Of a stretch of 64,000 nucleotides of DNA, positions 1 through 64,000 are shown one piece after another. The notes beneath the pieces are model-generated. The model did no database searches. It was given only the letters and a program-made list of their open reading frames with translations, and was not told the origin of the DNA. Origin of the DNA: Mobilibacterium timonense (GTDB taxonomy: Bacteria; Bacillota; Clostridia; Peptostreptococcales; Anaerovoracaceae). The stretch covers positions 380,117 through 444,116 of the forward strand of contig NZ_FUHN01000008.1 of the NCBI RefSeq assembly GCF_900155555.1, read 5' to 3'. Every line of letters begins with the position of its first letter. Position 1 is the first letter of the stretch. The translations under genes and the position numbers were made by a program.

Positions 1-24
1 CTGAGTAGGTAGAAAGGAACACAC

Positions 25-453
25 ATGAAATCTTACATTGCAAAGCCTGCAGATGTCGAGCGCAAGTGGTATGTGATCGACGCTGAGGGAAAGACTCTGG
101 GAAAGCTGGCAGTCGAGGCTGCTATGATCCTGAGAGGAAAGAAGAAGCCGACCTACACTCCTCATGTTGACACCGGTGACTACGTTATCGTTGTTAACGC
201 CGAGAAGGTGTGCGTGACTGGAAAGAAGGAGTCCGACAAGATCTACAAGCACCACTCCGGTTATCCGGGCGGGCTCAAGGAGACTCCACTGAAGGAGCTG
301 AGGGCAAAGCAGCCTGAGGAGATCATCCGCCACGCTGTAAAGGGCATGATGCCAAAGGGCAAGCTGGGCAGACAGATGTACAAGAAGCTGAAGGTCTATG
401 CTGGTCCTGAGCACCCACATGCAGCTCAGCATCCAGAAGAGTACACATTCTAA
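25..453 (+). CDS. rplM: 50S ribosomal protein L13
   Basis: Large-subunit ribosomal protein L13, an early 23S rRNA-binding assembly protein. The 142-residue product is full length for the family. It opens with the characteristic [16 protein letters not shown] stretch and has the basic [14 protein letters not shown] segment near its end. A purine-rich AGAAAGGA ribosome-binding site sits about 7 bases before the ATG. rpsI follows after 17 bases, giving the L13-S9 pair conserved across bacteria. Only 24 bases precede the gene, so its promoter lies outside the window. Confidence 0.98.
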
Positions 454-470
454 GAAGGGAGGAATCATAG

Positions 471-866
471 ATGGCTAAGACACAGTACCAGGCAACTGGA
501 AGAAGAAAGTCTTCTGTTGCAAGAGTCAGACTTCTCCCTGGAACAGGAAGAGTCGTTATCAACAAGAGAGACCTGGAGAACTACTTCGGCACCGAGCTGC
601 TGAGGCAGGAAGTTCTGAGACCTTTTGACGTCACAGGCACTGCCGGCAGATTCGACGTTATCGCCACTGTTCACGGCGGCGGCACAACGGGACAGGCCGG
701 AGCCCTGAGACACGGCATCTCCAGAGCGCTCTGCGAGGTCGACAATGACGAGTACCGTCCTTCCCTGAAGGCAGCGGGCTTCCTGACAAGAGACCCTCGT
801 ATGAAGGAGAGAAAGAAGTACGGACTGAAGAAGGCGCGTAAGGCTTCCCAGTTCTCAAAGAGATAG
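471..866 (+). CDS. rpsI: 30S ribosomal protein S9
   Basis: Small-subunit ribosomal protein S9, whose C-terminal tail reaches the P-site tRNA. The 131-residue product has the family start ([16 protein letters not shown]), the [19 protein letters not shown] core and the conserved QFSKR end. A GGGAGG ribosome-binding site lies 8 bases before the ATG. It is second and last in the rplM-rpsI operon: a strong hairpin with a T-run follows within 60 bases of the stop. Confidence 0.98.
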
Positions 867-924
867 TTTCGAGAGAGGCTGTTTCGCGGGCCCGGGGACG
901 GGTCTGGAAAAAAAGGATTTTTTT

Positions 925-958
925 ACCGCTGGAGGCGTGCGCTTCCGGCGGTTTTTTT
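925..958 (+). terminator. Rho-independent terminator of rplM-rpsI
   Basis: A GC-rich stem of about 12 pairs (with G-U wobbles) spans 925-952 and is followed by seven T. It lies directly after rpsI. Confidence 0.9.
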
Positions 959-965
959 GATATAC

Positions 966-1002
966 GAAAAATGCAGCCATCTGTGTCACAACAGATAGCC
1001 GC
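966..1002 (-). terminator. Terminator of the DUF4143 ATPase gene
   Basis: Read on the minus strand, a 12-pair stem (GCGGCTATCTGT against its complement, two G-U pairs) is followed by ATTTTTCG. It is 20 bases past the ATPase stop and back to back with the rpsI terminator. Confidence 0.8.
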
Positions 1003-1022
1003 ATGTATAAGGCAACGTGATC

Positions 1023-2243
1023 TTATCTTCCCAACAACCAGTCCGAAAGATTCACGACCTGGATGCCATCGTAGTTTCCTGCAGTGAGCCGGTCTCCGGT
1101 CAGGACGATCTTCTCGTAGTTGTCCCGTATATTCGTCAACGACTTCAGCTCGCGGTCGAAGGTCTCCTTCGCTGTCATATCTGCGGTGACCTGAAAATAC
1201 GTGTAAATTCCCTGCTTTTCTGCGACGAAGTCCACTTCCGTATTGCCGACTTTTCCGATCATGACACGGCAGCCCCGGCGAAGGAGCTCGAAATAGACTA
1301 TGTTTTCCAGTGAAAATCCCAGATCGTATTCGCTGCGCGGCAGGATGTAGTTACGCAGGCCAAGGTCTACGATATAAAGCTTCCGGTTTGCTTTCAGAAG
1401 CTGTTTTCCCACTATGTCAAAGCGCTCTGCCGGGTAGAAGATAAAGGATTCAGTCAGGGCCTCAACATAATCGCTGACCGTGTTGGGTGAAACTTTTCTT
1501 CCGTTTGAAGACAGGTAGTTTGTAATGCTCCGTATGGAAACCGGGTTCCCGGCCACACTGGCCAGATATCTGGCTATCGTCTTCAGCAGAAGAATATCAG
1601 TTATCTTCCTCCTGTCCGGCTCGCTCTCCTTCCTCGCCTGTCTATCTTCGATGTCCTTTACGATCACGGTATTGTAAATACCCTCTAAATAGGTATCCAC
1701 CTTCTCCGGAGTACGGTCCATAACGGCAACATAAGGGAGCCCTCCGTCACGCATATATTCTGCGAGGCCGCGATCTGGATCCATTCCGGTGATCTCCAGA
1801 AATTCCCGGAAAGACAAGGGCAACATCTGAATTTCCACATAGCGTCCAGTCAATAAAGTGGCAAGATCTCCAGAAAGCATGCAGGCGTTTGAGCCGGTGA
1901 TGTATATGTCCACGTCAGGTTTGACATACAGACTGTCTACGACCTTTTCAAATGATGGCACCTTCTGGATCTCATCCAGGAAGAAATAGGTCTTTTCCCC
2001 TTCACACAGGTGCTCCTTAAGATAGGAATACAGCTTTCGGTAATCCTGAAGGTCCTCATATTCCAGCTCTTCAAAATTGATAGAAACGATCTGTTTTTCA
2101 GATATACCATTTAACTTGAGCCACGACTGATACTGCAGCAGCAAAGTGGATTTTCCGCAGCGTCTGATCCCTGTCACGACCTTGATGACCTGTTCATCCT
2201 TCCACTGGATCAGACGATCCAGGTATTCTTTTCTTTCAACCAA
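1023..2243 (-). CDS. AAA-type ATPase with DUF4143 domain
   Basis: ATPase of the AAA_14/DUF4143 family, common in anaerobes and of unknown role, sometimes suspected in toxin-antitoxin-like functions. The Walker A motif GIRRCGKSTLL is near residues 27-37 and the Walker B motif YFFLDEIQ near 86-93. The C-terminal half has the DUF4143 pattern, with NTVSDYVEAL and a late nuclease-like segment (NTEVDFVAEKQG). Start choice: an ATG exists at 2258, but the bases just after it are GGAGGTGA, an ideal ribosome-binding site 8 bases before a TTG at 2243. The TTG start also fits the family N-terminus (VERKEYLDRLI). About 406 residues. It is a monocistronic gene with its own terminator. Biological target not visible. 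Confidence 0.85.
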   Translation of the reverse strand: MVERKEYLDRLIQWKDEQVIKVVTGIRRCGKSTLLLQYQSWLKLNGISEKQIVSINFEELEYEDLQDYRKLYSYLKEHLCEGEKTYFFLDEIQKVPSFEKVVDSLYVKPDVDIYITGSNACMLSGDLATLLTGRYVEIQMLPLSFREFLEITGMDPDRGLAEYMRDGGLPYVAVMDRTPEKVDTYLEGIYNTVIVKDIEDRQARKESEPDRRKITDILLLKTIARYLASVAGNPVSIRSITNYLSSNGRKVSPNTVSDYVEALTESFIFYPAERFDIVGKQLLKANRKLYIVDLGLRNYILPRSEYDLGFSLENIVYFELLRRGCRVMIGKVGNTEVDFVAEKQGIYTYFQVTADMTAKETFDRELKSLTNIRDNYEKIVLTGDRLTAGNYDGIQVVNLSDWLLGR

Positions 2244-2395
2244 GATGCTCACCTCCATCAGCTCATATTCCGATTTTAGAACGCAACAGGCAAAATATCA
2301 ATTTATATTCCGAAATCGGAACGCTCCGATTTTTACTTATCTACAGATCACTAATATATACATGAGTATAAAGTGCGTCGGACTCGAATCTCAAC

Positions 2396-3532
2396 CTAAT
2401 TGATTTCTGTTCCTCTACTTAATATTGCAAGATATTTTGCAAATGCATATTTTTTATATCTCTTGCTTTCGGGCTTTTGGTCGACAAGAATTCCCAGGTC
2501 ACAGAATTGATCGACTATCCTGTTTGCTGTTGGTTGAGAAATATCCAATTTATCCGCAACTAATTGCTTATCGATAACAGGTGATTCAAAAATAAGATTT
2601 AAAAGCCGTCTGTTATTGTTGTTAGACTTGACCATCATATCTTCACATACTTTCTTTAATGACAATATCTCTTTTGCAGTCGATATAGCCTCCTCCGATG
2701 TCTCCGCTACACCTTTAAGGAAAAATTTGACCCACTGTTCCCAGTCTCCCGTCTTCCTAACCGTCATCAGACGATCATAATATTCCTGCCTGTTTTGTTT
2801 AAAAAAGTAACTAATATACAGCAGTGGCTGTGATAATATCCTTTGCTGGCATAGCCAAAACGTAATGAGAAGTCTTCCCATTCTGCCATTGCCATCTAGA
2901 AATGGATGTATAGTCTCGAACTGTGCATGTATAAGCGCTATTTTTATTAATGGCGGCAAATTGCTTTCCTTATGCATGAATAACTCTAAAGCACCCATTG
3001 CTTCATTCATGTCTGGAACACTTGGAGGAACAAAGGTCGCTTCATTTAATGTGCACCCTGGAGCACCTATCCAATTTTGACTCGTGCGGAATTCCCCAGG
3101 ACTCCTTTTACTACCTCTGCCGCTAAATAATAAGACACGATGTATCTCCCTCAGAAGGCGCAAAGATAACGGAAACTCTTTAAGCCTCTCCAATCCATAA
3201 TTCATTGCACCGACATAGTTTACAATATCTCCTATATCCTCTTTTTTCTCCCTGGACTGGTCACCATCAAAAACGTCCACCAATGATGCTTGCGTCCCTT
3301 CTATCTGTGAACTAAGGACAGCTTCCTTCTGAACGTACATCGCAACGAACAATTCCGGATCCGGCAATGTTTCTGTTACTCCATCAAGTCTGCCAAGCAT
3401 CCTGTCCGCACGTGAAAGCAGATCTATCATCTCGCTATCGTAAAAAATTGGCGGGTCTGGCGGCAACGGCTTTGGTTTGAACGTTTTATACCCTAATGGT
3501 TGGGAAATGAATATCCCTGCTCTATTTTCCAT
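2396..3532 (-). CDS. Fic family protein (probable AMP-transferase)
   Basis: Fic/DOC enzymes usually transfer AMP from ATP to a protein hydroxyl group. The catalytic loop HPFLDGNGRMGR is intact, so activity is likely. A class II arrangement is visible: an inhibitory helix motif SSQIEG (S-x-x-x-E-G) lies N-terminal to the Fic core. The N-terminus is of the Fic_N type (PLPPDPPI). The last 90 residues form a winged helix (VIDKQLVADKLDISQPTANR), typical of chromosomal Fic regulators. 378 residues, full length; AGGTGA lies 5 bases before the ATG. The gene is AT-richer than its surroundings and, with the neighbouring ATPase, may be an acquired pair. The target protein is unknown. Confidence 0.9.
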   Translation of the reverse strand: MENRAGIFISQPLGYKTFKPKPLPPDPPIFYDSEMIDLLSRADRMLGRLDGVTETLPDPELFVAMYVQKEAVLSSQIEGTQASLVDVFDGDQSREKKEDIGDIVNYVGAMNYGLERLKEFPLSLRLLREIHRVLLFSGRGSKRSPGEFRTSQNWIGAPGCTLNEATFVPPSVPDMNEAMGALELFMHKESNLPPLIKIALIHAQFETIHPFLDGNGRMGRLLITFWLCQQRILSQPLLYISYFFKQNRQEYYDRLMTVRKTGDWEQWVKFFLKGVAETSEEAISTAKEILSLKKVCEDMMVKSNNNNRRLLNLIFESPVIDKQLVADKLDISQPTANRIVDQFCDLGILVDQKPESKRYKKYAFAKYLAILSRGTEIN

Positions 3533-3728
3533 GGCTCACCTCTAAATAACACTTTTGTTAGTTATGCCAGCTATCGAGTTTTTTAAATAAATTTTTTGCT
3601 CTTATTTTTTACTTAGAATATCATCTTTGTCCTTATTTACAATTGTTTTTTTCCCAATTGCAATAACAAGTTGAACATTGACAGTTGAATAGTCCTGAAG
3701 AAGCACTGTTGATAAGTTTTCTGCTATC

Positions 3729-3758
3729 AAAAAAGCTCCAGCGGATCACCGCTGGAGC
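3729..3758 (-). terminator. Rho-independent terminator
   Basis: A perfect 10-pair stem (GCTCCAGCGG, 4-base loop) at 3735-3758 is followed, on the minus strand, by six T. The only minus-strand ORF just upstream is the 41-codon one at 3821-3946, so the terminator argues that this stretch is transcribed. Confidence 0.8.
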
Positions 3759-3820
3759 ACAAAATCTTACTTCGGGCATGGGCCGATTCAGGATTTGCCC
3801 CCTTTCTTAGTTTCAGCATC

Positions 3821-3946
3821 TTATTTCTCGGTCTTCTTCCTGTTTCTCTGTCCGGTCCTCCAGACCAGCAGGATCACCAGTGTAGCCACTGCTGCAGCCA
3901 GTGCAGCTGCCGGAAGTATAATAGATGCTCCCGATAGCACGATCAT
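3821..3946 (-). CDS. Possible single-span membrane peptide (41 aa)
   Basis: A short ORF reads as one long hydrophobic stretch (ILPAAALAAAVATLVILLVW) followed by a basic tail (RKKTEK). This resembles either a small membrane peptide or the detached anchor tail of a surface protein. The codon before the ATG is a stop, and there is no good ribosome-binding site. A strong terminator follows 60 bases downstream on the same strand. It could be a decayed gene end rather than a functional peptide. The call rests on composition and the terminator only. Confidence 0.3.
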   Translation of the reverse strand: MIVLSGASIILPAAALAAAVATLVILLVWRTGQRNRKKTEK

Positions 3947-4085
3947 TCATTATCTGCGGATTTTATATGCGGCTCTTCACTTTGCAAAAAGCCCACTTTC
4001 CACAAAATTCAAGCACTCCAGCGTTTGCCGCATTTTTCGCCCCTGTGTATAATCCAAGAGTAACACTTGGAAGGGCGGTGAGCAT

Positions 4086-4910
4086 TTGTACCGGGAGAAA
4101 CTGAAAACATTCCTGATTCTGGCTCTGGTGGCGGCAATCATCCCTGCTGCCGTCTACAGATACAGTGTCGCCCGGGACCCCTACGCCCGGGAGATCCCTG
4201 TTTTTACATATCACCGGATATGCCCCGATGAGGAGTACGCTTCTTTTTCCAGGGAGAAGGACCTCTGGACCAAAACGAGCGACTTCGAGAAAGAGATGCG
4301 CTGGCTCCACTGCCACGGCTACCGCACGGTGTCCATAGACGAGCTTTACCGCTGGCATCAGGGGAGGCTGGACCTTCCAAAGAAGACCGTGGCCATCACC
4401 TTCGACGACGGGTATTACAGCGTGATCCGCTACGCCCTTCCCATCATGGAGAAGTACCACATCAAGGGCACGATGTTCGTCATCGGCAACATGGTCACGG
4501 AACACCAGGACACTGAGGACCCCATGGCCTACGTGAGCCGGGACACCATCCGGGAGCTGCGCCGCACCTGCCCGGAGCTGGAGTTCCAGTCGCATTCCTA
4601 CGGGCTCCACCACGATTCCAACCGGAACGCCGTGATATACCGCACGGAGTATCCGGGGATCCTGAGGGATTTTCGCAGGCAGGAGAAGGTGCTTGGAAAA
4701 GGTGTAGACGTCATCGCCTACCCTTACGGTTACAGGACGGAGGGCTTCGAGAAGGCGGCCAGAAAAAGCGGGTACAGAATGGCGTTTCTGTACAGCCAGC
4801 AGCGGGGCGTCAGGCGGAGCGACTCCCTGTTCAGCCTCCCGCGCATAGGAGTGCGGGGAGACGTGGATCCGGATGTGGCTTTTTTCAGGTGGCTCGGGGA
4901 CGATCAGTGA
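4086..4910 (+). CDS. Membrane-anchored polysaccharide deacetylase (CE4)
   Basis: Carbohydrate esterase family 4 enzyme, which removes N- or O-acetyl groups from surface glycan or peptidoglycan. The start is TTG, with GGGCGGTGA 7 bases upstream. A membrane segment (FLILALVAAIIPAAV) at residues 8-22 would place the enzyme outside the membrane. Family motifs are in order: TFDDG (near residue 103, catalytic Asp and metal Asp), SHSYGLHH (metal His pair), YPYGY, and a late LPRIGVRGD. 274 residues. It opens a plus-strand set with a lipoprotein, glycosyltransferases and a flippase, so it probably edits the glycan made by this locus. The substrate cannot be read from sequence. Confidence 0.9.
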   Translation: MYREKLKTFLILALVAAIIPAAVYRYSVARDPYAREIPVFTYHRICPDEEYASFSREKDLWTKTSDFEKEMRWLHCHGYRTVSIDELYRWHQGRLDLPKKTVAITFDDGYYSVIRYALPIMEKYHIKGTMFVIGNMVTEHQDTEDPMAYVSRDTIRELRRTCPELEFQSHSYGLHHDSNRNAVIYRTEYPGILRDFRRQEKVLGKGVDVIAYPYGYRTEGFEKAARKSGYRMAFLYSQQRGVRRSDSLFSLPRIGVRGDVDPDVAFFRWLGDDQ

Positions 4911-4990
4911 CGGGCGGCGATCGGCGTAAACATGCGGCGGCAACGTTGACAATGGAAGATACAGCGATTTGAGATGAAAGGACGATTTTT

Positions 4991-5650
4991 ATGAAAGCTG
5001 AAAGACTCAGGAAATTCACCAAGATCACTGCGGTCCTGGCCGCAGCCGTGATCATGACGGTAGCCCTGGCGGGGTGCGGCTCGAAGCAGACCACGGACAA
5101 GAGCCTGTCGAAGATACAAACGGACGAGAACGCGAAGTCCGTCACCATAACCGCCACCACCCAGGGGAAATTCACAGACAAGGACACGATGCACTGCGTG
5201 GTCTTCAACGACGGCAAGATGGCCAGCCACTCAATGTTCGTGACCGGCTGCACTCCTGAGAAATTCCACGAGGCGCTTGTGAAGGTCGGCGGCACCCCTT
5301 GGAACACCACGGACAAGGAGTTGAAGGACGGCGAGTACACCGACGGCCAGAAGGTAAATGTCACCCTGACCTGGAAGGGCCAGGAGGAGCCGGTGGAGCT
5401 GGGCGACATCCTCGTGACCAACGGCGGGAAGCACCCTGACACTGACATCAGATTTTCCGGGAACAAGGAAAACATCGACAAGGCCGGCTCCGGCTGCATC
5501 CTCTGCCTGAACAGTTGCTGGGCGGGAATAACCTCCAACGCCTCCTACGCCTTCAACGACATCGACTCCGGCAAGGTGAAGATGAAACTGGACAAGGACA
5601 ATGCGCCAGACGATAAGCAGAAGGTGAAGATCACCTTCACCCTCGAGTGA
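4991..5650 (+). CDS. YdjY-like lipoprotein
   Basis: Secreted lipoprotein of 219 residues. The signal peptide ends in the lipobox LAGC, with Cys near residue 30 as the predicted lipidation site. The rest resembles YdjY domains: a conserved region about keeping a value hidden in HSMFVTGCTPEKFHEALVKV, a VTLTWKG strand, and the late GCILCLNSCWAG motif. No enzymatic role is established for this family. AAAGGAC lies about 9 bases before the ATG. Its stop overlaps the start of the following glycosyltransferase (TGATG), so it is translationally coupled to glycan genes. The YdjY assignment is from memory of the pattern. Confidence 0.7.
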   Translation: MKAERLRKFTKITAVLAAAVIMTVALAGCGSKQTTDKSLSKIQTDENAKSVTITATTQGKFTDKDTMHCVVFNDGKMASHSMFVTGCTPEKFHEALVKVGGTPWNTTDKELKDGEYTDGQKVNVTLTWKGQEEPVELGDILVTNGGKHPDTDIRFSGNKENIDKAGSGCILCLNSCWAGITSNASYAFNDIDSGKVKMKLDKDNAPDDKQKVKITFTLE

Positions 5651-6783
5651 TGGAGAAACTCCTCACCATTTCCGTAGCTGCCTGCAACGCCGCGCCCACC
5701 CTGGGGGAGACCCTCTCCTCCATGTGCCTGAACGCGTATTACATGGAAAAGCTGGAGGTCATAGTCACTGACGACGGCTCCGGCGATGACACACCGCAGA
5801 TCGCACGGGGTTTCGTGGAAAAGCACCCCGGCACCTTCCGCCTCATCTCCCAGGAGAACAATGGCTACGGCTCCTCCCTGGAAAACGCCCTGGCCCGCGG
5901 CCGGGGCCTCTATTTCAAGGTGGTCGACGGGGACGACAAGGTGGATCCCCGTGGGCTTGAAAGCCTGCTGGACAGGATCCAGGAGCTGAGGAACACTGGC
6001 GGATCCCCCGACCTGATCGTCACTCCGTTTTTCACCTGGATATCCGGGCGCAGTGACTGCGGCGGCGTGTACCAAAAAGTCGAAAATCATCCAGGGCTGT
6101 CTTCCGTGCCTGTGTCTCTTGAGGCGGCCGGCCTGAGCAGGGGCCTCTCCATTTTCGAGATCACCTGCAGAAGGGACTTGCTCTTGGACGCACACCCCGA
6201 CTTCCTGCACCACTGCCTTTACGTAGACAACGAGCTGGTGATGGCTGTGCTCCTGAGCGCCCGGACTCTGTGCCGCCTTGACCGCCCGGTGACGGTATAC
6301 AGGACCGACAGGCCGGGCCAGAGCATGAGCCAGGCGGTCCTGGGCGCTCGGTTCCGGGATATAATGAGGGTGTGCGACCGGGTCTTTTACATGTTCACGG
6401 AAAAGGAAAAAGAGCGTTCACGCGCCGGGGTAATCAACGCATCCTGCAGCGAGGATGCATCCCGCGCGAGTCTTACCGGCGGCCGCCGCGAGGCGGCGGA
6501 GCTCCTCGTGAGCTCGATGGCAAGGCTGGCCTGGCTGGCCGGACTCCTCTCGCCGCATCCACTGCGGAGCCGCAGCACCCTCAGGAAATGGGAACGGGCT
6601 ATCAAGATGAAAAGCCCGGAGCTTTTCCAGGTGACACAGAGATCCCGGATCGCCAGAGCCGGAAGGCTGGCGGGGCCACTGGGTTTTCTCGTTATGTCCG
6701 CGTCGTTCAAGATAAAGAACCGGATCACCCATCCGGGGCAGGTCGTCTATTTTGCAAAGAAAAACACGTCAGAAAAAGAATAA
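5650..6783 (+). CDS. Glycosyltransferase family 2
   Basis: GT-A fold glycosyltransferase using a nucleotide sugar on the cytoplasmic face. The N-terminal ISVAACNAAPTLGETL strand-loop, VIVTDDGSGDDT (first Asp pair) and VVDGDDKVDP (DxD-type metal site) are clear in residues 1-110. The C-terminal half has basic, hydrophobic helices likely to sit on the membrane. The ATG at 5650 overlaps the preceding stop; a GTG one codon earlier is possible. 377 residues. The 3' end overlaps the flippase gene by about 30 bases, indicating one transcript. Sugar donor and acceptor are unknown. Confidence 0.9.
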   Translation: MEKLLTISVAACNAAPTLGETLSSMCLNAYYMEKLEVIVTDDGSGDDTPQIARGFVEKHPGTFRLISQENNGYGSSLENALARGRGLYFKVVDGDDKVDPRGLESLLDRIQELRNTGGSPDLIVTPFFTWISGRSDCGGVYQKVENHPGLSSVPVSLEAAGLSRGLSIFEITCRRDLLLDAHPDFLHHCLYVDNELVMAVLLSARTLCRLDRPVTVYRTDRPGQSMSQAVLGARFRDIMRVCDRVFYMFTEKEKERSRAGVINASCSEDASRASLTGGRREAAELLVSSMARLAWLAGLLSPHPLRSRSTLRKWERAIKMKSPELFQVTQRSRIARAGRLAGPLGFLVMSASFKIKNRITHPGQVVYFAKKNTSEKE

Positions 6784-8212
6784 GTCGATCAGAAAAAACA
6801 TGATCATGAACGTGCTGGTCACCCTTTCAGGTGCGGTGAACCCGCTGATCGTCCTGCCTTACGTGAGCCGGGTGCTCCACCCCGCAGGGACGGGCCGGGT
6901 GTACTTTGCATCGTCGGTGATATCGGTTTTTATGCTCCTGGCCCAGATGGGTATCCCTGTCTACGGGATCAGAGCATGCGCCAGAGTCAGGGACGACCGC
7001 ACAGAACTTTCTGCCGCAGCGAGCTCCATCCTGGGCCTGCAGGTGCTTTTTTCCGCAGGGTCCTTCGTTCTGCTCATACTGGCAGCATTCGCCCTTCCCC
7101 AGCTACGGCCACAGCGGGGCCTCCTCATCCTTATGGGGCTGGGGGTCCTTCTTAACGGCATCAACACCGACTGGCTCTTCCAGGGGCTTGAGGAATACCC
7201 GTTCCTCACCGGGAGAGCCGTGTTTTTCAAGCTGGCCTCTGCGGCAGCCATCCTCATTCTGACCAGGACGCCCGGCGACTACCTCATCTACGGCGCACTG
7301 ACCATGGTGCCCGCAGCCGCCGCATCCGTGTATAACCTCTTTTTCCTCAAAAAACACATCGACCTCCGGATCACAGGGCCTGGCGAAATCTTGCGCCACC
7401 TGACGCCCGCCCTGCACTTCTTCCTGCTCACCGCCATGACCACCGTATACACCAATCTGGACATGCTGATGCTGGGTTCCATGCGTGGGGACGCCGAGGC
7501 GGGCTACTACGGGACCGCCGTGAAGATAAAGCTGGGGCTGGTGAACCTGATGATCGCAGGGGTCTCGGTGCTCATGCCGCGGATCAGCTACCTGGCGGAG
7601 ACCGGGGAGACCCGGGAGTTTCATCGGACCATCGCCCGGGCGGTGACTGCGTGCCTAATCTTTTCCGTCGGGGCGGCGGCACTCTTTGTCATGTTTGCGG
7701 AAGATTCCATCCTGCTGCTGGCGGGCCGCGACTTCGAGCCGGCGGTCGTCCCGATGACGGTTATCATGTTCACTCTTATCCCGATCGGGCTGAGCCAGAT
7801 CCTCGGGATGGAGGTATTGATACCCCTCGGCCGGGAAAAGCAGGTGCTCCTCGCCGCGGCAGCCGGCGCCGTGGTGGACATGTCGCTGAACATTTTCCTG
7901 ATCCCCGCGATGGGGGCTACCGGTGCGGCAGTCAGCACTCTGGCATCGGAGGTTGTGGTCATGCTCGTGATCATGTGGGGCATAAAAAAAGAGGGTCTCG
8001 AGCTCGTGGGGCAGCGGGGTGCCGGGATCCTGCAGGTGATCGCGTGCAGCCTGCTGCCGGCGGCCCTGGCGGGACTCCTCTGCCACCGCATCGCCGCAGG
8101 ACTCGGAGTGACGGGAAGCCTTTTCCTGTTCACGTCTGGGGCCCTGCCTTTCCTCCTGGTCTACGGGCCCATCTCTCACTGCACGTACAGGAAACTTTTC
8201 GCGAAGTTCTGA
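6752..8212 (+). CDS. Wzx-type oligosaccharide flippase
   Basis: Polytopic membrane protein of the polysaccharide biosynthesis (MOP/Wzx) family, which flips undecaprenyl-diphosphate-linked repeat units. The family N-terminus is present (KSIRKNMIMNVLVTL, then LPYVSRVLHPAGTGRVYFA), as are the later VYTNLDMLMLGSM and internal repeat LGREKQVLLAAA. About 12-14 hydrophobic segments over 486 residues is normal. The TTG at 6752 gives a Lys-rich leader; an ATG at 6800 is an alternative but would clip the conserved N-terminus. It overlaps the preceding GT2 gene. It is the transport step linking the glycosyltransferases here to the Wzy-like polymerase on the opposite strand. Confidence 0.9.
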   Translation: MQRKTRQKKNKSIRKNMIMNVLVTLSGAVNPLIVLPYVSRVLHPAGTGRVYFASSVISVFMLLAQMGIPVYGIRACARVRDDRTELSAAASSILGLQVLFSAGSFVLLILAAFALPQLRPQRGLLILMGLGVLLNGINTDWLFQGLEEYPFLTGRAVFFKLASAAAILILTRTPGDYLIYGALTMVPAAAASVYNLFFLKKHIDLRITGPGEILRHLTPALHFFLLTAMTTVYTNLDMLMLGSMRGDAEAGYYGTAVKIKLGLVNLMIAGVSVLMPRISYLAETGETREFHRTIARAVTACLIFSVGAAALFVMFAEDSILLLAGRDFEPAVVPMTVIMFTLIPIGLSQILGMEVLIPLGREKQVLLAAAAGAVVDMSLNIFLIPAMGATGAAVSTLASEVVVMLVIMWGIKKEGLELVGQRGAGILQVIACSLLPAALAGLLCHRIAAGLGVTGSLFLFTSGALPFLLVYGPISHCTYRKLFAKF

Positions 8213-8233
8213 GACAAACACGGGAAAAATCCA

Positions 8234-9793
8234 ATGATCTATTTCACCCACTACATTCCATGGAATGACGACTCCAGAATGACCTCCGGAGTCAAGGGCA
8301 TCGAAGATATAGAAACGATCTTCTGCCGGAATGGCGCCCGGCTGCTGCCGATACCATCAAAACGCCGGACACACCACCTGACACCAGCCCGGCGCCTGGC
8401 CCTCCAGCGCCCGATACTCCGGACCTGGCAGGAGGCCTGCGGCCCCCTGCTCCCCGGCGACGCGCTGGTCATATTGCTGCCCCTCCACGAAAAATTCGGA
8501 CTCCTCGGCCGCCTGATCCGCAGCCTCAAAAGCCGCGGCATCAAGATCGTATTCCTGGCCGCCGACCTGGAACTGGCACGGCCTGCCACATACTCAGGCC
8601 TGAAAAGGTCCTATGTGACACGCCAGGAACTCTCATACCTGAGGCAGGCCGACGGGATCATCACCCACAACCAGGCCTACACCCGCCTGCTCCAGAGCCG
8701 CGGCATAACCGGGCCGTTCATGGAGTTCGGCCTCTTCGACTACCTGATCCCGGAGGCGCAGCTCCGGAATCTCCAGTCCCGCCGGAACGGCGGGACGCCC
8801 CTCTCTCCGGATGCGGGATCCAGTCAATCAAACGACGGGACGCCCCTCTCTCCAGATGTGGATCCCGGCCAGTCAAACAGCGGGACGCCCCGCCCCGATG
8901 GACCAGTGATCATCGCCACCAACCTGAACCCCGAGAAGGCCGGTTACGCCTACCGCCTCCCGGCAGGCACCGATTTCGTCCTCTACGGACCTAACTACCG
9001 CCCGGAACTTCAGAGGTCCGACGGGGCGTCCGGAGGCTCCGGAGCCTCGGAACGGAGGCCGGAGGACCGTAAGTCCGATAATGCGCCCGGTAGCTCCGGG
9101 GCCTCAGAACTGAGACCGGAGGACCGTAAGTCCGATAATGCGCCCGGTAGCTCCGAAGCCTCAGAACGGAGACCGGAGGACCGGAATTACCACAATGGCG
9201 CCCAGCCATCCGAGCCGGAGGACCGTAAGTCCGATAATGCGCCCGGTAGCTCCGAAGCCTCAGAACCGAGGCCGGAGGACCGGAATTACCACAATGGCGC
9301 CCAGCCATCCGAGCCGGAGGACCGGAAATGCCATGATGAATCCAAGGGCTCCGGAGCCGCGGAACCGAGGCCGGAGGACCGGAATTACAATAATGCTCCC
9401 AGTCCTCATATAACCTACGGTGGGGCATTCCAGGCCGACGACCTTATAGACCACATATCCGGCTCCTACGGACTCCTCTGGGACGGACCTTCCCCCGACA
9501 CCTGCGCCGGACCATACGGAAGCTACATGCGGGTGAACACGCCGCACCGGATAAGCCTTTTCCTGGCCTGCGGCATCCCCGTGATCGTGTGGGACCAGTC
9601 CGCCATGGCGCCGCTGGTGCTGGAAGAGGGCCTGGGCTTCGCTGTCTCCAGCCTCGGGGAGATCCCGGCAAAGCGCATGGAGATCTCCGCCGAGCAGTAC
9701 AGTGAGATGGCAAAAAAAGCCTGGCTCACAGGAGCCAGGCTTCGCCGCGGTGAAAACACCGCGAGTATTCTGGAACAGATCAGACAGCTCTGA
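8234..9793 (+). CDS. Galactofuranosyltransferase-like enzyme with repeat insertions
   Basis: The ends match the beta-1,6-galactofuranosyltransferase/Gtf3-like group: an N-terminal MIYFTHYIPWNDDSRMTSG, a central TNLNPEKAGYAYRLP and FVLYGPNY, and the C-terminal YGLLWDGPSPDTC, NTPHRISLFLACGIPVIVW and a final helix. Such proteins are normally about 330-350 residues; this one is 519. The excess is two in-frame repeat tracts: three 45-base units encoding GTPLSPD-type repeats (from about 8787) and seven PEDR-type units of 57 or 42 bases (9059-9384). Both fall in predicted surface loops, so the catalytic core appears intact. It is the last gene of the plus-strand glycan set. A minus-strand terminator is embedded in its last 80 bases. 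Confidence 0.8.
   Translation: MIYFTHYIPWNDDSRMTSGVKGIEDIETIFCRNGARLLPIPSKRRTHHLTPARRLALQRPILRTWQEACGPLLPGDALVILLPLHEKFGLLGRLIRSLKSRGIKIVFLAADLELARPATYSGLKRSYVTRQELSYLRQADGIITHNQAYTRLLQSRGITGPFMEFGLFDYLIPEAQLRNLQSRRNGGTPLSPDAGSSQSNDGTPLSPDVDPGQSNSGTPRPDGPVIIATNLNPEKAGYAYRLPAGTDFVLYGPNYRPELQRSDGASGGSGASERRPEDRKSDNAPGSSGASELRPEDRKSDNAPGSSEASERRPEDRNYHNGAQPSEPEDRKSDNAPGSSEASEPRPEDRNYHNGAQPSEPEDRKCHDESKGSGAAEPRPEDRNYNNAPSPHITYGGAFQADDLIDHISGSYGLLWDGPSPDTCAGPYGSYMRVNTPHRISLFLACGIPVIVWDQSAMAPLVLEEGLGFAVSSLGEIPAKRMEISAEQYSEMAKKAWLTGARLRRGENTASILEQIRQL
8787..8905 (+). repeat. 45-base in-frame tandem repeat
   Basis: GGGACGCCC recurs at 8792, 8837 and 8882, an exact 45-base spacing. The translated repeats share GTPLSPD or GTPRPDG. 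The tract lies within the galactofuranosyltransferase-like gene, and unit length is a multiple of three. Confidence 0.9.
9059..9384 (+). repeat. 57/42-base mixed minisatellite, in frame
   Basis: CCGGAGGACCG (encoding PEDR) starts at 9059, 9116, 9173, 9215, 9272, 9314 and 9371. The spacings are 57, 57, 42, 57, 42 and 57. Long units read like PEDRKSDNAPGSSEASE and short ones like PEDRNYHNGAQPSE. All spacings are multiples of three, so copy-number change would alter length without breaking the frame. Confidence 0.92.
9712..9741 (-). terminator. Terminator of the arsS operon, inside the convergent gene
   Basis: On the minus strand a perfect stem of at least 9 pairs (GCCTGGCTC, 4-base loop) is followed by seven T. 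It lies 70-100 bases past the arsS stop, within the last codons of the plus-strand glycosyltransferase. A second perfect 7-pair hairpin lies at 9745-9762. Confidence 0.85.
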
Positions 9794-9812
9794 TCTGCAA
9801 ATGCCAGTTTTT

Positions 9813-10787
9813 CTAGCTCGTGGCACCGCCGCAGCTGGAACCCTGGCCGGCAGTGCAGCCGTAACAGTGGTTCGCTAGGGCGATGTGCCTCTTCTGGATG
9901 CCGTGCTCCCTAAGGTCAAAGATGGTCTCCTTTGTGGTCACCGGCAGATCCACGGCCTGGTTGAAATCGCAGTCGAAGATCCGGCCGTCGTATCCGACAG
10001 AGATCTGGTATCTGCACATCATGGCCGGCTCAGACGCCGGATTGTAGGCGTCGAAGAGCGTATTCATGTAGCGCTCAAGGTTGCCTGACCTCTCCAGGAA
10101 GTCTCCGAACCTGCCAACAGGATTATTGGTGATGGCGAAGAGGTTGGAGAAGTGGATGCCGAAGTCCTTTTCAAGCTTCTGGTGATACAGGTCTCCCATG
10201 GATCCCTGGTCCGGAGGCAGAAATGCCCCGCCCGGGTTGTACACCAGGTTGAGGTCAGGGCCGCCAGGCTCTCCGATTCCAAGGGAGTTCAGCTTCTGGA
10301 GCATCTTTATGGAGCTCTGGAAAACGCCCTTGCCGCGCTGACGGTCGGCGTCCTTTTCCCTGTAATACGGAAGTGAGGCGAAAACTGTGACCCCAAGATC
10401 CCTGTAGAGCTCCGGCAGGTCCTCGTATCCCGTCTGCTCCAGGATCGTAAGATTGGTCCTCACGTAGACCGTGTCTGCCAGCTTGCAGCACTCCTTGAGG
10501 AACCATCGGAATTCAGGGTTCATCTCGGGAGCCCCGCCGGTGATGTCGATGGTGGTGAGGTTTTCGTCGTTCCGGAACACGTCCAGACAGCACTCCATCA
10601 CCTCTCTGGACATGGTCTCGGTCCTGTCCGGGCCGCCCTTCACGTGGCAGTGCTTGCACGCCTGATTACATTGCAGGCCCACGTTCACCTGCATGGTAGT
10701 TATGACGTCGGTGTACGCCGCCTCCGGATCGGACATGTGAGGCTCGAAAGCGGGTACAACTGAAAGTCTTTTCAACTGATCGTTCAA
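9813..10787 (-). CDS. arsS: ArsS-type radical SAM protein (arsenosugar biosynthesis family)
   Basis: Radical SAM enzyme with the CNQACKHC cluster motif (Cys40, 44, 47) and the C-terminal DUF3641-type domain ending in CYGCTAGQGSSCGG. That tail is diagnostic of the ArsS family. Characterised ArsS enzymes join a 5'-deoxyadenosyl group to dimethylarsenite on the way to arsenosugars. The residue often encoded as selenocysteine in relatives is Cys here. 324 residues. The start is TTG, with AGGAGGAG about 6 bases upstream overlapping the stop region of the CMD gene, so the two are coupled. No arsenite methyltransferase (ArsM) is in the window. The true substrate in this organism is therefore open. 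It ends the long glycan operon. Confidence 0.88.
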   Translation of the reverse strand: MNDQLKRLSVVPAFEPHMSDPEAAYTDVITTMQVNVGLQCNQACKHCHVKGGPDRTETMSREVMECCLDVFRNDENLTTIDITGGAPEMNPEFRWFLKECCKLADTVYVRTNLTILEQTGYEDLPELYRDLGVTVFASLPYYREKDADRQRGKGVFQSSIKMLQKLNSLGIGEPGGPDLNLVYNPGGAFLPPDQGSMGDLYHQKLEKDFGIHFSNLFAITNNPVGRFGDFLERSGNLERYMNTLFDAYNPASEPAMMCRYQISVGYDGRIFDCDFNQAVDLPVTTKETIFDLREHGIQKRHIALANHCYGCTAGQGSSCGGATS

Positions 10788-10798
10788 AACAGCTCCTC

Positions 10799-11128
10799 CT
10801 AGAACTCAAGCTTTTTTACGATATTCTTCATCTGAAGGCCGTGAGCCAGAGTCGCTCCGCCCCTGATGGCTGCCGCCACGTGGATGGCCTCTGTCATCTG
10901 CTCCTCGTCCACGCCCTTGTTCAGGCAGTCGTTGGTGTAGGAGTCGATGCAGTAAGGGCACTGGAGAGCAGTGGCGACGGCCAGGGCGATGAGGGATTTC
11001 TCCCTTGCGGTGAGCGCACCTTCAGCGAAGACGTCGCCGTAGTAAGCCATGAACTTGTTCCACAGCTCAGGAGCTTCCTCTCCCATGGTCCCGAACCTTG
11101 CCAGATCCTCTTCGTTGTAGTAAGCCAT
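10799..11128 (-). CDS. CMD/AhpD-like peroxidase-type protein associated with ArsS
   Basis: Carboxymuconolactone decarboxylase-fold protein of 109 residues with the redox pair CPYC (Cys57, Cys60) in ALQCPYCIDSYT and a downstream conserved His (EAIHVAAAIRGG). This matches the peroxidase-like protein that accompanies ArsS in other genomes; some relatives use selenocysteine, this one Cys. Start: GGAGG lies 5 bases before the ATG at 11128. A TTG four codons earlier overlaps that site and is unlikely. Eleven bases separate its stop from arsS. Probable role: thiol redox support for the radical SAM step. That role is inference from context. Confidence 0.85.
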   Translation of the reverse strand: MAYYNEEDLARFGTMGEEAPELWNKFMAYYGDVFAEGALTAREKSLIALAVATALQCPYCIDSYTNDCLNKGVDEEQMTEAIHVAAAIRGGATLAHGLQMKNIVKKLEF

Positions 11129-11177
11129 TTTTTCCTCCAATTCAAATTCATCACAAGTGATAAAAGTTTTTATATCA

Positions 11178-11195
11178 AGGCCGGATCTCCGGCCG
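11178..11195 (-). other. Stem-loop between DHHW and CMD genes
   Basis: GGCCGG-ATCT-CCGGCC forms a perfect 6-pair hairpin just past the DHHW stop. It lacks a strong T-run (TTGATATAAAAAC follows on the minus strand). It could be a weak terminator or processing site separating the last two genes of the operon. Confidence 0.45.
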
Positions 11196-11200
11196 GGATA

Positions 11201-12385
11201 TCATTTTCTGCTGAAAAAAGAAAAGTTCCGCCCCTCCAGTGATGCGGGATTATACGCGATCACCACGCAGTCGAAGGAATTCTTTTCCAGGTACTCCCAC
11301 AGCGACACGTCGGTGAAGTCCCTCATGTCCACCGCGGTCACCCGCCCGTAGTTCATGGCCAGAAAAGGCACCATGCACCAGGAGTAGGAATCTCCCACCA
11401 GGAGAATGCTCCCCCTTGATCCTGAGTCTTCATTCACCACTGTGGCGATCGCTCCACGTCCGTTCATGTAGGCGTCGTAGGAGACGCGGTGGTACAGGTC
11501 TCCCCGGGAGATGATGCTCCTGTCCACCAGGGCTTCTCCGAATTTTCCCCTCCTGGAAAAGGTCTTTCCGTCCCTGCGCCAGGTCACCCGGAAGTCCGGG
11601 GAGTTTTGGGGAGTCAGGAGGGTGAAGTCGTCTGTGCCGGCGTATGTGGCTCCGGTCTTCTTTCCAAGGGCTCCGAGGTAGTAGTTCCTGTACGTCTCAG
11701 TGTCGTAGGTCCCCGGATCGAATGCCGCTTCATCGTAGCACAGACCGAAGTCATTGTGGAGCCTGCCGCCCAGGATCCCGGCGGCCATCAGTGCCGCCTC
11801 GGGACGCCAGTGGTGGTCGGTCCGGAAAAACATTTCATCGGCGCTCATCCTGCCATCCATCTCCCGCCGGAGATCCAGAACTTCAACGCCTCCGGCTGTC
11901 AGGCCGCTTATGAGCCTGTCGCAGTTGGAGTCACTGTAGTCGGCGGCACCTCTCTCCAGGCCGCCTTCCATCCCGGTCTTGAAAGGCACCTGGACGTAGA
12001 TCAGAGGGACGCCGCGGGCCTCGAGCTTTTCCTTGAGAGCGACCGTGTTCGCCACGTAGCCGTCGAGGCGACCGTCGCCCAGCCTGTCGATGCCGTAGGA
12101 GAGCTGGCCGTCCTCCAGCTTCGTGACGCCCACCTCCTGGTCCGGTATGTATCTTATCCCGAGGGTCCTGTTGACTCCTCCGTATACGCCCATCCAGAAG
12201 GTCAGGCCCGGGAATTCCTTTGCCAGCGCTGAGTCGAACCGGGATCCCTGTCCCCTGTCGCCCAGCACACCTTGAAAATTCGTGTCACTGTAGGTCAGTA
12301 CCCTGCGGGCCGCCGGTGCAGACACCAGGCACAGCACACTTATGATCAATATGAAAAATACCGCTGTAAATCGCTGTGCCTTCAT
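11201..12385 (-). CDS. DHHW-family AlgX/AlgJ-like O-acetylation protein
   Basis: Extracytoplasmic SGNH-like protein that, with an MBOAT partner, places acetyl groups on exported polysaccharide. An N-terminal membrane anchor or signal (FFILIISVLCLVSAPAA) is followed by the DHHW family core. Visible motifs are FRTDHHWRPEAAL (the Asp-His pair) and ILLVGDSYSWCMVPFLA (the nucleophile-type GDSYS). 394 residues, normal length. It lies 39 bases after the MBOAT gene, the standard two-component arrangement. It follows the Wzy-like gene, so acetylation of the locus glycan is the likely job, possibly opposed by the deacetylase at 4086. Confidence 0.88.
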   Translation of the reverse strand: MKAQRFTAVFFILIISVLCLVSAPAARRVLTYSDTNFQGVLGDRGQGSRFDSALAKEFPGLTFWMGVYGGVNRTLGIRYIPDQEVGVTKLEDGQLSYGIDRLGDGRLDGYVANTVALKEKLEARGVPLIYVQVPFKTGMEGGLERGAADYSDSNCDRLISGLTAGGVEVLDLRREMDGRMSADEMFFRTDHHWRPEAALMAAGILGGRLHNDFGLCYDEAAFDPGTYDTETYRNYYLGALGKKTGATYAGTDDFTLLTPQNSPDFRVTWRRDGKTFSRRGKFGEALVDRSIISRGDLYHRVSYDAYMNGRGAIATVVNEDSGSRGSILLVGDSYSWCMVPFLAMNYGRVTAVDMRDFTDVSLWEYLEKNSFDCVVIAYNPASLEGRNFSFFSRK

Positions 12386-12424
12386 CGATGCTCCTGAGCG
12401 GGATCCCGCCCTTATGATTCTCTA

Positions 12425-14023
12425 TCAGAACTGAAAATATATAAAGGGGCTATAGCCACCTTTAATAACAAAAGAAAGTGATATGACCAGAAGCAATACC
12501 ATTGCGACTCCGAAGATCACCTGATACCAGCCGTCACCGAGCTTTTCCTTCAGCCACGCGCCGGCCGCCGGGACCACCGGGAACGACAGCACGGCCCCCA
12601 CCAGCATCACGTACCAGTACTCCCTCAAGAGGAAGAGAGTGAGCTGATCTCCCGTCACCAGGGCGCCTCCGGCCGCCAGAGCACCGCCGGCACCACCTCC
12701 TGCGCTTCCGGTGAGGCCGGAGAGCCCCGCCATTGAGAGCAGATAATGACCGGCCTGAGGCAGGCTCCCGCACCTGAATATGACCGAGCCCAACAGCATC
12801 ACCAGGATGATGTAGCAGTGGCGGGCGAACCATTTTGCGAGCTTGTTGTGGCTCACGCCATCAGCAATGTGACTTTCTCGAATTCGACCGTCGCTCGTTC
12901 CACTTCTTCGGGCCAGGCCCCCGGCACCGCCGCCTGGGCCCCGATCCACCGTGGTTTTCTTTTCAAAGAAAAGCTTTTCCACCGCCACCAGCGCGAACCA
13001 GTACAGGCCCCAGGCCAGAAAGGTCCAGCTGGCACCGTGCCACAGGCCCGTCAGGAGCCACACCACCAGCAGGTTGAACATGTGCCTGCCCGTTGTGACA
13101 CGGCTCCCTCCCATGGGGATGTACACGTAGTCCCGGAACCAGGTCCCGAGGGAGATGTTCCACCTCCGCCAGTACTGGGTCAGGGAGTCCGAAGCGTACG
13201 GGTAGTTGAAGTTCTCCCGGAACCGGAACCCCAGCATTGCACCCAGTCCGATGGCCATGTCCGAGTACCCGCTGAAGTCGAAATAGATCTGAATGGCAAA
13301 GGCCACCGCACCGACCCAGGCCAGGCCGGTGGTCAGCTCTGCGGCCCCTCCCATGTAGGTCCCGGAGGCGCTCACCCCGAACACGGCGTCGGCCGCCGAG
13401 GCTGCGGTGTTGGCGATGATGACCTTTTTCCCGAGGCCCTGGATGAACCGGCACACTCCCCAGGCAAAAAGATTGGGATCCTGCCGGCGGACGCGGATCT
13501 GCTCAGCAACGTCCCCGAAGCGGACGATCGGCCCGGCTATGAGCTGTGGGAACATGGAGATGTAGAGGGCGACGTTCACCGGGCTTTTCTCGGCGCTCCC
13601 CGGCCGCCTGTAGACGTCAATCACATAGGACAGGGCCTGGAAGGTGAAAAATGAGATCCCCACCGGCAGTGCTATGTCCGGTATAGAGATGCTCATCCCT
13701 GGCAGGCGGTCCAGGTTCTCCAGCGCAAAGCCCAGGTATTTGTAAACGAAAAGAAGGCTCAGATCCCCCGCCACGATGGCGATGAATATGGTCCTGCGGG
13801 CGGCACCTGTGTTACGGTCCATCCAAAGAGTAAGCCCCCAGTTTAGGACCAGGGCTCCGACCATGAGGAACACGAACCGCGGCTCCCCGAACCAGTAGAA
13901 AAAAAGGCTGGCCAGAAGCAGGAAGGCGTTCCGAATCCTGAGGTGCCTGTCAGGTATCAAATAGTAGACGGCCAGCGTCACGGGAAGAAAAAGAAAAATG
14001 AAGGTCACGCTGGAGAATATCAC
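12425..14023 (-). CDS. MBOAT family O-acyltransferase (AlgI/PatA-like)
   Basis: Polytopic membrane acyltransferase that moves acetyl groups from the cytoplasm across the membrane to a DHHW/AlgX-type partner. The family N-terminus IFSSVTFIFLFLPVTL, FFYWFGEP, FFTFQALSYVIDVYR, YWRRWNISLGTWFRDYVYIP and the catalytic His region GLWHGASWTFLAWG are all present. Start: GTG at 14023 overlaps the upstream stop (GTGA) and is preceded by GGAGG with 6-base spacing. It begins exactly at the conserved N-terminus. A longer frame to 14068 only adds the tail of the preceding gene in another phase. About 532 residues. A Gly/Ala-rich segment near residues 430-445 is a loop expansion. Confidence 0.92.
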   Translation of the reverse strand: MIFSSVTFIFLFLPVTLAVYYLIPDRHLRIRNAFLLLASLFFYWFGEPRFVFLMVGALVLNWGLTLWMDRNTGAARRTIFIAIVAGDLSLLFVYKYLGFALENLDRLPGMSISIPDIALPVGISFFTFQALSYVIDVYRRPGSAEKSPVNVALYISMFPQLIAGPIVRFGDVAEQIRVRRQDPNLFAWGVCRFIQGLGKKVIIANTAASAADAVFGVSASGTYMGGAAELTTGLAWVGAVAFAIQIYFDFSGYSDMAIGLGAMLGFRFRENFNYPYASDSLTQYWRRWNISLGTWFRDYVYIPMGGSRVTTGRHMFNLLVVWLLTGLWHGASWTFLAWGLYWFALVAVEKLFFEKKTTVDRGPGGGAGGLARRSGTSDGRIRESHIADGVSHNKLAKWFARHCYIILVMLLGSVIFRCGSLPQAGHYLLSMAGLSGLTGSAGGGAGGALAAGGALVTGDQLTLFLLREYWYVMLVGAVLSFPVVPAAGAWLKEKLGDGWYQVIFGVAMVLLLVISLSFVIKGGYSPFIYFQF

Positions 14024-15324
14024 GGCCGGCCTCCATTGAATCTGATCATGTCCTTCATCAGCATGCATACCATGAACATGGTGATGTACTGGTACGGGAC
14101 GATGGTCACGGCAAAGAGCACTAAGAAACAGATCTCAAAGGCGATGTGGGCGTAGCTCCCGGATCTGATGCTCCCGGATGCGCCCCTGACTATGGCCCAG
14201 GCGTAAGGTATGAAAAGCATGAGCCCGCCCTCCGCCAGCACCTCCACGGGCGAATTGCTGTAGCCGAGGTTGCTTAGCCTCCATGGTGAGGCGAACCTGG
14301 CGATGTACGGGGTGTTTTCGAAGCCCACTCCCCAGACAGGACTGCTGAGCCAGGCCTTGAAGCCCGACCTGATGTCGTCCATCCTTATCGACGAAGACTC
14401 CGTGGTCGTCTTGTTCCACAGGAGCAGCACCACGAAAGCGAGCACCAGCGCAGCCAGTAGTATCATCTTCTTCTCCTGGGCCAGGTGCTCCCTGAAGGAG
14501 TCCGCGGATCTGCGCTTTCTCCTGACGTCCGGCAGGTTTTTCATTATCCACATGAGTGCCAGCAGGAACCAGCCGGTGGCGGTGAACGTCGTCAGCATCG
14601 CCAGTGCCAGGATCACCCTGCACCACCTGTGGGTCTTCGGGCTCCTGCCGTCCTGTGTGTAGACGTCGGTCATGAAGGCAAGGGAAAAGATGTAGTTGGC
14701 CATAGGTCCCTCTACGAATATCGCCGAGTTCCTGGCCACGTAGCCTGTTATAAACCACTGGGTCTCGTAGTAGATGTACATGAAATGTGTCCGCCAGATG
14801 ATCTTCCCGTCGTCCGACCAGTCCACGTACACGCTCCCGGACCACGGATATGGGATCAAGTGGAGCAAAGAGAGCAAGAACCAGCAGACCACGGAGACTC
14901 CCGCAACTATCACGACCACGTCGCGAAAGGCCGCGAGGAGCGAAGCGGCTTTTTCCCCGCCGCCACGGGACTCCAGAAATATTACGAATGCGCACAGCAA
15001 AAGCCCGCATCGCAGGGCGCGGCGGTAGTTCACGGGATCCAGCAGGACGAACAGCACCAGGTAGAGCATGACGATGATCCCCGTCTTCACGGAGGACCAC
15101 CGGATGCCAGGCACGCCCTTTTCTCCGTCGTTTCTGAAGGCCAGCGCCATGAGGCAAAGCCCCAGTATCAGCGCCGTCGCCCGGTTCACCCAGGGGCCGT
15201 AGTCCCGGAGGTGCATCCAGATGCTTCGGCACTGTATCACCATGGTGGCGGCGGCCACGTAGGTGACGGCGAGCCATACGATGCTGAAGCCTGTATTCTG
15301 TTTTGCTGTGGTTTTTTCAGTCAA
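14020..15324 (-). CDS. O-antigen polymerase/ligase-like membrane protein (Wzy-type)
   Basis: Integral membrane protein with roughly 10-12 hydrophobic segments and a large external loop (IIWRTHFMYIYYETQWF region). It has the Wzy_C-like signature PVWGVGFENTPYI followed by YSNSPVEVLAEGGLMLFIP. The probable role is polymerising or ligating undecaprenyl-linked units outside the membrane. The start is TTG with AGGAG 6 bases upstream. That TTG overlaps the stop of the preceding glycosyltransferase (TTGA), and its own stop overlaps the MBOAT start, so translation is coupled on both sides. 434 residues. Wzy proteins are poorly conserved, so the assignment rests on topology, the C-terminal motif and context. 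Confidence 0.75.
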   Translation of the reverse strand: MTEKTTAKQNTGFSIVWLAVTYVAAATMVIQCRSIWMHLRDYGPWVNRATALILGLCLMALAFRNDGEKGVPGIRWSSVKTGIIVMLYLVLFVLLDPVNYRRALRCGLLLCAFVIFLESRGGGEKAASLLAAFRDVVVIVAGVSVVCWFLLSLLHLIPYPWSGSVYVDWSDDGKIIWRTHFMYIYYETQWFITGYVARNSAIFVEGPMANYIFSLAFMTDVYTQDGRSPKTHRWCRVILALAMLTTFTATGWFLLALMWIMKNLPDVRRKRRSADSFREHLAQEKKMILLAALVLAFVVLLLWNKTTTESSSIRMDDIRSGFKAWLSSPVWGVGFENTPYIARFASPWRLSNLGYSNSPVEVLAEGGLMLFIPYAWAIVRGASGSIRSGSYAHIAFEICFLVLFAVTIVPYQYITMFMVCMLMKDMIRFNGGRP

Positions 15325-17453
15325 TATATGCTCCTGATAAGCCTTGCCGTCTCTCTGATGTCCAGGCCTCTCGCCTCGATCTCTCCCGAGTTGTCCGTAC
15401 GTACGGTGTCAAGCTCCATGAGGGCCTCCTTCCAGGATCCCCTGTCACCCAGAGATATGCGGCGGAAGTTCTCCGCCACCCGGCTCTCCGTAACCACGCC
15501 TGTGGAGGCCACCACCGTAAGGCCGTTTGCCTGTGCCTCCAGTGCAGCGATGGAAAAGCCCTCGAACAGGCTCGGAAGGGCGAACACGTCCATGGCCTGG
15601 TAGTAGTCCTCCGGATTCTCCACGTTGCCGGTGAAGATCACCAGCCCGTCCATGGAGCTCCCGCGCACTTTATTTTCCAGCTCCCTGCGCTGGTCACCCT
15701 CTCCGACGAGCAAAAGCCTGATGTCTTCTCCCGGATACTCTCTCCGGATCTCATCTGCCAGGGAGAGGAGAAAGCCGGGATTTTTCTGCCCAGTCAGCCT
15801 CCCCACGAAGCCGATGACCCGCGCGCCATCCGGGATGTCCAGCTCCCGGCGCATCTCGCGCCTCTTCGCCGGGTCGAAGGCGAAACGCCTTACATCCACC
15901 CCGTTTTTCACGACCTGGAGCCTCTCCCTGCAGATCTTTTCCGGGAACATCCACTCCCCTGCGGCCTGTGAACAGGCCAGCCATCGGGAGGGATACCTCG
16001 TGAGTACCCTCCTGGAAAAAAGGGACGTCAGCGTATGCGACAGATTCGGGATGCCGGCGCAGTGGGCGTGGACCACGATCTCCGGGATACCGGCCCGGTT
16101 CGCCAGCTTGCAGTACTTCCGGAGCATGGTCACGCTTCCCGAGTGGATGTGGACAGCATCCCATCTTGATGCCCTGAGGACATCCCTCATGGCTCGTGTC
16201 TCCCGCCTCCTGGCGCCTCCCGGGCGGAACGGGCAGTCTCTCGTGAACACCCTGTGGCCCAGGGTCTCCATCTCCCTCACTATCCTCTGGTTATCGCAGT
16301 AATATGGTGTGAAGAGGTCCACCTGGAGACCACTGGTGTCCATTACCTTCAGGATCTCGGATACGAAGATCTCCTCTCCCCCGAAGGAAATGGGTTCGCC
16401 GAAGACCTGGAGGATTTTCTTTTCTTTTGTTGTATTATCGCGGTCACCGGCCTGTCCGCTTTCGGGCACTGACGCCCACGCCCGGCCGCCTGGTATCTCA
16501 TCAGCGCGTCCTTCCCCTGGTCCGGCCTCCGGATAGCGTATCTCCGGGCAGAAATCCAGCCCCGCCCGGGTGCCCCGGAACATGGCGCCGAGCCGCTTCC
16601 TTTTTTCATGAGCGGTAAAGACGATGCGGAACCAGTGGCCTATCAGCCTCCTGGTCTCATAGATGAAGCCGTTCAGGCCCTCTCTCCTGTAGAGATACAC
16701 GTCGTTCCGGTACATGGTCTCGTACCTGCTTACCGGACGGTCCTCATCGGCAGCGATGTTGGCGCCCCTGTTTTCCCCGGTCATGTGGAATACGCGGCTG
16801 CCGTTCACCAGATATGAAGGATACACCCTGGAGATCCGACGGGTGAACTCCCAGTCGTCTGTCCAGGTGCCGAACTCCCTTATAGGCAGGCCCATGTTTT
16901 TTATCACGCTGGCCGGGACGAGCAGCGAAACGAAGGACGCCATCACCACTGGTACGGCCGGGCTCAGAAAGTCCCTGACCTTCATTGTCAGGCTCCTCCT
17001 CTGGATGTTCATCCTGTTGAGGGTGCCGTCCTTCCACAGCGCCTGGCTGGAGAGAAAACCGTATCTGTCTCGTTTGTTCTCGTGGACCTCCAGCAGGGCC
17101 TCCAGGGCCCCGGGCTCCGGCTGGGTGTCGTCGTCCATGACCCACACCAGCTCGTATCCCAGCCTAACGGCCTCTTCCATGCCGAGGCTGAAGCCGCCGG
17201 CCCCGCCCAGGTTCTCCCCTGTGTCCAGGTAGATGATCCTGCCTCCATCTTTCAGAAAGACTCGGATCTCTTCCACCTCCTGCACCTGAGGTATCTCGCG
17301 GATGGAGCTTCGTCCGGCGCCCCCGTTGTCCACCACGATGATGTCCATTTTCCCCGCAGCGGTCTGGAGACTCAGGCACCTGAGACACTGAGCCAAGAGC
17401 TCATCTCTTTTGTACGTGACCACCACCGCGGCAGTCTGCCTGACTTCTCTCAT
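15321..17453 (-). CDS. Two-domain glycosyltransferase (GT2-GT4 fusion)
   Basis: About 710 residues with two catalytic domains. Residues 1 to about 290 are a GT2 of the rhamnosyl/galactofuranosyl type: VVVTYKRDELL, IIVVDNGGAG, VWVMDDDTQPEPGALEAL and FGTWTDDWEFTRR. Residues from about 345 to the end are a GT4: ILQVFGEPISFGGEE, GFVGRLTGQKNPGF and the E-x7-E motif EGFSIAALEAQANGL. A 50-residue Gly/Pro/Glu-rich linker joins them. The ATG at 17453 overlaps the upstream stop (TGATG); a longer frame reaching 17615 is only the end of the neighbouring gene in another phase. It probably adds two successive sugars. Donors are unknown. Confidence 0.9.
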   Translation of the reverse strand: MREVRQTAAVVVTYKRDELLAQCLRCLSLQTAAGKMDIIVVDNGGAGRSSIREIPQVQEVEEIRVFLKDGGRIIYLDTGENLGGAGGFSLGMEEAVRLGYELVWVMDDDTQPEPGALEALLEVHENKRDRYGFLSSQALWKDGTLNRMNIQRRSLTMKVRDFLSPAVPVVMASFVSLLVPASVIKNMGLPIREFGTWTDDWEFTRRISRVYPSYLVNGSRVFHMTGENRGANIAADEDRPVSRYETMYRNDVYLYRREGLNGFIYETRRLIGHWFRIVFTAHEKRKRLGAMFRGTRAGLDFCPEIRYPEAGPGEGRADEIPGGRAWASVPESGQAGDRDNTTKEKKILQVFGEPISFGGEEIFVSEILKVMDTSGLQVDLFTPYYCDNQRIVREMETLGHRVFTRDCPFRPGGARRRETRAMRDVLRASRWDAVHIHSGSVTMLRKYCKLANRAGIPEIVVHAHCAGIPNLSHTLTSLFSRRVLTRYPSRWLACSQAAGEWMFPEKICRERLQVVKNGVDVRRFAFDPAKRREMRRELDIPDGARVIGFVGRLTGQKNPGFLLSLADEIRREYPGEDIRLLLVGEGDQRRELENKVRGSSMDGLVIFTGNVENPEDYYQAMDVFALPSLFEGFSIAALEAQANGLTVVASTGVVTESRVAENFRRISLGDRGSWKEALMELDTVRTDNSGEIEARGLDIRETARLIRSIY

Positions 17454-19510
17454 CACTTCATCTTCCTCACGGCCTCTGCGGTGAACATCTTGAAAAATAT
17501 CTTCGCGTCCAGAGCCAGGCTCGCGTTGTCCGCGTAAAAGAGTTCCATCCTCTGCCTGCTGCCGTCGTGGTATCCCGCCCAGTCCCGGCCGTAGGCCTGC
17601 CAGTACCCCATCCATCCGGGCCTGACGCTCTGGAGCCGCTCCAGCTCCTCACCTGTATATTTCTCTGTTTCCTCCGGCAGGATGGGCCTCGGGCCGATGA
17701 TGCTCAGCCTGCCCTGGAGCACGTTCACGAGCTGCGGCAGCTCGTCCAGTCCCCACCTACGGATAAAACCCCCTCCGGGTATCACCCGCGGGTCTTCCTC
17801 CAGCCTGTATTCTTCACGGTATTCACGGCGCTGCACCGGATCCAGGGAGCTTTCGATCTCCTCAGCGTCTTCTTCCATGGTCCTGAACTTCCATATGACC
17901 ACAGGCTTTCCGTGGTATCCGATGCGCTCCTGCCGATAAAAGACCTTTCCCCTTCCCCGTACCTTCACGGCGACCGCGGTGATCACCATGGCCGGAGAGA
18001 GTATCACCAGCCCGACGACGCCGAGCACGATGTCGAGGGTCCTCTTCGCAAAAAGATACCCCTTGTTTTTCTCCCTCCAGTTCCGGCGGTCCGGGCAGAG
18101 CCTCTCGTACTCCATCTCCCCCTGGTAACTGTCCATGCCCTTCATGTACATCCTGCGCATCCTGGCCATGTTCCTCATCACCAGGAGCTTGTGGGCGGTG
18201 GAGCCCCTGTATCTCCTGTCGGAGGCCAGGATCCTGTGCTCCGCCATCCCGGGCGTGATGCCCATTTCCTTTAAGTTCAGCGAAAACTGCAGGTCCTCCA
18301 TTATCCTCAGCTCCGGGAATCCCCCGACCTTCTCGAAAAGTTCTTTTCTTATGAAGATCCCCTGATCCCCGAATACTATGTGTCTCCTGCTGGCCCTGAA
18401 GTTGGAGATCCATTTATTTGTATACATGAAAAAGTTCCTGCTGTCGAACCGCACCCCGAAGCACCCCCACTGGTGGTCCTTCAGGACGGCCTTTATCTCC
18501 CCAGCAGGATCATCGGGAAGCTGGCAGTCCCCGTGGAAAAAGAAGAGTATCTCTCCCGCGGCGGCCTCCGCCCCGGCGTTGAGCTGCGCTCCTCTCCCTC
18601 TCGGGCTGCTGATGATGCGGATCCCGTCGTCATCTGACATCGCCTCTCTCAGCCTCTCCAGGGTGCAGTCCGTGCTGCCTCCGTCCACCAGGATGATCTC
18701 CCGCGGCTTCCGGATCTTGCGGCACTGGCGGATAACCGACTCCGCCATCTCCTCCTCGTTGAAGAGGGGCACCACGGCGGAGATCAGCGGATACCTCCTC
18801 GTGAACTCCATGGTGCAGGACATTCCGGTGAAGAAGCCATCCAGCTCATCTTCTCCCAGCGCCCTGAACCTCTCCAGGTCCTCTGGCACGTCGATGTCGA
18901 AGGCCTCCGGCAGGAGCTCCCATGTAACGTCTCCGGGTATCCTCTCCAGCGTCTCCTCCATCACGGCGCCGTGGCTGTATCTCTCCAGGGAAAAAGCCTC
19001 TCTGCACGGCGTTCCGGCCCCCACCAGGCAGTAGCCCCCGTCCTCTGTGGGAGTGAACACCATGTCCCTCTCCTCCAGGCAGCGGAAGGCATCCATGATG
19101 TCCCCGCATGTCAGCTGAGGCGAGTCGGTGCCGGTCAGGACGCAGCTCCTGTATCCCATGCCCAGCACGTCCCTGATGGCGTTGTCCATCCGCTCCCCAA
19201 GGCCCTCTCCCCTCTGGGAAAAGAAGTCCATCTTCACGCCCGCTTCTTCGGCCATGGCCTCGAGACCCCTCCGCTGCGAGGGTCCTCCGCTCCAGGCAAA
19301 AAACAGGGCGACCCCCTTTTCCCGGAGCCTCCCTGCCCTCCTGAGCCCGTCTCTGATCAGCGCCATCTGGAGTTCGAGGCACTGATCATCATCGTAAAAG
19401 GGCTTCATTCTGGTCTTCACCTTCCCCCTCTCAGGGGCCTTGGTGAAGATGATATACGCCTTGTCTTCTTTTGCTTTCTTTTCTGTTGTCTCCCCTGTTC
19501 TCTCTGCCAT
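17453..19510 (-). CDS. Three-domain protein: ArsS-associated transferases 1 and 2 fused to sugar phosphotransferase
   Basis: About 685 residues with three recognisable parts. Residues 18-220 match the DUF2064/TIGR04282 nucleotidyltransferase-like transferase 1 (FTKAPERGKVKTRM, LTGTDSPQLT, FTPTEDGGYCLVGA). Residues 240-460 match the GT2 of the TIGR04283 type, transferase 2 (SAVVPLFNEEE, ILVDGGSTDCT, RGRGAQLNAGAEAA, VFGDQGIFIRKELF). Residues 485-685 are a bacterial sugar transferase that loads a sugar-1-phosphate onto undecaprenyl phosphate: RTLDIVLGVVGLVILSP membrane hairpin, VIWKFRTM, DELPQLVNVLQG, GPRP. The first two domains are normally separate partners of ArsS. Here they are tied to the initiating step of glycan assembly. 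ATG at 19510 overlaps the preceding stop (TGATG). The fusion is read directly; its chemistry is inference. Confidence 0.88.
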   Translation of the reverse strand: MAERTGETTEKKAKEDKAYIIFTKAPERGKVKTRMKPFYDDDQCLELQMALIRDGLRRAGRLREKGVALFFAWSGGPSQRRGLEAMAEEAGVKMDFFSQRGEGLGERMDNAIRDVLGMGYRSCVLTGTDSPQLTCGDIMDAFRCLEERDMVFTPTEDGGYCLVGAGTPCREAFSLERYSHGAVMEETLERIPGDVTWELLPEAFDIDVPEDLERFRALGEDELDGFFTGMSCTMEFTRRYPLISAVVPLFNEEEMAESVIRQCRKIRKPREIILVDGGSTDCTLERLREAMSDDDGIRIISSPRGRGAQLNAGAEAAAGEILFFFHGDCQLPDDPAGEIKAVLKDHQWGCFGVRFDSRNFFMYTNKWISNFRASRRHIVFGDQGIFIRKELFEKVGGFPELRIMEDLQFSLNLKEMGITPGMAEHRILASDRRYRGSTAHKLLVMRNMARMRRMYMKGMDSYQGEMEYERLCPDRRNWREKNKGYLFAKRTLDIVLGVVGLVILSPAMVITAVAVKVRGRGKVFYRQERIGYHGKPVVIWKFRTMEEDAEEIESSLDPVQRREYREEYRLEEDPRVIPGGGFIRRWGLDELPQLVNVLQGRLSIIGPRPILPEETEKYTGEELERLQSVRPGWMGYWQAYGRDWAGYHDGSRQRMELFYADNASLALDAKIFFKMFTAEAVRKMK

Positions 19511-20511
19511 CACTTGTATTTCGTCATCATTCTGTTCACATACGATGTCTTAACGGCCGGCTTCTCGTCTATCCCGAGCATCAGGGAAAGGGTGTGCCGA
19601 AGGTCGCCGCCGTTCCTGGCGAACTGCCCGGCGCAGGAGGCACAGCAGGTGCAGAGGGTCTTTTCCCCGCCGGCCGGGTACTTCTTCCCTATGGTCTCCG
19701 CAGATCCCTTTGCGAGCTCAGGCTCGCAGGCCCCTGCGATGCCGCCAAGGCCACAGCAGTTGACCTCATCTTCCTTCTCCGGTCTGTATCCGAGAAGCTC
19801 TGAAATGTCATCGTACCACTCTCCGGTCTCCCTGTCGGGACACGGCATGAAGATCTTCAGGCCCTGAGGCTTTTCCACCTCGATGCCCAGTTCCAGCAGC
19901 CGGCGGTACACGCTGACCACCCTGATGCCAAGCCTGTCCTTCAGATAGTAATAGCAGTTGGGGCACATGGTGACGATCTCCTCGGCGCCCGCCTCCTGCA
20001 GGTTTTTCCTTATGGTCCCGATGATGCGCTCTTCTTCCTTTTCCAGCCCCAGGAGCCCGATCGGCTTGCCGCAGCAGTCGTAGGCGATGCCGTAGCCATA
20101 TTTTTTCTTCATCATGCCGGCAAAGGCCTTGTTGGTCTTGGGGAATAGAGAAGGAAAATTGCACCCCGGGAAGATCACCGTCTTCCCTGCGGCCTTCTTG
20201 TAGTTCCGGAAAATATAGTCGCTCTTTTCCTTCAGCATGCCGGTGTAACGTCCCGGATCGTAGATCCCGTTCTCCCGGGCCACGTGCTCCCGGCGCATCT
20301 CGAGAAAAAGCTCAGTGCCCTTTATGTCAACCGGGCACACCTCGTCGCACTTCCCGCATATGAAGCAGTGGTACGCCAGGGGCGCCAGCTTCTCCACGTC
20401 GCTCAGCTCGCATCCGTATTCAGTGAGGAAGCTGCAGTTCTCCCTGCAGGCACCGCAGTGAATGCAGGAGCTGGTCATGTTTCTGTATCTGATATAGTCG
20501 AAATCCATCAT
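19510..20511 (-). CDS. Fe-S protein with CCG domains (HdrD/GlpC-like)
   Basis: Cytoplasmic iron-sulfur protein of 333 residues. Two 4Fe-4S ferredoxin motifs come first (CIHCGACRENC near residue 16 and CFICGKCDEVCP near residue 49). Two Cys-rich CCG domains of the heterodisulfide-reductase type follow (GCNFPS with DCCGKP, and the later NCCGLGG with CTCCASC). Such proteins pass electrons to or from thiols/disulfides or flavin partners. The stop overlaps the three-domain transferase gene. In this operon it may supply electrons to the radical SAM/CMD chemistry. No dedicated flavin partner is encoded nearby, so that is inference. Confidence 0.85.
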   Translation of the reverse strand: MMDFDYIRYRNMTSSCIHCGACRENCSFLTEYGCELSDVEKLAPLAYHCFICGKCDEVCPVDIKGTELFLEMRREHVARENGIYDPGRYTGMLKEKSDYIFRNYKKAAGKTVIFPGCNFPSLFPKTNKAFAGMMKKKYGYGIAYDCCGKPIGLLGLEKEEERIIGTIRKNLQEAGAEEIVTMCPNCYYYLKDRLGIRVVSVYRRLLELGIEVEKPQGLKIFMPCPDRETGEWYDDISELLGYRPEKEDEVNCCGLGGIAGACEPELAKGSAETIGKKYPAGGEKTLCTCCASCAGQFARNGGDLRHTLSLMLGIDEKPAVKTSYVNRMMTKYK

Positions 20512-20526
20512 CTGTCTCTCTTGCCT

Positions 20527-21303
20527 TCAGTCGTTCTTTTTCTTCTCGCCGCCAGCCATTCCTCCACCGGTGGCATTTCCGTCCGGCGCAGCCTCGCCGC
20601 CTTCCTCCGGCCCGACGTACTTCTTTTTCAGGAGCCTGCTGGCCACTATCACCACTGCGGCGATCACAACCGTAGCCAGGGCGTAGAAAAGCCTGTTCGT
20701 CCCGTCGATCACAGCGTAAGTCCCGAATGTGTACATCGCCGTGCCCGGGATCATGAATACAAAGGTCCCGAGGGAATACTTCGCCAGGCTCATGTCGGTG
20801 ATCCCGTAGGCGAAGTTCTGCAGGTTATACGGAAAGATGGGCACCAGCCTGGTGACCATCAGCACCGTCATCTCGTTCTTGGTCTTTTCGTCGAAGAGCA
20901 GCCGGTCGATGTACTTGTTTTTCATCACCTTGTCTCTCAGGCTGTCCCTCAGGAAAAAGCGTCCCACGAGAAAAGCCAGGATCGCGCCGATGGTAGCGGC
21001 TACGGAGCACAGGAGCGTCCCTATCCAGGGACCGAAAAGCGTTCCGGCTATTATGGCGAAGGTCACTCCCGGCAGGGCCAGGACGACGCATCCCACGATC
21101 ATCACCACCATGTAGATGGCAACGACTTCGAGGTAGTTATCCTTCATGGTCTCCTGGAGCCGCTGGTACCACTGTGGGTCCGTGAAGTAGTCTGACCAGC
21201 CGTATCTCCTGTTCAGGAGGAACACAATGAGAATTGCGGCCGCGAATATCACGGGTTTCACCAGCTTTTTCCAGCTGGTTCTGTTTGTTTCTTTCATTTG
21301 CAT
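20527..21303 (-). CDS. TVP38/TMEM64 (VTT domain) membrane protein
   Basis: DedA-like VTT-domain protein of 258 residues. The core shows the family features: GVTFAIIAGTLFGPWIGTLL, the re-entrant FLVGRFFLRDSLRD, and RLVPIFPYNLQNFAYGITDMS. The C-terminal tail is soluble, rich in Gly, Glu and Lys. VTT proteins are linked to lipid (including undecaprenyl phosphate) scrambling, which would fit a glycan operon. They are also frequent neighbours of the ArsS gene set. It is 15 bases upstream of the Fe-S gene and 12 downstream of a paralogue. Confidence 0.88.
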   Translation of the reverse strand: MQMKETNRTSWKKLVKPVIFAAAILIVFLLNRRYGWSDYFTDPQWYQRLQETMKDNYLEVVAIYMVVMIVGCVVLALPGVTFAIIAGTLFGPWIGTLLCSVAATIGAILAFLVGRFFLRDSLRDKVMKNKYIDRLLFDEKTKNEMTVLMVTRLVPIFPYNLQNFAYGITDMSLAKYSLGTFVFMIPGTAMYTFGTYAVIDGTNRLFYALATVVIAAVVIVASRLLKKKYVGPEEGGEAAPDGNATGGGMAGGEKKKND

Positions 21304-21315
21304 CGCACCGCCAGA

Positions 21316-22119
21316 TTACTCGGCTTCGTTCTCTCCTGACTCGGTCCCGCTGCCTGACGCACCTTCGCCGCCCTTTTTTCCAAGGCTCCTGCGGATACCC
21401 TTGCCCTGCCTTTCGTTGTAGATCTGCTTCATGAGGACTACGAGAGCCGAGAGTGCAAAAAGGATCATCAGGCCCATCACCAGCTTGCGGCTCCCTCCGG
21501 TCAGCATGCCACCCACGTATGAGTAGACGATGGTGGCCGGGAGCTGCCCGATGCCTGTGGCGATGAAAAAGCTCCAGAACGACATGGAGGTCAGCCCGGC
21601 GGCGTAGCTCACGATGTCGAAGGAAATGAACGGCAGGAGCCTGGCGATGAGGATGCTCATGGCTCCGTGCTTGTCGAAGAACCGGTCCACCTGCTCAAGG
21701 CCAGCCTTGGATGTGAGCTTTATCACGGCGTCTCTTCCCAGGACCCTTCCGATCCAGAAGCACACCGCGGCTCCCGCCATGGCGCTGGTCCAGGACAGGA
21801 TCGCGCCCTGCCACCAACCGAAAAGGCTGGCGTTGGCAAAGGTGATGAGAAAGGCCGGCAGCGGCGCCGCCACCGACTGGAGTATCATCAGCAGGAAGGA
21901 TATAGCCATGGCGTATTTTCCATATGACTGTACGAAGGCCTCCACCTGGTGGAAGTCTCCCGTGGCGAACATGTGGAACACCCTGTTCAGTCCGCTGTGA
22001 ACGGACGGGATCAGGTAGTAGCTCGCAAAGGCTCCTGCGATCAGGGCGATGACGACGATCCTCTGGATCCACCTGGATCTTCTGCTCTTCCCGGTTATCT
22101 TTGTATTTTCTTCGGTCAT
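21316..22119 (-). CDS. TVP38/TMEM64 (VTT domain) membrane protein
   Basis: Second VTT-domain protein, 267 residues, first gene of the long minus-strand operon. Residues 20-40 form a membrane segment; the VTT core has LPAFLITFANASLFGWWQG, FWIGRVLGRDAVIK and RLLPFISFDIVSYAAGLTSMS. The tail is charged and Gly/Glu-rich like its neighbour's. GAGGAAATCAC provides the ribosome-binding site before the ATG. The two VTT proteins are clearly divergent from one another, so this is not a recent duplication; they may form a heteromer. A sigma-A-type promoter lies at 22257-22285. Confidence 0.88.
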   Translation of the reverse strand: MTEENTKITGKSRRSRWIQRIVVIALIAGAFASYYLIPSVHSGLNRVFHMFATGDFHQVEAFVQSYGKYAMAISFLLMILQSVAAPLPAFLITFANASLFGWWQGAILSWTSAMAGAAVCFWIGRVLGRDAVIKLTSKAGLEQVDRFFDKHGAMSILIARLLPFISFDIVSYAAGLTSMSFWSFFIATGIGQLPATIVYSYVGGMLTGGSRKLVMGLMILFALSALVVLMKQIYNERQGKGIRRSLGKKGGEGASGSGTESGENEAE

Positions 22120-22256
22120 GTGATTTCCTCAAATCTTCTGTATAAAAAGATCTTTCTGCCGCTCCGCAGGTTTATGCGGGCGTTTTTAAAAGTATATCGG
22201 TAATACCGTTCCGCGTCACGGTCTCCGGTAATAATGCATCACCGTTATTTGTTTTT

Positions 22257-22285
22257 TCTATAGTTGACAGACGCAATATTCTCAA
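22257..22285 (-). promoter_or_regulatory. Sigma-A-type promoter of the VTT/arsS operon
   Basis: Minus-strand TTGAGA (22285-22280), 17-base spacer, TATAGA (22262-22257). It is about 140 bases ahead of the first VTT gene and just past the surface-protein terminator. Confidence 0.65.
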
Positions 22286-22286
22286 G

Positions 22287-22332
22287 TAAATCAAAAGGAG
22301 CGGCCGCACCCGTCAGGTGAAACCGCCCCTCC
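22287..22332 (-). terminator. Terminator of the surface-protein gene
   Basis: An interrupted GC-rich stem at 22297-22332 (GGGGCGG pairs with CCGCTCC, CACC with GGTG) is followed on the minus strand by TTTTGATTTACTT. Confidence 0.65.
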
Positions 22333-22529
22333 CAAGCATTTTCATACGACCGGTCCCCATCTGGATCATCGGTGGACGGGGACACAATGTTCTTTTTCCA
22401 TCTTTCCGGTCACAGTTATTTTAGTTTAAGGTCTCTAATGAATCAAAAAAGTCTTTTTGATTCATTCAGCACCTCACATAACTATTATGCATAGCTGTGC
22501 AAGGAGAAATGGATCGATCCACGGAAGTA

Positions 22530-25500
22530 CTACTTGCTTTCTCTTCTTCTGAAGCAGAGGACCAGAGCCAGTCCTGCTGCGATCATCAGTATAACTGCGT
22601 ACAGCCCAAGCGATGTCTCGTCGCCAGTGCGCACGGCGTTCACTGTTTTTTCCGTCTTCACGGTCTGGACGGTCGTCTTGCCGCCGTTTCCCGGCTGCAC
22701 GTTGCCGCTCTCGCCGTTTCCACCGGATGTTCCTGCGGCTGCCACCGTGAACTCGGCAGTTGCGGAACCGTCTGTGAACTCGGCCGTGAGGGTATGCTTT
22801 CCTGTGGACAGGCTGTTCATGAGCTCAGGGCTCAGCACTACATTCAGGCTGCCCTTGGAGGCGGTGAACTCGTCTGCCTTGAGCTCTCTTCCGTCCAGGG
22901 TGAGCTTTCCTGTGAACTTGTCGAATGTGCCGTTGACCTCGTCTGCCGTCTTGTCTCCGTACTGGAACCTGATCCTGAGTCCGCTGTCAGAGCCCTTGGT
23001 CCACGTGGACTTGTGGCCCTCTGCCACCCAGTACTGATCTGCAGGAGCAGTCTCGTCCTTGGCGTAGATATAGGTGATCACAGGATCTTCTCCCAGATGT
23101 GCCACGAAGTAGTTGGCGTTGGTGTACTGTCCGTCCTCGTTCTGGTCAGGCATCTTAAGGTATTCCTTCAGAGTCGCCGGATCAGGAGTGGAGCTCTTCA
23201 GGGTGTATCCCTTGATGTCCTTCGGCTTGATGCCCAGGTTGTACAGCTCTGTTACGGCATATGCCGGATACTTGTCCGTTTCGGCGATCTCGTTGCCCTG
23301 CTCGTCCACGTAATTGACCTTTACGGCCTTCAGCTCGGTCAGCTGCTCATATGTGAAACCGCTTGGAATGTCGATCACATGATCGTTGTGGACTATAACT
23401 GTTCCCACAGGGGAATCCTGGAAGTTCTTCCCGTCAGGTGCGAAGTACAGCTTGAAGGTGTGGTCCTTTCCTAGAGCCCTCGGTGCCAGCATTTCGATGG
23501 CCTGCTCGTTCTTAGATTCCTTCTCAGGAAGATAGGAAGCGGAGTTCTGCCAGCGGATGGTGGCACCGCACTCGAACACCGGATGAGCCGGCCACTCGAT
23601 GCCGTTCTCGTCCACTACTTTTACCGCCGTCCTCTTGCTGCTAAGGTTCGCTCCCCTGATGTACACGTTGAGCTTGTAGGACACGACGCCGGAGTCCATG
23701 GTGGTCTCCAGAATATCCGGGGCATCGTTTTCATCGTTTCCACCGCTGATGGTGATGGAGGAGATTACGCTGGTATTTGGATCCGCTCCTGCAGGGAGGA
23801 CCGTGATGACGTCATAACCCTTGATATACGCAGTGTAAGCGTTGTTGCCGTCCACCACCGGCAGCATCCTGTAGGATACCGGCTTGTCCGTCTTGTTCTC
23901 AGGCAGGGTCACACGGAACTCGGCCGTGGTCGGATCCTTTACGGTGACATTCGCCTTCAGCTCTGTGGTGGAGAGCTTGTCGTTGTCTCTGAAGATCTGG
24001 AAGCTGATGGCAGGGTCGCTCTTGTCAAGCTGTGTTCCCTTGATGGTGCCGACAAGCTCGCCGCCCTTGCTGTCGAAGGTGATCTTGTTGTAGGACATGG
24101 AGTCGATGTGGGCTCCGTACTGTAAGTAAGTCTTGTGATCTACACCCTTGGAGTAATCTCCAAGGTATGCGCCGCTGCCGTTAACGAGGCCGTCTGCCTT
24201 GATGCACAGAGCTCCAGGAACGCTTGCCGTGGTGTCCTTTAGCTGGATGGTCATAACATTTCCATCCATGGATACCTTATCATCAGCCGTGAGTTTCCTT
24301 GTCGTCGAACCCTCATAGCCGTAGCTGAAGTAGATGTAATCGTTGATGTTCACCGCCGGGTTGAGGCTGACGTCCTTCTTGAAGGTCGCAACGATCCTGC
24401 CATCGCCATAGTTGACAGCAGACCAGTCGTCTACGTCGAGCTTGAATGTCTTCTTCTCGGGATCTGTGGTCTGACCCCCGCTCTTGCCGGCTACGGTCAG
24501 CGGCGTGATGCCGTCTATGCCGTCATTAGAGGCTGTCCCATACTGGCCCTTCTTGAACTTCAGTTCGTAGGACTTAGCCTTGTCGCCCGTGTTCTCAGGA
24601 AGGGTGAACGTGAGAGACGCGCTGGACGAATCCTTTATCGTGTAATCGAGTTTTACGTCTGTGGCCTCGGTGCCGTCGCAGTACAGGACAGGCTGGAACA
24701 GGAAATCTCCCACGTCGAGCAGTGTCCCCGTGACGTCCACGGATACCTCTCCGCCCTTGCTGTCAAAGGATGTCTTGTTGAAGGCCACCTTCGTCACCTT
24801 GGATCCAGCGTTGGTGTATGCTGTCACTTCGTTGGATACCGCGCCCTTGGCATTCGTCAGGGCTCCTGCGCCGAAGACGACATTTCCGTATTTATATCCA
24901 CCTGCGATGGTGATGATCACGTCGTTGCCGGAGGCAGTGACCATGTCGTCTGCTTTAAGAGGTTGAGTTGCAAACTGGATCTTCGCCTTAGCATCGGATG
25001 CCAGTGATACAGGATCTGCGAAATGGATCTTGATTGTGTTCTTGTCGATCCAGTTTGCTTCCTCAATAACAGGGGTAAACTTCTTTACGGTCGCCGCCTT
25101 GCCCGCTACTGTGAGGGTCTGGTCGGTCCCGGAAAGCTCATCGGTGCTGTAATAACCATTGGCACTATTTTTCATTCTGAATGTGTAGGTCTTATCCGTC
25201 GTTTCGGTGTTTTCAGGCAGAGTAAAAGTGATGGTGCCCTGGGTGTCGTCTACGGCAGTCCAGGTGTAGTCTCCAATGACATCTGTTTTTACGTCCTGCC
25301 CCAGGTCCTCGTTGTAAACAGAGGTCATGAGCTTAGGGGTGAAAGGCAGATTGTCCTTGGTCAGGTCCTTGAGGTTGCTGCCCTTCACGGTGACCGTCAC
25401 CTGTCCTCCTGCAGATGTAAAGGACGTGGCGCTGTAGGACAGGCTGGTGATGGCAGGGTCCTCGGAAGGAGCCTCGCCGGAGCCTGCGGCCTGGGTCATC

Positions 25501-26192
25501 TGGAAGGCAGGTAATTTCTCACTCGTGTTAGGATTAGAAGATTTCTTCGCATTTAATGTGTAGATGTGCTCTGTTGCGTCCGTGTTGACCGGAGCCGTAA
25601 AGGTCAGAGTTCCCGATGTGGCGCTGTTGGCTTTGAAATCAGTGTAGATAAAATCTGTCGGTGCACTACCGTCAATGTAGACCTTGAATGAATAGCTGCT
25701 GTCCATGTCCAGAAGTCTTCCGGCCACATTCACCGTGACCTTTCCTCCCTCTGCAGGGATCGTGGTGCTGTCCGCGGAAAGCCCGGTGATGGCGGAATCC
25801 ACACTGTTTGTATAAGCAGGCTTCGCACTGCTAAAGGTATTTCCATTTGCATCGGTTATGGATCCCGGCGCAAAGCTCAGTGATGAATACTTGCTGACAC
25901 TGGAATAACCTGCGGCGACATGTATCTTTATCTTGGTCCCCTCAGCCGTAACGGTGTCTCCTTCGGCGAGGGCAACATCTCCGCTCTCCCATTTGATGAG
26001 AGACTTCGTATTCTCGTTCGTCTTCACCGTCTCTCCGACATCGATGGTGAACGTGTTTGCATCCGTCCATTTTCCATCAAAAACCGGGTTCCACGTAGCT
26101 GCATCCACGTATGAAAAATCAAACGCGCCGCAGCACAGGAACATGACAGCAGACATGAAGAGAACCATTCCCTTCTTGATGATTTGCGTCAT
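22530..26192 (-). CDS. Large repeat-containing surface protein, sortase-type anchor
   Basis: Exported protein of 1,220 residues. The signal peptide covers residues 1-31 (VLFMSAVMFLCCGAF, cleavage near VDAA). At least four Ig-like modules follow, each opening with a GG-V strand (near residues 148, 260, 480 and 708) and including a LTFTLPEN or similar strand and a closing LTVAGK. They alternate with modules resembling the N-terminal one (FDGKWTDANTFTIDVGE). Residues 957-1046 look like a MucBP-type domain (VKVNYVDEQGNEIAETDKYP), then a beta-rich domain with STWTKGSDSGL. The end is RTGDE near residue 1188, a membrane span and FRRRESK, a variant sorting signal rather than canonical LPxTG. AAGGAG lies 7 bases before the ATG. 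Likely adhesin; ligand unknown. Confidence 0.85.
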   Translation of the reverse strand: MTQIIKKGMVLFMSAVMFLCCGAFDFSYVDAATWNPVFDGKWTDANTFTIDVGETVKTNENTKSLIKWESGDVALAEGDTVTAEGTKIKIHVAAGYSSVSKYSSLSFAPGSITDANGNTFSSAKPAYTNSVDSAITGLSADSTTIPAEGGKVTVNVAGRLLDMDSSYSFKVYIDGSAPTDFIYTDFKANSATSGTLTFTAPVNTDATEHIYTLNAKKSSNPNTSEKLPAFQMTQAAGSGEAPSEDPAITSLSYSATSFTSAGGQVTVTVKGSNLKDLTKDNLPFTPKLMTSVYNEDLGQDVKTDVIGDYTWTAVDDTQGTITFTLPENTETTDKTYTFRMKNSANGYYSTDELSGTDQTLTVAGKAATVKKFTPVIEEANWIDKNTIKIHFADPVSLASDAKAKIQFATQPLKADDMVTASGNDVIITIAGGYKYGNVVFGAGALTNAKGAVSNEVTAYTNAGSKVTKVAFNKTSFDSKGGEVSVDVTGTLLDVGDFLFQPVLYCDGTEATDVKLDYTIKDSSSASLTFTLPENTGDKAKSYELKFKKGQYGTASNDGIDGITPLTVAGKSGGQTTDPEKKTFKLDVDDWSAVNYGDGRIVATFKKDVSLNPAVNINDYIYFSYGYEGSTTRKLTADDKVSMDGNVMTIQLKDTTASVPGALCIKADGLVNGSGAYLGDYSKGVDHKTYLQYGAHIDSMSYNKITFDSKGGELVGTIKGTQLDKSDPAISFQIFRDNDKLSTTELKANVTVKDPTTAEFRVTLPENKTDKPVSYRMLPVVDGNNAYTAYIKGYDVITVLPAGADPNTSVISSITISGGNDENDAPDILETTMDSGVVSYKLNVYIRGANLSSKRTAVKVVDENGIEWPAHPVFECGATIRWQNSASYLPEKESKNEQAIEMLAPRALGKDHTFKLYFAPDGKNFQDSPVGTVIVHNDHVIDIPSGFTYEQLTELKAVKVNYVDEQGNEIAETDKYPAYAVTELYNLGIKPKDIKGYTLKSSTPDPATLKEYLKMPDQNEDGQYTNANYFVAHLGEDPVITYIYAKDETAPADQYWVAEGHKSTWTKGSDSGLRIRFQYGDKTADEVNGTFDKFTGKLTLDGRELKADEFTASKGSLNVVLSPELMNSLSTGKHTLTAEFTDGSATAEFTVAAAGTSGGNGESGNVQPGNGGKTTVQTVKTEKTVNAVRTGDETSLGLYAVILMIAAGLALVLCFRRRESK

Positions 26193-26435
26193 ACTTAACT
26201 CCTTTGGTCATTCTGAAAAAATAAAGTAGTCGTATCGGGGAAGGCGCCTCTGCCTGAAAGCGGCTCCCCCTCCACATCGATAGTACCATCATGACCTGAA
26301 GGGTTTAATATATATGGATTTTTCTTATAATCAGTAGAATTAATAGCAATCTCATGTCAAATGATTAACATCTATCTTAATTATTTATTAAGAAATTTGG
26401 CCCCATAGCATCGATTTAAGTCAATAAGGTGTTAT

Positions 26436-26472
26436 CTGGTGAGACTCTTTGTAGTCACCAGGGAATTTTTTT
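26436..26472 (+). terminator. Orphan terminator-like hairpin
   Basis: CTGGTGA(GA)CT pairs with AGTCACCAG (9 pairs with a 2-base bulge), followed by GGAATTTTTTT. No plus-strand gene lies to its left, because the preceding gene runs leftward. It may therefore end an unannotated small RNA or be chance. Confidence 0.4.
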
Positions 26473-26560
26473 CTACACGACCAAGATGATCCATAGCAAC
26501 GCCACCCCTTGATCTAACACGTAAGGCCTTATCCCAATCAATACATAACGTTTTTTAATA

Positions 26561-26592
26561 TTGACAGAATCGCGTTATATGTTTATTATAAT
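26561..26592 (+). promoter_or_regulatory. Promoter of the HipB-like gene
   Basis: TTGACA at 26561, then TATTAT after 17 bases (26584-26589), overlapping a perfect TATAAT at 26587. A 6-base inverted repeat (ATAACG...CGTTAT) brackets the -35 region and could be an operator for the regulator itself. Confidence 0.75.
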
Positions 26593-26612
26593 AGACATTG
26601 TAAGGATGGTGG

Positions 26613-26942
26613 ATGAAAATGAAAAAAGCTACGTACAATATTTTACCGGGAACTGAAAAAGTGTTGGCAACCATGGGCGAACAGATCAAACTAGCCAGGC
26701 TCAGAAGGAGATTATCTGCTGAGTTGGTCGCAGAACGTGCCGGGATCAGCCGAGCATCTCTCTGGAAGGTCGAGAAGGGAGACCCGTCGGTTGCCATGGG
26801 CATATATGCAGTTGTTCTGCACGCTTTGAATGATCTGGATAAGGATCTGCTCCTTGTCGCCAGGGATGATGAGATGGGCAGGCAACTTCAGGATCTGGGT
26901 CTGATCACCAGGAAACGAGCGCCGAGGAGATCGAAGAAATGA
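26613..26942 (+). CDS. XRE/HipB-like DNA-binding protein without HipA partner
   Basis: Helix-turn-helix protein of 109 residues. The HTH covers LARLRRRLSAELVAERAGIS and ASLWKVEKGDPSVAMG. The N-terminus (YNILPGTEKVLATMGEQIK) and the late LLLVARDDEMGRQLQDLG stretch are typical of HipB-type antitoxins that precede hipA. No HipA kinase follows; the next gene runs in the opposite direction. It is either an orphan antitoxin or a repurposed regulator. AAGGATGG is the likely ribosome-binding site, and a second ATG lies two codons in. Confidence 0.8.
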   Translation: MKMKKATYNILPGTEKVLATMGEQIKLARLRRRLSAELVAERAGISRASLWKVEKGDPSVAMGIYAVVLHALNDLDKDLLLVARDDEMGRQLQDLGLITRKRAPRRSKK

Positions 26943-26961
26943 GGCCTGCATTCAGTTTGTG

Positions 26962-27870
26962 TTACGAATAAATATCGTCATCCATACCCTTGTACGACCT
27001 AAACTCTCCCGCGGTAAAGAAGCAGAGGCCTATCCAGATGATGACCAGGGCGATGAACTGCACCCTGTCCAGCGGCTCGTGATAGATGAACACGCCGATG
27101 AGCAGGTTCAGAGTCGGGCTGATGTACTCGGCCACGCCGAGGGTGAACATCTGGACCTTCTGGGCTGCACCGGCGAACAGCGTCAGCGGGATCACAGTCA
27201 CCAGGCCGCAGAGCATGAGGAGCCCGTACTGGTACGGCTGGCCCTGGCCGAGGGCGCCGCGGCCGGTGAACTCAAGGAAGAGTATGACCACCAGGGCGAT
27301 AGGCGCCAGGAAAAAAGTCTCACACACCAGCGAGATGGCCGGTGGTTCGGAGATGCTTTTTTTGATTGCGGAATACACCGCGAAAGAAATAGCTATCAGG
27401 AGCGCGATCGTCGGCAGCTCCCCATAGTGGACCAGCATGATGATCACCGCGGCGAGGGCGAAAAGGAGTGCCGTCACCTTGTACTTCGTCAGTTTTTCGT
27501 GGAAGATCAGCACCCCGAGGAGAGCAACGGCCATTGGCTCAATGTAATATCCTATGCTCGACTGGAGGATGTGGCCGGAGTTAACGGCCCAGATGAACAC
27601 GCTCCAGTTCAGCGTGATTATTATGCCGGCGGCCAGGAATTTTCCCGCGCCTCTGAGGGTCCTCACCGGCGCAAAAATCTCCTTCATGCTGTACTTCCGC
27701 AGCGCGAAGATCAACGCCACCAGGAACACCAGCAATACCCTGTATATGATTATTATCCAGGAGTTTATCGGCACCAGGGACTTCCAGTATATTGGCAGGA
27801 CGCCCCACAGCACCATGCACAGGATGATCTCCTGCAGTCCTTTTCTGTATACGCTCTTTTCGTTCTCCAT
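26962..27870 (-). CDS. rarD: RarD-type EamA transporter
   Basis: Drug/metabolite-type transporter of 302 residues with about ten membrane spans. The RarD signature is clear: QEIILCMVLWGVLPIYWKSL at the start, SWIIIIYRVLLVFLVALI, FIWAVNSGHILQSSIGYYI and the closing FIALVIIWIGLCFF. Substrate not established for the family. TAAGG precedes the ATG. It is convergent with the HipB-like gene (19 bases between stops) and divergent from the ArsB/NhaD-type permease. Confidence 0.9.
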   Translation of the reverse strand: MENEKSVYRKGLQEIILCMVLWGVLPIYWKSLVPINSWIIIIYRVLLVFLVALIFALRKYSMKEIFAPVRTLRGAGKFLAAGIIITLNWSVFIWAVNSGHILQSSIGYYIEPMAVALLGVLIFHEKLTKYKVTALLFALAAVIIMLVHYGELPTIALLIAISFAVYSAIKKSISEPPAISLVCETFFLAPIALVVILFLEFTGRGALGQGQPYQYGLLMLCGLVTVIPLTLFAGAAQKVQMFTLGVAEYISPTLNLLIGVFIYHEPLDRVQFIALVIIWIGLCFFTAGEFRSYKGMDDDIYS

Positions 27871-28070
27871 GCCTTACCCCGCGCGTCAGTCTTTTTCTTA
27901 CATATATTTATGAATGTTTGGTCAGTAATAACGTGCATTATATGATACCATTTCGGACAAGTTGATACATAATCAGAAATTATTTTGTTCATTTTAAAAA
28001 ATCTTTTGGCATTCAGAACGAAATGCCCCGGGGAAAGCCACGAACAGCGTCTATCCCTGTTTTTTAAGGG

Positions 28071-28098
28071 TTTACAACGATTTTAAAGGGAGTAAAAT
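28071..28098 (+). promoter_or_regulatory. Promoter of the permease gene
   Basis: TTTACA (28071), 16-base spacer, TAAAAT (28093-28098), about 45 bases ahead of the ATG at 28145. Confidence 0.6.
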
Positions 28099-28144
28099 AA
28101 ACAGGTTAAAAAAAGAGAATAAATATTGAGGAGGCAAATCATAG

Positions 28145-29407
28145 ATGAAAGTTTTAGCGATCGTCATCTTCGTCTTCGTCATGGGGGCGATAATGACGGA
28201 AAAACTTCACAGGACCACCGCGGCTCTTACCGGTGCGGTCCTGCTGATCATCTGCGGCGTGATGACCGGGAAGCAGGCCATCGGCTACATCGATTTCAAC
28301 ACCATCGGTGTTCTTATCGGAATGATGATCGTGGTGGCCGTGATAAGGACCACTGGATTGTTTGAGTACATTTCCATCAAGGCAGCAAAGGCTGCAAAGG
28401 GCGATCCCTGGAAGATCCTCGTGGCCTTCGTGCTGATCACCGCACTTCTGTCCGCGTTCCTGGACAATGTTACCACCGTTCTTCTGGTCGGCCCGATGTC
28501 CATCGCCATCGCCAGGATGCTGGAGATCAATCCTGTACCTTTCCTGATGATGCAGATACTGGCCTCTAACGTAGGCGGTACTGCCACCATGATCGGTGAC
28601 CCGCCAAACATCATGATCGGAAGCGCCTCCGGACTCTCGTTCATGGACTTCATCACCAACACCGGTGCGGCTTCACTACTGATCGTGATCGCCCAGGTGA
28701 TCATGATGAAGTACCTCTACAAGAACGAGCTGGAATCTGGCACCGTCAACACCCAGTCCGTGATGGAGCTGGATCCTGACAAGTCCATCACCAACCACAA
28801 GCTGATGAAGCAGTCAATCGTGGTGATGATCCTCGTTGTCATAGGCTTCATGATCCACGACAAGCTGGGATTCGACTCCTGCATCGTAGCACTGACCGCG
28901 GCTGCCGTCATGCTGATAATCGGCCACCAGGAGGTCGACCACATCATCGGAGAGGTGGAGTGGACCACCATCGTGTTCTTCATGTCTCTGTTTGTGGTAG
29001 TAGGCGGACTGGAGCGCACAGGAGTCATCCACTCCATTTCCAACTGGCTCATCAGCGCAACAGAAGGACATTACGTCCTCACAATGCTTGTGCTCCTGTG
29101 GGGAGCCGCGCTCCTGTCGTCAGTGCTGGACAACATCCCGTTCGTAGCAACGCTGATCCCTCTGGTGCTCGCGATGCAGCAGCAGGGAATGAACGTAGAA
29201 GCATACTGGTGGGCGATCTCACTGGGCGCATGCCTGGGCGGAAACGGAACCATGATCGGAGCATCCGCCAACGTGGTCCTCTCCGACATCGCCAACAAGC
29301 ACGGATACCCTATCACCTTCAAAAGCTATCTGAGAGTTGGATTCCCGTTCATGCTCATGTCTGTGGGCATCGCGACGCTTTTCCTGCTCGTGAGATATGC
29401 CCTCTAG
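28145..29407 (+). CDS. ArsB/NhaD-type ion permease
   Basis: Secondary transporter of the ArsB/NhaD (ion transporter) superfamily, 420 residues, about 11-12 spans. It has the two inverted-repeat signatures: FLDNVTTVLLVGP with NVGGTATMIGDPPNIMIGS, and SSVLDNIPFVATLIPL with CLGGNGTMIGASANVVLS. Members move arsenite, Na+/H+ or organic anions, so the substrate is not settled. Its presence 6 kb from the ArsS operon is suggestive but not proof of arsenical export. GAGGAGG lies 10 bases before the ATG. A small acidic protein follows after 22 bases and probably shares the transcript. Confidence 0.88.
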   Translation: MKVLAIVIFVFVMGAIMTEKLHRTTAALTGAVLLIICGVMTGKQAIGYIDFNTIGVLIGMMIVVAVIRTTGLFEYISIKAAKAAKGDPWKILVAFVLITALLSAFLDNVTTVLLVGPMSIAIARMLEINPVPFLMMQILASNVGGTATMIGDPPNIMIGSASGLSFMDFITNTGAASLLIVIAQVIMMKYLYKNELESGTVNTQSVMELDPDKSITNHKLMKQSIVVMILVVIGFMIHDKLGFDSCIVALTAAAVMLIIGHQEVDHIIGEVEWTTIVFFMSLFVVVGGLERTGVIHSISNWLISATEGHYVLTMLVLLWGAALLSSVLDNIPFVATLIPLVLAMQQQGMNVEAYWWAISLGACLGGNGTMIGASANVVLSDIANKHGYPITFKSYLRVGFPFMLMSVGIATLFLLVRYAL

Positions 29408-29429
29408 GAAATGTTAAAAGGAGGTCATT

Positions 29430-29933
29430 ATGGACAGAACCGGTAACGACATCGTAGTTATGATGCTCAAGCAGATGGGTGCCTTCAGCATCAAGACCAC
29501 ACCCGCAAAGGTGACCATCGCAAAATTCCTGGTGGAGGACGAGGCAAACCTGGACGAACATCCGGAGCGCTCGCTGAAGCTGACTTATGTTTTCGAAGCC
29601 CGCGATGAGGAGAGCACATACCTGAGTAGAGTGGCTCCATACCCGATGGTCCTCGGACTGTTCTTCGGAGAGCAAGACGTCATCGACTACATTCAAAAGG
29701 ATCTGGCGCGGTTCAAGAGGGCCTGCACCAGCAGCCAGTTCGGCAGCTTCCTGCGCCTCGCCGAAGACATGTCACACTTCAACAGGGAGCTGGAGCACCT
29801 TTTCCTGGAGCGCAAGACCAGCGACGAGTCCATCCAGTACCTGGATACAAATGTAAAGAAGCTCCAGGAGGCACTGGATCAGATAAAGGAGGACTCCCCG
29901 CTCACGACGGAAAAGCTGACAAAAGAGCTGTAG
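29430..29933 (+). CDS. Uncharacterised acidic protein, partner of the permease
   Basis: I do not recognise this 167-residue protein. It is soluble and acidic, with an N-terminal mixed alpha/beta part (AKVTIAKFLVEDEANL, KLTYVFEARDEESTYLSRV) and a helical second half with a predicted coiled coil (DTNVKKLQEALDQIKED). AAAGGAGG lies before the ATG, 22 bases after the permease stop, and a strong terminator follows. The two therefore form a dicistronic operon. A regulatory or accessory role for the transporter is a guess from position. Confidence 0.75.
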   Translation: MDRTGNDIVVMMLKQMGAFSIKTTPAKVTIAKFLVEDEANLDEHPERSLKLTYVFEARDEESTYLSRVAPYPMVLGLFFGEQDVIDYIQKDLARFKRACTSSQFGSFLRLAEDMSHFNRELEHLFLERKTSDESIQYLDTNVKKLQEALDQIKEDSPLTTEKLTKEL

Positions 29934-30019
29934 ACAGCTTTCTGCGGGGAGACTGCTGGGAGGCCACGAAAGGCTGAGATTTGACGGACCGACCTGAAAA
30001 CTGAAAATAAGGTACTCAA

Positions 30020-30070
30020 AACGGGGCCACCGCACTTGCGAAGGAAAGTGCGGCGGTCCCGTTCTTATTT
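30020..30070 (+). terminator. Terminator of the permease operon
   Basis: A long stem (AACGGG...CCCGTT outside, CCGCACTT...AAGTGCGG inside) spans 30020-30063 and is followed by CTTATTTCGCTT. Confidence 0.8.
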
Positions 30071-30117
30071 CGCTTCTTTCGGGCTGCGGGCTCGTTAGCG
30101 ATCTTTGCGCCCGAGTC

Positions 30118-33100
30118 TCAGTCTGTCTGGCTGTTTATCTCCTCCACTGCGCTGTTTATCTGGCTCTCGGTCTTCTGGACCTCCTGCAGGAAGCGCATGG
30201 AGCTCATGCGCAGAGCTCCGTGTCCGAAGGAGGACTGCTGCACGAGGGTATCCGAGCTGATGACCCACAGGTCGTACTGGCGGGCCAGCTTTTCAGAGGC
30301 CTGCTGGATGTATGCGTCGGCGGTCTCGTTTTCCCTGGTGTATACGATCTCCAGGCCGCCGTCCCGGGTGCGGCTCCCGAGACCTCCTTCCACGTTGTAT
30401 GCATCGAAGACCAGGATCACTCTGTAGCCTGTAAAACCCTGATACTCCATGAGCCTGCTCACCAGCTGTTCGCGGGCAGGGCCGTAATCGCGGGGCACGC
30501 GTTTTTGGGCTGGGGCTGCAGACGCGCGTGCATCTGCCTCCTTGCCTTTAACGTCTTCTCCAAAGATCATCTCCTTCAACTCCGGCCAGGCGTTCATCAC
30601 GTTGTATCCGTCTACCATGATGCAGATCTGGCGTCCGCGACCGCTTCCGTAGATGCCTCTGGAAAGGGAATCGTCGAGCCGATATTTTCTCGGAGGCTCG
30701 AAGCTCCCCTCCCCGGCTCTGCCGGGGCCGCGGTCCCTGCCGCGGGCGAGAGGATCTTTTTTCCCGGAGCCGTACGTCCTGCGAAAGATCTCCATGAGCT
30801 CCTTGTCGCTGGCGTTTCGCCAGTCGCCGCCGGAGGAAGGGGAAAAAGTATCGGACCGGCGCAGCTTTTCCAGGTCCATCGGGCAGACCTCGACGCCGTC
30901 TGGTATTTTCGAGGGATCCAGGTAACGCCAGATCTGTGGCGGCACAGCCATGCGCTCCTCCACGTCGCGCCATCTGACGATCTCCCCGGAACCATGGGAA
31001 CAGAAAACGGAATCCGGAGTGTTTTCCAGGTCCTGCTCGGGGTCGTAGGCGGCCTCGTCGACGACCTTTTCCTGGTCGTGACATGGTTCGTAACCCCGGA
31101 ACTTCAGGGCCATGCGGCCCCTGCCCTTCGACATCTGGATGATCTGCTTCTGGTAGTCCAGGAGCCCCGACGCCGGTGCCATGCCTCTGATAACAGAGAT
31201 GTCCCCTTCGTTTTCCGGCTCGCCGAACTCACCGCCCATGCGGTCCAGATCTGCCATCACACGGCCAATGTTTCCAGTGGGAACGCGGATCTCCAGATCC
31301 ATCCACGGCTCCAGCAGGCGGCAGCCCGCCTTCATGAGGCCGCAGCGCAGGGCCCGGTAGGTGGCCTGGCGGAAATCGCCGCCTTCGGTGTGTTTTTTGT
31401 GGGCCTTCCCTCCCACCACCGTGATGACGGTGTCCGTCAGGGGCGCACCGATGAGGGTGCCGCGGTGGGTCTTTTCTCCGAGGTGTGTAAGGATCAGCCT
31501 CTGCCAGTTCAGGTCCAGCTCGTCTGTGCTGCAGGCGCGGCGGAAGACCAGTCCGCTCCCTGGCTCCCCCGGCTGAAGTACCAGGTGCACCTCGGCGTAA
31601 TGGCGCAGCGGCTCGAAGTGGCCAACGCCCTCGGCGATGCTGGCCACGGTCTCCCTGTACAAGATCCTGCCCGTGCCCAGCTCCACCTCATATCCGAACC
31701 TGACCGGAAAGATTTCTTTCAATATCTCCAGCTGGATCTCGCCCATGAGGCTGATGTGGATCTCGCCGCCTTCTTTTTCCAGGCGCGGAGAGATCTTGGG
31801 ATCCTCCTCGGCCAGCGCCTCCAGGTCTTCCATGAGGCGGTGGTCATCCACACCCTGATCCGGCGTCGGCCGGATAACGTAGTCCATAAAAGGCTCCAGC
31901 ACTTCCTCGTGCCTGTCCTCCTCCACGCCCAGGCCCTGGCCCTCATAAGTGTTGCTCAGGCCTGTAATGGACACCACCTGTCCCGGAAGGGCCTCATCTA
32001 TCGCGTTGAATTTCTCACCGGAATAGACGCGGATCTGGGAGACCTTTTCGCCGTCGGTGATCTGATCCCTGACCCGGAGCGTTCCAGAAGTTATCCTCAT
32101 GAAGGTCAGCCGGGCGTTACGGTCGTCTCTGGCTATCTTGAAAACTCTGGCGCCAAAAGCCTGATCTTTCAAGTTCTCTTGCCTCTGCCGGCCGGCTGCG
32201 GCGGCTGAGCCGGGGACTGTGACTGCAGCGGCTTCAGCAGCTTCAGCAGCTGGATCTGAGGAGAGCGCGACTGGATCGTGAGCCTGACATCCAAACATCT
32301 CGAAATAGAGATCCATCATGTCAATAAGAACGTCGATCCCCTCAAGCCTCAGCGCAGAGCCGAAGACCACGGGAAAAAGCTCTCTCTTTTCCACTGCCTC
32401 CGCTATCTCGCTCCTCCACTGCCCGGCGCAAAAATCTTTTTCCACATCTTCCAGCGCCAGCCGAGTAAGCCCCTCGCTGGCCCTGGCCAGATCCTCTGCG
32501 AGCGCATCCGCCAGCGCCTCGCGGCCCTGGCCTTTTTCCACGTCCTGACTCGCCTCGCGGCCCTGACCTTTTCCCACATCCTGACTCGCCTCGCGGACCG
32601 AGCTCTCTTCCGAAGCTCCGCCACCATTGTGGTCGCCCACGGCACCCGTCATGTCCACGAAGGTGCCCCCAAGCGAATTCTCCATCTCCTCGAGCAGCTC
32701 CGCCCGAGTCCGGTGGCTGATGTCCATCTTATTCACGAAAACCAGCACCGGGATCCCTCTGCGCTTCAGCAGCTTCCACAGAGTCTCTGTGTGGGACTGG
32801 ACGCCCTCGCTGCCGCTGACCACGAGGATCCCGCAGTCCAGCACGCTCAGGACGCGCTCGGTCTCTGCCGAAAAGTCCCCGTGACCAGGTGTGTCCAGGA
32901 GGGTGATCTCGGTATTTTTCCAGCGGAGCATGGCCTGCTTGGAAAAAATCGTGATCCCACGTTTTTTCTCCAGCGGATCCGTGTCCAGAAATGCGTCGCC
33001 GTGATCCACCCGTCCCAGGCTCCGTATGGCTCCCGCGCGGTAGAGCATGGCCTCTGACAGTGTGGTCTTACCGGAATCCACGTGGGCGAGCAGCCCCGCA

Positions 33101-33138
33101 CAGAGGTATTTAGTCTGATCATCGGATGATATATGCAT
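30118..33138 (-). CDS. TetM/EF-G-like ribosomal GTPase fused to Rae1/YacP-type NYN nuclease
   Basis: About 1,006 residues. The first 720 are an EF-G-like factor close to ribosome-protection proteins: G1 AHVDSGKTT (residues 18-26), RGITIF, DTPGHGDF, NKMD, and the domain IV segment EGVGHFEPLRHYAEVHL. The last 180 are a YacP/Rae1-type NYN domain: ICIMVDGYNVMNAWPEL, VILVFDAYNVEGG, IVYTRENETADAYI, LWVISSDTLVQ. B. subtilis Rae1 cuts mRNA in the ribosomal A site, where EF-G-like factors also bind, so the fusion makes mechanistic sense. A basic, disordered linker joins the parts. The GTPase domain carries a 36-base tandem repeat. Start: ATG at 33138 with AAAGGA upstream; the frame continues to 33228 without family similarity. 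Tetracycline resistance is possible but not implied. Confidence 0.9.
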   Translation of the reverse strand: MHISSDDQTKYLCAGLLAHVDSGKTTLSEAMLYRAGAIRSLGRVDHGDAFLDTDPLEKKRGITIFSKQAMLRWKNTEITLLDTPGHGDFSAETERVLSVLDCGILVVSGSEGVQSHTETLWKLLKRRGIPVLVFVNKMDISHRTRAELLEEMENSLGGTFVDMTGAVGDHNGGGASEESSVREASQDVGKGQGREASQDVEKGQGREALADALAEDLARASEGLTRLALEDVEKDFCAGQWRSEIAEAVEKRELFPVVFGSALRLEGIDVLIDMMDLYFEMFGCQAHDPVALSSDPAAEAAEAAAVTVPGSAAAAGRQRQENLKDQAFGARVFKIARDDRNARLTFMRITSGTLRVRDQITDGEKVSQIRVYSGEKFNAIDEALPGQVVSITGLSNTYEGQGLGVEEDRHEEVLEPFMDYVIRPTPDQGVDDHRLMEDLEALAEEDPKISPRLEKEGGEIHISLMGEIQLEILKEIFPVRFGYEVELGTGRILYRETVASIAEGVGHFEPLRHYAEVHLVLQPGEPGSGLVFRRACSTDELDLNWQRLILTHLGEKTHRGTLIGAPLTDTVITVVGGKAHKKHTEGGDFRQATYRALRCGLMKAGCRLLEPWMDLEIRVPTGNIGRVMADLDRMGGEFGEPENEGDISVIRGMAPASGLLDYQKQIIQMSKGRGRMALKFRGYEPCHDQEKVVDEAAYDPEQDLENTPDSVFCSHGSGEIVRWRDVEERMAVPPQIWRYLDPSKIPDGVEVCPMDLEKLRRSDTFSPSSGGDWRNASDKELMEIFRRTYGSGKKDPLARGRDRGPGRAGEGSFEPPRKYRLDDSLSRGIYGSGRGRQICIMVDGYNVMNAWPELKEMIFGEDVKGKEADARASAAPAQKRVPRDYGPAREQLVSRLMEYQGFTGYRVILVFDAYNVEGGLGSRTRDGGLEIVYTRENETADAYIQQASEKLARQYDLWVISSDTLVQQSSFGHGALRMSSMRFLQEVQKTESQINSAVEEINSQTD
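32517..32598 (-). repeat. 36-base in-frame tandem repeat in the GTPase domain
   Basis: The plus-strand sequence CCTCGCGG begins units at 32517, 32553 and 32589. On the coding strand this reads as repeated REASQDV-KGQG (12 residues each), in the G-domain insertion after NKMD. Confidence 0.88.
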
Positions 33139-33753
33139 AAAAAGTCCTTTTTTTGTTTTGTGTACTGTTGATAACTTGCCACATATCGCGCTCTGCTGCG
33201 CATTGCCGGTTACAACACAAGGCCACAACTGTGATCACGGCTGCTGTGCCCTGCATGTTACGTATTCTGTTGCGCGCTCCATGCTGCGCACTATGCTGTT
33301 CGCTCCATTCTGCGCGTTCCATGCTGCGCACTTCATGTATTCTGTACCCTGTGTTCTGTTCGCGCATCGGGCTTATCCATGCGCGCTGCTGCAAGTGCAA
33401 TTACGGAGCTGTCAGTAGAACATCTGGAATATTTATATCACGGAAACGGGTTTTAGTCGACAAACCACAGATCCGGAGCGGGCTGGCGAAACTGAAATAT
33501 CCGGGACCGGTGTTGCCAGGCGGGCGGCCGAACAGCGCTGACGCTCGGCAATCGACGCTTAGTAAGCGAGCACGCCTGTCTGGACTGCTGGTTGCGTCAT
33601 CCGCAAAAATCCAGTTATGCACGCAGTTATCAACATGTATGAATAACTGCATTTTTGTAAAACTGAGATCGTGCATGGATAGTTATCCGGTGATAAAAAT
33701 TGTACAAAAATATTTTCCCCTTTTCGTGCAAAAGTTCATTTAGATCCAAACGG
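33139..33753. other. Long upstream region of the TetM-Rae1 gene
   Basis: Noncoding as far as I can see. A 14-base block CCATGCTGCGCACT occurs at 33279 and 33319 (40 bases apart) within a low-complexity stretch. A perfect 8-pair hairpin, GCAGTTAT...ATAACTGC (33623-33650), is followed on the plus strand by ATTTTTG. No clear promoter for the leftward gene was found. Confidence 0.5.
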
Positions 33754-34236
33754 ACAGTAGGAAATCTCTTTTTCTGCTATTCTACTGCTCAAAACCGACT
33801 TCCCGAGCAGTACTGGCGAACTTTTCCTGCGGTTCTACTGCTCGTATCCATCTTCACGAGCAGTGGAAATTCTCTTTTCCGGCTTCTCTACTGCTCAAAA
33901 CCGACTCCCCGAGCAGTACTGGCGAACTTTTCCTGCGGTTCTACTGCTCGTATCCATCTTCGCGAGCAGTAGGAAATCTCTTTTTCTGCTATTCTACTGC
34001 TCAAAACCGACTTCCCGAGCAGTACTGGCGAACTTTTCCTGCGGTTCTACTGCTCGTATCCATCTTCACGAGCAGTAGAAATTCTCTTTTCCGGCTTCTC
34101 TACTGCTCATTACCGGCTTCCCGAGCAGTACTGGCGAACTTTTCCTGCGGTTCTACTGCTCGTATCCATCTTCACGAGCAGTGGAAATTCTCTTTTCCGG
34201 CTTCTCTACTGCTCATTACCGGCTTCCCGAGCAGTA
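33754..34236. repeat. Array of nine hairpins with exact 53-base period
   Basis: TACTGCTC occurs at 33783, 33836, 33889, 33942, 33995, 34048, 34101, 34154 and 34207, every step exactly 53 bases. Each is followed by a 14-base loop and the complement GAGCAGTA (or GAGCAGTG), then a 23-base spacer. Two unit types alternate by loop (AAAACCGACTTCCC-like and GTATCCATCTTCAC-like) and by spacer, giving a 106-base higher-order repeat of about 4.5 copies. Bases 33754-33782 are a partial unit. Neither 53 nor 106 is a multiple of three, so no repeat protein is encoded. Confidence 0.95.
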
Positions 34237-34251
34237 CTGGACGCCTTTTGG

Positions 34252-34298
34252 CAAAAAAAGGCATTCAAACCCGCACATCTCATGGTTTTGAATGCCTT
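34252..34298 (-). terminator. Terminator after the G3E GTPase operon
   Basis: AAGGCATTCAAAACC-type stem (34259-34298, one bulge) is followed on the minus strand by seven T. It also has TCATTTTTT on the plus side, so it could work both ways. It closes the leftward CobW operon and directly abuts the 53-base array. Confidence 0.85.
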
Positions 34299-34479
34299 CG
34301 TCATTTTTTAACAGTTGCGAAACGGCCAGCGGCCCCAAACCCGCATCGCGGCTGCAGCTCCAGAAATCCGGCAATGCGATTTGTTGTGACTAGCGCAGTT
34401 GTCGGGATCAGCGGCAGGCGTCCCAGTGCCCCCGAACCCGCACCGCGGCCCCGCTCCGCACTTTTTTCCTCGAACTTCC

Positions 34480-35445
34480 CTAGAACGTCGCCACCTCCGG
34501 ATCCGCCGGCTCGCAGGCCTCCACGGACTTGCAGTAGAGCACAGGGCCTTTTTCCTCGTAGACCTTGCTGTACTCCACGCGGACCTTGGCCTTGATCGTA
34601 ACCCAGTCGCCCGTCTTGAAGTCGCCCGCGCCGCTGTAGTAGCACAGGAGGCCGGCGAACTGGATGTCCTGGACGCAGCAGGTCATCACGTGCCTGCCGA
34701 AGGCGAACTGCCCCTCCGGGAGCTCGTCGGCCATGGCCACGCGGCCCTTTACGATGATGGTCTTGCCGTCGTATTCGGCGTCGTTTTCGTTGATATCCCG
34801 GTACCACTCCGCGTACCAGTCGTCCTTGATCTCGATCTGGGCCGCCTCCTTGTCGAACGGCAGCGGATCCTCGATGTTATCAGGCTCCATGTCGAACTTG
34901 CTGTACTCGTATACGATCAGGTTTTTGCGGTTGGCGATGCGGACCTCCTTGTGGTAAGGCATTTTGTCGAAGCCCTTCTGGCACCTGTTGAAGACCACCA
35001 TCTCCGCGGTCTTCATCTTGTCGAAGCACAGCTGCCTCATGTTCTGGTTGTACATGAGGAATGTGGTGGCATCGAAGAAGGTCATCTCCTGTGCGATCAC
35101 CCAGTTCCGCGGCATGGCCCGGAAAAAGTCCTCCAGCATCCACATGCCGTTGTACTCGACCATGACCCTGTCGGGCTCGTACAGCCTCACCAGCTCCCGC
35201 AGGTCGTCGGGGTTCAGCTCCTCCTTGTCCTCGATGACGTGGATGGCCACAGGGTCCACGAATTTCGACTCATCATACTCCTGCTCGCCTTCCTCGCACA
35301 CCAGTAAAAGGGTGGTCTCTCCCCCGTTGAAGTCCGGGGTGGAGAGAGTGTCCTGGATGAAGTCGGTTTTTCCAGCCCCCAGAAAGCCGGTAAACAGATA
35401 TACCGGCACGTCGTTGTTCAGATTTTCTTCTACTCTCTTAGGCAT
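34480..35445 (-). CDS. G3E-family GTPase with DUF1980-like C-terminal domain
   Basis: CobW/P47K-type GTPase of 321 residues. The P-loop is FTGFLGAGKTDF (residues 19-30), with VEYNGMW as a modified switch region and FNRCQKG in place of the usual NKxD. The last 100 residues (IIVKGRVAMADELPEG, HVMTCCVQDIQFAGLLCYY, VTIKAKVRVEYSKVY) resemble the C-terminal DUF1980 domain found with YcgQ-type proteins. G3E GTPases deliver or monitor metals such as Zn, Co or Ni. It lies 21 bases after the His-rich CobW gene and lacks that protein's CxCC motif, suggesting a division of labour. A terminator follows. Confidence 0.8.
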   Translation of the reverse strand: MPKRVEENLNNDVPVYLFTGFLGAGKTDFIQDTLSTPDFNGGETTLLLVCEEGEQEYDESKFVDPVAIHVIEDKEELNPDDLRELVRLYEPDRVMVEYNGMWMLEDFFRAMPRNWVIAQEMTFFDATTFLMYNQNMRQLCFDKMKTAEMVVFNRCQKGFDKMPYHKEVRIANRKNLIVYEYSKFDMEPDNIEDPLPFDKEAAQIEIKDDWYAEWYRDINENDAEYDGKTIIVKGRVAMADELPEGQFAFGRHVMTCCVQDIQFAGLLCYYSGAGDFKTGDWVTIKAKVRVEYSKVYEEKGPVLYCKSVEACEPADPEVATF

Positions 35446-35466
35446 TCATTGACTCCCGTGGAAAAA

Positions 35467-36600
35467 TTACTTTATCTGGAAAAGCTCTTTGATGCGGTCC
35501 TGCTCCAGGCCCACGCCGATGACGCAGATCATGCCCGTCGTCTCAGGGCTTCCCAGCCTCACCTCCGGCTCGCCCGGAACGTAGTCGAACTCAAGCCAGC
35601 CGCCGTCTTTTGAAGGAACGATGCCCTTCGCCCTCAGCACCTGGCCGCACTCGGCGAAGTTCTGGAGGGAATCCAGAATCTCCACCAGCTCCTCAGCGTC
35701 GTACTTGTGGGCGGTCTGAACGCCGAACTCGTCGAATACATCGTCGGCGTGGTGATGGCCGTGGTGATCGTGGTGATGATGGTGCTCGTGGTCGTCATGG
35801 TCATGATGGTGATGCTCGTGCTCATCGTGATCGTGATCATGGTCGTCATGGTCATGATGGTGATGCTCATGCTCGTCGTGGTCGTGGTGGTGCTCGTGCT
35901 CATCGTGGTCGTGCTCGTCGTGATCATGATGATGATGCTCGTGTTCGTGCTCGGCCTGCTCTGCATAGGCCTCTTCCCTCAGCCTGTCCAGCTCTGCGGA
36001 AAGGGTCTTCTTCTCCTCCATGATGTGGAGGATCTGCTTTCCGTCCAGCTCGTCCCAGTCTGTGGTCACGATGTTGGCATCCTCGTTGTGCTCCCTCAGG
36101 AGGGCGACCACCTGGTCGAGCTTCTCCTGGCTCATCCCCTGAACGTGACTCAGGATGATGGAGCTGGCGTTTTCCACCTGATTCTCGTAGAACTCGCCGA
36201 AGTTCTTCATGTACATCTTGCACTTCTTGGCATCTACAACGGTAGTGAATCCGTTGAGCTGGATCCTGTCGTTGTGGAGATCCTGCACGGCGATGATAAC
36301 ATCGCTGAGCTTGCCCACTCCGGACGGCTCGATGAGGATCCTCTCCGGATCATACTCGTCTATGACCTGGTTCAGGGCCCTTCCAAAATCTCCCACCAGC
36401 GTGCAGCAGATGCAGCCGGCGTTCATCTCGTTGATCTGGATCCCGGTGTTCTTGAGGAATCCCTTGTCGACGCCGATCTCGCCGAACTCGTTCTCGATAA
36501 GGACGACCTTTTCTCCCTTATATGCCTCTGCGATCAGCTTCTTGATCAGCGTCGTCTTGCCGGCGCCGAGAAATCCCGAAAAAATATCTACTTTTGTCAT
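35467..36600 (-). CDS. CobW/ZNG1-type metallochaperone GTPase with His-rich tract
   Basis: G3E GTPase of 377 residues. The P-loop is GFLGAGKTTL (9-18), the metal-binding CICC motif is at residues 63-66, and SGVGKLSD and the CobW_C domain are present. Residues 218-284 are an exceptional His/Asp/Glu tract, probably a metal store or sensor. Family members feed Zn or Co to client enzymes. Start: ATG at 36600 with GGAGGAG 6 bases upstream; the frame runs back to 36678 through the leader hairpin and is not the real N-terminus. The leader has a good promoter and mutually exclusive hairpins. It is followed by a second G3E GTPase, and a P-type metal ATPase lies upstream. Confidence 0.9.
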   Translation of the reverse strand: MTKVDIFSGFLGAGKTTLIKKLIAEAYKGEKVVLIENEFGEIGVDKGFLKNTGIQINEMNAGCICCTLVGDFGRALNQVIDEYDPERILIEPSGVGKLSDVIIAVQDLHNDRIQLNGFTTVVDAKKCKMYMKNFGEFYENQVENASSIILSHVQGMSQEKLDQVVALLREHNEDANIVTTDWDELDGKQILHIMEEKKTLSAELDRLREEAYAEQAEHEHEHHHHDHDEHDHDEHEHHHDHDEHEHHHHDHDDHDHDHDEHEHHHHDHDDHEHHHHHDHHGHHHADDVFDEFGVQTAHKYDAEELVEILDSLQNFAECGQVLRAKGIVPSKDGGWLEFDYVPGEPEVRLGSPETTGMICVIGVGLEQDRIKELFQIK

Positions 36601-36616
36601 TTTTCTCCTCCTATTC

Positions 36617-36683
36617 AAAAGCAGGCACCTCCTCCGGGGCGCACCCCTGGTGATGCCTGCGCGCAACCAGTTCATCACCGGTT
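36617..36683 (-). promoter_or_regulatory. Possible attenuator leader of the CobW operon
   Basis: On the minus strand, GCAGGCATC (from 36660) pairs with GG-TGCCTGC (to 36621) around an inner GGGG-TGCG-CCCC stem. TTTT (36620-36617) follows, 12 bases before the ribosome-binding site. An earlier GGTGATG (36679-36673) can instead pair with CATCACC (36655-36649) inside that stem, an alternative fold that would disrupt it. The predicted transcript starts near 36678, so the switch would be at the very 5' end. Confidence 0.5.
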
Positions 36684-36684
36684 G

Positions 36685-36713
36685 ATTATATATTCGCGTG
36701 CCTGTGATTTCAA
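36685..36713 (-). promoter_or_regulatory. Sigma-A promoter of the CobW operon
   Basis: Minus-strand TTGAAA (36713-36708), 17-base spacer, TATAAT (36690-36685). It is the best promoter match in this part of the window and lies just ahead of the leader hairpins. Confidence 0.8.
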
Positions 36714-36745
36714 CACTTGCAGCCTCCGCCTGTTTGAAGTTTTCG

Positions 36746-38731
36746 TCATATTCTCTCAGGCTTTTTCTCGGGCTGGAAAAGCCTTTTTACTCTTAGCGTT
36801 CTCAGTGCGTTCAGCACGGCGATGACCATGACGCCCACGTCTGCGAAGATCGCGGCCCACATGCCCACTATTCCGAAGGCGCCGAGCACCAGGCACAGGA
36901 GCTTGACACCTATCGCGAAGTAGATGTTCTCATATACTATGCGGAGCGTCTTCCTGGAGATGCTGATGGCCTGGGCGATCTGCCGCGGGTCGTCGTCCAT
37001 CAGGACGATGTCCGCCGCCTCGATGGCGGCATCGGAGCCAAGGGCTCCCATGGCGATGCCCACGTCCGCCCTCGCAAGCACCGGAGCGTCGTTGACACCG
37101 TCGCCGGTGAAGGCGACTTTTTCCTTGCCCCTCTCCTGGGCGATGAGCTCCTCAACCTTCTCCACCTTATCTCCAGGCAGGAGCTCGGAGTGGTGCTCGG
37201 TGAGCCCGAGCTTTTCCGCCACGGCCGCGGCCACGGACTCCTTGTCGCCCGTGAGCATGACGGTCCTGCGGACGCCCTCTTTTTCCAGGAGCCTGATGGC
37301 TTCCTCCGATGTGGACTTCACCACGTCGCTTATGAGGATGTGCCCCATGTACTTTCCGTCGATGGCGACATATACGAGCGTTCCAGTTGAGTGGCACCCG
37401 TGGACCTCAAGGCCCAGCTGTTTCATGAGCTTGGCATTTCCGGCCGCCACCGGCACACCGTCCACCACGGCCTTGACTCCGGCTCCGCTGATCTCTTCGA
37501 TATCCGAGACCCTGTCCCTGTCGATGACCTTGCCGTAGGCCTTCTGCAGGCTGCGGCTGATCGGGTGGGACGAGGCGCACTCCGCCAGGGCGGCGCACTC
37601 GAGGATCCTGTCCCTGAGCCGCCTGTCGGCTTCAGCGCACTCCGGATCGGCGTGGTCGCACTTGTCACAGCCCTTGCACAGCAGGTCGTGGTCGTTGACG
37701 TCGTGGACGGCCTGGACCTGGAAAACGCCTTTTGTCAGTGTGCCGGTCTTGTCGAATACCACGGTCTTCACCTGGGCGAGGTTTTCCATGTAGCTGGAGC
37801 CCTTCACCAGGACGCCCGCCTTGCTTGCCCCGCCGATGCCGGCAAAAAAGCTCAGCGGAATGCTTATCACCAGCGCACACGGGCAGCTGATGACGAGGAA
37901 CGTAAGGGCCCTGTAGATCCACTGTCCCCACTCCGGGGCTATCCCCATGAAGGCCATGCGGATCACCGGCGGGAGCACCGCCAGTGCCACAGCACTGTAG
38001 ACTACCGCAGGGGTGTAGACCCTTGCGAATCTCGTGATGAAATTCTCCGTGCGGGCCTTCTTCGAGCTTGCGTTCTCTACCATGTCCAGGATCTTCGAAG
38101 CAGTGGAATCCCCGAATTCCTTCGTCGTCCTGATCTTCAGGACGCCTGTCTGGTTGATGCACCCGCTGCTGATCTCCTGATCCGGGCCGACCGAGCGCGG
38201 AACGCTCTCCCCCGTGAGGGCGCTGGTGTCCAGTGTAGACGTCCCTTCAACCACGATGCCATCGATCGGCACCTTTTCCCCGGGCTGGACCACTATGATG
38301 GAGCCGACCTCCACGTCGTCCGGATCGACTTTCTCAAGCTGGCCGTCCCTCTCTATGTTCGCGTAGTCCGGGCGGATGTCCATGAGCTCCGTGATGTTCT
38401 TGCGGCTCTTCCCGATGGCGTAGTTCTGGAACCACTCTCCCACCTGATAGAAAAGCATCACGGCTATCGCTTCTGTGTAGTCGCCGTCCTCGTAGATCGC
38501 CAGCGCAATGGCTCCGATGGTGGCCACTGCCATGAGGAAGTTCTCATCAAGAGCCCTGCCCCTGATCAGGCCCTTCCAGGCCTTCTTGAGGATGTCGTAT
38601 CCAACAGTCAGGTAAGGGACCAGATACAGCAGGAACCTCACCAGTCCGTGGACCGGCATGAACCTGATGACCACCAGCATGGCCGCGGCCGCCAGGATCC
38701 TCACCAATATTTTCTTCTGTCTCTTATCCAT
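36746..38731 (-). CDS. Zn/Cd/Co-type P1B metal-translocating ATPase
   Basis: P-type ATPase of 661 residues. Present are the membrane CPC metal site (283-285, SCPCALVIS), the actuator TGES (residues 173-176), the phosphorylation site DKTGTLTKG (from 327), the HP motif SSHPISR, and the hinge GDGVNDAPVLA. The CPC type with the family spacing indicates export of Zn, Cd, Co or Pb. It starts at the first membrane helices and lacks the usual N-terminal HMA domain, which is encoded separately just upstream (38789-39022). A Cys cluster (C352, C355, C358, C365) after the phosphorylation loop is unusual. It is divergent from an ArsR-type regulator. Confidence 0.93.
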   Translation of the reverse strand: MDKRQKKILVRILAAAAMLVVIRFMPVHGLVRFLLYLVPYLTVGYDILKKAWKGLIRGRALDENFLMAVATIGAIALAIYEDGDYTEAIAVMLFYQVGEWFQNYAIGKSRKNITELMDIRPDYANIERDGQLEKVDPDDVEVGSIIVVQPGEKVPIDGIVVEGTSTLDTSALTGESVPRSVGPDQEISSGCINQTGVLKIRTTKEFGDSTASKILDMVENASSKKARTENFITRFARVYTPAVVYSAVALAVLPPVIRMAFMGIAPEWGQWIYRALTFLVISCPCALVISIPLSFFAGIGGASKAGVLVKGSSYMENLAQVKTVVFDKTGTLTKGVFQVQAVHDVNDHDLLCKGCDKCDHADPECAEADRRLRDRILECAALAECASSHPISRSLQKAYGKVIDRDRVSDIEEISGAGVKAVVDGVPVAAGNAKLMKQLGLEVHGCHSTGTLVYVAIDGKYMGHILISDVVKSTSEEAIRLLEKEGVRRTVMLTGDKESVAAAVAEKLGLTEHHSELLPGDKVEKVEELIAQERGKEKVAFTGDGVNDAPVLARADVGIAMGALGSDAAIEAADIVLMDDDPRQIAQAISISRKTLRIVYENIYFAIGVKLLCLVLGAFGIVGMWAAIFADVGVMVIAVLNALRTLRVKRLFQPEKKPERI

Positions 38732-38788
38732 TTTATTTCACTCTCGATACACTCCGGCTGCACGCCGGGCTTCCGGGCATAACGGCCG

Positions 38789-39022
38789 CTACTTGTAAAA
38801 GATCTCGCAGTCGTCGTCCGCCTTCTTCCGACAGTTCTTCAGGACCTCGTCCATCACCTGGTTCCTCGTCTCTGGAGTCACATCGTCCTCGAACTCCACG
38901 TTCATCTTGAGGGTCATGAAATTCACCACCGCGTTCTTCACGCCGGCCACCTCGTTGGCAGCCTCCTCCATCTTGTTAGCGCAGTTCGCGCAATCTACGT
39001 AGATCTTGTAGCTCTTCTTCAT
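38789..39022 (-). CDS. Stand-alone HMA metal-binding protein
   Basis: A 77-residue heavy-metal-associated domain protein with the ferredoxin-like pattern and the metal motif CANC (Cys11, Cys14), followed by KMEEAANEVAGVKNAVVNF. A further Cys pair lies near the C-terminus. It precedes the P-type ATPase that lacks such a domain, with 57 bases between them, and probably hands it metal. The ATG is preceded by a GAGGCACAGAG-like purine stretch. Confidence 0.88.
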   Translation of the reverse strand: MKKSYKIYVDCANCANKMEEAANEVAGVKNAVVNFMTLKMNVEFEDDVTPETRNQVMDEVLKNCRKKADDDCEIFYK

Positions 39023-39084
39023 CTCTGTGCCTCCGGTTCGTTTATCTGGTGTATCCTTCGGTTTTGTTTTAATGCGTCACAACG

Positions 39085-39123
39085 ATTAAGTATTTGTTTA
39101 ATTGTTTATCTGTATGATATACT
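39085..39123 (+). promoter_or_regulatory. Promoter and probable ArsR operator between arsR-type and ATPase genes
   Basis: An inverted repeat ATTAA-N7-TTTAAT lies at 39085-39102 in the divergent region. It overlaps a plus-strand -35 TTGTTT (39094) with TATACT 18 bases on (39118-39123). The placement suits autorepression by the regulator and control of the ATPase genes. Confidence 0.5.
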
Positions 39124-39268
39124 GCGTAATAACATTTGGCAAGGGGCAAGTGTAAAAAAAGTTTGTCGCCCCGCGGCAGCCCGCGGCAAGGCGCGTGTCG
39201 CCTGACAGCAACAAAGACGGATGGCCGGCGCCGCCACAATCCCCCGCCTTTCAAAAAGGAGTTTTTTC

Positions 39269-39685
39269 ATGAAAGACCAGAACGACCTCAGCAAAAAACC
39301 TGACTCTTCCACGGACGGAAGCGCAAAAAAACTGCCCCACGACCACGGGCAGCAGACTCACATACAGCAGCTCCAGGACCACATGCCGGAGGACCGGGAG
39401 TTTTCCCACATCGCGAACATCTACAAGCAGATCGACGACGAAAAGCGCCTCAAGATCTTCTGGCTCCTCTGCCACGTGGAGGAGTGCGTGATCAACATCG
39501 CGGCCATGATGGACATGAGCAGCCCGGCCGTATCCCACCACCTGGCGCGCCTCAAGGCCAGCGGGCTCATCGTCAGCAGCCGCAAGGGAAAGGAAGTCTA
39601 CTACAAGGCCGCCGACACAAAAGAAGTCCGGCTCCTCCACGACATGATCGAAGAGCTGGTGGATATTACCTGCCCGATATCGTGA
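39269..39685 (+). CDS. ArsR/SmtB-family metal-responsive repressor
   Basis: Winged-helix regulator of 138 residues: HTH segment VINIAAMMDMSSPAVSHHLARLKASGLI, wing SSRKGKEVYYKA, and a C-terminal helix LHDMIEELVD that may hold the alpha-5 metal site. HVEEC ahead of the HTH offers a Cys, as in the alpha-3N site of this family. The N-terminal 45 residues are His-containing and charged. Start: ATG at 39269 with AAAGGAG 8 bases upstream; the frame extends to 39221 without support. It is divergent from the HMA/P-type ATPase genes, which it probably controls. Confidence 0.9.
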   Translation: MKDQNDLSKKPDSSTDGSAKKLPHDHGQQTHIQQLQDHMPEDREFSHIANIYKQIDDEKRLKIFWLLCHVEECVINIAAMMDMSSPAVSHHLARLKASGLIVSSRKGKEVYYKAADTKEVRLLHDMIEELVDITCPIS

Positions 39686-39756
39686 TCGGACAGGCGCTCC
39701 TCTGTGCGGCAGCTGCCCTCGGCGGCCTCGCATGGAAGAGAAAGAAGAAAAACTAG
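39682..39756 (+). CDS. Possible coupled micropeptide (24 aa)
   Basis: A GTG at 39682 overlaps the ArsR stop (GTGA) and opens 24 codons: a hydrophobic stretch (ALLCAAAALGGLAW) and a basic end (KRKKKN). The shape is that of a tiny membrane peptide. There is no independent ribosome-binding site, so translation would need coupling. It could easily be chance; the terminator follows 40 bases later. Confidence 0.2.
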   Translation: MIGQALLCAAAALGGLAWKRKKKN

Positions 39757-39797
39757 TGACGAAGCTGAACGCAGCTGCTTCGGCCGACCATACAAAA

Positions 39798-39836
39798 TTG
39801 CCGACCGGCGATCACTCGCCGGCCGGCAGCTTTTTT
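39798..39836 (+). terminator. Terminator between ArsR and DUF3793 genes
   Basis: A 14-pair stem (TTGCCGACCGGCGA, one or two wobbles, TCAC loop) at 39798-39829 is followed by CTTTTTT. It probably also serves the convergent DUF3793 gene, whose stop it touches. Confidence 0.85.
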
Positions 39837-40407
39837 ATATCGCAAACTCGGGCACCGTGAGCCTGTCGATACTGGCCCCTTTTTCCAGTGCACTCTGGTA
39901 CACCTGAGTGCAGTGCCGGACCCGCGAAAATATCCGCCGCGCCTCCTCCTCCCTGCTGTAGGCCTTCCAGACCCCGCAACACAGGTAGTTGCGGCCGTTG
40001 TTCTCGATGAACTGCCCCACGTCGTAGGCCGGATACCCCAGAAAGATCCCGATCTCGTGGGGAAACCCGCTGCTCTCCCGGAACCTCTCCCGGAGGCGCT
40101 CCAGGGAATCGCTCATTTCAGCGCTGCTATATCCGTACCGCAAAAGTATCTCCTGCGCTTCAGGCACAGCCAGGCACCTGGCCAGACGGCTCGGGCGATA
40201 GACGTAGATGAGCGCAGTGTTTTCCCGGAAAAGAAGTATCTCCGCCAGGACGCCCTTTGGCGACAACCTGCGGTTGAGCTCGATCAGGCGCTCCTCAAGA
40301 CACCTGCGGTCCGGACAGCCGGCGTTGAACATCCCCGCCGTCCCGAGGCCGGCCAGCGTGGCGGCGCAGTTTTTTATGATGTTGCATTCCAAGGGGTCTC
40401 TTTCCAT
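39835..40407 (-). CDS. DUF3793 family protein
   Basis: A 190-residue protein of the DUF3793 family, found mostly in anaerobic Firmicutes and often near iron or flavodoxin genes. Recognisable features are the N-terminal ECNIIKNCAATLAGL, RRLSPKGVLAEILLF and the family core FPHEIGIFLGYPAYDVGQFI, followed by CCGVWKAYS. No biochemical role is known. The flavodoxin gene lies 121 bases upstream on the same strand, and the two may share the iron-type promoter. Six Cys residues are noticeable for its size. Confidence 0.85.
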   Translation of the reverse strand: MERDPLECNIIKNCAATLAGLGTAGMFNAGCPDRRCLEERLIELNRRLSPKGVLAEILLFRENTALIYVYRPSRLARCLAVPEAQEILLRYGYSSAEMSDSLERLRERFRESSGFPHEIGIFLGYPAYDVGQFIENNGRNYLCCGVWKAYSREEEARRIFSRVRHCTQVYQSALEKGASIDRLTVPEFAI

Positions 40408-40528
40408 GGTGCCTCCAGCACTCTCCTCATCTCAGTTTCACGATCGCATATTGATATCCGGGCATCACGCTGTCCTCGCGCGTCTCAGGACTCGCCGTCT
40501 CGCGCGGACCTCGCTCCAGCGCAGCTTC

Positions 40529-40960
40529 CTACAGGGCCGCCAGCGCTTTGCCCAGCTCCTGACAATCCGCCACGGCGCTGTCGTCCGGCGCCTCGTTGCA
40601 GATGACGCCCTCGCCGCCTACGACCTCGGCGCCCACCTTTTCCATGCGCTCGGCCCAGTCTCTCATCCACTGGCCGTCGCCCCAGCCATAAGAGCCGAAG
40701 AGACCGACCTTTTTACCGCTGAGGGAACCCTCAAGCTCTGAAACGAAAGGCTCAAACTCCCCTTCTTCCAAAACCTCGTCTCCCATGGCCGGGCAGCCCA
40801 GGGCGAATCCCGCCAGGTCCTTCAGCTCATCGGCGCTTACCTCGCTCACGGACTTGAGCACAGCCTCCTTGCCGGCGGCAGCGGCGCCCTCGGCCACAGC
40901 CCGGGCCATTGCCTCAGTATTTCCAGTCATCGACCAATACACAACATATACCTTGTCCAT
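40529..40960 (-). CDS. Flavodoxin
   Basis: Short-chain flavodoxin of 143 residues, an FMN electron carrier that can replace ferredoxin. The FMN phosphate loop SMTGNTEAMA (residues 10-19) and the second FMN loop GSYGWGDGQWM (with Trp) are clear. The promoter at 41109-41136 is bracketed by two GTTAGA-N4-TCTAAC palindromes, so expression is probably controlled by a DtxR/IdeR-like metal regulator and raised under iron shortage. It precedes DUF3793 on the same strand. Confidence 0.93.
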   Translation of the reverse strand: MDKVYVVYWSMTGNTEAMARAVAEGAAAAGKEAVLKSVSEVSADELKDLAGFALGCPAMGDEVLEEGEFEPFVSELEGSLSGKKVGLFGSYGWGDGQWMRDWAERMEKVGAEVVGGEGVICNEAPDDSAVADCQELGKALAAL

Positions 40961-41074
40961 ATTTTTTTACCTCCTGCAATCGAAAGCGGATGGGCGCGAT
41001 CAGGCCACATTCCATGCAGTCAGGCTACGCCCACATGCGGCTAGACTACGGGCCACGTGGTTAAACTACAGGCG

Positions 41075-41098
41075 CGTGGTTAGACCTATCTAACCACG
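41075..41098 (-). promoter_or_regulatory. Operator palindrome, downstream site
   Basis: A perfect 10-base inverted repeat, CGTGGTTAGA-CCTA-TCTAACCACG. It lies just past the predicted transcription start of the flavodoxin gene and shares the core TTAGA-N4-TCTAA with the site at 41143. Confidence 0.7.
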
Positions 41099-41108
41099 TC
41101 CATCTCTC

Positions 41109-41136
41109 AGTATATCGAAAGTTTCCGGCCTGTCAA
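41109..41136 (-). promoter_or_regulatory. Promoter of the flavodoxin gene
   Basis: Minus-strand TTGACA (41136-41131), 16-base spacer, TATACT (41114-41109). The two palindromes flank it on either side. The leader to the ATG is about 140 bases. Confidence 0.75.
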
Positions 41137-41142
41137 CGGGAA

Positions 41143-41162
41143 AAGTTAGATTTGTCTAACTT
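41143..41162 (-). promoter_or_regulatory. Operator palindrome, upstream site
   Basis: A perfect 8-base inverted repeat, AAGTTAGA-TTTG-TCTAACTT, adjacent to the -35 hexamer of the flavodoxin promoter. The same core as the downstream site implies a common dimeric repressor. Confidence 0.7.
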
Positions 41163-41785
41163 CTATTATCGGGACGCGTCATGCGATATACCTCGCGATC
41201 ACCGACAGATAAAGAAACGCAGGCGACGTCCGTCCGCCTGCACACCGCAAAACTCACGAATTTTCACAACTGTCAATAGACAGTTGCGAAAATTTTCTGT
41301 CCAAATGATCAGAACAGATCTAATAACGGCTGTGGATTTTTACGCAAAATCCTAATTCCATATACATGCCCTTTTTTTGGCGTTTCCCCTGGAACTTTTT
41401 CCAGTGATCAGCGGTGTTGACGAGGTAATGAATAGAAAAAGTATATATATTCTTTCTTCAAGTGCGCTCCGGTCTCACCACATCAAAACGTTTAGTCTCA
41501 TCGCTATAGTTCTGAGATCTATGGATCTGATCCCTGTGACCATCTGGTCATTTCCAGCCGCCAGATCGAGGATCGTATTGTCTTGTTCTTTTTTTCAGGT
41601 TATCGATTGGTAGATTTTCCAGGGGAAACGCCGAAAACCCGGCGTTTCCCCTGGAAAATCCCCATCTCACAAAAGCGGTATCCACAATTTCTTCCAAAAT
41701 CGCGGATTTTTTTATTCAAAAAAATATATAAATATGCTGCTAACGCAATTTCCCCATAGCTCCCACCCTTTTGGTCACACAAAAA
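41163..41785. other. Intergenic region with a three-copy 16-mer and long palindrome
   Basis: AT-rich and without a supported gene. GGCGTTTCCCCTGGAA occurs at 41379-41394 and 41641-41656, and inverted at 41617-41632. The last two form the perfect hairpin listed separately. The stretch 41379-41632, bounded by inverted copies, is about 250 bases, the size of a small miniature element, but it has no recognisable transposase part. Confidence 0.5.
41613..41660. repeat. Perfect 21-base inverted repeat
   Basis: GATTTTCCAGGGG... at 41613-41633 is exactly complementary to 41640-41660, with a 6-base loop (AAAACC). No T-run follows on either strand, so it is not an ordinary terminator. Confidence 0.9.
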
Positions 41786-41836
41786 GGCACCCGCAGCCCC
41801 CATATCTGATCGTCAGATACAGGGGCCGCGGGTGCC
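41781..41836 (-). terminator. Terminator of purC
   Basis: A GC-rich stem (GGCACCCGC/GCGGGTGCC then GGCCCC) at 41786-41836 encloses a second perfect 7-pair hairpin TATCTGA-TCG-TCAGATA. TTTTT follows on the minus strand. Confidence 0.88.
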
Positions 41837-41862
41837 CTTATTTCATGCTTTTCCCGTAATCC

Positions 41863-42732
41863 CTACAGCTCTTTTCCCGTGAGCAGCTTATATGCTTCCT
41901 TGTACTTTGCGATGGTCTTGTCGATGATCTCCTGCGGCAGGTCGTAGTCGCTGTCCGGGTTAGCCTTCAGCCAGTCTCTCACGAACTGCTTGTCGTAGCT
42001 CGGCTGCGACTGACCTTCCTTGTATCCCTCCAGCGGCCAGAACCTGGAGCTGTCCGGAGTCAGGACCTCGTCAGCCAGAACCACCTGTCCGTTCTCATCC
42101 ACGCCGAACTCGAACTTCGTATCCGCGATGATGATGCCCCTGCTGAGCGCGTACTCGGCGCACTTCTTGTAGATTGCTATAGTATAATCCCTGATCTTCT
42201 CTCCGTATTCACGGCCTTTTCCAGGAAAATACTTTTCGATCTCCTCGCAGCTCTTCTCGAAGCTCACGTTCTCGTCGTGATCACCGATCTCCGCCTTAGT
42301 GCTTGGAGTGTAGATAGGCTCAGGCAGCTTTTCCGACTCCTTCAGGCCCTCAGGAAGCCTGATCCCGCACACCTCGCCGGTCTTCTGGTAGCTGGCCCAG
42401 CCGCTTCCGGTGATATAGCCGCGGACGATGCACTCCACAGGCAGCATCTCCAGCTTTTTGCACATCATGCTGTTGCCGTCGAACTCCGGCGTCCTGAAAA
42501 ACTCCGGCATGTCGTTCACGTCAGTGGAGATCATGTGGTTCGGCACGAGATCCTTCGTCAGGTCGAACCAGAACCTGGACATCTGGGTCAGGACCTTGCC
42601 CTTCCCCGTGACCTTGTTCTTCAGGATGTGGTCAAAAGCCGAGATCCTGTCTGTTGCGACCATGATCAGGCTGTCCCCGTTGTCGTAGATCTCCCGGACC
42701 TTTCCGGACTTGATCGGTGTGTATTCCTGCAT
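41863..42732 (-). CDS. purC: Phosphoribosylaminoimidazole-succinocarboxamide synthase
   Basis: SAICAR synthetase of de novo purine synthesis, which joins aspartate to CAIR using ATP. 289 residues with the family signatures: SGKVREIYD near the start, VATDRISAFDHIL, VECIVRGYITGSGW, and LADEVLTPDSSRFWP in the C-terminal half. GGGAGG lies about 8 bases before the ATG. It stands alone here, not in a pur operon, with its own terminator, so its regulation may be separate from other purine genes. No purine riboswitch is visible in the upstream region. Confidence 0.97.
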   Translation of the reverse strand: MQEYTPIKSGKVREIYDNGDSLIMVATDRISAFDHILKNKVTGKGKVLTQMSRFWFDLTKDLVPNHMISTDVNDMPEFFRTPEFDGNSMMCKKLEMLPVECIVRGYITGSGWASYQKTGEVCGIRLPEGLKESEKLPEPIYTPSTKAEIGDHDENVSFEKSCEEIEKYFPGKGREYGEKIRDYTIAIYKKCAEYALSRGIIIADTKFEFGVDENGQVVLADEVLTPDSSRFWPLEGYKEGQSQPSYDKQFVRDWLKANPDSDYDLPQEIIDKTIAKYKEAYKLLTGKEL

Positions 42733-43126
42733 CTCTACCTCCCGGAGCTCCAGGCTCCATTTTTCATAATATCTAAGCCGCGGCCGCTGCTCGCTCCAGC
42801 CCCCGGACGCGGCGCCCTTCCAGAAAAAATTTTACCCTTCATTATACATCCCGCACCCCGTCGTGGAACAGCACTTCCAGGGTTTTTGCAGGCGCGCGAC
42901 CTGCGGTGAAGCGTTTTCATTCTTTTTCCCGAAAAAGATTCTTCGCCCCGGCGTGATCGTTCGGGTTTTCGTTCGCCGGCCGAGGCCATCATCGGCCGGC
43001 TGCGTCTCGTCGCTGGCCGATACGTTCCAGCCTCCTGCATCCCTGCCTGCCGCATTCCGGCATCCATAGAGATACACCCATGAAATATATTATAATTACC
43101 ACATACCAAATGAAAGAAGGACCACG
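42733..43126. other. Divergent intergenic region purC / S4 protein
   Basis: GC-rich in the middle with no supported ORF. A TATAAT at 43091-43096 is a candidate -10 for the S4-protein gene, with a poor -35. A minus-strand TATTAT near 42770 may serve purC. Nothing else is recognised. Confidence 0.45.
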
Positions 43127-43981
43127 ATGGACAAGGACAAGCTTCTGGCCGGCAGGATAGCCGACCTTTCAAGGCAGTGCTGGAACGGCGACTACCTGAC
43201 ACACACGAATTTTCTTTCCGCCTCGGAGCTGGCGGAATTTTACCAGATGCCCGGGCACCAGCATTCGCCTGGGCTGAACACTTTCAACGGCGTTCCGTAT
43301 ATCGTCTTCGGCGGGCGCGAAGACAGCGACAGAGCGAGGATATTTTTCCTGCCGTCATATATGGATGCCGATCAGCTCATACAGGACGAACTCTCCGGAA
43401 ACGGCTCCATCAGTCTGGTGTGCGCCAGCCCCGTGAACCCGGGCTTTGCGGACCCGCTGACCCACCGGGACTACCTGGGTGCCCTGATGAACCTGGGCAT
43501 AGACCGGAGCATGACCGGCGACATACTGGTGAACCAGCACGACCCGGAGGACGGCCAGAGGCCCCAGGAAACCGGGAGATCCCATCCCCGGGGAATGGCG
43601 TATATTTTCTGTGCAGAAAACGTAGCGGAACTGATCGCCAGTGAACTCACCCGTGTGAAACACACCACTGTCTCCTGCCAGATCATTCCGCCGTCCGCCT
43701 GCGACCTGGAGCCTGACTTCCGTGAGCTGACCGGCACCGTGGCCTCCATACGGCTGGACTCCATCATCACTATGGTGTGGCACCTCTCCAGGGGGAAGGC
43801 GCAGGCCCTGATCCAGGGGGAAAAGGTCACAGTCAACGGCCGGCTGATCACCAGCTCATCCTTCGAACCGGGAGAGAACGATCGTGTCTCGGTAAGGGGA
43901 CTTGGGAAATTCATCTATCTCGGGGATGAGGGCAGCACTCGGAAGGGGCGGCTGAGAGCGAAAGTCCATCTTTTTGTATAG
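43127..43981 (+). CDS. YlmH-like S4-domain RNA-binding protein
   Basis: A 284-residue protein. The N-terminal two thirds match the YlmH-type domain (THTNFLSASELAEF, VFGGREDSDRARIFFLP, HRDYLGALMNLGI, GDILVN), ending in an S4 RNA-binding domain (IRLDSIITMVWHLSRGKAQALIQGEKV-type pattern and GLGKFIYLG). B. subtilis YlmH has been tied to ribosome-associated quality control and cell-division gene clusters; here the neighbours are unrelated. GAAGGACC precedes the ATG. The DxD-like insertion (NQHDPEDGQRPQETGR) in the middle is longer than I expect. Confidence 0.85.
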   Translation: MDKDKLLAGRIADLSRQCWNGDYLTHTNFLSASELAEFYQMPGHQHSPGLNTFNGVPYIVFGGREDSDRARIFFLPSYMDADQLIQDELSGNGSISLVCASPVNPGFADPLTHRDYLGALMNLGIDRSMTGDILVNQHDPEDGQRPQETGRSHPRGMAYIFCAENVAELIASELTRVKHTTVSCQIIPPSACDLEPDFRELTGTVASIRLDSIITMVWHLSRGKAQALIQGEKVTVNGRLITSSSFEPGENDRVSVRGLGKFIYLGDEGSTRKGRLRAKVHLFV

Positions 43982-44127
43982 TGCGTACGGACTCCAGAAC
44001 GGACGCTTACGCCGCATAACTCACGGCCCCGCAGGCCCCGGCACCGCCACTGCCCTTTTTTAAATACCTTTTCAGTCTACTATTTGAATCTTCTATAATG
44101 CTTTCAATTGCCATTGTCACCGGCAAT

Positions 44128-44156
44128 TTGTCCACTTCTTAACACAAAACTATAAT
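44128..44156 (+). promoter_or_regulatory. Promoter of the dehydratase-family operon
   Basis: TTGTCC (44128), 17-base spacer, TATAAT (44151-44156), about 40 bases ahead of the gene at 44197. Confidence 0.75.
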
Positions 44157-44196
44157 TGTTTAGGTAAGTGTTTGAGATCAAATGGAGGCATTATTC

Positions 44197-45468
44197 ATGG
44201 CTGACAATCTGAAAATGTGGAAAGAACTCGGAATGGACGTTGAGCACCACGACCAGTTGTGCTCGGTTCTTCCTGCTGCTGTAGGGGACGTTTTCATGTC
44301 CCAGAAGAACAGACCGGAGAAGATGGACTACTTCGATTTCGTCCTTGCGGACGTTCACGGGGTGAGACCTGCTGAGCTGGTGGAATTCAGAAAGAACGGC
44401 GGCAAGGTTTTCGGCACCTTCTGTACATATGTTCCTGACGAGGTCATCCTGGCTGCAGGCGGAGTTGCCACGGGACTCTGCGCGGGATCCGATTTCTGGG
44501 TACCAGGCGGCGAAAAGGTGCTCCCTGCCAACGTCTGTCCTCTCATCAAGGCCAGCGTGGGCGCAAGGCTGGACCGCACATGCCCGTTCTTCAGGCTCGT
44601 TGACAGGCTGATCGGCGAGACCACCTGCGACGGCAAAAAGAAGGCATATGAGATCCTGGCTCAGGACGTTCCTATGACCGTGATGCAGATCCCTTCCATG
44701 AGGAGACCTGAGGACATCAAGGCGTGGGCCGAGGAGATCAAGAAGCTGATCAAGGTAGTCGAGGAAGACACCGGCAATAAGGTGACAGAAGAGAACCTGG
44801 CCGAAAACATCAAGAAGGTCAACGCCAAGAGAAAGGCTCTCATGCGCCTCTACGAGACACGCAAGGCCCAGAACCTGCCTATCTCCGGCACCGACGTTCT
44901 CCTGATCATGCAGATCGCGTACTACGATGACCCTGTCCGCTTCACACAGATGGTCAACACCCTTTGCGATGAGCTGGAGACCAGAGTCAAGGACGGCGTG
45001 AGCGTATTCCCTGAAGGCACCAAGAGGATCCTCCTCTCCGGAACACCTCAGTCTATCCCTAACTGGAAGCTCCACAACATCATCGAGACCTCCGGCGGCG
45101 CCGTTGTCTGCGAGGAGACCTGCACAGGAACCAGATACTTCAGCAACCTGGTAGACGAGTCCGGCAAGACCATCGACGAGATGGTGGACAACCTGGCCAA
45201 CAGATACATGGACATCCACTGCGCATGCTTCACGCCGAACGAGCACAGGATCGAGGATGTCATCAGGCTGGCAAAGGAGTACAATGTAGACGGAGTCATC
45301 GACAGCCACCTGAAGTTCTGCCAGACCTACGACATCGAGAGCTACAACCTCCAGAAGGCCCTCAAGGAAGCCGGCATTCCTGTACTCTCTGTTGAGACCG
45401 ACTACTCAGAGAACGACACTCAGCAGCTCAAGACAAGGATCGGCGCATTCATCGAAATTCTGGGATAA
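44197..45468 (+). CDS. 2-hydroxyacyl-CoA dehydratase-family / double-cubane-cluster reductase
   Basis: A 423-residue member of the HgdB/YjiM family (PF06050). With a single subunit type and a YjiL-like activase nearby, it fits the double-cubane-cluster reductases better than two-subunit dehydratases. Cys residues that could bind the cluster are in GTFCTYVPDE, NVCPLIKAS, RTCPFF, CEETCTGTRYF and HCACFTPNE. Start: GGAGG at 44184 lies 8 bases before the ATG at 44197; the frame opens at 44182, whose ATG overlaps that site. A terminator follows the gene, so it can be expressed above its neighbours. The reaction in this organism is unknown; strongly oxygen-sensitive chemistry is expected. Confidence 0.88.
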   Translation: MADNLKMWKELGMDVEHHDQLCSVLPAAVGDVFMSQKNRPEKMDYFDFVLADVHGVRPAELVEFRKNGGKVFGTFCTYVPDEVILAAGGVATGLCAGSDFWVPGGEKVLPANVCPLIKASVGARLDRTCPFFRLVDRLIGETTCDGKKKAYEILAQDVPMTVMQIPSMRRPEDIKAWAEEIKKLIKVVEEDTGNKVTEENLAENIKKVNAKRKALMRLYETRKAQNLPISGTDVLLIMQIAYYDDPVRFTQMVNTLCDELETRVKDGVSVFPEGTKRILLSGTPQSIPNWKLHNIIETSGGAVVCEETCTGTRYFSNLVDESGKTIDEMVDNLANRYMDIHCACFTPNEHRIEDVIRLAKEYNVDGVIDSHLKFCQTYDIESYNLQKALKEAGIPVLSVETDYSENDTQQLKTRIGAFIEILG

Positions 45469-45490
45469 GCCCGGAAAATTTCCCTTCTAG

Positions 45491-45524
45491 CTCAGGCGGC
45501 GGTGTCCGCCTGAGTTTTTCTTTT
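45491..45524 (+). terminator. Terminator after the dehydratase-family gene
   Basis: Perfect 9-pair stem CTCAGGCGG-CGGTGT-CCGCCTGAG followed by TTTTTCTTTT. It probably causes partial read-through to the DUF3343 and activase genes. Confidence 0.9.
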
Positions 45525-45542
45525 GAAAGGCCCTCATCGGCA

Positions 45543-45911
45543 ATGCAAGATCAGCCAGGAAAGGATCAGGAAAAAGATATGGAAAAGAACAAGGATTTTG
45601 AAGAGGCGTGGTACAGCGACAGGGAGCGGGCCTTCCGGGAAAAACCGGAGCCCGGGATGGAGCACTACTACATGCTATTCAACAACAGCAACGAGGCCTT
45701 CGCCATGCACCAGGCGATGGATCAGGCCGGCCTTTCCAACCGGATCGCCCCTACTCCCCGGCAGCTCAGCATCTGCTGCGGGGTCACTCTCATCATCGAG
45801 TATGATGACATCCAGAGCATCGAAGATCTGGCCCGGGACAAAGGCCTGTCGTACCTGGGGATCCAGGGGCTGGACAACAAGTTCGACGGCCACCGCCACA
45901 AATACGCGTAG
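45543..45911 (+). CDS. DUF3343 family protein
   Basis: A small protein of 122 residues. The DUF3343 core covers roughly residues 38-100: YYMLFNNSNEAFAMHQAM, then the family motif RIAPTPRQLSICCG with its Cys pair, and ALIIEYDD-like strand. Members are often found beside redox and selenium genes. Here it sits between the dehydratase-family protein and its activase, so a link to that enzyme is plausible. The first 30 residues are a charged extension; an alternative ATG at 45579, with AGGAAAAAG before it, would remove most of it. Confidence 0.82.
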   Translation: MQDQPGKDQEKDMEKNKDFEEAWYSDRERAFREKPEPGMEHYYMLFNNSNEAFAMHQAMDQAGLSNRIAPTPRQLSICCGVTLIIEYDDIQSIEDLARDKGLSYLGIQGLDNKFDGHRHKYA

Positions 45912-46013
45912 CGGACCGGGTGGCCGCACCTGTGGGCCGGCCACCGTACGGCGCATAGCCGCAGAACTCCGGCATACGATACTGTTTTTTTCAGAGAAAG
46001 AGAATAGATAAAC

Positions 46014-46787
46014 ATGAGCAAAAGATACAGTGTAGGCATTGACATCGGTTCCACCGCCTCGAAGGTGTGCGTCCTGGGGGCCGGGGCAGGGCCTTTCTAC
46101 CAGGTCCTGCCCACGGGCTGGAACAGCAAGATAACAGCGGGGATCATCCGAGACCACCTCGAAGAGACCATCGGCGACCTTGAAAACGCCGGCATCATCG
46201 CCACGGGCTACGGCCGCATCTCCGTGGACTACGCCGACGCGGTGGTCACCGAGATCACCTGCCACGGACGCGGCGGCTACCAGCTCATCGGCCGGGACTG
46301 CTCCATCGTGGACGTGGGCGGCCAGGACACAAAGTTCATCAACGTGCGGAACGGCAAGGCCGTGGATTTTCTGATGAACGACAAGTGCGCCGCCGGCACG
46401 GGGAAGTTCATCGAGGTCATGGCGAACAGGCTGGGACTGACGATCGAGGAGCTTTTTGAGGAGGCCGGAAAAGGCACCGCGATCCCGATCAGCTCGATAT
46501 GCACGGTTTTTGCGGAGTCCGAGGTGATCAACTACATGGGCGAGGGAAAAAGCAAGGAAGACCTGGCCGCCGGCGTCATCGACTCGGTGGCGCAAAAGGT
46601 GGTGACCCTCATGCAGCGGAAGGATCTGTATGACACGATCATCATCACCGGAGGGCTGAGCAGCAACGAGTTTTTTGCGGAGCTGCTCTCGAAAAAACTG
46701 AAGGCCACCGTCCTGCCACAGGCCGACGGCCGGTACGCAGGCGCTCTCGGTGCGGCCCTGATCGCAAAGGACCGGTTCGGGGAGTAG
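46014..46787 (+). CDS. Acyl-CoA dehydratase activase-type ATPase
   Basis: BadF/BadG/BcrA/HgdC-family ATPase of 257 residues, a homodimer with one 4Fe-4S cluster at the interface. It injects high-energy electrons into a partner dehydratase or double-cubane protein. Motifs: GIDIGSTASKVCVLG phosphate loop, VDVGGQDTKFI, NDKCAAGTGKFIEVMA (cluster Cys), a second cluster Cys in SSICTVFAESEV, and IIITGGLSSNEFF. Its natural partner is the protein encoded at 44197. The ribosome-binding site is weak. Confidence 0.93.
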   Translation: MSKRYSVGIDIGSTASKVCVLGAGAGPFYQVLPTGWNSKITAGIIRDHLEETIGDLENAGIIATGYGRISVDYADAVVTEITCHGRGGYQLIGRDCSIVDVGGQDTKFINVRNGKAVDFLMNDKCAAGTGKFIEVMANRLGLTIEELFEEAGKGTAIPISSICTVFAESEVINYMGEGKSKEDLAAGVIDSVAQKVVTLMQRKDLYDTIIITGGLSSNEFFAELLSKKLKATVLPQADGRYAGALGAALIAKDRFGE

Positions 46788-46834
46788 CAAGGCTGGAGAC
46801 GCTGCGTCAGAGTCGGGATCGGAAGAGAACCTTA

Positions 46835-47584
46835 TCAGACGAGGTCGATGTAGATGAGTTCAGTGGGGTTTCCGAGGCGCGGCACCGGAATGGTATTGGA
46901 CAGGCCGCGGGATACGATCATTCTCCCATTCGGGCCAGTGAACATCCCGTCGGTGTACTTGGGGATAAGCCCCTGGTCAGGCGAGAAAAGCCCGTGACCG
47001 AATATCCGTATCTGCTCTCCGTGGGCGTGTCCGGACAGGACCAGATCGATATTTCTCTCCCTGAGGAACGGCGGCTTCAGAGCCCAGTACTCCGGGTCAT
47101 GACAAAGGAGGAGCCTGAGACCAGGCTCCTTTTCGAATGCCCCGAGCCACTCGCTGCGGGGCTTTTTCTTGTACCCGTAAAATCCGCCGGAGGTCAGGCC
47201 CCCAAGCACCAGCTCCCCTTTCCGGACATATTCGTTGTCCAGGATGACCGCTCCCGTTTCCTTCAGATCCTCGAGATCCCGGCCGCTCAGCATCCACTCG
47301 TGGTTCCCAAGCGACATGAACACCGGTGCCACCGCGCGGCAGTCCCTCAGAAAAGGCAGCACGTTCTCCTGCTTCTCCCCCAGCGCCACGTTCCTGTTAA
47401 TGATCTCGCCGTTCCGGATCTCGGAGCGCCGCCGCTGGACCAGATCGCCGGCGAGAAGGATCATATCAGGCCTGCGATCTTTCAGAGATCTGATGACCTC
47501 CAGGCCTCTCCTGTTGTGGATGTCCGTGATCAGCGCCAGGCGCATCTCCATGCCGGCGTCTATCCTGTAAAAAGTTTCTTTCAT
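46835..47584 (-). CDS. Calcineurin-like metallophosphoesterase
   Basis: Binuclear metal phosphoesterase of the YkuE type, 249 residues. The metal-site motifs appear in order: ALITDIHNRRG (D-x-H), LLAGDLVQ (GD), SLGNHEWM (GNHE), CHDPEY, and SGHAHGEQIR (GHxH). A YkuE-like C-terminal part (SRGLSNTIPVPRLGNPTEL) follows. No signal peptide, so it is likely cytoplasmic or peripheral. Convergent with the activase gene, with 47 bases between stops. Substrate unknown. Confidence 0.92.
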   Translation of the reverse strand: MKETFYRIDAGMEMRLALITDIHNRRGLEVIRSLKDRRPDMILLAGDLVQRRRSEIRNGEIINRNVALGEKQENVLPFLRDCRAVAPVFMSLGNHEWMLSGRDLEDLKETGAVILDNEYVRKGELVLGGLTSGGFYGYKKKPRSEWLGAFEKEPGLRLLLCHDPEYWALKPPFLRERNIDLVLSGHAHGEQIRIFGHGLFSPDQGLIPKYTDGMFTGPNGRMIVSRGLSNTIPVPRLGNPTELIYIDLV

Positions 47585-47690
47585 TCGTTCTCCAGTTCAC
47601 GGGGCCGCGTGACTTGCGTCGCCTGCGTCCGGCCTCATGCGGCCGGCCTGTGGATCCGCCGTTGCCGCCGGCCGCCCGACGCCCGCAAGC

Positions 47691-48149
47691 CTACCGGATG
47701 ATCTTCACTCCTTTTTCCCGCTCCATGATCTCCGCGAAAGACGTTACCACCGACATCATGATCCCAACGCAGTGGTCCTTCCTCTCCGGATCCTTGAAGT
47801 TGTAGTCCTGGATCAGGGTCGGGCAGATCGTGGTGTCGTAGTCCGCGATCACATCGTCGTTGAGCTCCCTGACCAGGTCAAGACATTTCTTGTACTTCGG
47901 GTCGCCCGGCTCGGTGCGGCCGAACACCATCCCGAGGCACATGGTGGCCCCGGCCACTCCGCCGCAGACGTTGCCCCCGTCTCCAAATCCAAACGGAAAG
48001 CCCGTTGCCATCGCCATCGCCGACTCCGGCATCCCCAGGTCAAAGAACTTGTTCAGCACGTAGACAGCCGTCTCCGAGCACATGAAACCACTGCGGAAAA
48101 CCCTCTCGGTCTCGGCCTTCAGCTCATTAAGATCAACACTCTCAACCAT
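47691..48149 (-). CDS. C_GCAxxG_C_C family protein
   Basis: A 152-residue Cys-rich protein of the C_GCAxxG_C_C family, presumed redox or metal-linked, common in anaerobes. The ordered Cys sites are visible: FMCSETAVYVL, GNVCGGVAGATMCLGMVFG, KKCLDLV, TTICPTLI and DHCVGIM. Start: AAAGGTGGG lies 8 bases before an ATG at 48149, exactly where similarity begins. The frame extends to 48275 without support. It is monocistronic. Confidence 0.87.
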   Translation of the reverse strand: MVESVDLNELKAETERVFRSGFMCSETAVYVLNKFFDLGMPESAMAMATGFPFGFGDGGNVCGGVAGATMCLGMVFGRTEPGDPKYKKCLDLVRELNDDVIADYDTTICPTLIQDYNFKDPERKDHCVGIMMSVVTSFAEIMEREKGVKIIR

Positions 48150-48384
48150 GATAAACCCACCTTTCGAAAGAATGATAGCTAACGCGAGCCAGGTGTGGCT
48201 CACGAGATCCCATCTGCCTTTCCCCGGCGGAACCACGAGGTCCCTGCCGGAAAACATCCTGATTTGATTATACAATCAAAGGGAGTGTTTGATAATGACG
48301 ATTCTTTCACATTGACACACACTAATAGACGGGCGCATTATCACGATATGGATAAAATAATGATAAAGTAAGGTTGTGAAAATT

Positions 48385-48636
48385 ATGATCCAGATCAGGC
48401 CTGTTTCGGATCTTCGCAACAAGTTTACGGAGATCGAAAGTTGTGTGAAAGACGGAGAGCCGGTATATCTCACGAAGAACGGCTACGGCTCCATGGTAGT
48501 GCTGAGCCTGGAAGCATATTCCCGGCTGGTGGATCCAGTGGAGTATGCATTGGACGAGGCGGATGCCGCTGCCGAAAATGATTCGAAAAGAATGACTCAC
48601 GACGAAGTGTTCGGAGATATACGGGAGAAGTTGTAG
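48385..48636 (+). CDS. Phd/YefM-family antitoxin
   Basis: An 83-residue antitoxin. The N-terminal DNA-binding part begins MIQIRPVSDLRNKFTEIE, with PVYLTKNGYGSMVVLSLEAY typical of the Phd/YefM fold; the acidic C-terminal tail would wrap a RelE/ParE toxin. ATG at 48385 is chosen over a GTG at 48376 because the AAGG site is too close to the GTG. Its toxin partner survives only as a fragment immediately downstream. Confidence 0.88.
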   Translation: MIQIRPVSDLRNKFTEIESCVKDGEPVYLTKNGYGSMVVLSLEAYSRLVDPVEYALDEADAAAENDSKRMTHDEVFGDIREKL

Positions 48637-48638
48637 GG

Positions 48639-48740
48639 AATTACACGGTGTATTACGTGGCGATCCATGAAGAAGGCAAGTCCGTGATGGAAGTAAGAAG
48701 ACTTCCGTACAACGGTCGTGACAGAGATAGTTTACTTTAG
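48639..48740 (+). pseudogene. Truncated RelE/ParE-type toxin remnant
   Basis: Directly after the antitoxin stop, in a different frame, 33 codons without a start read as the end of a RelE/ParE toxin: NYTVYYVAIHEEGKSVMEV then RRLPYNGRDRDSLL and a stop. Intact toxins of this type are about 90-100 residues and end in this pattern. The first two thirds are missing, so the pair is inactivated and only the antitoxin remains. Confidence 0.7.
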
Positions 48741-48877
48741 TCCTCCTGAGATATCGACAACGCCTGTTTTATTTGTGCATGCGAACTTGCACAATTTATG
48801 GAAATGTTGTTCGAATACTATAAAAAGCTGTAAAATTATAAACGACGTAAAATCAAAGATATACGACGGAGAATAAA

Positions 48878-50383
48878 ATGATCACAGGTGAACTAAAGAG
48901 CAAAGTTGATGGTATTTGGGATATTTTCTGGGCAGGAGGACTCACCAATCCACTGGATGTCATTGAACAGATAACATATCTCATGTTTATTCATGATCTC
49001 GATGAAGCCGATACAAGGCGAATCAAAGAGAGCGAAATGCTTGGGCTTCCATTCAAAAGCATTTTCTCCGAGGATGTGGAAATAGGTGGAATCAAAGTAA
49101 ATGGCGATCAGCTGAAGTGGTCTGTCTTCAGGGACTACCCTGCGGAGCGCATGTATTCTGTCGTTCAGGAAAAGGTTTTCCCTTTCATAAAGAACCTGCA
49201 TAGCGATAAGGATAGTGCGTATGCAAAATACATGGGAGATGCTATCTTCAAGGTTCCCACTCCATTGATGCTCTCAAAAGTTGTAGACAGGTTAGATGAT
49301 ATATTCGATGATATCTCAAAGTCTGGCAATACAGACGTCCGTGGAGATGTTTACGAATATTTGCTGAACAAAATTGCACAGTCGGGGGTCAATGGTCAGT
49401 TCAGAACGCCACGTCACATCATCAGAATGATGGTGGATCTTATGGAACCTGAATCGAATGATATCATCTGTGACCCTGCCTGTGGCACATCAGGTTTCCT
49501 GATCTCCTCAGGGGAATACCTGAAAGAAAACAGAAAAAAAGAGATCTTCTATGACAAGAAGATGAAAGAGCATTATATGAATCACATGTTCCATGGATAC
49601 GATACCGACAGGACGATGCTTCGGATCGGAGCCATGAATATGATGACTCACGGGATTGAAAATCCATCGATCGAATATCGTGACAGCCTTTCTGACCAGA
49701 ACCCCGACAGAGAAATGTACACGCTGATCCTGGCCAATCCACCATTCAAGGGCAGCCTTGATTACGACATTGTTTCAACGGACTTGCTTAAGGTCTGCAA
49801 GACAAAGAAAACAGAATTACTTTTCCTGGTACTGTTCCTTCGCATGCTGAAAACGGGTGGACGGTGCGCATGTATCGTACCGGACGGGGTCTTGTTCGGT
49901 TCATCTAGGGCTCATAAAACCATTCGGAAAGAACTGGTGGAAGAGAACAGGCTGGAGGCTGTTATTTCAATGCCTTCCGGAGTATTCAAGCCTTACGCCG
50001 GAGTTTCGACCGCAGTGCTTATTTTTACAAAAACATGCGCTGGCGGTACTGACGATGTGTGGTTCTACGATATGAAAGCCGACGGGTACAGTCTGGATGA
50101 TAAGCGTTCTGAGATCAGCGAAAATGATATTCCTGACATCATAGAGCGATTCCATAACCGAGATGCAGAAAAAGAGCGGAAGCGCACAGAGCAGAGCTTC
50201 ATGGTACCAAAACAGGAAATAGCCGAAAACGACTACGACCTCTCCATAAACAAGTATAAGGAAATTGAGTATGTCCCAGTTGAATATCCACCCACGGAAG
50301 AGATATTGGGCAATATCAAGGAAATAGAAAACGAGATCCAGACAGAACTGAAGGAACTGGAATTGCTGCTGAAAGAAAATTGA
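48878..50383 (+). CDS. hsdM: Type I restriction-modification methyltransferase subunit
   Basis: N6-adenine methyltransferase subunit, 501 residues. The N-terminal helical HsdM domain (ELKSKVDGIWDIFWAGG, LDVIEQITYLMFI) is followed by the catalytic domain with the SAM motif DPACGTSGFL and the catalytic NPPF. The tail is a coiled coil (NIKEIENEIQTELKELELL) for contact with HsdS. GGAGAATAAA lies before the ATG. It is the first gene of hsdM-hsdS-hsdR, all on one strand with short gaps. Base composition is clearly AT-richer than the surroundings, as expected of a transferred defence block. Confidence 0.96.
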   Translation: MITGELKSKVDGIWDIFWAGGLTNPLDVIEQITYLMFIHDLDEADTRRIKESEMLGLPFKSIFSEDVEIGGIKVNGDQLKWSVFRDYPAERMYSVVQEKVFPFIKNLHSDKDSAYAKYMGDAIFKVPTPLMLSKVVDRLDDIFDDISKSGNTDVRGDVYEYLLNKIAQSGVNGQFRTPRHIIRMMVDLMEPESNDIICDPACGTSGFLISSGEYLKENRKKEIFYDKKMKEHYMNHMFHGYDTDRTMLRIGAMNMMTHGIENPSIEYRDSLSDQNPDREMYTLILANPPFKGSLDYDIVSTDLLKVCKTKKTELLFLVLFLRMLKTGGRCACIVPDGVLFGSSRAHKTIRKELVEENRLEAVISMPSGVFKPYAGVSTAVLIFTKTCAGGTDDVWFYDMKADGYSLDDKRSEISENDIPDIIERFHNRDAEKERKRTEQSFMVPKQEIAENDYDLSINKYKEIEYVPVEYPPTEEILGNIKEIENEIQTELKELELLLKEN

Positions 50384-50404
50384 GATTTGTGGGGATAATA
50401 ATAA

Positions 50405-51550
50405 ATGGCAAAATTGATAGAGATTACGGGTAAAGCTTTATCTGGTGAATGGGGAACGGAAGATGAAACTGGAGATGGGATTCCAGTCTTGAGAACAACT
50501 AACTTTACGAATGAGGGAGTTATAAATTATCAGAACATTGTCACGAGATCCATAAGGAAGAAAAACATCGCTGATAAATATCTTCGATATGGAGACATTA
50601 TCATTGAAAAATCAGGAGGAAGCGATAAACAACCAGTTGGAAGAGTAATCTTCTTTGATGGTCCAGAGAACACGTACCTATTCAACAACTTTACTGGATT
50701 ACTTAGAGTGCAAAATCAGGAATGTTGGCTTCCAAAGTATGTGTTTTACTCACTCTTTGAAAATTATCGAAGAGGAGGAACTCGACCATTTGAGAACAAA
50801 ACTACAGGATTACATAACCTTAAAATTGACGATTTCGTATCAAGATTCGAAGTAACCGAGGTTGGTTATAAGAAGCAAGTTGATATTTGTGAGCAACTTG
50901 ACAGACTATATTATGTTATCAAACTTCGCGAAGAAGAGTTAAGCAGGCTAGACGAACTCATCAAAGCCCGATTTGTCGAGCTCTTTGAGTCAGAGAATGA
51001 TGTTTACGAAGAGATACAATTAGAAGAAATTGCAGATATTGTGTCTGGAATAACAAAAGGAAGAAAGACAAAATCCACACATTTACGAAAAGTTCCTTAT
51101 ATGGCTGTTTCAAATGTAAAAGATGGGTACATTGACTGGACAACAGTAAAGACAATACTTGCCACTGAAGATGAAATTGAACAATATCGATTAGTTCCTG
51201 ATGATGTGCTTATGACAGAAGGCGGGGATCCAGATAAGGTCGGCAGAGGCTCTATAATTACTGAACCGCCTATCGACTGTATACATCAAAATCATATTTT
51301 TAGAGTACGCTTAGATGAAAATCAGATTCTACCTAGATTTTTTTCAGCATTTCTTCAGAGTCCTAAAGCAAAAACCTACTTTTTGCGTGCAGCAAAGCAG
51401 ACTACTGGAATTGCAAGCATCAATATGAAACAGTTACGAGGACTACCGACAATTGTTCCGCCGATGGATAAGCAGCTAGAATATGTTAGAATCAGCGAGC
51501 AAATCGACAAATCAAAATTGTTATTATCACGTGTCGCATTTTTTTCATAG
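50405..51550 (+). CDS. hsdS: Type I restriction-modification specificity subunit
   Basis: DNA-recognition subunit of 381 residues with two target-recognition domains. The first runs from the start to about residue 155; a central conserved helix follows (YVIKLREEELSRLDELIKAR); the second runs from about 200 to 345. The closing helix (YVRISEQIDKSKLLLSRVAFF) is shorter than usual: most HsdS proteins continue for another 15-20 residues. The first domain also lacks the usual leading segment. A run of seven T lies right before the stop. This is the most AT-rich gene of the block. Recognition sequence cannot be read. Confidence 0.9.
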   Translation: MAKLIEITGKALSGEWGTEDETGDGIPVLRTTNFTNEGVINYQNIVTRSIRKKNIADKYLRYGDIIIEKSGGSDKQPVGRVIFFDGPENTYLFNNFTGLLRVQNQECWLPKYVFYSLFENYRRGGTRPFENKTTGLHNLKIDDFVSRFEVTEVGYKKQVDICEQLDRLYYVIKLREEELSRLDELIKARFVELFESENDVYEEIQLEEIADIVSGITKGRKTKSTHLRKVPYMAVSNVKDGYIDWTTVKTILATEDEIEQYRLVPDDVLMTEGGDPDKVGRGSIITEPPIDCIHQNHIFRVRLDENQILPRFFSAFLQSPKAKTYFLRAAKQTTGIASINMKQLRGLPTIVPPMDKQLEYVRISEQIDKSKLLLSRVAFFS

Positions 51551-51565
51551 TTGAAGGGTAAAACG

Positions 51566-54500
51566 ATGACAAATTTTGACTTCCTGAAAGAAGAACCAAA
51601 ATTCAAGGCTTTTGCGGACGTGGCAATTTCCGCAGAAAAGATCCTTTTCATAGATAAAGAGGCCTGTATTCTGAATTGCCGTCGCGCTGCAGAGTTCGCT
51701 ATCAAGTGGATGTATTCCGTTGACAGCGATCTTGTGATGCCTTACCAGGATTCCCTCAACAGCTTGATGAACACAAAAGAATTCTTTCAGATAGTCGATA
51801 TCAACCTTTGGAAAAGGCTGGATTTCATCAGGAAGGTCGGTAATGCGGCGGCTCATTCAGGCAGGAAAGTGACGATGGACCAGGCGAAACTATGCCTGCA
51901 GAATCTCTTCATCTTCATGGACTTTGTCGAATATTGCTACGGAGATCATTACGAGGAAAGAGAATATGACCCTAAGCTGGCAGATAACCATCATGAGGAC
52001 AAATTAAAGCCTGAGGATAATACACTAAATGTTAAACTCGAGGAGCTGGTTCGAGAGAATAAAGAGTTGCGAGAGCAGCTGACCCAGCGCCGCGAAACAC
52101 AGATAGAGACGTATGTTCAGAAGCCACTTGAACTGACAGAATACAAAACCAGAAAAATATACATCGACACTCTGCTCGTTGATGCCGGATGGACAGAGGG
52201 TCGTGACTGGCTTGATGAGGTTGAACTGCAGGGTATGCCAAACAAGTCCGAGGTCGGTTATGCTGATTATGTACTGTATGGAGATGACGGAAAAGCTCTT
52301 GCTGTCATCGAAGCAAAGCGGACATGCGTTGATGTATCTAAAGGTCGTCAGCAGGCAAAGCTTTATGCAGACATTCTTGAAAAGAAATACGGGCGCAGAC
52401 CTATTATCTTCCTGACAAATGGCTTTGAAACCAGAATAATCGATAACCAATATCCAGAAAGGCCTGTTGCCGCATTCTATTCAAAGAGAGATCTGGAGAA
52501 GGTCTTCAATTTGCGATCAATGCGAACGAGTCTCGAGCATATCCATATAAATAAAAATATTGCAGGAAGATATTACCAGGAAGCAGCAGTAAAGGCCGTA
52601 TGCAGGGATTTTGATACCAACAACAGAAGGAAAGCACTGCTCGTAATGGCTACAGGATCCGGGAAAACCAGAACGATCATTTCCCTTGTAGATGTTTTAT
52701 TACAGCACGGCTGGGTAAAAAACATCTTGTTTCTTGCTGACAGAAATTCTCTGGTGACACAGGCAAAAAGAAGTTTTGTAAACCTACTTCCAGATCTTTC
52801 CGTCACCAATCTTTGTGAGGACAAAGATGATTATAACGCCCACTGTATTTTCTCTACATACCAGACAATGATGAACTGTATCGATACAGTTATAGATGAT
52901 GAGGGCAAGCTTTTTACATGCGGGCATTTCGATCTGGTCATCTGCGATGAAGCACACAGGTCTATCTACAACAAATATAAAGACATTTTCAATTATTTTG
53001 ACGCTCCTCTCGTCGGGCTTACAGCTACGCCTAAGGACGAAGTAGACAAAAACACCTACGAAATTTTTCAGCTGGAAAACGGAGTTCCAACTTACGGCTA
53101 TGAGCTGGCTCAGGCCGTAAAAGATGGATTCCTGGTCGATTTCGTATCAGTAGAAAGCAAGCTGAAGTTTATAGAACAGGGCATTTCCTACGATGAATTG
53201 ACTGAAGAGGAGAAGGAATTTTACGAGGAGACATTCGAAGAAGAGGACGGTCATCTGCCTGAAAGCATAAAATCATCAGCACTTAACGAATGGGTCTTCA
53301 ATGAGGATACCATACGCAAAGTTCTGGATGTATTAATGACAAAAGGCATCCGGATTAATTACGGAGAAACACTGGGGAAAACCATAATTTTTGCAAAGAA
53401 TCACAAGCACGCGGAGAAAATACTTGAGGTATTTGGAAAAGAATATCCGGATCTGCCTGGTTATGCAAAAGTTATCGACAACTACATGAAATATGCGCAG
53501 AGCGCAATCGATGAGTTTTCGGATCCACGAAAGCTCCCTCAGATCGCCATTTCTGTAGATATGATGGATACGGGAATTGATGTTCCCGAAGTTGTGAATC
53601 TAGTTTTCTTCAAGAAGGTGATGAGCAAGGCCAAGTTCTGGCAGATGATAGGCAGAGGCACCAGATTATGTCCAGGGCTGATAGATGGAGAAGATAAGAA
53701 GATATTCTACATCTTCGATTTCTGCGGGAATTTCGAATTCTTCAGAATGAATAAGGGTGCAAATACGGCTAAGCAGATCGCGCTGCAGGGAGCTATCTTC
53801 AATCTCCAGTTCGAGATGGCATACAAGCTTCAGGACATTGCTTATCAGACAGATCCTCTGATTGATTATCGCAAAGATCTCGTGAACGACATGTCCTGTA
53901 AGGTCAGCGATATCAATCGAGATAATTTTTCCGTACGCCAGCACATCAGATATGTTGATCAGTATTCAGAGAAGGATAATTATAATGCTCTTACTTACGA
54001 GGATACACTGCTTGTAAAAGATGAATTATCCCCTCTGATAAATCCAGACAAGGATGAAGTTAATGCCGTGCGTTTTGATGCCCTTATGTATGGCATTGAG
54101 TTAGCATACCTTGCCGGAAAAAATCCTGCAAAGGGAAAATCGGATCTCATAAAGAAAGTGACCGCGATCTCAAAGATCTCCACGATCCCTGAAGTCACTA
54201 GACAGTCAGAATTGATCAATAAGATATTAAAAACAGATTACCTCGACAATGCGGAGATCCCTGAACTCGAGCATATCAGGATCAGCCTCAGGAATCTGAT
54301 CAAATTTATTCCGAAAGATGGAAGAATTTACGACACAAATTTCAGTGATGAGATCCTTGGGGAAGACTGGAATGAGTCTCAGCTTGAAAATGACGATCTG
54401 AAAAATTATAAAGCAAAGGCAGAATTCTACGTCAGACAGCACCCTGACAACCTGGTGATCGCAAAGCTCAGAACCAACGTTCCGCTGACAAAAAAGGATC

Positions 54501-54862
54501 TGTCCGAACTGGAAAAGATCCTGTGGAGCGAAGTAGGAACGAAAAAAGATTACGAATCCGCCTTTGGCGAAAAGCCTTTAGGTGAATTTGTCCGCGAGAT
54601 CGTCGGCCTGGATATGAATGCTGCAAAAGCCGCCTTTTCAAAATACCTGGAAGATACAAGCCTTGATGACAAGCAGATATACTTCGTGAATCAGATCGTT
54701 GAATATATCGTTCATAATGGCATGATGAAAGATCTGTCCGTATTGCAGGAGTCTCCATTCACGGACAGAGGAAGTGTGGTCGAAATATTTACAGATCTCA
54801 GCGTGTGGAATGGCATCCGCGGGGTGATCGACCAGATCAACGCTAATGCCGTCGCTTCGTGA
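51566..54862 (+). CDS. hsdR: Type I restriction-modification endonuclease/helicase subunit
   Basis: Motor and nuclease subunit, 1,098 residues. An N-terminal DUF4145-like helical domain (residues 1-125) leads into the PD-(D/E)xK nuclease (SEVGYADYVLYG ... AVIEAKR). The SF2 helicase follows, with MATGSGKTRT (Walker A), CDEAHRS (DEAH box), LTATPKDEV and MIGRGTRLCPG (motif VI). An EcoEI-type C-terminal helical region completes it. Start: ATG at 51566 with AAGGGTAAAACG before it; a TTG at 51551 is less likely. All nuclease and helicase motifs are intact, so the system looks active. Confidence 0.95.
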   Translation: MTNFDFLKEEPKFKAFADVAISAEKILFIDKEACILNCRRAAEFAIKWMYSVDSDLVMPYQDSLNSLMNTKEFFQIVDINLWKRLDFIRKVGNAAAHSGRKVTMDQAKLCLQNLFIFMDFVEYCYGDHYEEREYDPKLADNHHEDKLKPEDNTLNVKLEELVRENKELREQLTQRRETQIETYVQKPLELTEYKTRKIYIDTLLVDAGWTEGRDWLDEVELQGMPNKSEVGYADYVLYGDDGKALAVIEAKRTCVDVSKGRQQAKLYADILEKKYGRRPIIFLTNGFETRIIDNQYPERPVAAFYSKRDLEKVFNLRSMRTSLEHIHINKNIAGRYYQEAAVKAVCRDFDTNNRRKALLVMATGSGKTRTIISLVDVLLQHGWVKNILFLADRNSLVTQAKRSFVNLLPDLSVTNLCEDKDDYNAHCIFSTYQTMMNCIDTVIDDEGKLFTCGHFDLVICDEAHRSIYNKYKDIFNYFDAPLVGLTATPKDEVDKNTYEIFQLENGVPTYGYELAQAVKDGFLVDFVSVESKLKFIEQGISYDELTEEEKEFYEETFEEEDGHLPESIKSSALNEWVFNEDTIRKVLDVLMTKGIRINYGETLGKTIIFAKNHKHAEKILEVFGKEYPDLPGYAKVIDNYMKYAQSAIDEFSDPRKLPQIAISVDMMDTGIDVPEVVNLVFFKKVMSKAKFWQMIGRGTRLCPGLIDGEDKKIFYIFDFCGNFEFFRMNKGANTAKQIALQGAIFNLQFEMAYKLQDIAYQTDPLIDYRKDLVNDMSCKVSDINRDNFSVRQHIRYVDQYSEKDNYNALTYEDTLLVKDELSPLINPDKDEVNAVRFDALMYGIELAYLAGKNPAKGKSDLIKKVTAISKISTIPEVTRQSELINKILKTDYLDNAEIPELEHIRISLRNLIKFIPKDGRIYDTNFSDEILGEDWNESQLENDDLKNYKAKAEFYVRQHPDNLVIAKLRTNVPLTKKDLSELEKILWSEVGTKKDYESAFGEKPLGEFVREIVGLDMNAAKAAFSKYLEDTSLDDKQIYFVNQIVEYIVHNGMMKDLSVLQESPFTDRGSVVEIFTDLSVWNGIRGVIDQINANAVAS

Positions 54863-54892
54863 TACTTTGATCCCAAAATCGCATCTCTCGTA

Positions 54893-55804
54893 TCACATCT
54901 GTCCAACGACTGCCCTCTCTCTCAAAAAATCGATGTAGGCGCTGCCGTAACGGGTCATCTGCACATTTTTCTTTCTTATGAAACCGATGCTCATTTCCCT
55001 GTCTATATCGAGAGGCTTCGAAATGATGTTCGGACCGTCAAGTTTCGTGTCGATTATCCCGGAGCAAACCGTGTAGCCGTCAAGGCCTATGGCCAGGTTG
55101 AAAAGGGTCGCGCGGTCGTGCACCTTGATATTCTTTTTCCGTTCAAGGCTGCTCAGCGGCTCCTCGGAGAAATAGAAGGAATTGTTCGACCCCTGTTCGT
55201 AGGAGAGGTATGGATACGGTTCCAGATCCTCCAGTGTAACGCTGTCGCGGTCTCTGAGCGGATGGCTGTTGCTTATGAAAATGTGCGGCTTAATCCGGAA
55301 GAGCTCCGTGAAGACTAGAGCGTTTTTCCTGAACACCTTTTCCAACACATCGTGGTTGCGCGAACTGAGATATAGAACGCCGACCTCGCTCCTGAGCAGG
55401 CTCACGTCCTCGATGATCTCATAGGTCTCGGTCTCCCTGAGAATGAAATCGTATTCGTCCGCAGGGAAGCGCTTTATCACGTCAACGAAAGCGCTGACCG
55501 CAAATGAATAGTGCTGGCACGAGACGGCAAAACGCAGATTGCTGTTGTCGCCGCGATCGTACTTCTCCTCCAGCAGATTGGCCTGCTCGATCACGCTCCT
55601 GGCATATCCGAGGAACTCATCACCTTCCCTCGTCGTGGTGAGCCCGCGGTTGCTGCGTGTGAAGATCGTGATGTCGAATTCTTTCTCCAGCTCGGAGATG
55701 GCATGTGTAAGCGAAGGCTGTGATACGAAAAGCCTTGAAGCGGCCTCAGTCATGTTGCCGATCTCAGCGACTTTCAACGCATATAGAAGTTGTTTTAGTG
55801 TCAT
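54893..55804 (-). CDS. LysR-family transcriptional regulator
   Basis: Typical LysR protein of 303 residues: N-terminal HTH (LKQLLYALKVAEIGNMTEAA, SQPSLTHAISELEKEF) and a periplasmic-binding-protein-like effector domain. Start: ATG at 55804 with GGGGGAG 7 bases upstream, where family similarity begins; the frame continues back to 55936 without support. It is divergent from the Dabb and transporter genes and probably activates them when its ligand is present. Confidence 0.93.
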   Translation of the reverse strand: MTLKQLLYALKVAEIGNMTEAASRLFVSQPSLTHAISELEKEFDITIFTRSNRGLTTTREGDEFLGYARSVIEQANLLEEKYDRGDNSNLRFAVSCQHYSFAVSAFVDVIKRFPADEYDFILRETETYEIIEDVSLLRSEVGVLYLSSRNHDVLEKVFRKNALVFTELFRIKPHIFISNSHPLRDRDSVTLEDLEPYPYLSYEQGSNNSFYFSEEPLSSLERKKNIKVHDRATLFNLAIGLDGYTVCSGIIDTKLDGPNIISKPLDIDREMSIGFIRKKNVQMTRYGSAYIDFLRERAVVGQM

Positions 55805-56284
55805 AAGCTGCTCCCCCGTTGATGTTAATTGGTGAAATCTCACAGAATCCCATTGTTTATTTGTAAAAATTATACTATTTGAATGATCGCTATTGGATAC
55901 AAAAATATGAACATAAATAATTGCGATAGAGTGCATATCACACTCCCGATCAGTTGTTTTTCTCTGGTGACCAACACGACTTTGTACGTTAAAAAATTAC
56001 CATACTTTTATTAAATCGTTATAATAAATAAATTGTATCGAGTGAATTTGTGTAAAAACATTGAAAATGAAGACTGAGACTATATAATAAAGTCAAATCA
56101 AAAGAGCAGTAACCCTTCAGAGTCCTGAGGGTGACAGCAAACCATTGTGACACCGCGGTTCACATAAATACTCGAAAATCGCAGAACGGAAAGTTCGTCA
56201 GCTTCCCTGTTGCTGCAGAAGAGTATTTATCGGCCAGCGGTGTTTTTCATACGAAAAATTTAATATTGGAAAGGAGACGGGACA
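55805..56284. other. Divergent control region LysR / Dabb-transporter
   Basis: AT-rich region of 480 bases with the plus-strand promoter at 56061-56088. A hairpin in the 5' leader, ACCCTTCAG...CTGAGGGT (one bulge), lies near 56111-56132. It probably contains LysR binding sites, which I could not pin down. No ORF is supported. Confidence 0.5.
56061..56088 (+). promoter_or_regulatory. Promoter of the Dabb-transporter genes
   Basis: TTGAAA (56061), 16-base spacer, TATAAT (56083-56088). The leader to the Dabb gene is about 190 bases. Confidence 0.7.
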
Positions 56285-56572
56285 ATGAAACATTATGTTT
56301 TTCTGAAATTCAAACCAGAGCAGGATCTGGATGAAGCCGAGAAAATAATCCGCAGTACTTTCAGAGGTTTGGACAACGCACTTCCTTGGTTTATGAATCC
56401 ATGTGTCTACAGGAACACGATCGACCGCGACACGAACGCCGACATTCTTGCTACTGTAGAGATCGAGTCAGAGGAGCAGCTGACAACGTATCTGGCTCAC
56501 CCGCTCCACCGTGCGATGGCAGCGAGACTGGATCCGGAAGTCGAACGACGAACCACATTCGACCACAAGTAA
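56285..56572 (+). CDS. Dabb (stress-responsive A/B barrel) protein
   Basis: A 95-residue alpha/beta-barrel domain protein. The start HYVFLKFKPEQDLDEAEKII and the late SEEQLTTYLAHPLHRAMAARL follow the Dabb pattern, in which a His-Pro turn shapes the ligand pocket. Such proteins dimerise and often act on small aromatic or polyketide-like compounds. AAAGGAGACGGGACA precedes the ATG. It is followed after 58 bases by a transporter, with a divergent LysR gene, suggesting uptake and use of a small organic compound. Confidence 0.82.
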   Translation: MKHYVFLKFKPEQDLDEAEKIIRSTFRGLDNALPWFMNPCVYRNTIDRDTNADILATVEIESEEQLTTYLAHPLHRAMAARLDPEVERRTTFDHK

Positions 56573-56630
56573 TACCGGCCTTTCTGTACAGATCAGCTCA
56601 CTTGTAGATCTTATGAAAGGGGGACGAGTC

Positions 56631-57770
56631 ATGAAAAAGAAAAGTATATTCACCGCTTCTTATATGGGAGTGGCAGCCGTATGGCTGGGAGGTCATTTCG
56701 GACCGGGATTTGCGACCGGCGCCTTCTCAGTTAACTACTATGTAAAGTATGGTGTTATTGGCCTGGTGATGCCTCTGCTGGCAATGCTCATCACCGGAAG
56801 CGTCATCTTCTATCTGACAGAGTATGCCCGTGCGAGCGGGGCTTCCAACTATCGACCGTTCTGCTCATCGTGTTTCGGCGGGACCTTTGGAAACGTCATG
56901 GGATTCATTTATGATATCCTGTTCCTGGCTACCGTGATGTGTGCAGGCGGCCTGGCTTTCTCGGGCGAAGCGAATGTTCTCATGAACTTCGGATTCTCGT
57001 ACTGGGGAGCAGCGATCCCTACGATCATCGTATCCGCTCTGCTTTGCCTGTACGGGGCCAAGATCCTCTCGATCTGTTCAAAGTACATGATGTACGCCAT
57101 CGTTGCAGTCGTGCTGCTGATCGCGGTCATCAGCTTTACAAAAGGGCACTATGATCTGAGCGCTGCCGTTGCGGCCCCTCCGATCAGCACAAAGGAGCCT
57201 AACCTTCTCTATGCGATCCTCAGTGCTATGCTCTACGGCTGCTTCCAGTCTACGATCGCATTCAACGTAATGTCTGTAGCGGACGTTCTTGAATCGAGAG
57301 AAGACACGAAGAAAGCGATGATAGCCGGATACATCATCACAGTTATCCTGATGATCGCCATCGCATTCACTCTGTTCTGTTATGTGACCGTGATCCCTGA
57401 TCTGTGTGACCCTGGTGTCATCCCGGTACCTATCATGGCAGTGCTTGGAAGTCTCGGTTATAAATGGCTCACGATGCTCTTCGTAGTCCTGATGACTCTT
57501 GCCGTACTGACTTCAGCAGCAGGGCTCGCGAACGCAGGATGCCGCAGGTTCGACGCACAGTTTGGCTTCATCAAAAGCGTTCAGCTCCGCCGCACTGTGA
57601 TCACAGTAATCCTCCTGGGCATAGCAGCCATAGGAGCATCCTTCGGGATGAAAGCCCTTCTTCAGCAGGGCACATCCATCATCGGATACATCGGGATCCC
57701 TACCATGGTGATACCTGCACTTACGATCGTGCGCAGCAAGCTCAAGAAAGGTGTTACGAGATCAGAGTAG
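56631..57770 (+). CDS. YkvI-like membrane transporter
   Basis: Polytopic protein of 379 residues with about ten spans. It begins TASYMGVAAVWLGGHFGPGF, matching the unwound first helix (GAGFASG-type) of the YkvI family within the LeuT-like superfamily. Further hallmarks are GFIYDILFLATVMCAGG, ILSAMLYGCFQSTIAFNVM and TSAAGLANAGCRRF. Start: ATG at 56631 with AAAGGGGG 9 bases upstream; the frame reaches 56511 within the Dabb gene without support. Substrate unknown; context suggests an organic ligand sensed by the LysR protein. Confidence 0.72.
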   Translation: MKKKSIFTASYMGVAAVWLGGHFGPGFATGAFSVNYYVKYGVIGLVMPLLAMLITGSVIFYLTEYARASGASNYRPFCSSCFGGTFGNVMGFIYDILFLATVMCAGGLAFSGEANVLMNFGFSYWGAAIPTIIVSALLCLYGAKILSICSKYMMYAIVAVVLLIAVISFTKGHYDLSAAVAAPPISTKEPNLLYAILSAMLYGCFQSTIAFNVMSVADVLESREDTKKAMIAGYIITVILMIAIAFTLFCYVTVIPDLCDPGVIPVPIMAVLGSLGYKWLTMLFVVLMTLAVLTSAAGLANAGCRRFDAQFGFIKSVQLRRTVITVILLGIAAIGASFGMKALLQQGTSIIGYIGIPTMVIPALTIVRSKLKKGVTRSE

Positions 57771-57862
57771 AAAAACATCTCCGTACTTATATCAACTTAT
57801 AACGATTCATAACAGCTAAGCCACATAAGACGACATGCATTTGACCGCATGTTATTCCACCA

Positions 57863-57892
57863 GAAAAGGCCGGGCGTGTGCCCGGCCTTTTC
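57863..57892. terminator. Bidirectional terminator between transporter and tyrS
   Basis: A perfect 12-pair stem GAAAAGGCCGGG-CGTGTG-CCCGGCCTTTTC lies between two convergent genes, with T-runs on both strands. Confidence 0.92.
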
Positions 57893-57974
57893 AAATCGCT
57901 TATTTCTGCGGCATCGTGCAGGATCCCGGCACTGCGACAGGCTCCCGCATTCCGTCCAAGTCCCCCGGCAGCCG

Positions 57975-59306
57975 CTACTTGATGTCTACCGCCATGAACT
58001 TTTTCTTGCCCTTCTGGATGACCAGCCTGCCGTCCTTGAAGTCGGCCGTGGTGATCGCCTTCTTCTTGTCGGTCACGGTCTCGTCGTTCAGCTTCACGCC
58101 GCCCTGCTCGATGGTCCTGAAGCCGTCGGAGTTGCTGCTAACGAGGCCCAGCTCCTTCATCAGGCTTACAAGGCCGACACCATCGCCTTCAAACTCAGTA
58201 CCGTCTTTTTCAATGGAAGGAATGTCTGCAGCGGCAGCTCCGCCCTTAACGAATACCTGGCGGGATGCCTCCAGAGCTTCTCTTGCCTTCTCTTCGCCGT
58301 GAACCAGCTTTGTAACCTCAAAGGCCAGAACTTCCTTGGCCTTGTTGATCTCAGCCCCTTCAAGAGCACTCAGTCTGTTGACCTCATCCATAGGAAGGAA
58401 CGTCATCATTCTCAGGCATTTGTTGACGTCGGCGTCGTCCACGTTTCTCCAATACTGGAAGAAGTCGTATACGGATACTCTGTTCTCGTCCAGCCACAGG
58501 GCTCCGCTGGCGGTCTTGCCCATCTTCTGGCCATCTGCCTTGGTGAGAAGAGCAAAGGTCATTCCGTAAACATCCAGGTTCGAAGCCTTCTTTGACAGAT
58601 CCACACCTGCAATAATGTTGGACCACTGGTCGTTTCCGCCGAACTCCATCTTAAGGTCGAAGTCCCTTGCCATTACATAGAAGTCATAAGCCTGCATGAG
58701 CATGTAGGTGAACTCGAAGAAAGTAAGACCTCCCTCGTTTATTCTTCTCTTGAACGCCTCTGCTCTCAGCATGTTAGGAACGCTGAAATTCTTTCCGATC
58801 TGGCTTACAAACTCCACGAAGTTCAGGTTTCTCAGCCATGCGCCGTTGTTTACGCTTACAGCCTTGCCCGGCAGCGGCTCCCTGTTCTCGTGACCTGGCA
58901 CGAAAACTCCGCCGTTCCCTTCGTATTTCCACTCATCGTCGAAGTCCAGGAACCTGTCAAAAAGCTTCTTGAACTGGGCGCAGTTGTAGTCGATCTCATC
59001 AACAGTCATCATCCTTCTCATGTCAGTTCTGCCAGAAGGATCTCCCACCATTCCTGTACCACCGCCGATAAGTGCAACAGGAGTATGACCGTACTTCATC
59101 ATCCACATCATCACGATGATCTGCACGAGGTGGCCTACGTGAAGGCAGTCTGCAGTAGGGTCGAAGCCAATATAGAACTTTATTTTCTCCCGGCCCAGCA
59201 GATCCCTTGCTGCTTCCGGATCTGTGACCTGTTCAATGAAGCCTCTTTCCTGCAGTACGTCGTATACATTGTCGTACTTGCTCACATTGTCAGGAATTTT
59301 AAACAT
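57975..59306 (-). CDS. tyrS: Tyrosyl-tRNA synthetase
   Basis: Class I aminoacyl-tRNA synthetase of 443 residues. The HIGH-type motif is CLHVGHLVQ, and the KMSKS-type motif reads KMGKT (in DGQKMGKTASGALWL). FGGNDQWSNI is the tyrosine/anticodon-side signature, and the C-terminal S4 domain (GGVKLNDETVTDKKKAI) is present. Start: ATG at 59306 with AGGAG 8 bases upstream; another ATG two codons earlier lies too close to that site. The frame continues to 59474 without support. No T-box leader is visible in the 5' region, which is unusual for a synthetase gene in Firmicutes. Confidence 0.96.
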   Translation of the reverse strand: MFKIPDNVSKYDNVYDVLQERGFIEQVTDPEAARDLLGREKIKFYIGFDPTADCLHVGHLVQIIVMMWMMKYGHTPVALIGGGTGMVGDPSGRTDMRRMMTVDEIDYNCAQFKKLFDRFLDFDDEWKYEGNGGVFVPGHENREPLPGKAVSVNNGAWLRNLNFVEFVSQIGKNFSVPNMLRAEAFKRRINEGGLTFFEFTYMLMQAYDFYVMARDFDLKMEFGGNDQWSNIIAGVDLSKKASNLDVYGMTFALLTKADGQKMGKTASGALWLDENRVSVYDFFQYWRNVDDADVNKCLRMMTFLPMDEVNRLSALEGAEINKAKEVLAFEVTKLVHGEEKAREALEASRQVFVKGGAAAADIPSIEKDGTEFEGDGVGLVSLMKELGLVSSNSDGFRTIEQGGVKLNDETVTDKKKAITTADFKDGRLVIQKGKKKFMAVDIK

Positions 59307-59394
59307 CGTCATATCTCCTTTTCTTGTGCTGAATTCTTCCGTGCACGATGTACGCGGAAATTTAATACGATTATACACTATAGGCAATAGTTTT

Positions 59395-59462
59395 GGGGCC
59401 ATGTTTTTGGTGATCACACAAATTTTCCCGCAATAACTGTGCCCGCTGATCACTGTGGCCCC
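59395..59462. repeat. Nested inverted repeats upstream of tyrS
   Basis: GGGGCCA (59395) pairs with TGGCCCC (to 59462). Inside it GTGATCAC (59410-59417, itself palindromic) matches TGATCAC at 59447-59453. This could be a regulator site or a folded RNA. Confidence 0.6.
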
Positions 59463-59553
59463 AGACCCCATCATCAGGTTCGAAGTGCCGCCGGATCGTC
59501 AGCGGGAACGGTTCTCAATTTCCACATACCCGTGGTAGTCGGAAAACTAAACC

Positions 59554-59626
59554 ATGAAAACAAGAGGCATCTGTATCCTTTGTTTTTCTCAAATTCTCGA
59601 GATTTCAAAGGTACAGACGCCTCTTG
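59554..59626 (-). terminator. Long stem-loop terminator of upp
   Basis: A stem of about 22 pairs (ACAAGAGGC against GCCTCTTGT, continuing through CTGT and CCTTTG) encloses a 23-base loop and is followed on the minus strand by TTTTC. Confidence 0.75.
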
Positions 59627-59685
59627 TCTCAGTACAAAGCCAGAAACTTGCCCGCAGGAGGCACCTCCGGATCCACAGTGACAGA

Positions 59686-60327
59686 CTATTTTGTTCCGTA
59701 CAGTCTGTCTCCTGCGTCTCCCAGGCCCGGCAGGATATAGGCATCATCGTTCAGCTTTTCATCCTTTGCCGCAATGTAGATGTCCACATCCGGATGGGCC
59801 TTCTGGAGCGCGTCGATCCCCTCAGGGGCGGCGATGAGACACATGAATGTGATATCTGTAGCTCCTCTCCTCTTGATGAAGTCGATGGCCGCGATTGCGG
59901 ATCCGCCGGTGGCCAGCATAGGATCTACCACAAAAGATTTTCTCTTGTCTATGTCGCTAGGCAGCTTGCAGTAGTACTCGATCGGCTGGTGTGTCTCGGG
60001 ATCCCTGTAGAGGCCCACGTGGCCCACCTTGGCGTTCGGCACAAGAGCCAGCATTCCGTCCACGAATCCCAGCCCTGCCCTGAGGATAGGAACAATGGCG
60101 ATGTCCTCACCCTTCAGCATTTTCACCGTTGTCTTGCACATCGGAGTCTCGATCTCCACATCCTCCAGTGGAAGATCTCTTGTAGCCTCGTATCCCATGA
60201 GAGTCGCCACCTCTGTAGCAAGCTCCCTGAATTCCTTTACGTTTGTGTCCTTCTTGCGCATCATTGCGACCTTGTGCTGAATCAGCGGGTGGTCAAAAAC
60301 ATACACCTTGCCCAGCTTTTCACTCAT
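59686..60327 (-). CDS. upp: Uracil phosphoribosyltransferase
   Basis: Pyrimidine-salvage enzyme converting uracil and PRPP to UMP. 213 residues, normal length. The PRPP-binding loop is [16 protein letters not shown]; the family start [31 protein letters not shown] and late [18 protein letters not shown] are present. Start: ATG at 60327 with GGGAGA about 8 bases upstream; the frame goes back to 60378 without similarity. It has its own extended -10 promoter as well as being last in the prfA-tsaC-rpiB-upp run. Confidence 0.97.
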
Positions 60328-60462
60328 GGCAGATCTCCCTTCACTGTTCATCTCAGACCCGGTCCTGCCGGCTGCCATGCCGGCACCGCTGCCTGACCGA
60401 CCAAATACATCGTCTTTTTTCGTCTATAAGCTCAAACGTCATGGTCTTGACAGACCGTTGAC

Positions 60463-60471
60463 ATTATAGCA
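60463..60471 (-). promoter_or_regulatory. Extended -10 promoter of upp
   Basis: Minus-strand TGCTATAAT (60471-60463), a full TGn-TATAAT extended -10, lies about 130 bases ahead of upp. The -35 is poor, as is common for this class. Confidence 0.55.
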
Positions 60472-60516
60472 TACCGCCAGCCTTCCGTGGGAAATACCCG
60501 GCCCCGGGCCAGATCC

Positions 60517-60948
60517 CTACATCTCGTCCAGCATGTTTATGCGCCTCTGGTGCTTTCCACCCAGAAACTCGGCATTGAACCACTCATCGATCATCTGGAA
60601 AGCCAGTTCTTTGCTCGTGGTCCTGCCGCCCATAGCCAGGATGTTGGCGTTGTTGTGCTCCTTTGCCAGCCTCGCCATCTCCACGGAGGTGCACAGGGCG
60701 CACCTGATTCCCTTCACCTTGTTGGCCGCTATGGAAATGCCGATGCCGGTGCCGCAAACGGCTATCCCCTTTTCGGCCCTTCCCTGGGCAACAGCCTCTC
60801 CTATGGCCTTGCCGTAGATCGGATAATCCACGGACTCCGTGGAATCGGTGCCAAGATCCAGGATCTCGTACCCTTCCTTTTCCAGCTTTTCCTTGATAGC
60901 CATCTTCATCTCGTATCCGGCGTGGTCACACGCCAATGCAATTTTCAT
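60517..60948 (-). CDS. rpiB: Ribose-5-phosphate isomerase B
   Basis: Pentose-phosphate enzyme interconverting ribose 5-phosphate and ribulose 5-phosphate. 143 residues. It opens IALACDHAGYEMK, with DLGTDSTESVDYP and the catalytic Cys loop GIAVCGTGIGISIAANK; RCALCTSVEMARLAKEHN is also conserved. GGGAGGAG lies 5 bases before the ATG. It lies in the clostridial prfA-tsaC-rpiB-upp order. Confidence 0.97.
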   Translation of the reverse strand: MKIALACDHAGYEMKMAIKEKLEKEGYEILDLGTDSTESVDYPIYGKAIGEAVAQGRAEKGIAVCGTGIGISIAANKVKGIRCALCTSVEMARLAKEHNNANILAMGGRTTSKELAFQMIDEWFNAEFLGGKHQRRINMLDEM

Positions 60949-61044
60949 TTCGCTCCTCCCGGCTCCTCGCCTCTCTCCACGGACACCGCAGCCTGTCTCA
61001 GGGCCGCCGGCCGCCGCGGACTCACAGCGCCTTTTTCCAGAGGT

Positions 61045-62040
61045 TTAAACGTGGATCACGTTGTACCCCGCGGACTTCAGCATCCTGTTCATCACGGAAA
61101 ACCCCAGCTCCTTCTCGGGCAGGGCATACACGTATATTATATCAACATTCTCTCTGTCCAGCTCTCTCAGGCGGGAAAAAAAGTCCTTCGCCGCGGCCCG
61201 GCTGTCACGGCCGTAGTCTATGAGGGCGGTCTTTTTCCCGAGGTCCTGTGCCTGAGCGCTGAGGCTGGCGATCATGGCGAGGGCCTTTTCCTCGTCCCCC
61301 TCCACGATCTGGACCTGTGCCTTCGGGGCGTAGTGCTTGTATTTCATCCCCGGAGCCTTCGGGTGGAACTCCCCCTTTTCCCCGGGATCCTGGAACAGCG
61401 CCGGGTCATACGTGACCTCCAGCCCAAGGGATCTGGTGATCATCTCCGCGGTGATGAATCCGGGCCGCAGTATCACCGGATGCTCCCCGGTGACGTCGAT
61501 GACCGTGGATTCAATGCCCACATCGCATGGCTCTCCCATCAGGACCCCGTTGATCCTGCCGTCCATGTCCTCCAGCACGTCCTCCCACGTGGTGGGACTC
61601 GGCTTGCCTGAAAGGTTCGCGCTCGGTGCAGCCACGGGAACTCTGCAGCTGTGGAGAAAAGCCGCAGCCGTCCTGTTGGAAGGCATGCGGACCCCCACGG
61701 TGTTCAGGCCGCCGGTGGTTACGTCGGGGATGTCCTCGTTTTTTTCCATGATGATGGTAAGAGGACCAGGCCAGAAGACCTCTATCAGCTGCCTGCCAAT
61801 ATCGGGCACATTCGATACCACGTCTTCCAGCTGGTCAAAGTGGGCGATGTGGACGATCATCGGGTTGTCCCCCGGCCTGCCCTTTGCAGAATACACTGAT
61901 TTCACAGCCCTGGCGTCGTAGGCGTTGGCTCCCAATCCGTAGACCGTCTCCGTGGGAAAGGCGACGAGGCCGCCTTCCCTGATGATCTTTCCTGCTTCTT
62001 CAATTGAGTCCTGATCAGTCTCAAGTCTCAGTGTTTCCAT
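61045..62040 (-). CDS. tsaC: L-threonylcarbamoyladenylate synthase (Sua5 type)
   Basis: Makes threonylcarbamoyl-AMP from threonine, bicarbonate and ATP for the t6A37 modification of tRNA. 331 residues: a YrdC domain (FPTETVYGLGANAYDA, the KGRPGDNPMIVH loop, PSANLSGKPSPT) plus the extra C-terminal Sua5 domain that marks the long form. The linker GMKYKHYAPKAQV is the typical gate segment. It starts 20 bases after the prfA stop and is co-transcribed with it. Confidence 0.95.
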   Translation of the reverse strand: METLRLETDQDSIEEAGKIIREGGLVAFPTETVYGLGANAYDARAVKSVYSAKGRPGDNPMIVHIAHFDQLEDVVSNVPDIGRQLIEVFWPGPLTIIMEKNEDIPDVTTGGLNTVGVRMPSNRTAAAFLHSCRVPVAAPSANLSGKPSPTTWEDVLEDMDGRINGVLMGEPCDVGIESTVIDVTGEHPVILRPGFITAEMITRSLGLEVTYDPALFQDPGEKGEFHPKAPGMKYKHYAPKAQVQIVEGDEEKALAMIASLSAQAQDLGKKTALIDYGRDSRAAAKDFFSRLRELDRENVDIIYVYALPEKELGFSVMNRMLKSAGYNVIHV

Positions 62041-62060
62041 TATAATGCTCCAGTCAGAAA

Positions 62061-63125
62061 TTAAAAATTCTTCATCTTCTCCGCCTGATCCTGTGTGATC
62101 AGCCCGTCGATGATCTCGTCCAGGTCACCGTCGAGAATTGCATCCAACTTGTACAAGGTCAGATTGATCCTGTGGTCTGTGACCCTGCTCTGAGGGAAAT
62201 TATATGTCCTGATCCTTTCGGAGCGGTCTCCGGATCCAATCTGGCTCTTCCTCTCAGCTGAAACGGCGTCGTTCTGCTCCTTCAGCTTGAGGTCGTAAAG
62301 CCTGGACTTCAGAACTTTGAAGGCTTTGTCCTTGTTCTTGATCTGTGATTTCTCGTCCTGGCACGTGACCACCAGTCCAGTAGGGATGTGGGTGAGCCTT
62401 ACCGCGGAATCCGTGGTGTTTACGCACTGTCCGCCGTTGCCGGAGGCCCTGTACACGTCCACACGCACGTCGTTCGGATTCAGGTCCACCTCGACGTCGT
62501 CGATCTCCGGCAGGACCGCAACGGTGGCCGCCGAAGTGTGTATCCTTCCGCTGGACTCGGTCTCAGGCACGCGCTGCACCCTGTGGGTGCCGCTCTCGTA
62601 CTTCAGGCGGGAATAGGCTCCTTTTCCCTTGATGAGGACCACCGCCTCCTTGACGCCGCCGATCTCCGTGTCGTTCATCTCGATGATCTCGGCCTTCCAG
62701 CGGTGACGCTCGGTGTAGCGCAGGTACATCCTCAGCAGGTCGTTTCCGAAAAGCGCCGCCTCGTCTCCGCCCGTGCCCGCACGTATCTCCAGAATGACGT
62801 TCTTCTGATCGTTAGGGTCTTTCGGTATAAGGAGCACTTTCAGGCTCTCCTGGAGCTGCTCCAACTTGTCCTCGTTCTCCTTGAGCTCCTCCCGGGCCAT
62901 CTCCCTCAGCTCTTCATCGTCCTCGGCCTCAAGGATCTCCTTGGCCTCGTCGATCTCTTCCTTCGTCTTCTTGTATTCCTTGTACTCGTTCACGATAGGC
63001 TCCAGCTCGCCCATTTCCTTCATGTAGTTCCGCCAGGTCGGCTGGTCGGAGATAATGGCCGGATCCGCCACCTTGCGGGCCAGCTCCTGGTATTTCTCCA
63101 GGGTAAAATCCAATTTGTCAAACAT
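62061..63125 (-). CDS. prfA: Peptide chain release factor 1
   Basis: Class I release factor for UAA and UAG codons. 354 residues. The codon-reading PxT tripeptide is PET in [13 protein letters not shown], which distinguishes RF1 from RF2. The catalytic GGQ is in [19 protein letters not shown]. The N-terminal coiled-coil ([19 protein letters not shown]) is normal. In many Firmicutes prmC, the GGQ methyltransferase, sits beside prfA; here the space between rpmE and prfA is only 225 bases, so prmC must be elsewhere. Confidence 0.97.
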
Positions 63126-63301
63126 CTTCTGTTCTCCTGTGTTTTATATATGGGGAAAAATGTGTTTTCTTGAAAAAGATTTGTTCCTCTGTCACGGTGC
63201 CCCGGCGTGTCCGCACGCTATGGCCATGCCCCGCTGCACCGTCTCCGTCCTCCGAAAATGCTTTCTCCGTGTGTCAGGCAGGTGAAACAATCGGGTACAC
63301 C

Positions 63302-63336
63302 AAAAGAGAGGCTGCCGCTCTCTGCGTCAGCCCCTC
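63302..63336 (-). terminator. Terminator of rpmE
   Basis: On the minus strand GAGGGGCTG (63336-63328) pairs with CAGCCTCTC (63314-63306), one G-U pair, followed by TTTTG. It separates rpmE from prfA. Confidence 0.8.
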
Positions 63337-63350
63337 CTGATTTTGCTTCC

Positions 63351-63548
63351 CTAAAGGTTGTATTTGTTCTTGAACTTCTCTACACGTCCGCCACGGCTAG
63401 CAAACTTCTGCTGACCTGTGAAGAACGGATGGCACTCAGAGCAAACGTCAACTCTCATCTCGTCCTTAGTTGACAGAGTAGTGAACGTATTTCCACATGC
63501 GCAAGTAACTTTACATTCCTTATACTCAGGATGGATTCCTTCCTTCAT
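63351..63548 (-). CDS. rpmE: 50S ribosomal protein L31, zinc type
   Basis: Ribosomal protein L31 of 65 residues. It has the zinc-binding Cys form ([11 protein letters not shown] and [11 protein letters not shown]), so it is the C+ type that can act as a zinc reserve. The start [11 protein letters not shown] and end [10 protein letters not shown] are conserved. AGAAAGAGGCG precedes the ATG. It begins the rpmE-prfA-tsaC-rpiB-upp run but has its own terminator. Confidence 0.97.
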
Positions 63549-63692
63549 GTTGTTCGCCTCTTTCTGTTAGAGTCTGCCGACAGATCCCCGTGATCCAGCC
63601 TGACAGCTGTATCATTCTATCACCGGCGATGGAATACGTCAATTTGTTTTTTGCAAAGGCCCGTACGCCTTTTGTTTTCTAAGCGCCGCCAG

Positions 63693-63724
63693 AAAAAAGA
63701 GGAAGGCGCGACCCGCCTTCCTCT
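63693..63724 (-). terminator. Terminator of the flavoprotein gene at the right edge
   Basis: A perfect 11-pair stem AGAGGAAGGCG (5-base loop) followed on the minus strand by six T, 63 bases past the stop at 63787. Confidence 0.9.
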
Positions 63725-63786
63725 CATCGTTACCTTATTACTGCATTCGCGAAGTTTCAGGCTCATGTCCTAGCAGTCGCATGATC

Positions 63787-64000
63787 TTACTTGTTCAGGT
63801 AAGCGTCTATTCCTGCCGCGGCTTTCTTGCCTGCGCCCATGGCCTTGATGACCGTGGCCGCCCCTGTTACTGCGTCTCCGCCTGCAAAAACTCCCGGCCT
63901 CGTGCAGGCGTTGTTCTCCTCGTCGATCTTGATACCGCCCCTGTCGTTCTGATCCAGGCCCTCTGTGGTATCGCAGATCAGGCTGTTCAGCCTCGTGCCC
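63787..64000 (-). CDS. Glutamate synthase small subunit-like flavoprotein (C-terminal fragment)
   Basis: The last 71 codons of a gene entering from the right edge. The translation contains GLDQNDRGGIKIDE, TRPGVFAGGDAVTGAATVIKA and GKKAAAGIDAYLNK before the TAA. This is the FAD/NAD-binding C-terminus of the GltD/SudA family: glutamate synthase NADPH subunit or the related ferredoxin-NADP reductase/sulfide dehydrogenase. The fragment cannot tell these apart. A terminator follows. Confidence 0.88.
   Translation of the reverse strand, partial: GTRLNSLICDTTEGLDQNDRGGIKIDEENNACTRPGVFAGGDAVTGAATVIKAMGAGKKAAAGIDAYLNK

Follow-up and report, generated by a model that had tools for sequence, protein, structure and literature searches.

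Why does a gene for the radical SAM enzyme ArsS lie, in a 64,000-nucleotide stretch of Mobilibacterium timonense DNA (the window), within a run of genes for a surface polysaccharide? The arsenosugars known from cyanobacteria and algae are small molecules or lipids. The original prediction was that the ArsS product, or an analogous sugar derivative, is loaded on undecaprenyl phosphate and becomes part of a surface glycan or glycolipid. Our tentative answer, held at somewhat less than even confidence, is that the window contains a Wzx/Wzy-type surface-glycan locus with which an arsenosugar-type gene set is functionally merged, so that an ArsS-made sugar would enter the glycan or a glycolipid. 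The window's genome (G000) is compared below with that of a sister species (G076) of the same genus (g1) and with a second genus of the family (g82). T1 denotes a nucleotidyltransferase-like domain, T2 a GT-A glycosyltransferase and PHPT a WbaP-like phosphoglycosyl transferase.

Table 1. Features of the locus, with positions in the window.
Feature	Position	Strand	Basis
VTT1, VTT/DedA-family membrane protein	21316..22119	-	PF09335 109.7 bits
VTT2, VTT/DedA-family membrane protein	20527..21303	-	PF09335 92.2 bits
CCG-domain Fe-S protein	19510..20511	-	PF02754 47.8 bits
Trifunctional fusion, 686 aa	17453..19513	-	T1 ~19-214, T2 ~244-465, PHPT ~485-680
GT2-GT4 two-domain glycosyltransferase	15321..17456	-	PF00535, PF13439, PF00534
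Wzy/O-antigen-ligase-like membrane protein	14020..15324	-	PF04932 (Wzy_C) 38.0 bits, cut-off 31.7
MBOAT O-acyltransferase	12425..14068	-	PF03062 95.1 bits
ALGX/DHHW acetyltransferase-associated SGNH-like protein	11201..12385	-	PF16822 57.7, PF14286 26.8 (cut-off 25)
CMD/AhpD-like ArsS partner	10799..11140	-	TIGR04169 192 bits, cut-off 120
ArsS radical SAM enzyme, Cys form	9813..10787	-	TIGR04167 411 bits, cut-off 300
Intrinsic terminator of operon	9712..9740	-	GC-rich 9-bp stem and seven T; inside 3' end of convergent gene 8234-9793
Polysaccharide deacetylase	4086..4910	+	PF01522 69.3 bits
YdjY-domain lipoprotein-like protein	4991..5650	+	NF040466 119.8 bits, cut-off 50
GT2 glycosyltransferase	5647..6783	+	PF00535 71.6 bits
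Wzx flippase	6752..8212	+	PF01943 110.3 bits
GT-B glycosyltransferase, Gtf3/GtfC type	8234..9793	+	Foldseek on model, pLDDT 62

Ten genes follow one another on the minus strand from VTT1 (start at 22119) to ArsS (stop at 9813), where a terminator closes the run. Profile matches and open reading frame coordinates agree with the gene set, strand and order first proposed, and the convergent deacetylase, lipoprotein, GT2 and Wzx genes are all present on the plus strand as described. The stop/start overlaps that had been noticed, of at most 4 nt, were found at the CCG/fusion, fusion/GT2-GT4 and GT2-GT4/Wzy junctions, given a GT2-GT4 start at 17456 or 17453, which from the start codons is probably the true one, and not at the listed 17615. 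Wzy and MBOAT share 49 nt, and the gaps are 12 nt (VTT1-VTT2), 15 nt (VTT2-CCG), 39 nt (MBOAT-DHHW) and 11 nt (CMD-ArsS). The widest gap of the operon, 60 nt between DHHW and CMD, or 72 nt if CMD starts at the likelier ATG at 11128 rather than at 11140, directly precedes CMD-ArsS. It contains a palindrome, ATCACTTGTGAT, upstream of CMD and not conserved in G076, and directly before this a small GC hairpin and CCTTGATATA, both conserved in G076; judged from these elements, CMD-ArsS possibly has a regulated promoter of its own.

The terminator proposed at 9712 was confirmed as a strong hairpin with a T run at 9740-9712. The surrounding 60-nt stretch folds with a z of -6.4 and the hairpin is conserved in G076, where a single T of its run differs; it is absent from the list of an automated terminator scan. 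The promoter proposed at 22285 stood only in part: TTGAGA-17-TATAGA can be seen by eye, no site there passed the promoter scan (nearest match, 22219-22191), and the transcription start is thus only putative. A block at 22288-22370, 3' of the upstream adhesin gene, is strongly conserved in G076, where a second copy of its hairpin lies 14 kb away. Its 63-nt hairpin part (z -4.1; surrounding 139-nt stretch z -1.5, not significant) fits a terminator or attenuator. As to known RNAs, no part of the window matched Rfam, a relaxed threshold giving chance-level matches only, and a LoaP-type leader (PMC12691694) was considered for the 5' region and not adopted.

ArsS and the glycan genes are retained as one unit in both g1 genomes seen. 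VTT1 and VTT2 are 90% and 86% identical between G000 and G076, and dN/dS ranges from 0.012 to 0.147 in the 12 genes measured (dS being near or above 1 in several), with the strongest conservation in CMD (0.012) and ArsS (0.036). Judged by these ratios, the locus is under purifying selection in g1. The deacetylase was matched in G076, where MBOAT is broken by an internal deletion in the assembly and the DHHW gene is interrupted.

The fusion protein joins the two gene sets physically. Its T1 and T2 domains match two models both named "arsenosugar glycosyltransferase", TIGR04282 (156.1 bits, cut-off 134) and TIGR04283 (200.7 bits, cut-off 182). By structure comparison T1 has a CofC/FbiD-like nucleotidyltransferase fold, near 3-phosphoglycerate guanylyltransferase and Rv2983 (3cgx, Z 27.5, rmsd 2.3, 225 aligned; 2i5e, Z 19.9, 2.8, 206; 7p97, Z 19.0, 2.9, 194; 6bwh, Z 18.5, 2.6, 195); the CofC model TIGR03552 gave only 31.1 bits (cut-off 105). 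From profile and motif matches, the C-terminal part is assigned as PHPT: it scores 170.9 bits against PF02397 (cut-off 27), and its alignment to 8t53 (130 bits) spans DPR, LDELPQL and GPRPI of the conserved catalytic region. It aligns best with WbaP-type enzymes and resembles galactose-1-phosphate transferases and solved galactose phosphotransferases; it may load an ordinary sugar. The full-length WbaP model TIGR03022 stayed below its cut-off (199.5 against 403 bits) because the fusion holds only the last part of WbaP, and the structural model of this part is poor (pLDDT mostly below 50) owing to the lack of PHPT in 12 of the 14 aligned rows. The triple fusion was found in g1 only.

PHPT, Wzx and Wzy-type proteins occur together in the window, a combination expected of a Wzx/Wzy-dependent polysaccharide locus. 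The protein at 8234-9793, first taken for a galactofuranosyltransferase-like enzyme, had no match in a Pfam search and adopts the Gtf3/GtfC fold instead (Foldseek: 9htx_B, E 5.7e-13; 3qkw_A, E 4.5e-12). UDP-galactopyranose mutase, absent from the window, was found in all six genomes searched. Of the 7 PHPT-type g82 clusters examined for this gene, 5 have it, including the cluster that supplied the query, so galactofuranose in the glycan is possible. The family model of VTT1 scores 276 bits on E. coli ydjZ and 110 on ydjX, that of VTT2 208 and 124. A role for them as UptA undecaprenyl-phosphate transporters was rejected (NF052604, cut-off 250: VTT1 40.5 bits, VTT2 unmatched at E 0.001). The CCG protein reaches 110.9 bits against NF045663 (cut-off 530), and the APH-kinase model had no match in the window.

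We then asked whether relatives keep the linkage. They do, in the sister species and in genomes of g82; a linkage not conserved in relatives would have counted against the original prediction. In the g82 genomes G422, G452 and G462 one strand reads CMD-ArsS-CCG-Wzy-PHPT-GTs-Wzx-T1T2-YdjY-VTT1-VTT2; the order differs from that of the window, and the parts in question are encoded by individual genes within a single polysaccharide cluster. The YdjY homologue adjoins VTT1 in 6 and VTT2 in 2 of the 11 g82 T1T2 clusters read. The idea that the plus-strand genes belong with the operon and would complete the pathway is supported for YdjY, Wzx, the Gtf3-like enzyme and GT2, whose homologues lie in one-strand g82 clusters, and not for the deacetylase, which was unmatched there; MBOAT and DHHW were also unmatched in the g82 clusters read. 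Across g82, ArsS occurs in 7 of 18 genomes with T1T2 and in 1 of 29 others (p 0.003; p 0.30 within the 19 genomes at least 90% complete; species are not independent in either value), and the two share a contig in 5 of the 7 genomes with both.

The other 11 g82 genomes with T1T2 have no ArsS over the cut-off, which counts against the merged reading. We consider a rival explanation nearly as likely as that reading: T1T2, CCG, VTT1/2 and YdjY would serve a glycan with an ordinary or unusual non-ArsS sugar, and the adjoining CMD-ArsS would detoxify arsenic into a small soluble arsenosugar. Five of the nine g82 clusters with T1T2 and PHPT belong to genomes without ArsS over the cut-off (G423, G428, G395, G459 and G450), and that glycan is thus makeable without ArsS. 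In two other genera (G032 and G333), ArsS and T1T2 are found on separate contigs, of 70-185 kb, the stretches with ArsS that were read in G149, G104, G082 and G108 gave no T1T2 match, and CMD-ArsS stands at the edge of the cluster in the window, after its largest gap, as well as in the g82 arrangements. In E. coli, ydjXYZ-ynjABCDE likewise holds VTT1/VTT2 and YdjY relatives in one gene run, together with a rhodanese relative (the genes concerned being ydjX, ydjY, ydjZ, ynjA and ynjE); in contrast to the window, ArsS, T1T2 and glycan models were unmatched in the 16-kb stretch searched. We take ynjA to be AhpD-like from its annotation, and it did not match the CMD model. Against this rival, five g82 genomes and both g1 species have ArsS linked to T1T2. 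Moreover, in a survey of 80 ArsS loci from a named collection, outside which near records may lie, T1 was matched in 47 and T2 in 35, some of the latter being general GT2 proteins. Two loci, those of Eubacterium sp. ER2 and of Muricomes intestini, carry VTT1, VTT2, CCG, CMD, ArsS and a fused T1T2 on one strand like the window; unlike the window, their T1T2 is not fused to PHPT, and PHPT, Wzx and Wzy were unmatched within about 10 kb. That the ArsS product enters a surface glycan is plausible: one unit in two genera supports it, and the ArsS-free clusters and a PHPT that is galactose-1-phosphate-transferase-like weaken it.

A membrane arsenolipid appears unlikely. Here the fused PHPT and T2 would make an arsenosugar glycolipid, linked to undecaprenyl or glycerol, that stays in the membrane, and Wzx and Wzy would serve another glycan. 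The single protein that joins T1, T2 and PHPT and the known cyanobacterial arsenolipids speak for it, but the closely packed run also includes Wzy, GT2-GT4 and MBOAT, and in g82 a single polysaccharide cluster encodes the parts as individual genes.

What does ArsS act on? According to PMC12159101, a radical SAM enzyme adenosylates arsenic in the biosynthesis of oxo-arsenosugars. In ten aligned ArsS rows, a set that excludes in-frame-TGA forms, CX3CX2C (C40-C44-C47) and a C-terminal SSCGG (S317-G321) are invariant. The ArsS enzyme was reportedly described in Angew. Chem. in 2021. An ArsM-like gene elsewhere in the genome (G000:C3), 95% identical between both g1 species, scores 206.7 bits against NF008823 (205.8 as protein; cut-off 263) and 93.5 bits against NF038099 (cut-off 400), and in G032, of the same family, ArsM and ArsS share one reading frame; from sequence, both speak for arsenic as the substrate. 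The weakest alternative, that ArsS here uses selenium, sulfur or carbon and gives the glycan a non-arsenic adenosyl-derived sugar, is improbable: no ArsM-like gene appeared at E 1e-25 in the eight g82 genomes with ArsS (74-99% complete), rhodanese-repeat proteins occur in several ArsS-linked clusters and two family genomes have ArsS matches with in-frame TGA, like Sec forms, but the Cys motifs of the aligned rows, the g1 ArsM-like gene and the G032 frame oppose it.

The locus also differs from known systems. Bacteroidota ArsS loci share CMD-ArsS with T1 or T2 near, whereas their T1 and T2 are in separate frames, ArsM is often near ArsS and Wzx/Wzy are unmatched; an ArsM-model match was found in 32 of the 80 named loci, mostly from Bacteroidota, and with the models used here no Wzx or Wzy lay near ArsS in any of the 80. 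WbaP-initiated Wzx/Wzy capsule and exopolysaccharide loci share the galactose-phosphotransferase-like PHPT, Wzx, Wzy-like protein, glycosyltransferases and MBOAT, whereas the PHPT of the window is fused behind T1T2 and its operon holds the ArsS set. The cyanobacterial pathway (ArsM, ArsS), for which PMC12159101 gives background, shares ArsS as named by NCBIfam; it makes small soluble products or lipids, as opposed to the undecaprenyl-linked glycan proposed here. In PMC full-text searches, subscription journals being mostly beyond reach, none of the papers listed dealt in its title or the opening of its abstract with arsenosugar genes in such a glycan locus.

The sequences show the genes themselves, their close spacing on one strand, the reappearance of the set in two genera and the joining of T1, T2 and PHPT in one protein. 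In the pathway that we propose, an ArsM-like enzyme encoded elsewhere in the genome would methylate arsenic, ArsS would move the 5'-deoxyadenosyl group of SAM onto the methylated arsenic, and enzymes outside those assigned here would remove adenine and phosphorylate the sugar. T1 would then produce a nucleotide-activated sugar, the fused PHPT would start an undecaprenyl-linked acceptor, probably with an ordinary hexose-1-phosphate, and T2 would add the activated sugar to this acceptor. Chain extension would fall to GT2-GT4, GT2 and the Gtf3-like enzyme, with possible acetylation by MBOAT/DHHW; Wzx would flip the chain and the Wzy-like protein would polymerise or ligate it. VTT1/VTT2 may provide membrane passage for a lipid or substrate, and, in the least certain step, the CCG, CMD and YdjY proteins may provide redox chemistry. 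The end product would be a glycan or glycolipid with dimethylarsinoyl-ribose or a similar ArsS-made sugar. The most specific form of this proposal is somewhat more doubtful: in some bacteria, the repeat unit of a surface polysaccharide would carry a ribose modified with arsenic, or another ribose made by ArsS, which the fusion protein alone activates and loads. Such a combination may have arisen more than once.

To our knowledge, roles for T1 and T2 have so far rested on gene neighbourhood. Their fusion to PHPT in a glycan operon suggests a concrete order of steps that can be assayed, from sugar activation through transfer to loading on a carrier lipid. The locus points to candidate genera for an arsenic-bearing polysaccharide, and an arsenic-modified surface sugar in some bacteria becomes a testable idea. 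If true, it would convert metalloid detoxification into cell-surface chemistry, adding a metalloid sugar to the bacterial surface and revealing an unexpected sink for arsenic.

Ten closely spaced minus-strand genes, separated by small gaps or overlapping, run from VTT1, encoding a VTT/DedA membrane protein, to the gene of ArsS, the radical SAM enzyme of the arsenosugar pathway. The single run from VTT to ArsS proposed in the original prediction is borne out by this arrangement and by the model matches: an arsenosugar-type gene set is merged here with a Wzx/Wzy-type glycan operon. Curated models were matched by ArsS (TIGR04167, 411 bits, cut-off 300), its AhpD-like partner CMD (TIGR04169, 192 bits, cut-off 120), the nucleotidyltransferase-like domain T1 (TIGR04282, 156.1 bits, cut-off 134) and the GT-A glycosyltransferase T2 (TIGR04283, 200.7 bits, cut-off 182), and Pfam matches were obtained for the WbaP-like phosphoglycosyl transferase (PHPT), GT2, GT4, Wzy_C, MBOAT, ALGX/DHHW, the Fe-S protein CCG and VTT. 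The terminator predicted at 9712 was recovered as a hairpin with a T run; at 22285, the proposed promoter site, no promoter passed the scan. Convergent plus-strand genes encode a polysaccharide deacetylase, a YdjY-domain lipoprotein-like protein, a GT2, Wzx and a Gtf3-type GT-B enzyme. A strongly conserved block between an adhesin gene and VTT1 had no match in Rfam; a second copy of its hairpin is present in the sister species, G076.

Features of the locus and its surroundings (window coordinates)
Feature	Position	Strand	Remark
Gtf3-like GT-B gene	8234-9793	plus	
Operon terminator	9740-9712	minus	hairpin of nine pairs and seven T
ArsS stop	9813	minus	
T1-T2-PHPT fusion	17453-19513	minus	686 aa, three parts
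VTT1 start	22119	minus	
Conserved block	22288-22370		hairpin, 15-pair outer stem, T-rich tail
MucBP/TIG adhesin gene	22530-26192		
Permease gene	28145-29407		CitMHS 308 bits, ArsB 84 bits; 6 kb from the operon

T1, T2 and PHPT are parts of one protein. In the predicted model (pLDDT mostly near 90), T1 adopts a nucleotidyltransferase fold, the top solved structure being 3cgx (Z 27.5, rmsd 2.3, 225 aligned); it also aligned with 2i5e (Z 19.9, rmsd 2.8, 206 aligned), the 3-phosphoglycerate guanylyltransferase 7p97 (Z 19.0, rmsd 2.9, 194 aligned) and Rv2983 (6bwh; Z 18.5, rmsd 2.6, 195 aligned). T2 is of the GT-A type (WrtF, 9omm; Z 21.9, rmsd 4.8, 213 aligned). The PHPT part, the C-terminal 200 residues, has a poorly predicted fold but aligns in sequence with undecaprenyl-phosphate galactose phosphotransferases of known structure (8t53, 130 bits) across the DPR, LDELPQL and GPRPI blocks. 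The fused pair T1T2 also occurs in other relatives; the full-length fusion was found in two of 393 genomes of the order (the window's genome and G076) and, among 391 genomes of the class, in the window's genome only. Since its fusion partner in the window initiates lipid-linked glycan assembly, T1T2 likely acts within that assembly of the operon's glycan.

The expected conservation of the linkage was confirmed in G076, the sole other genome of the genus among those examined, where the gene order is the same; the merger is thus kept in the sister species and, as described below, paralleled in another genus. Between the two species, dN/dS (Nei-Gojobori) was 0.012 for CMD, 0.036 for ArsS and 0.057-0.147 for the ten other measured genes; in several genes dS was close to or above 1. 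In the G076 assembly a stretch of MBOAT from about residue 204 to 494 is missing and DHHW is broken up; if this damage is real, acetylation would be dispensable, with ArsS and CMD the most tightly held.

ArsS scored over the cut-off in 7 of 197 genomes of the family. In g82, a second genus of this family, ArsS was found in 8 of 47 genomes and T1T2 in 18 (including G409 and G450, with separate T1 and T2 matches inside one longer frame). ArsS and T1T2 occur together in seven genomes (Fisher p 0.003, n=47; p 0.018 at ≥80% completeness, n=32; p 0.30 at ≥90%, n=19), in tests that treat related, and hence not independent, species as draws. The two share a contig in five of the seven (G422, G452, G462, G465 and G436, the last with a distant, N-terminally extended ArsS); in G409 and G446 they lie on separate contigs, those with ArsS being 28.9 and 5.1 kb long. 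In G422, G452 and G462 one strand encodes CMD, ArsS, a large surface-type protein (with rhodanese repeats in G422, closely related in G452, only partially similar in G462), CCG, Wzy, a cadherin-like protein, PHPT, DUF4422, GT2, further genes with glycosyltransferases, Wzx, a Gtf3-like enzyme, T1T2 (preceded in G452 and G462 by UDP-galactopyranose mutase), YdjY, VTT1, VTT2 and an APH kinase. ArsS thus co-occurs with Wzx, Wzy and a PHPT, here a separate gene, in these three genomes, whereas none of MBOAT, DHHW and the deacetylase was matched in the g82 clusters. The cluster of G465 is small and PHPT-less (CCG, T1T2, APH, VTT1, VTT2, YdjY, two more genes, CMD-ArsS).

In an ArsS tree of 30 rows, including 13 of 80 named loci, the polysaccharide-linked g82 rows, G465 and the Lachnospiraceae locus L089 formed one clade (94/86), and the window's ArsS fell outside a 12-row group (88/86; next fork 90/89) containing PHPT-less runs, although none of these forks attains the starred support level. 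This placement favours, without proving, the view that ArsS and glycan genes were joined on separate occasions. The CMD and VTT1 trees were poorly resolved. L089, with five glycosyltransferase genes directly upstream of VTT1-CMD-ArsS, is perhaps a third case.

The merger is not the setting of the named ArsS loci examined, the best 80 of at least 590 confirmed stretches. Neighbour models built from loci of the two genera matched CMD in 77, T1 in 47, T2 in 35, the arsenite methyltransferase ArsM in 32, VTT1 in 8, CCG and rhodanese in 6 each, VTT2 and YdjY in 5 each, APH in 3 and PHPT in 4 (always on the opposite strand); Wzx, Wzy, MBOAT, DHHW, DUF4422 and Gtf3-like matched in none of the 80. These counts are rough, as the Wzx/Wzy models derive from few sequences and those of ArsM, MBOAT, DHHW and Gtf3-like from one each, some T1/T2 matches are weak or fall on general GT2 proteins, and contig ends interrupt many loci. 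Unlike the window, Eubacterium sp. ER2 (VTT2-CCG-VTT1-CMD-ArsS-T1T2-APH) and Muricomes intestini (VTT2-CCG-CMD-ArsS-T1T2) had no glycan export gene matched. The Escherichia coli K-12 ydjX-ydjY-ydjZ ... ynjE run (L183) encodes two VTT, YdjY and rhodanese proteins akin to the window set, and ynjA, annotated as AhpD-like; part of the accessory set therefore occurs without ArsS or T1T2. YdjX and YdjZ are described as DedA proteins close to Tmem41b (PMC7818093).

One 680-aa frame joins ArsM and ArsS (L044:8537-10579, G032:C12); another ArsS of that genome (G032:C43) is preceded by a long N-terminal extension. The long N-terminal extensions of ArsS in L041:8966-11005, L042:8398-10479, L043:9962-13504 and L084:14892-16937 look by eye like a putative metallophosphoesterase; the two scanned against Pfam (L041, L043) gave no match. 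Single in-frame TGA codons in the ArsS matches L004 (G082:C21) and L060 (G446:C11) are consistent with selenocysteine forms within the family. Large surface-type proteins with rhodanese repeats and fn3/transglutaminase or Big_2/LRR domains lie one or two genes from ArsS (L082:2514-5831, L089:12252-17180) or beside a T1T2 cluster without ArsS (L079:10915-13026). In two relatives a nucleoside hydrolase (PF01156) is encoded near ArsS (L035:9365-10288, L037:17790-19043; one with a PadR domain), a candidate enzyme for the loss of adenine that would follow the ArsS step.

Eleven of the 18 g82 T1T2 genomes are without ArsS over the cut-off. PHPT lies within 10.4 kb of T1T2 in nine of the 18; ArsS is found anywhere in four of these (G422, G452, G462, G409) and not over the cut-off in G423, G428, G395, G459 and G450 (completeness 95, 95, 94, 78 and 77%); ArsS is thus not required for the T1T2 glycan. 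In two other genera (G032, G333) both ArsS and T1T2 occur, but on separate contigs of 70-185 kb, and T1T2 had no match in the ArsS stretches examined in G149, G104, G082 and G108. Of 27 genomes examined, four gave an ArsM-like gene at E 1e-25 or better (the window's, G076, G333 and G032); none of the 19 g82 genomes among the 27, eight of them ArsS-bearing, did so. CMD-ArsS may be a neighbouring detoxification cassette; about equally probable, at somewhat under an even chance, is that the sugar handled by T1T2 is the ArsS product. Oxo-arsenosugars are described as products of cyanobacteria, their biosynthesis involving adenosylation of arsenic by a radical SAM enzyme (PMC12159101). After the ArsS step, adenine loss, activation and glycosylation would follow, in an order that is inferred.
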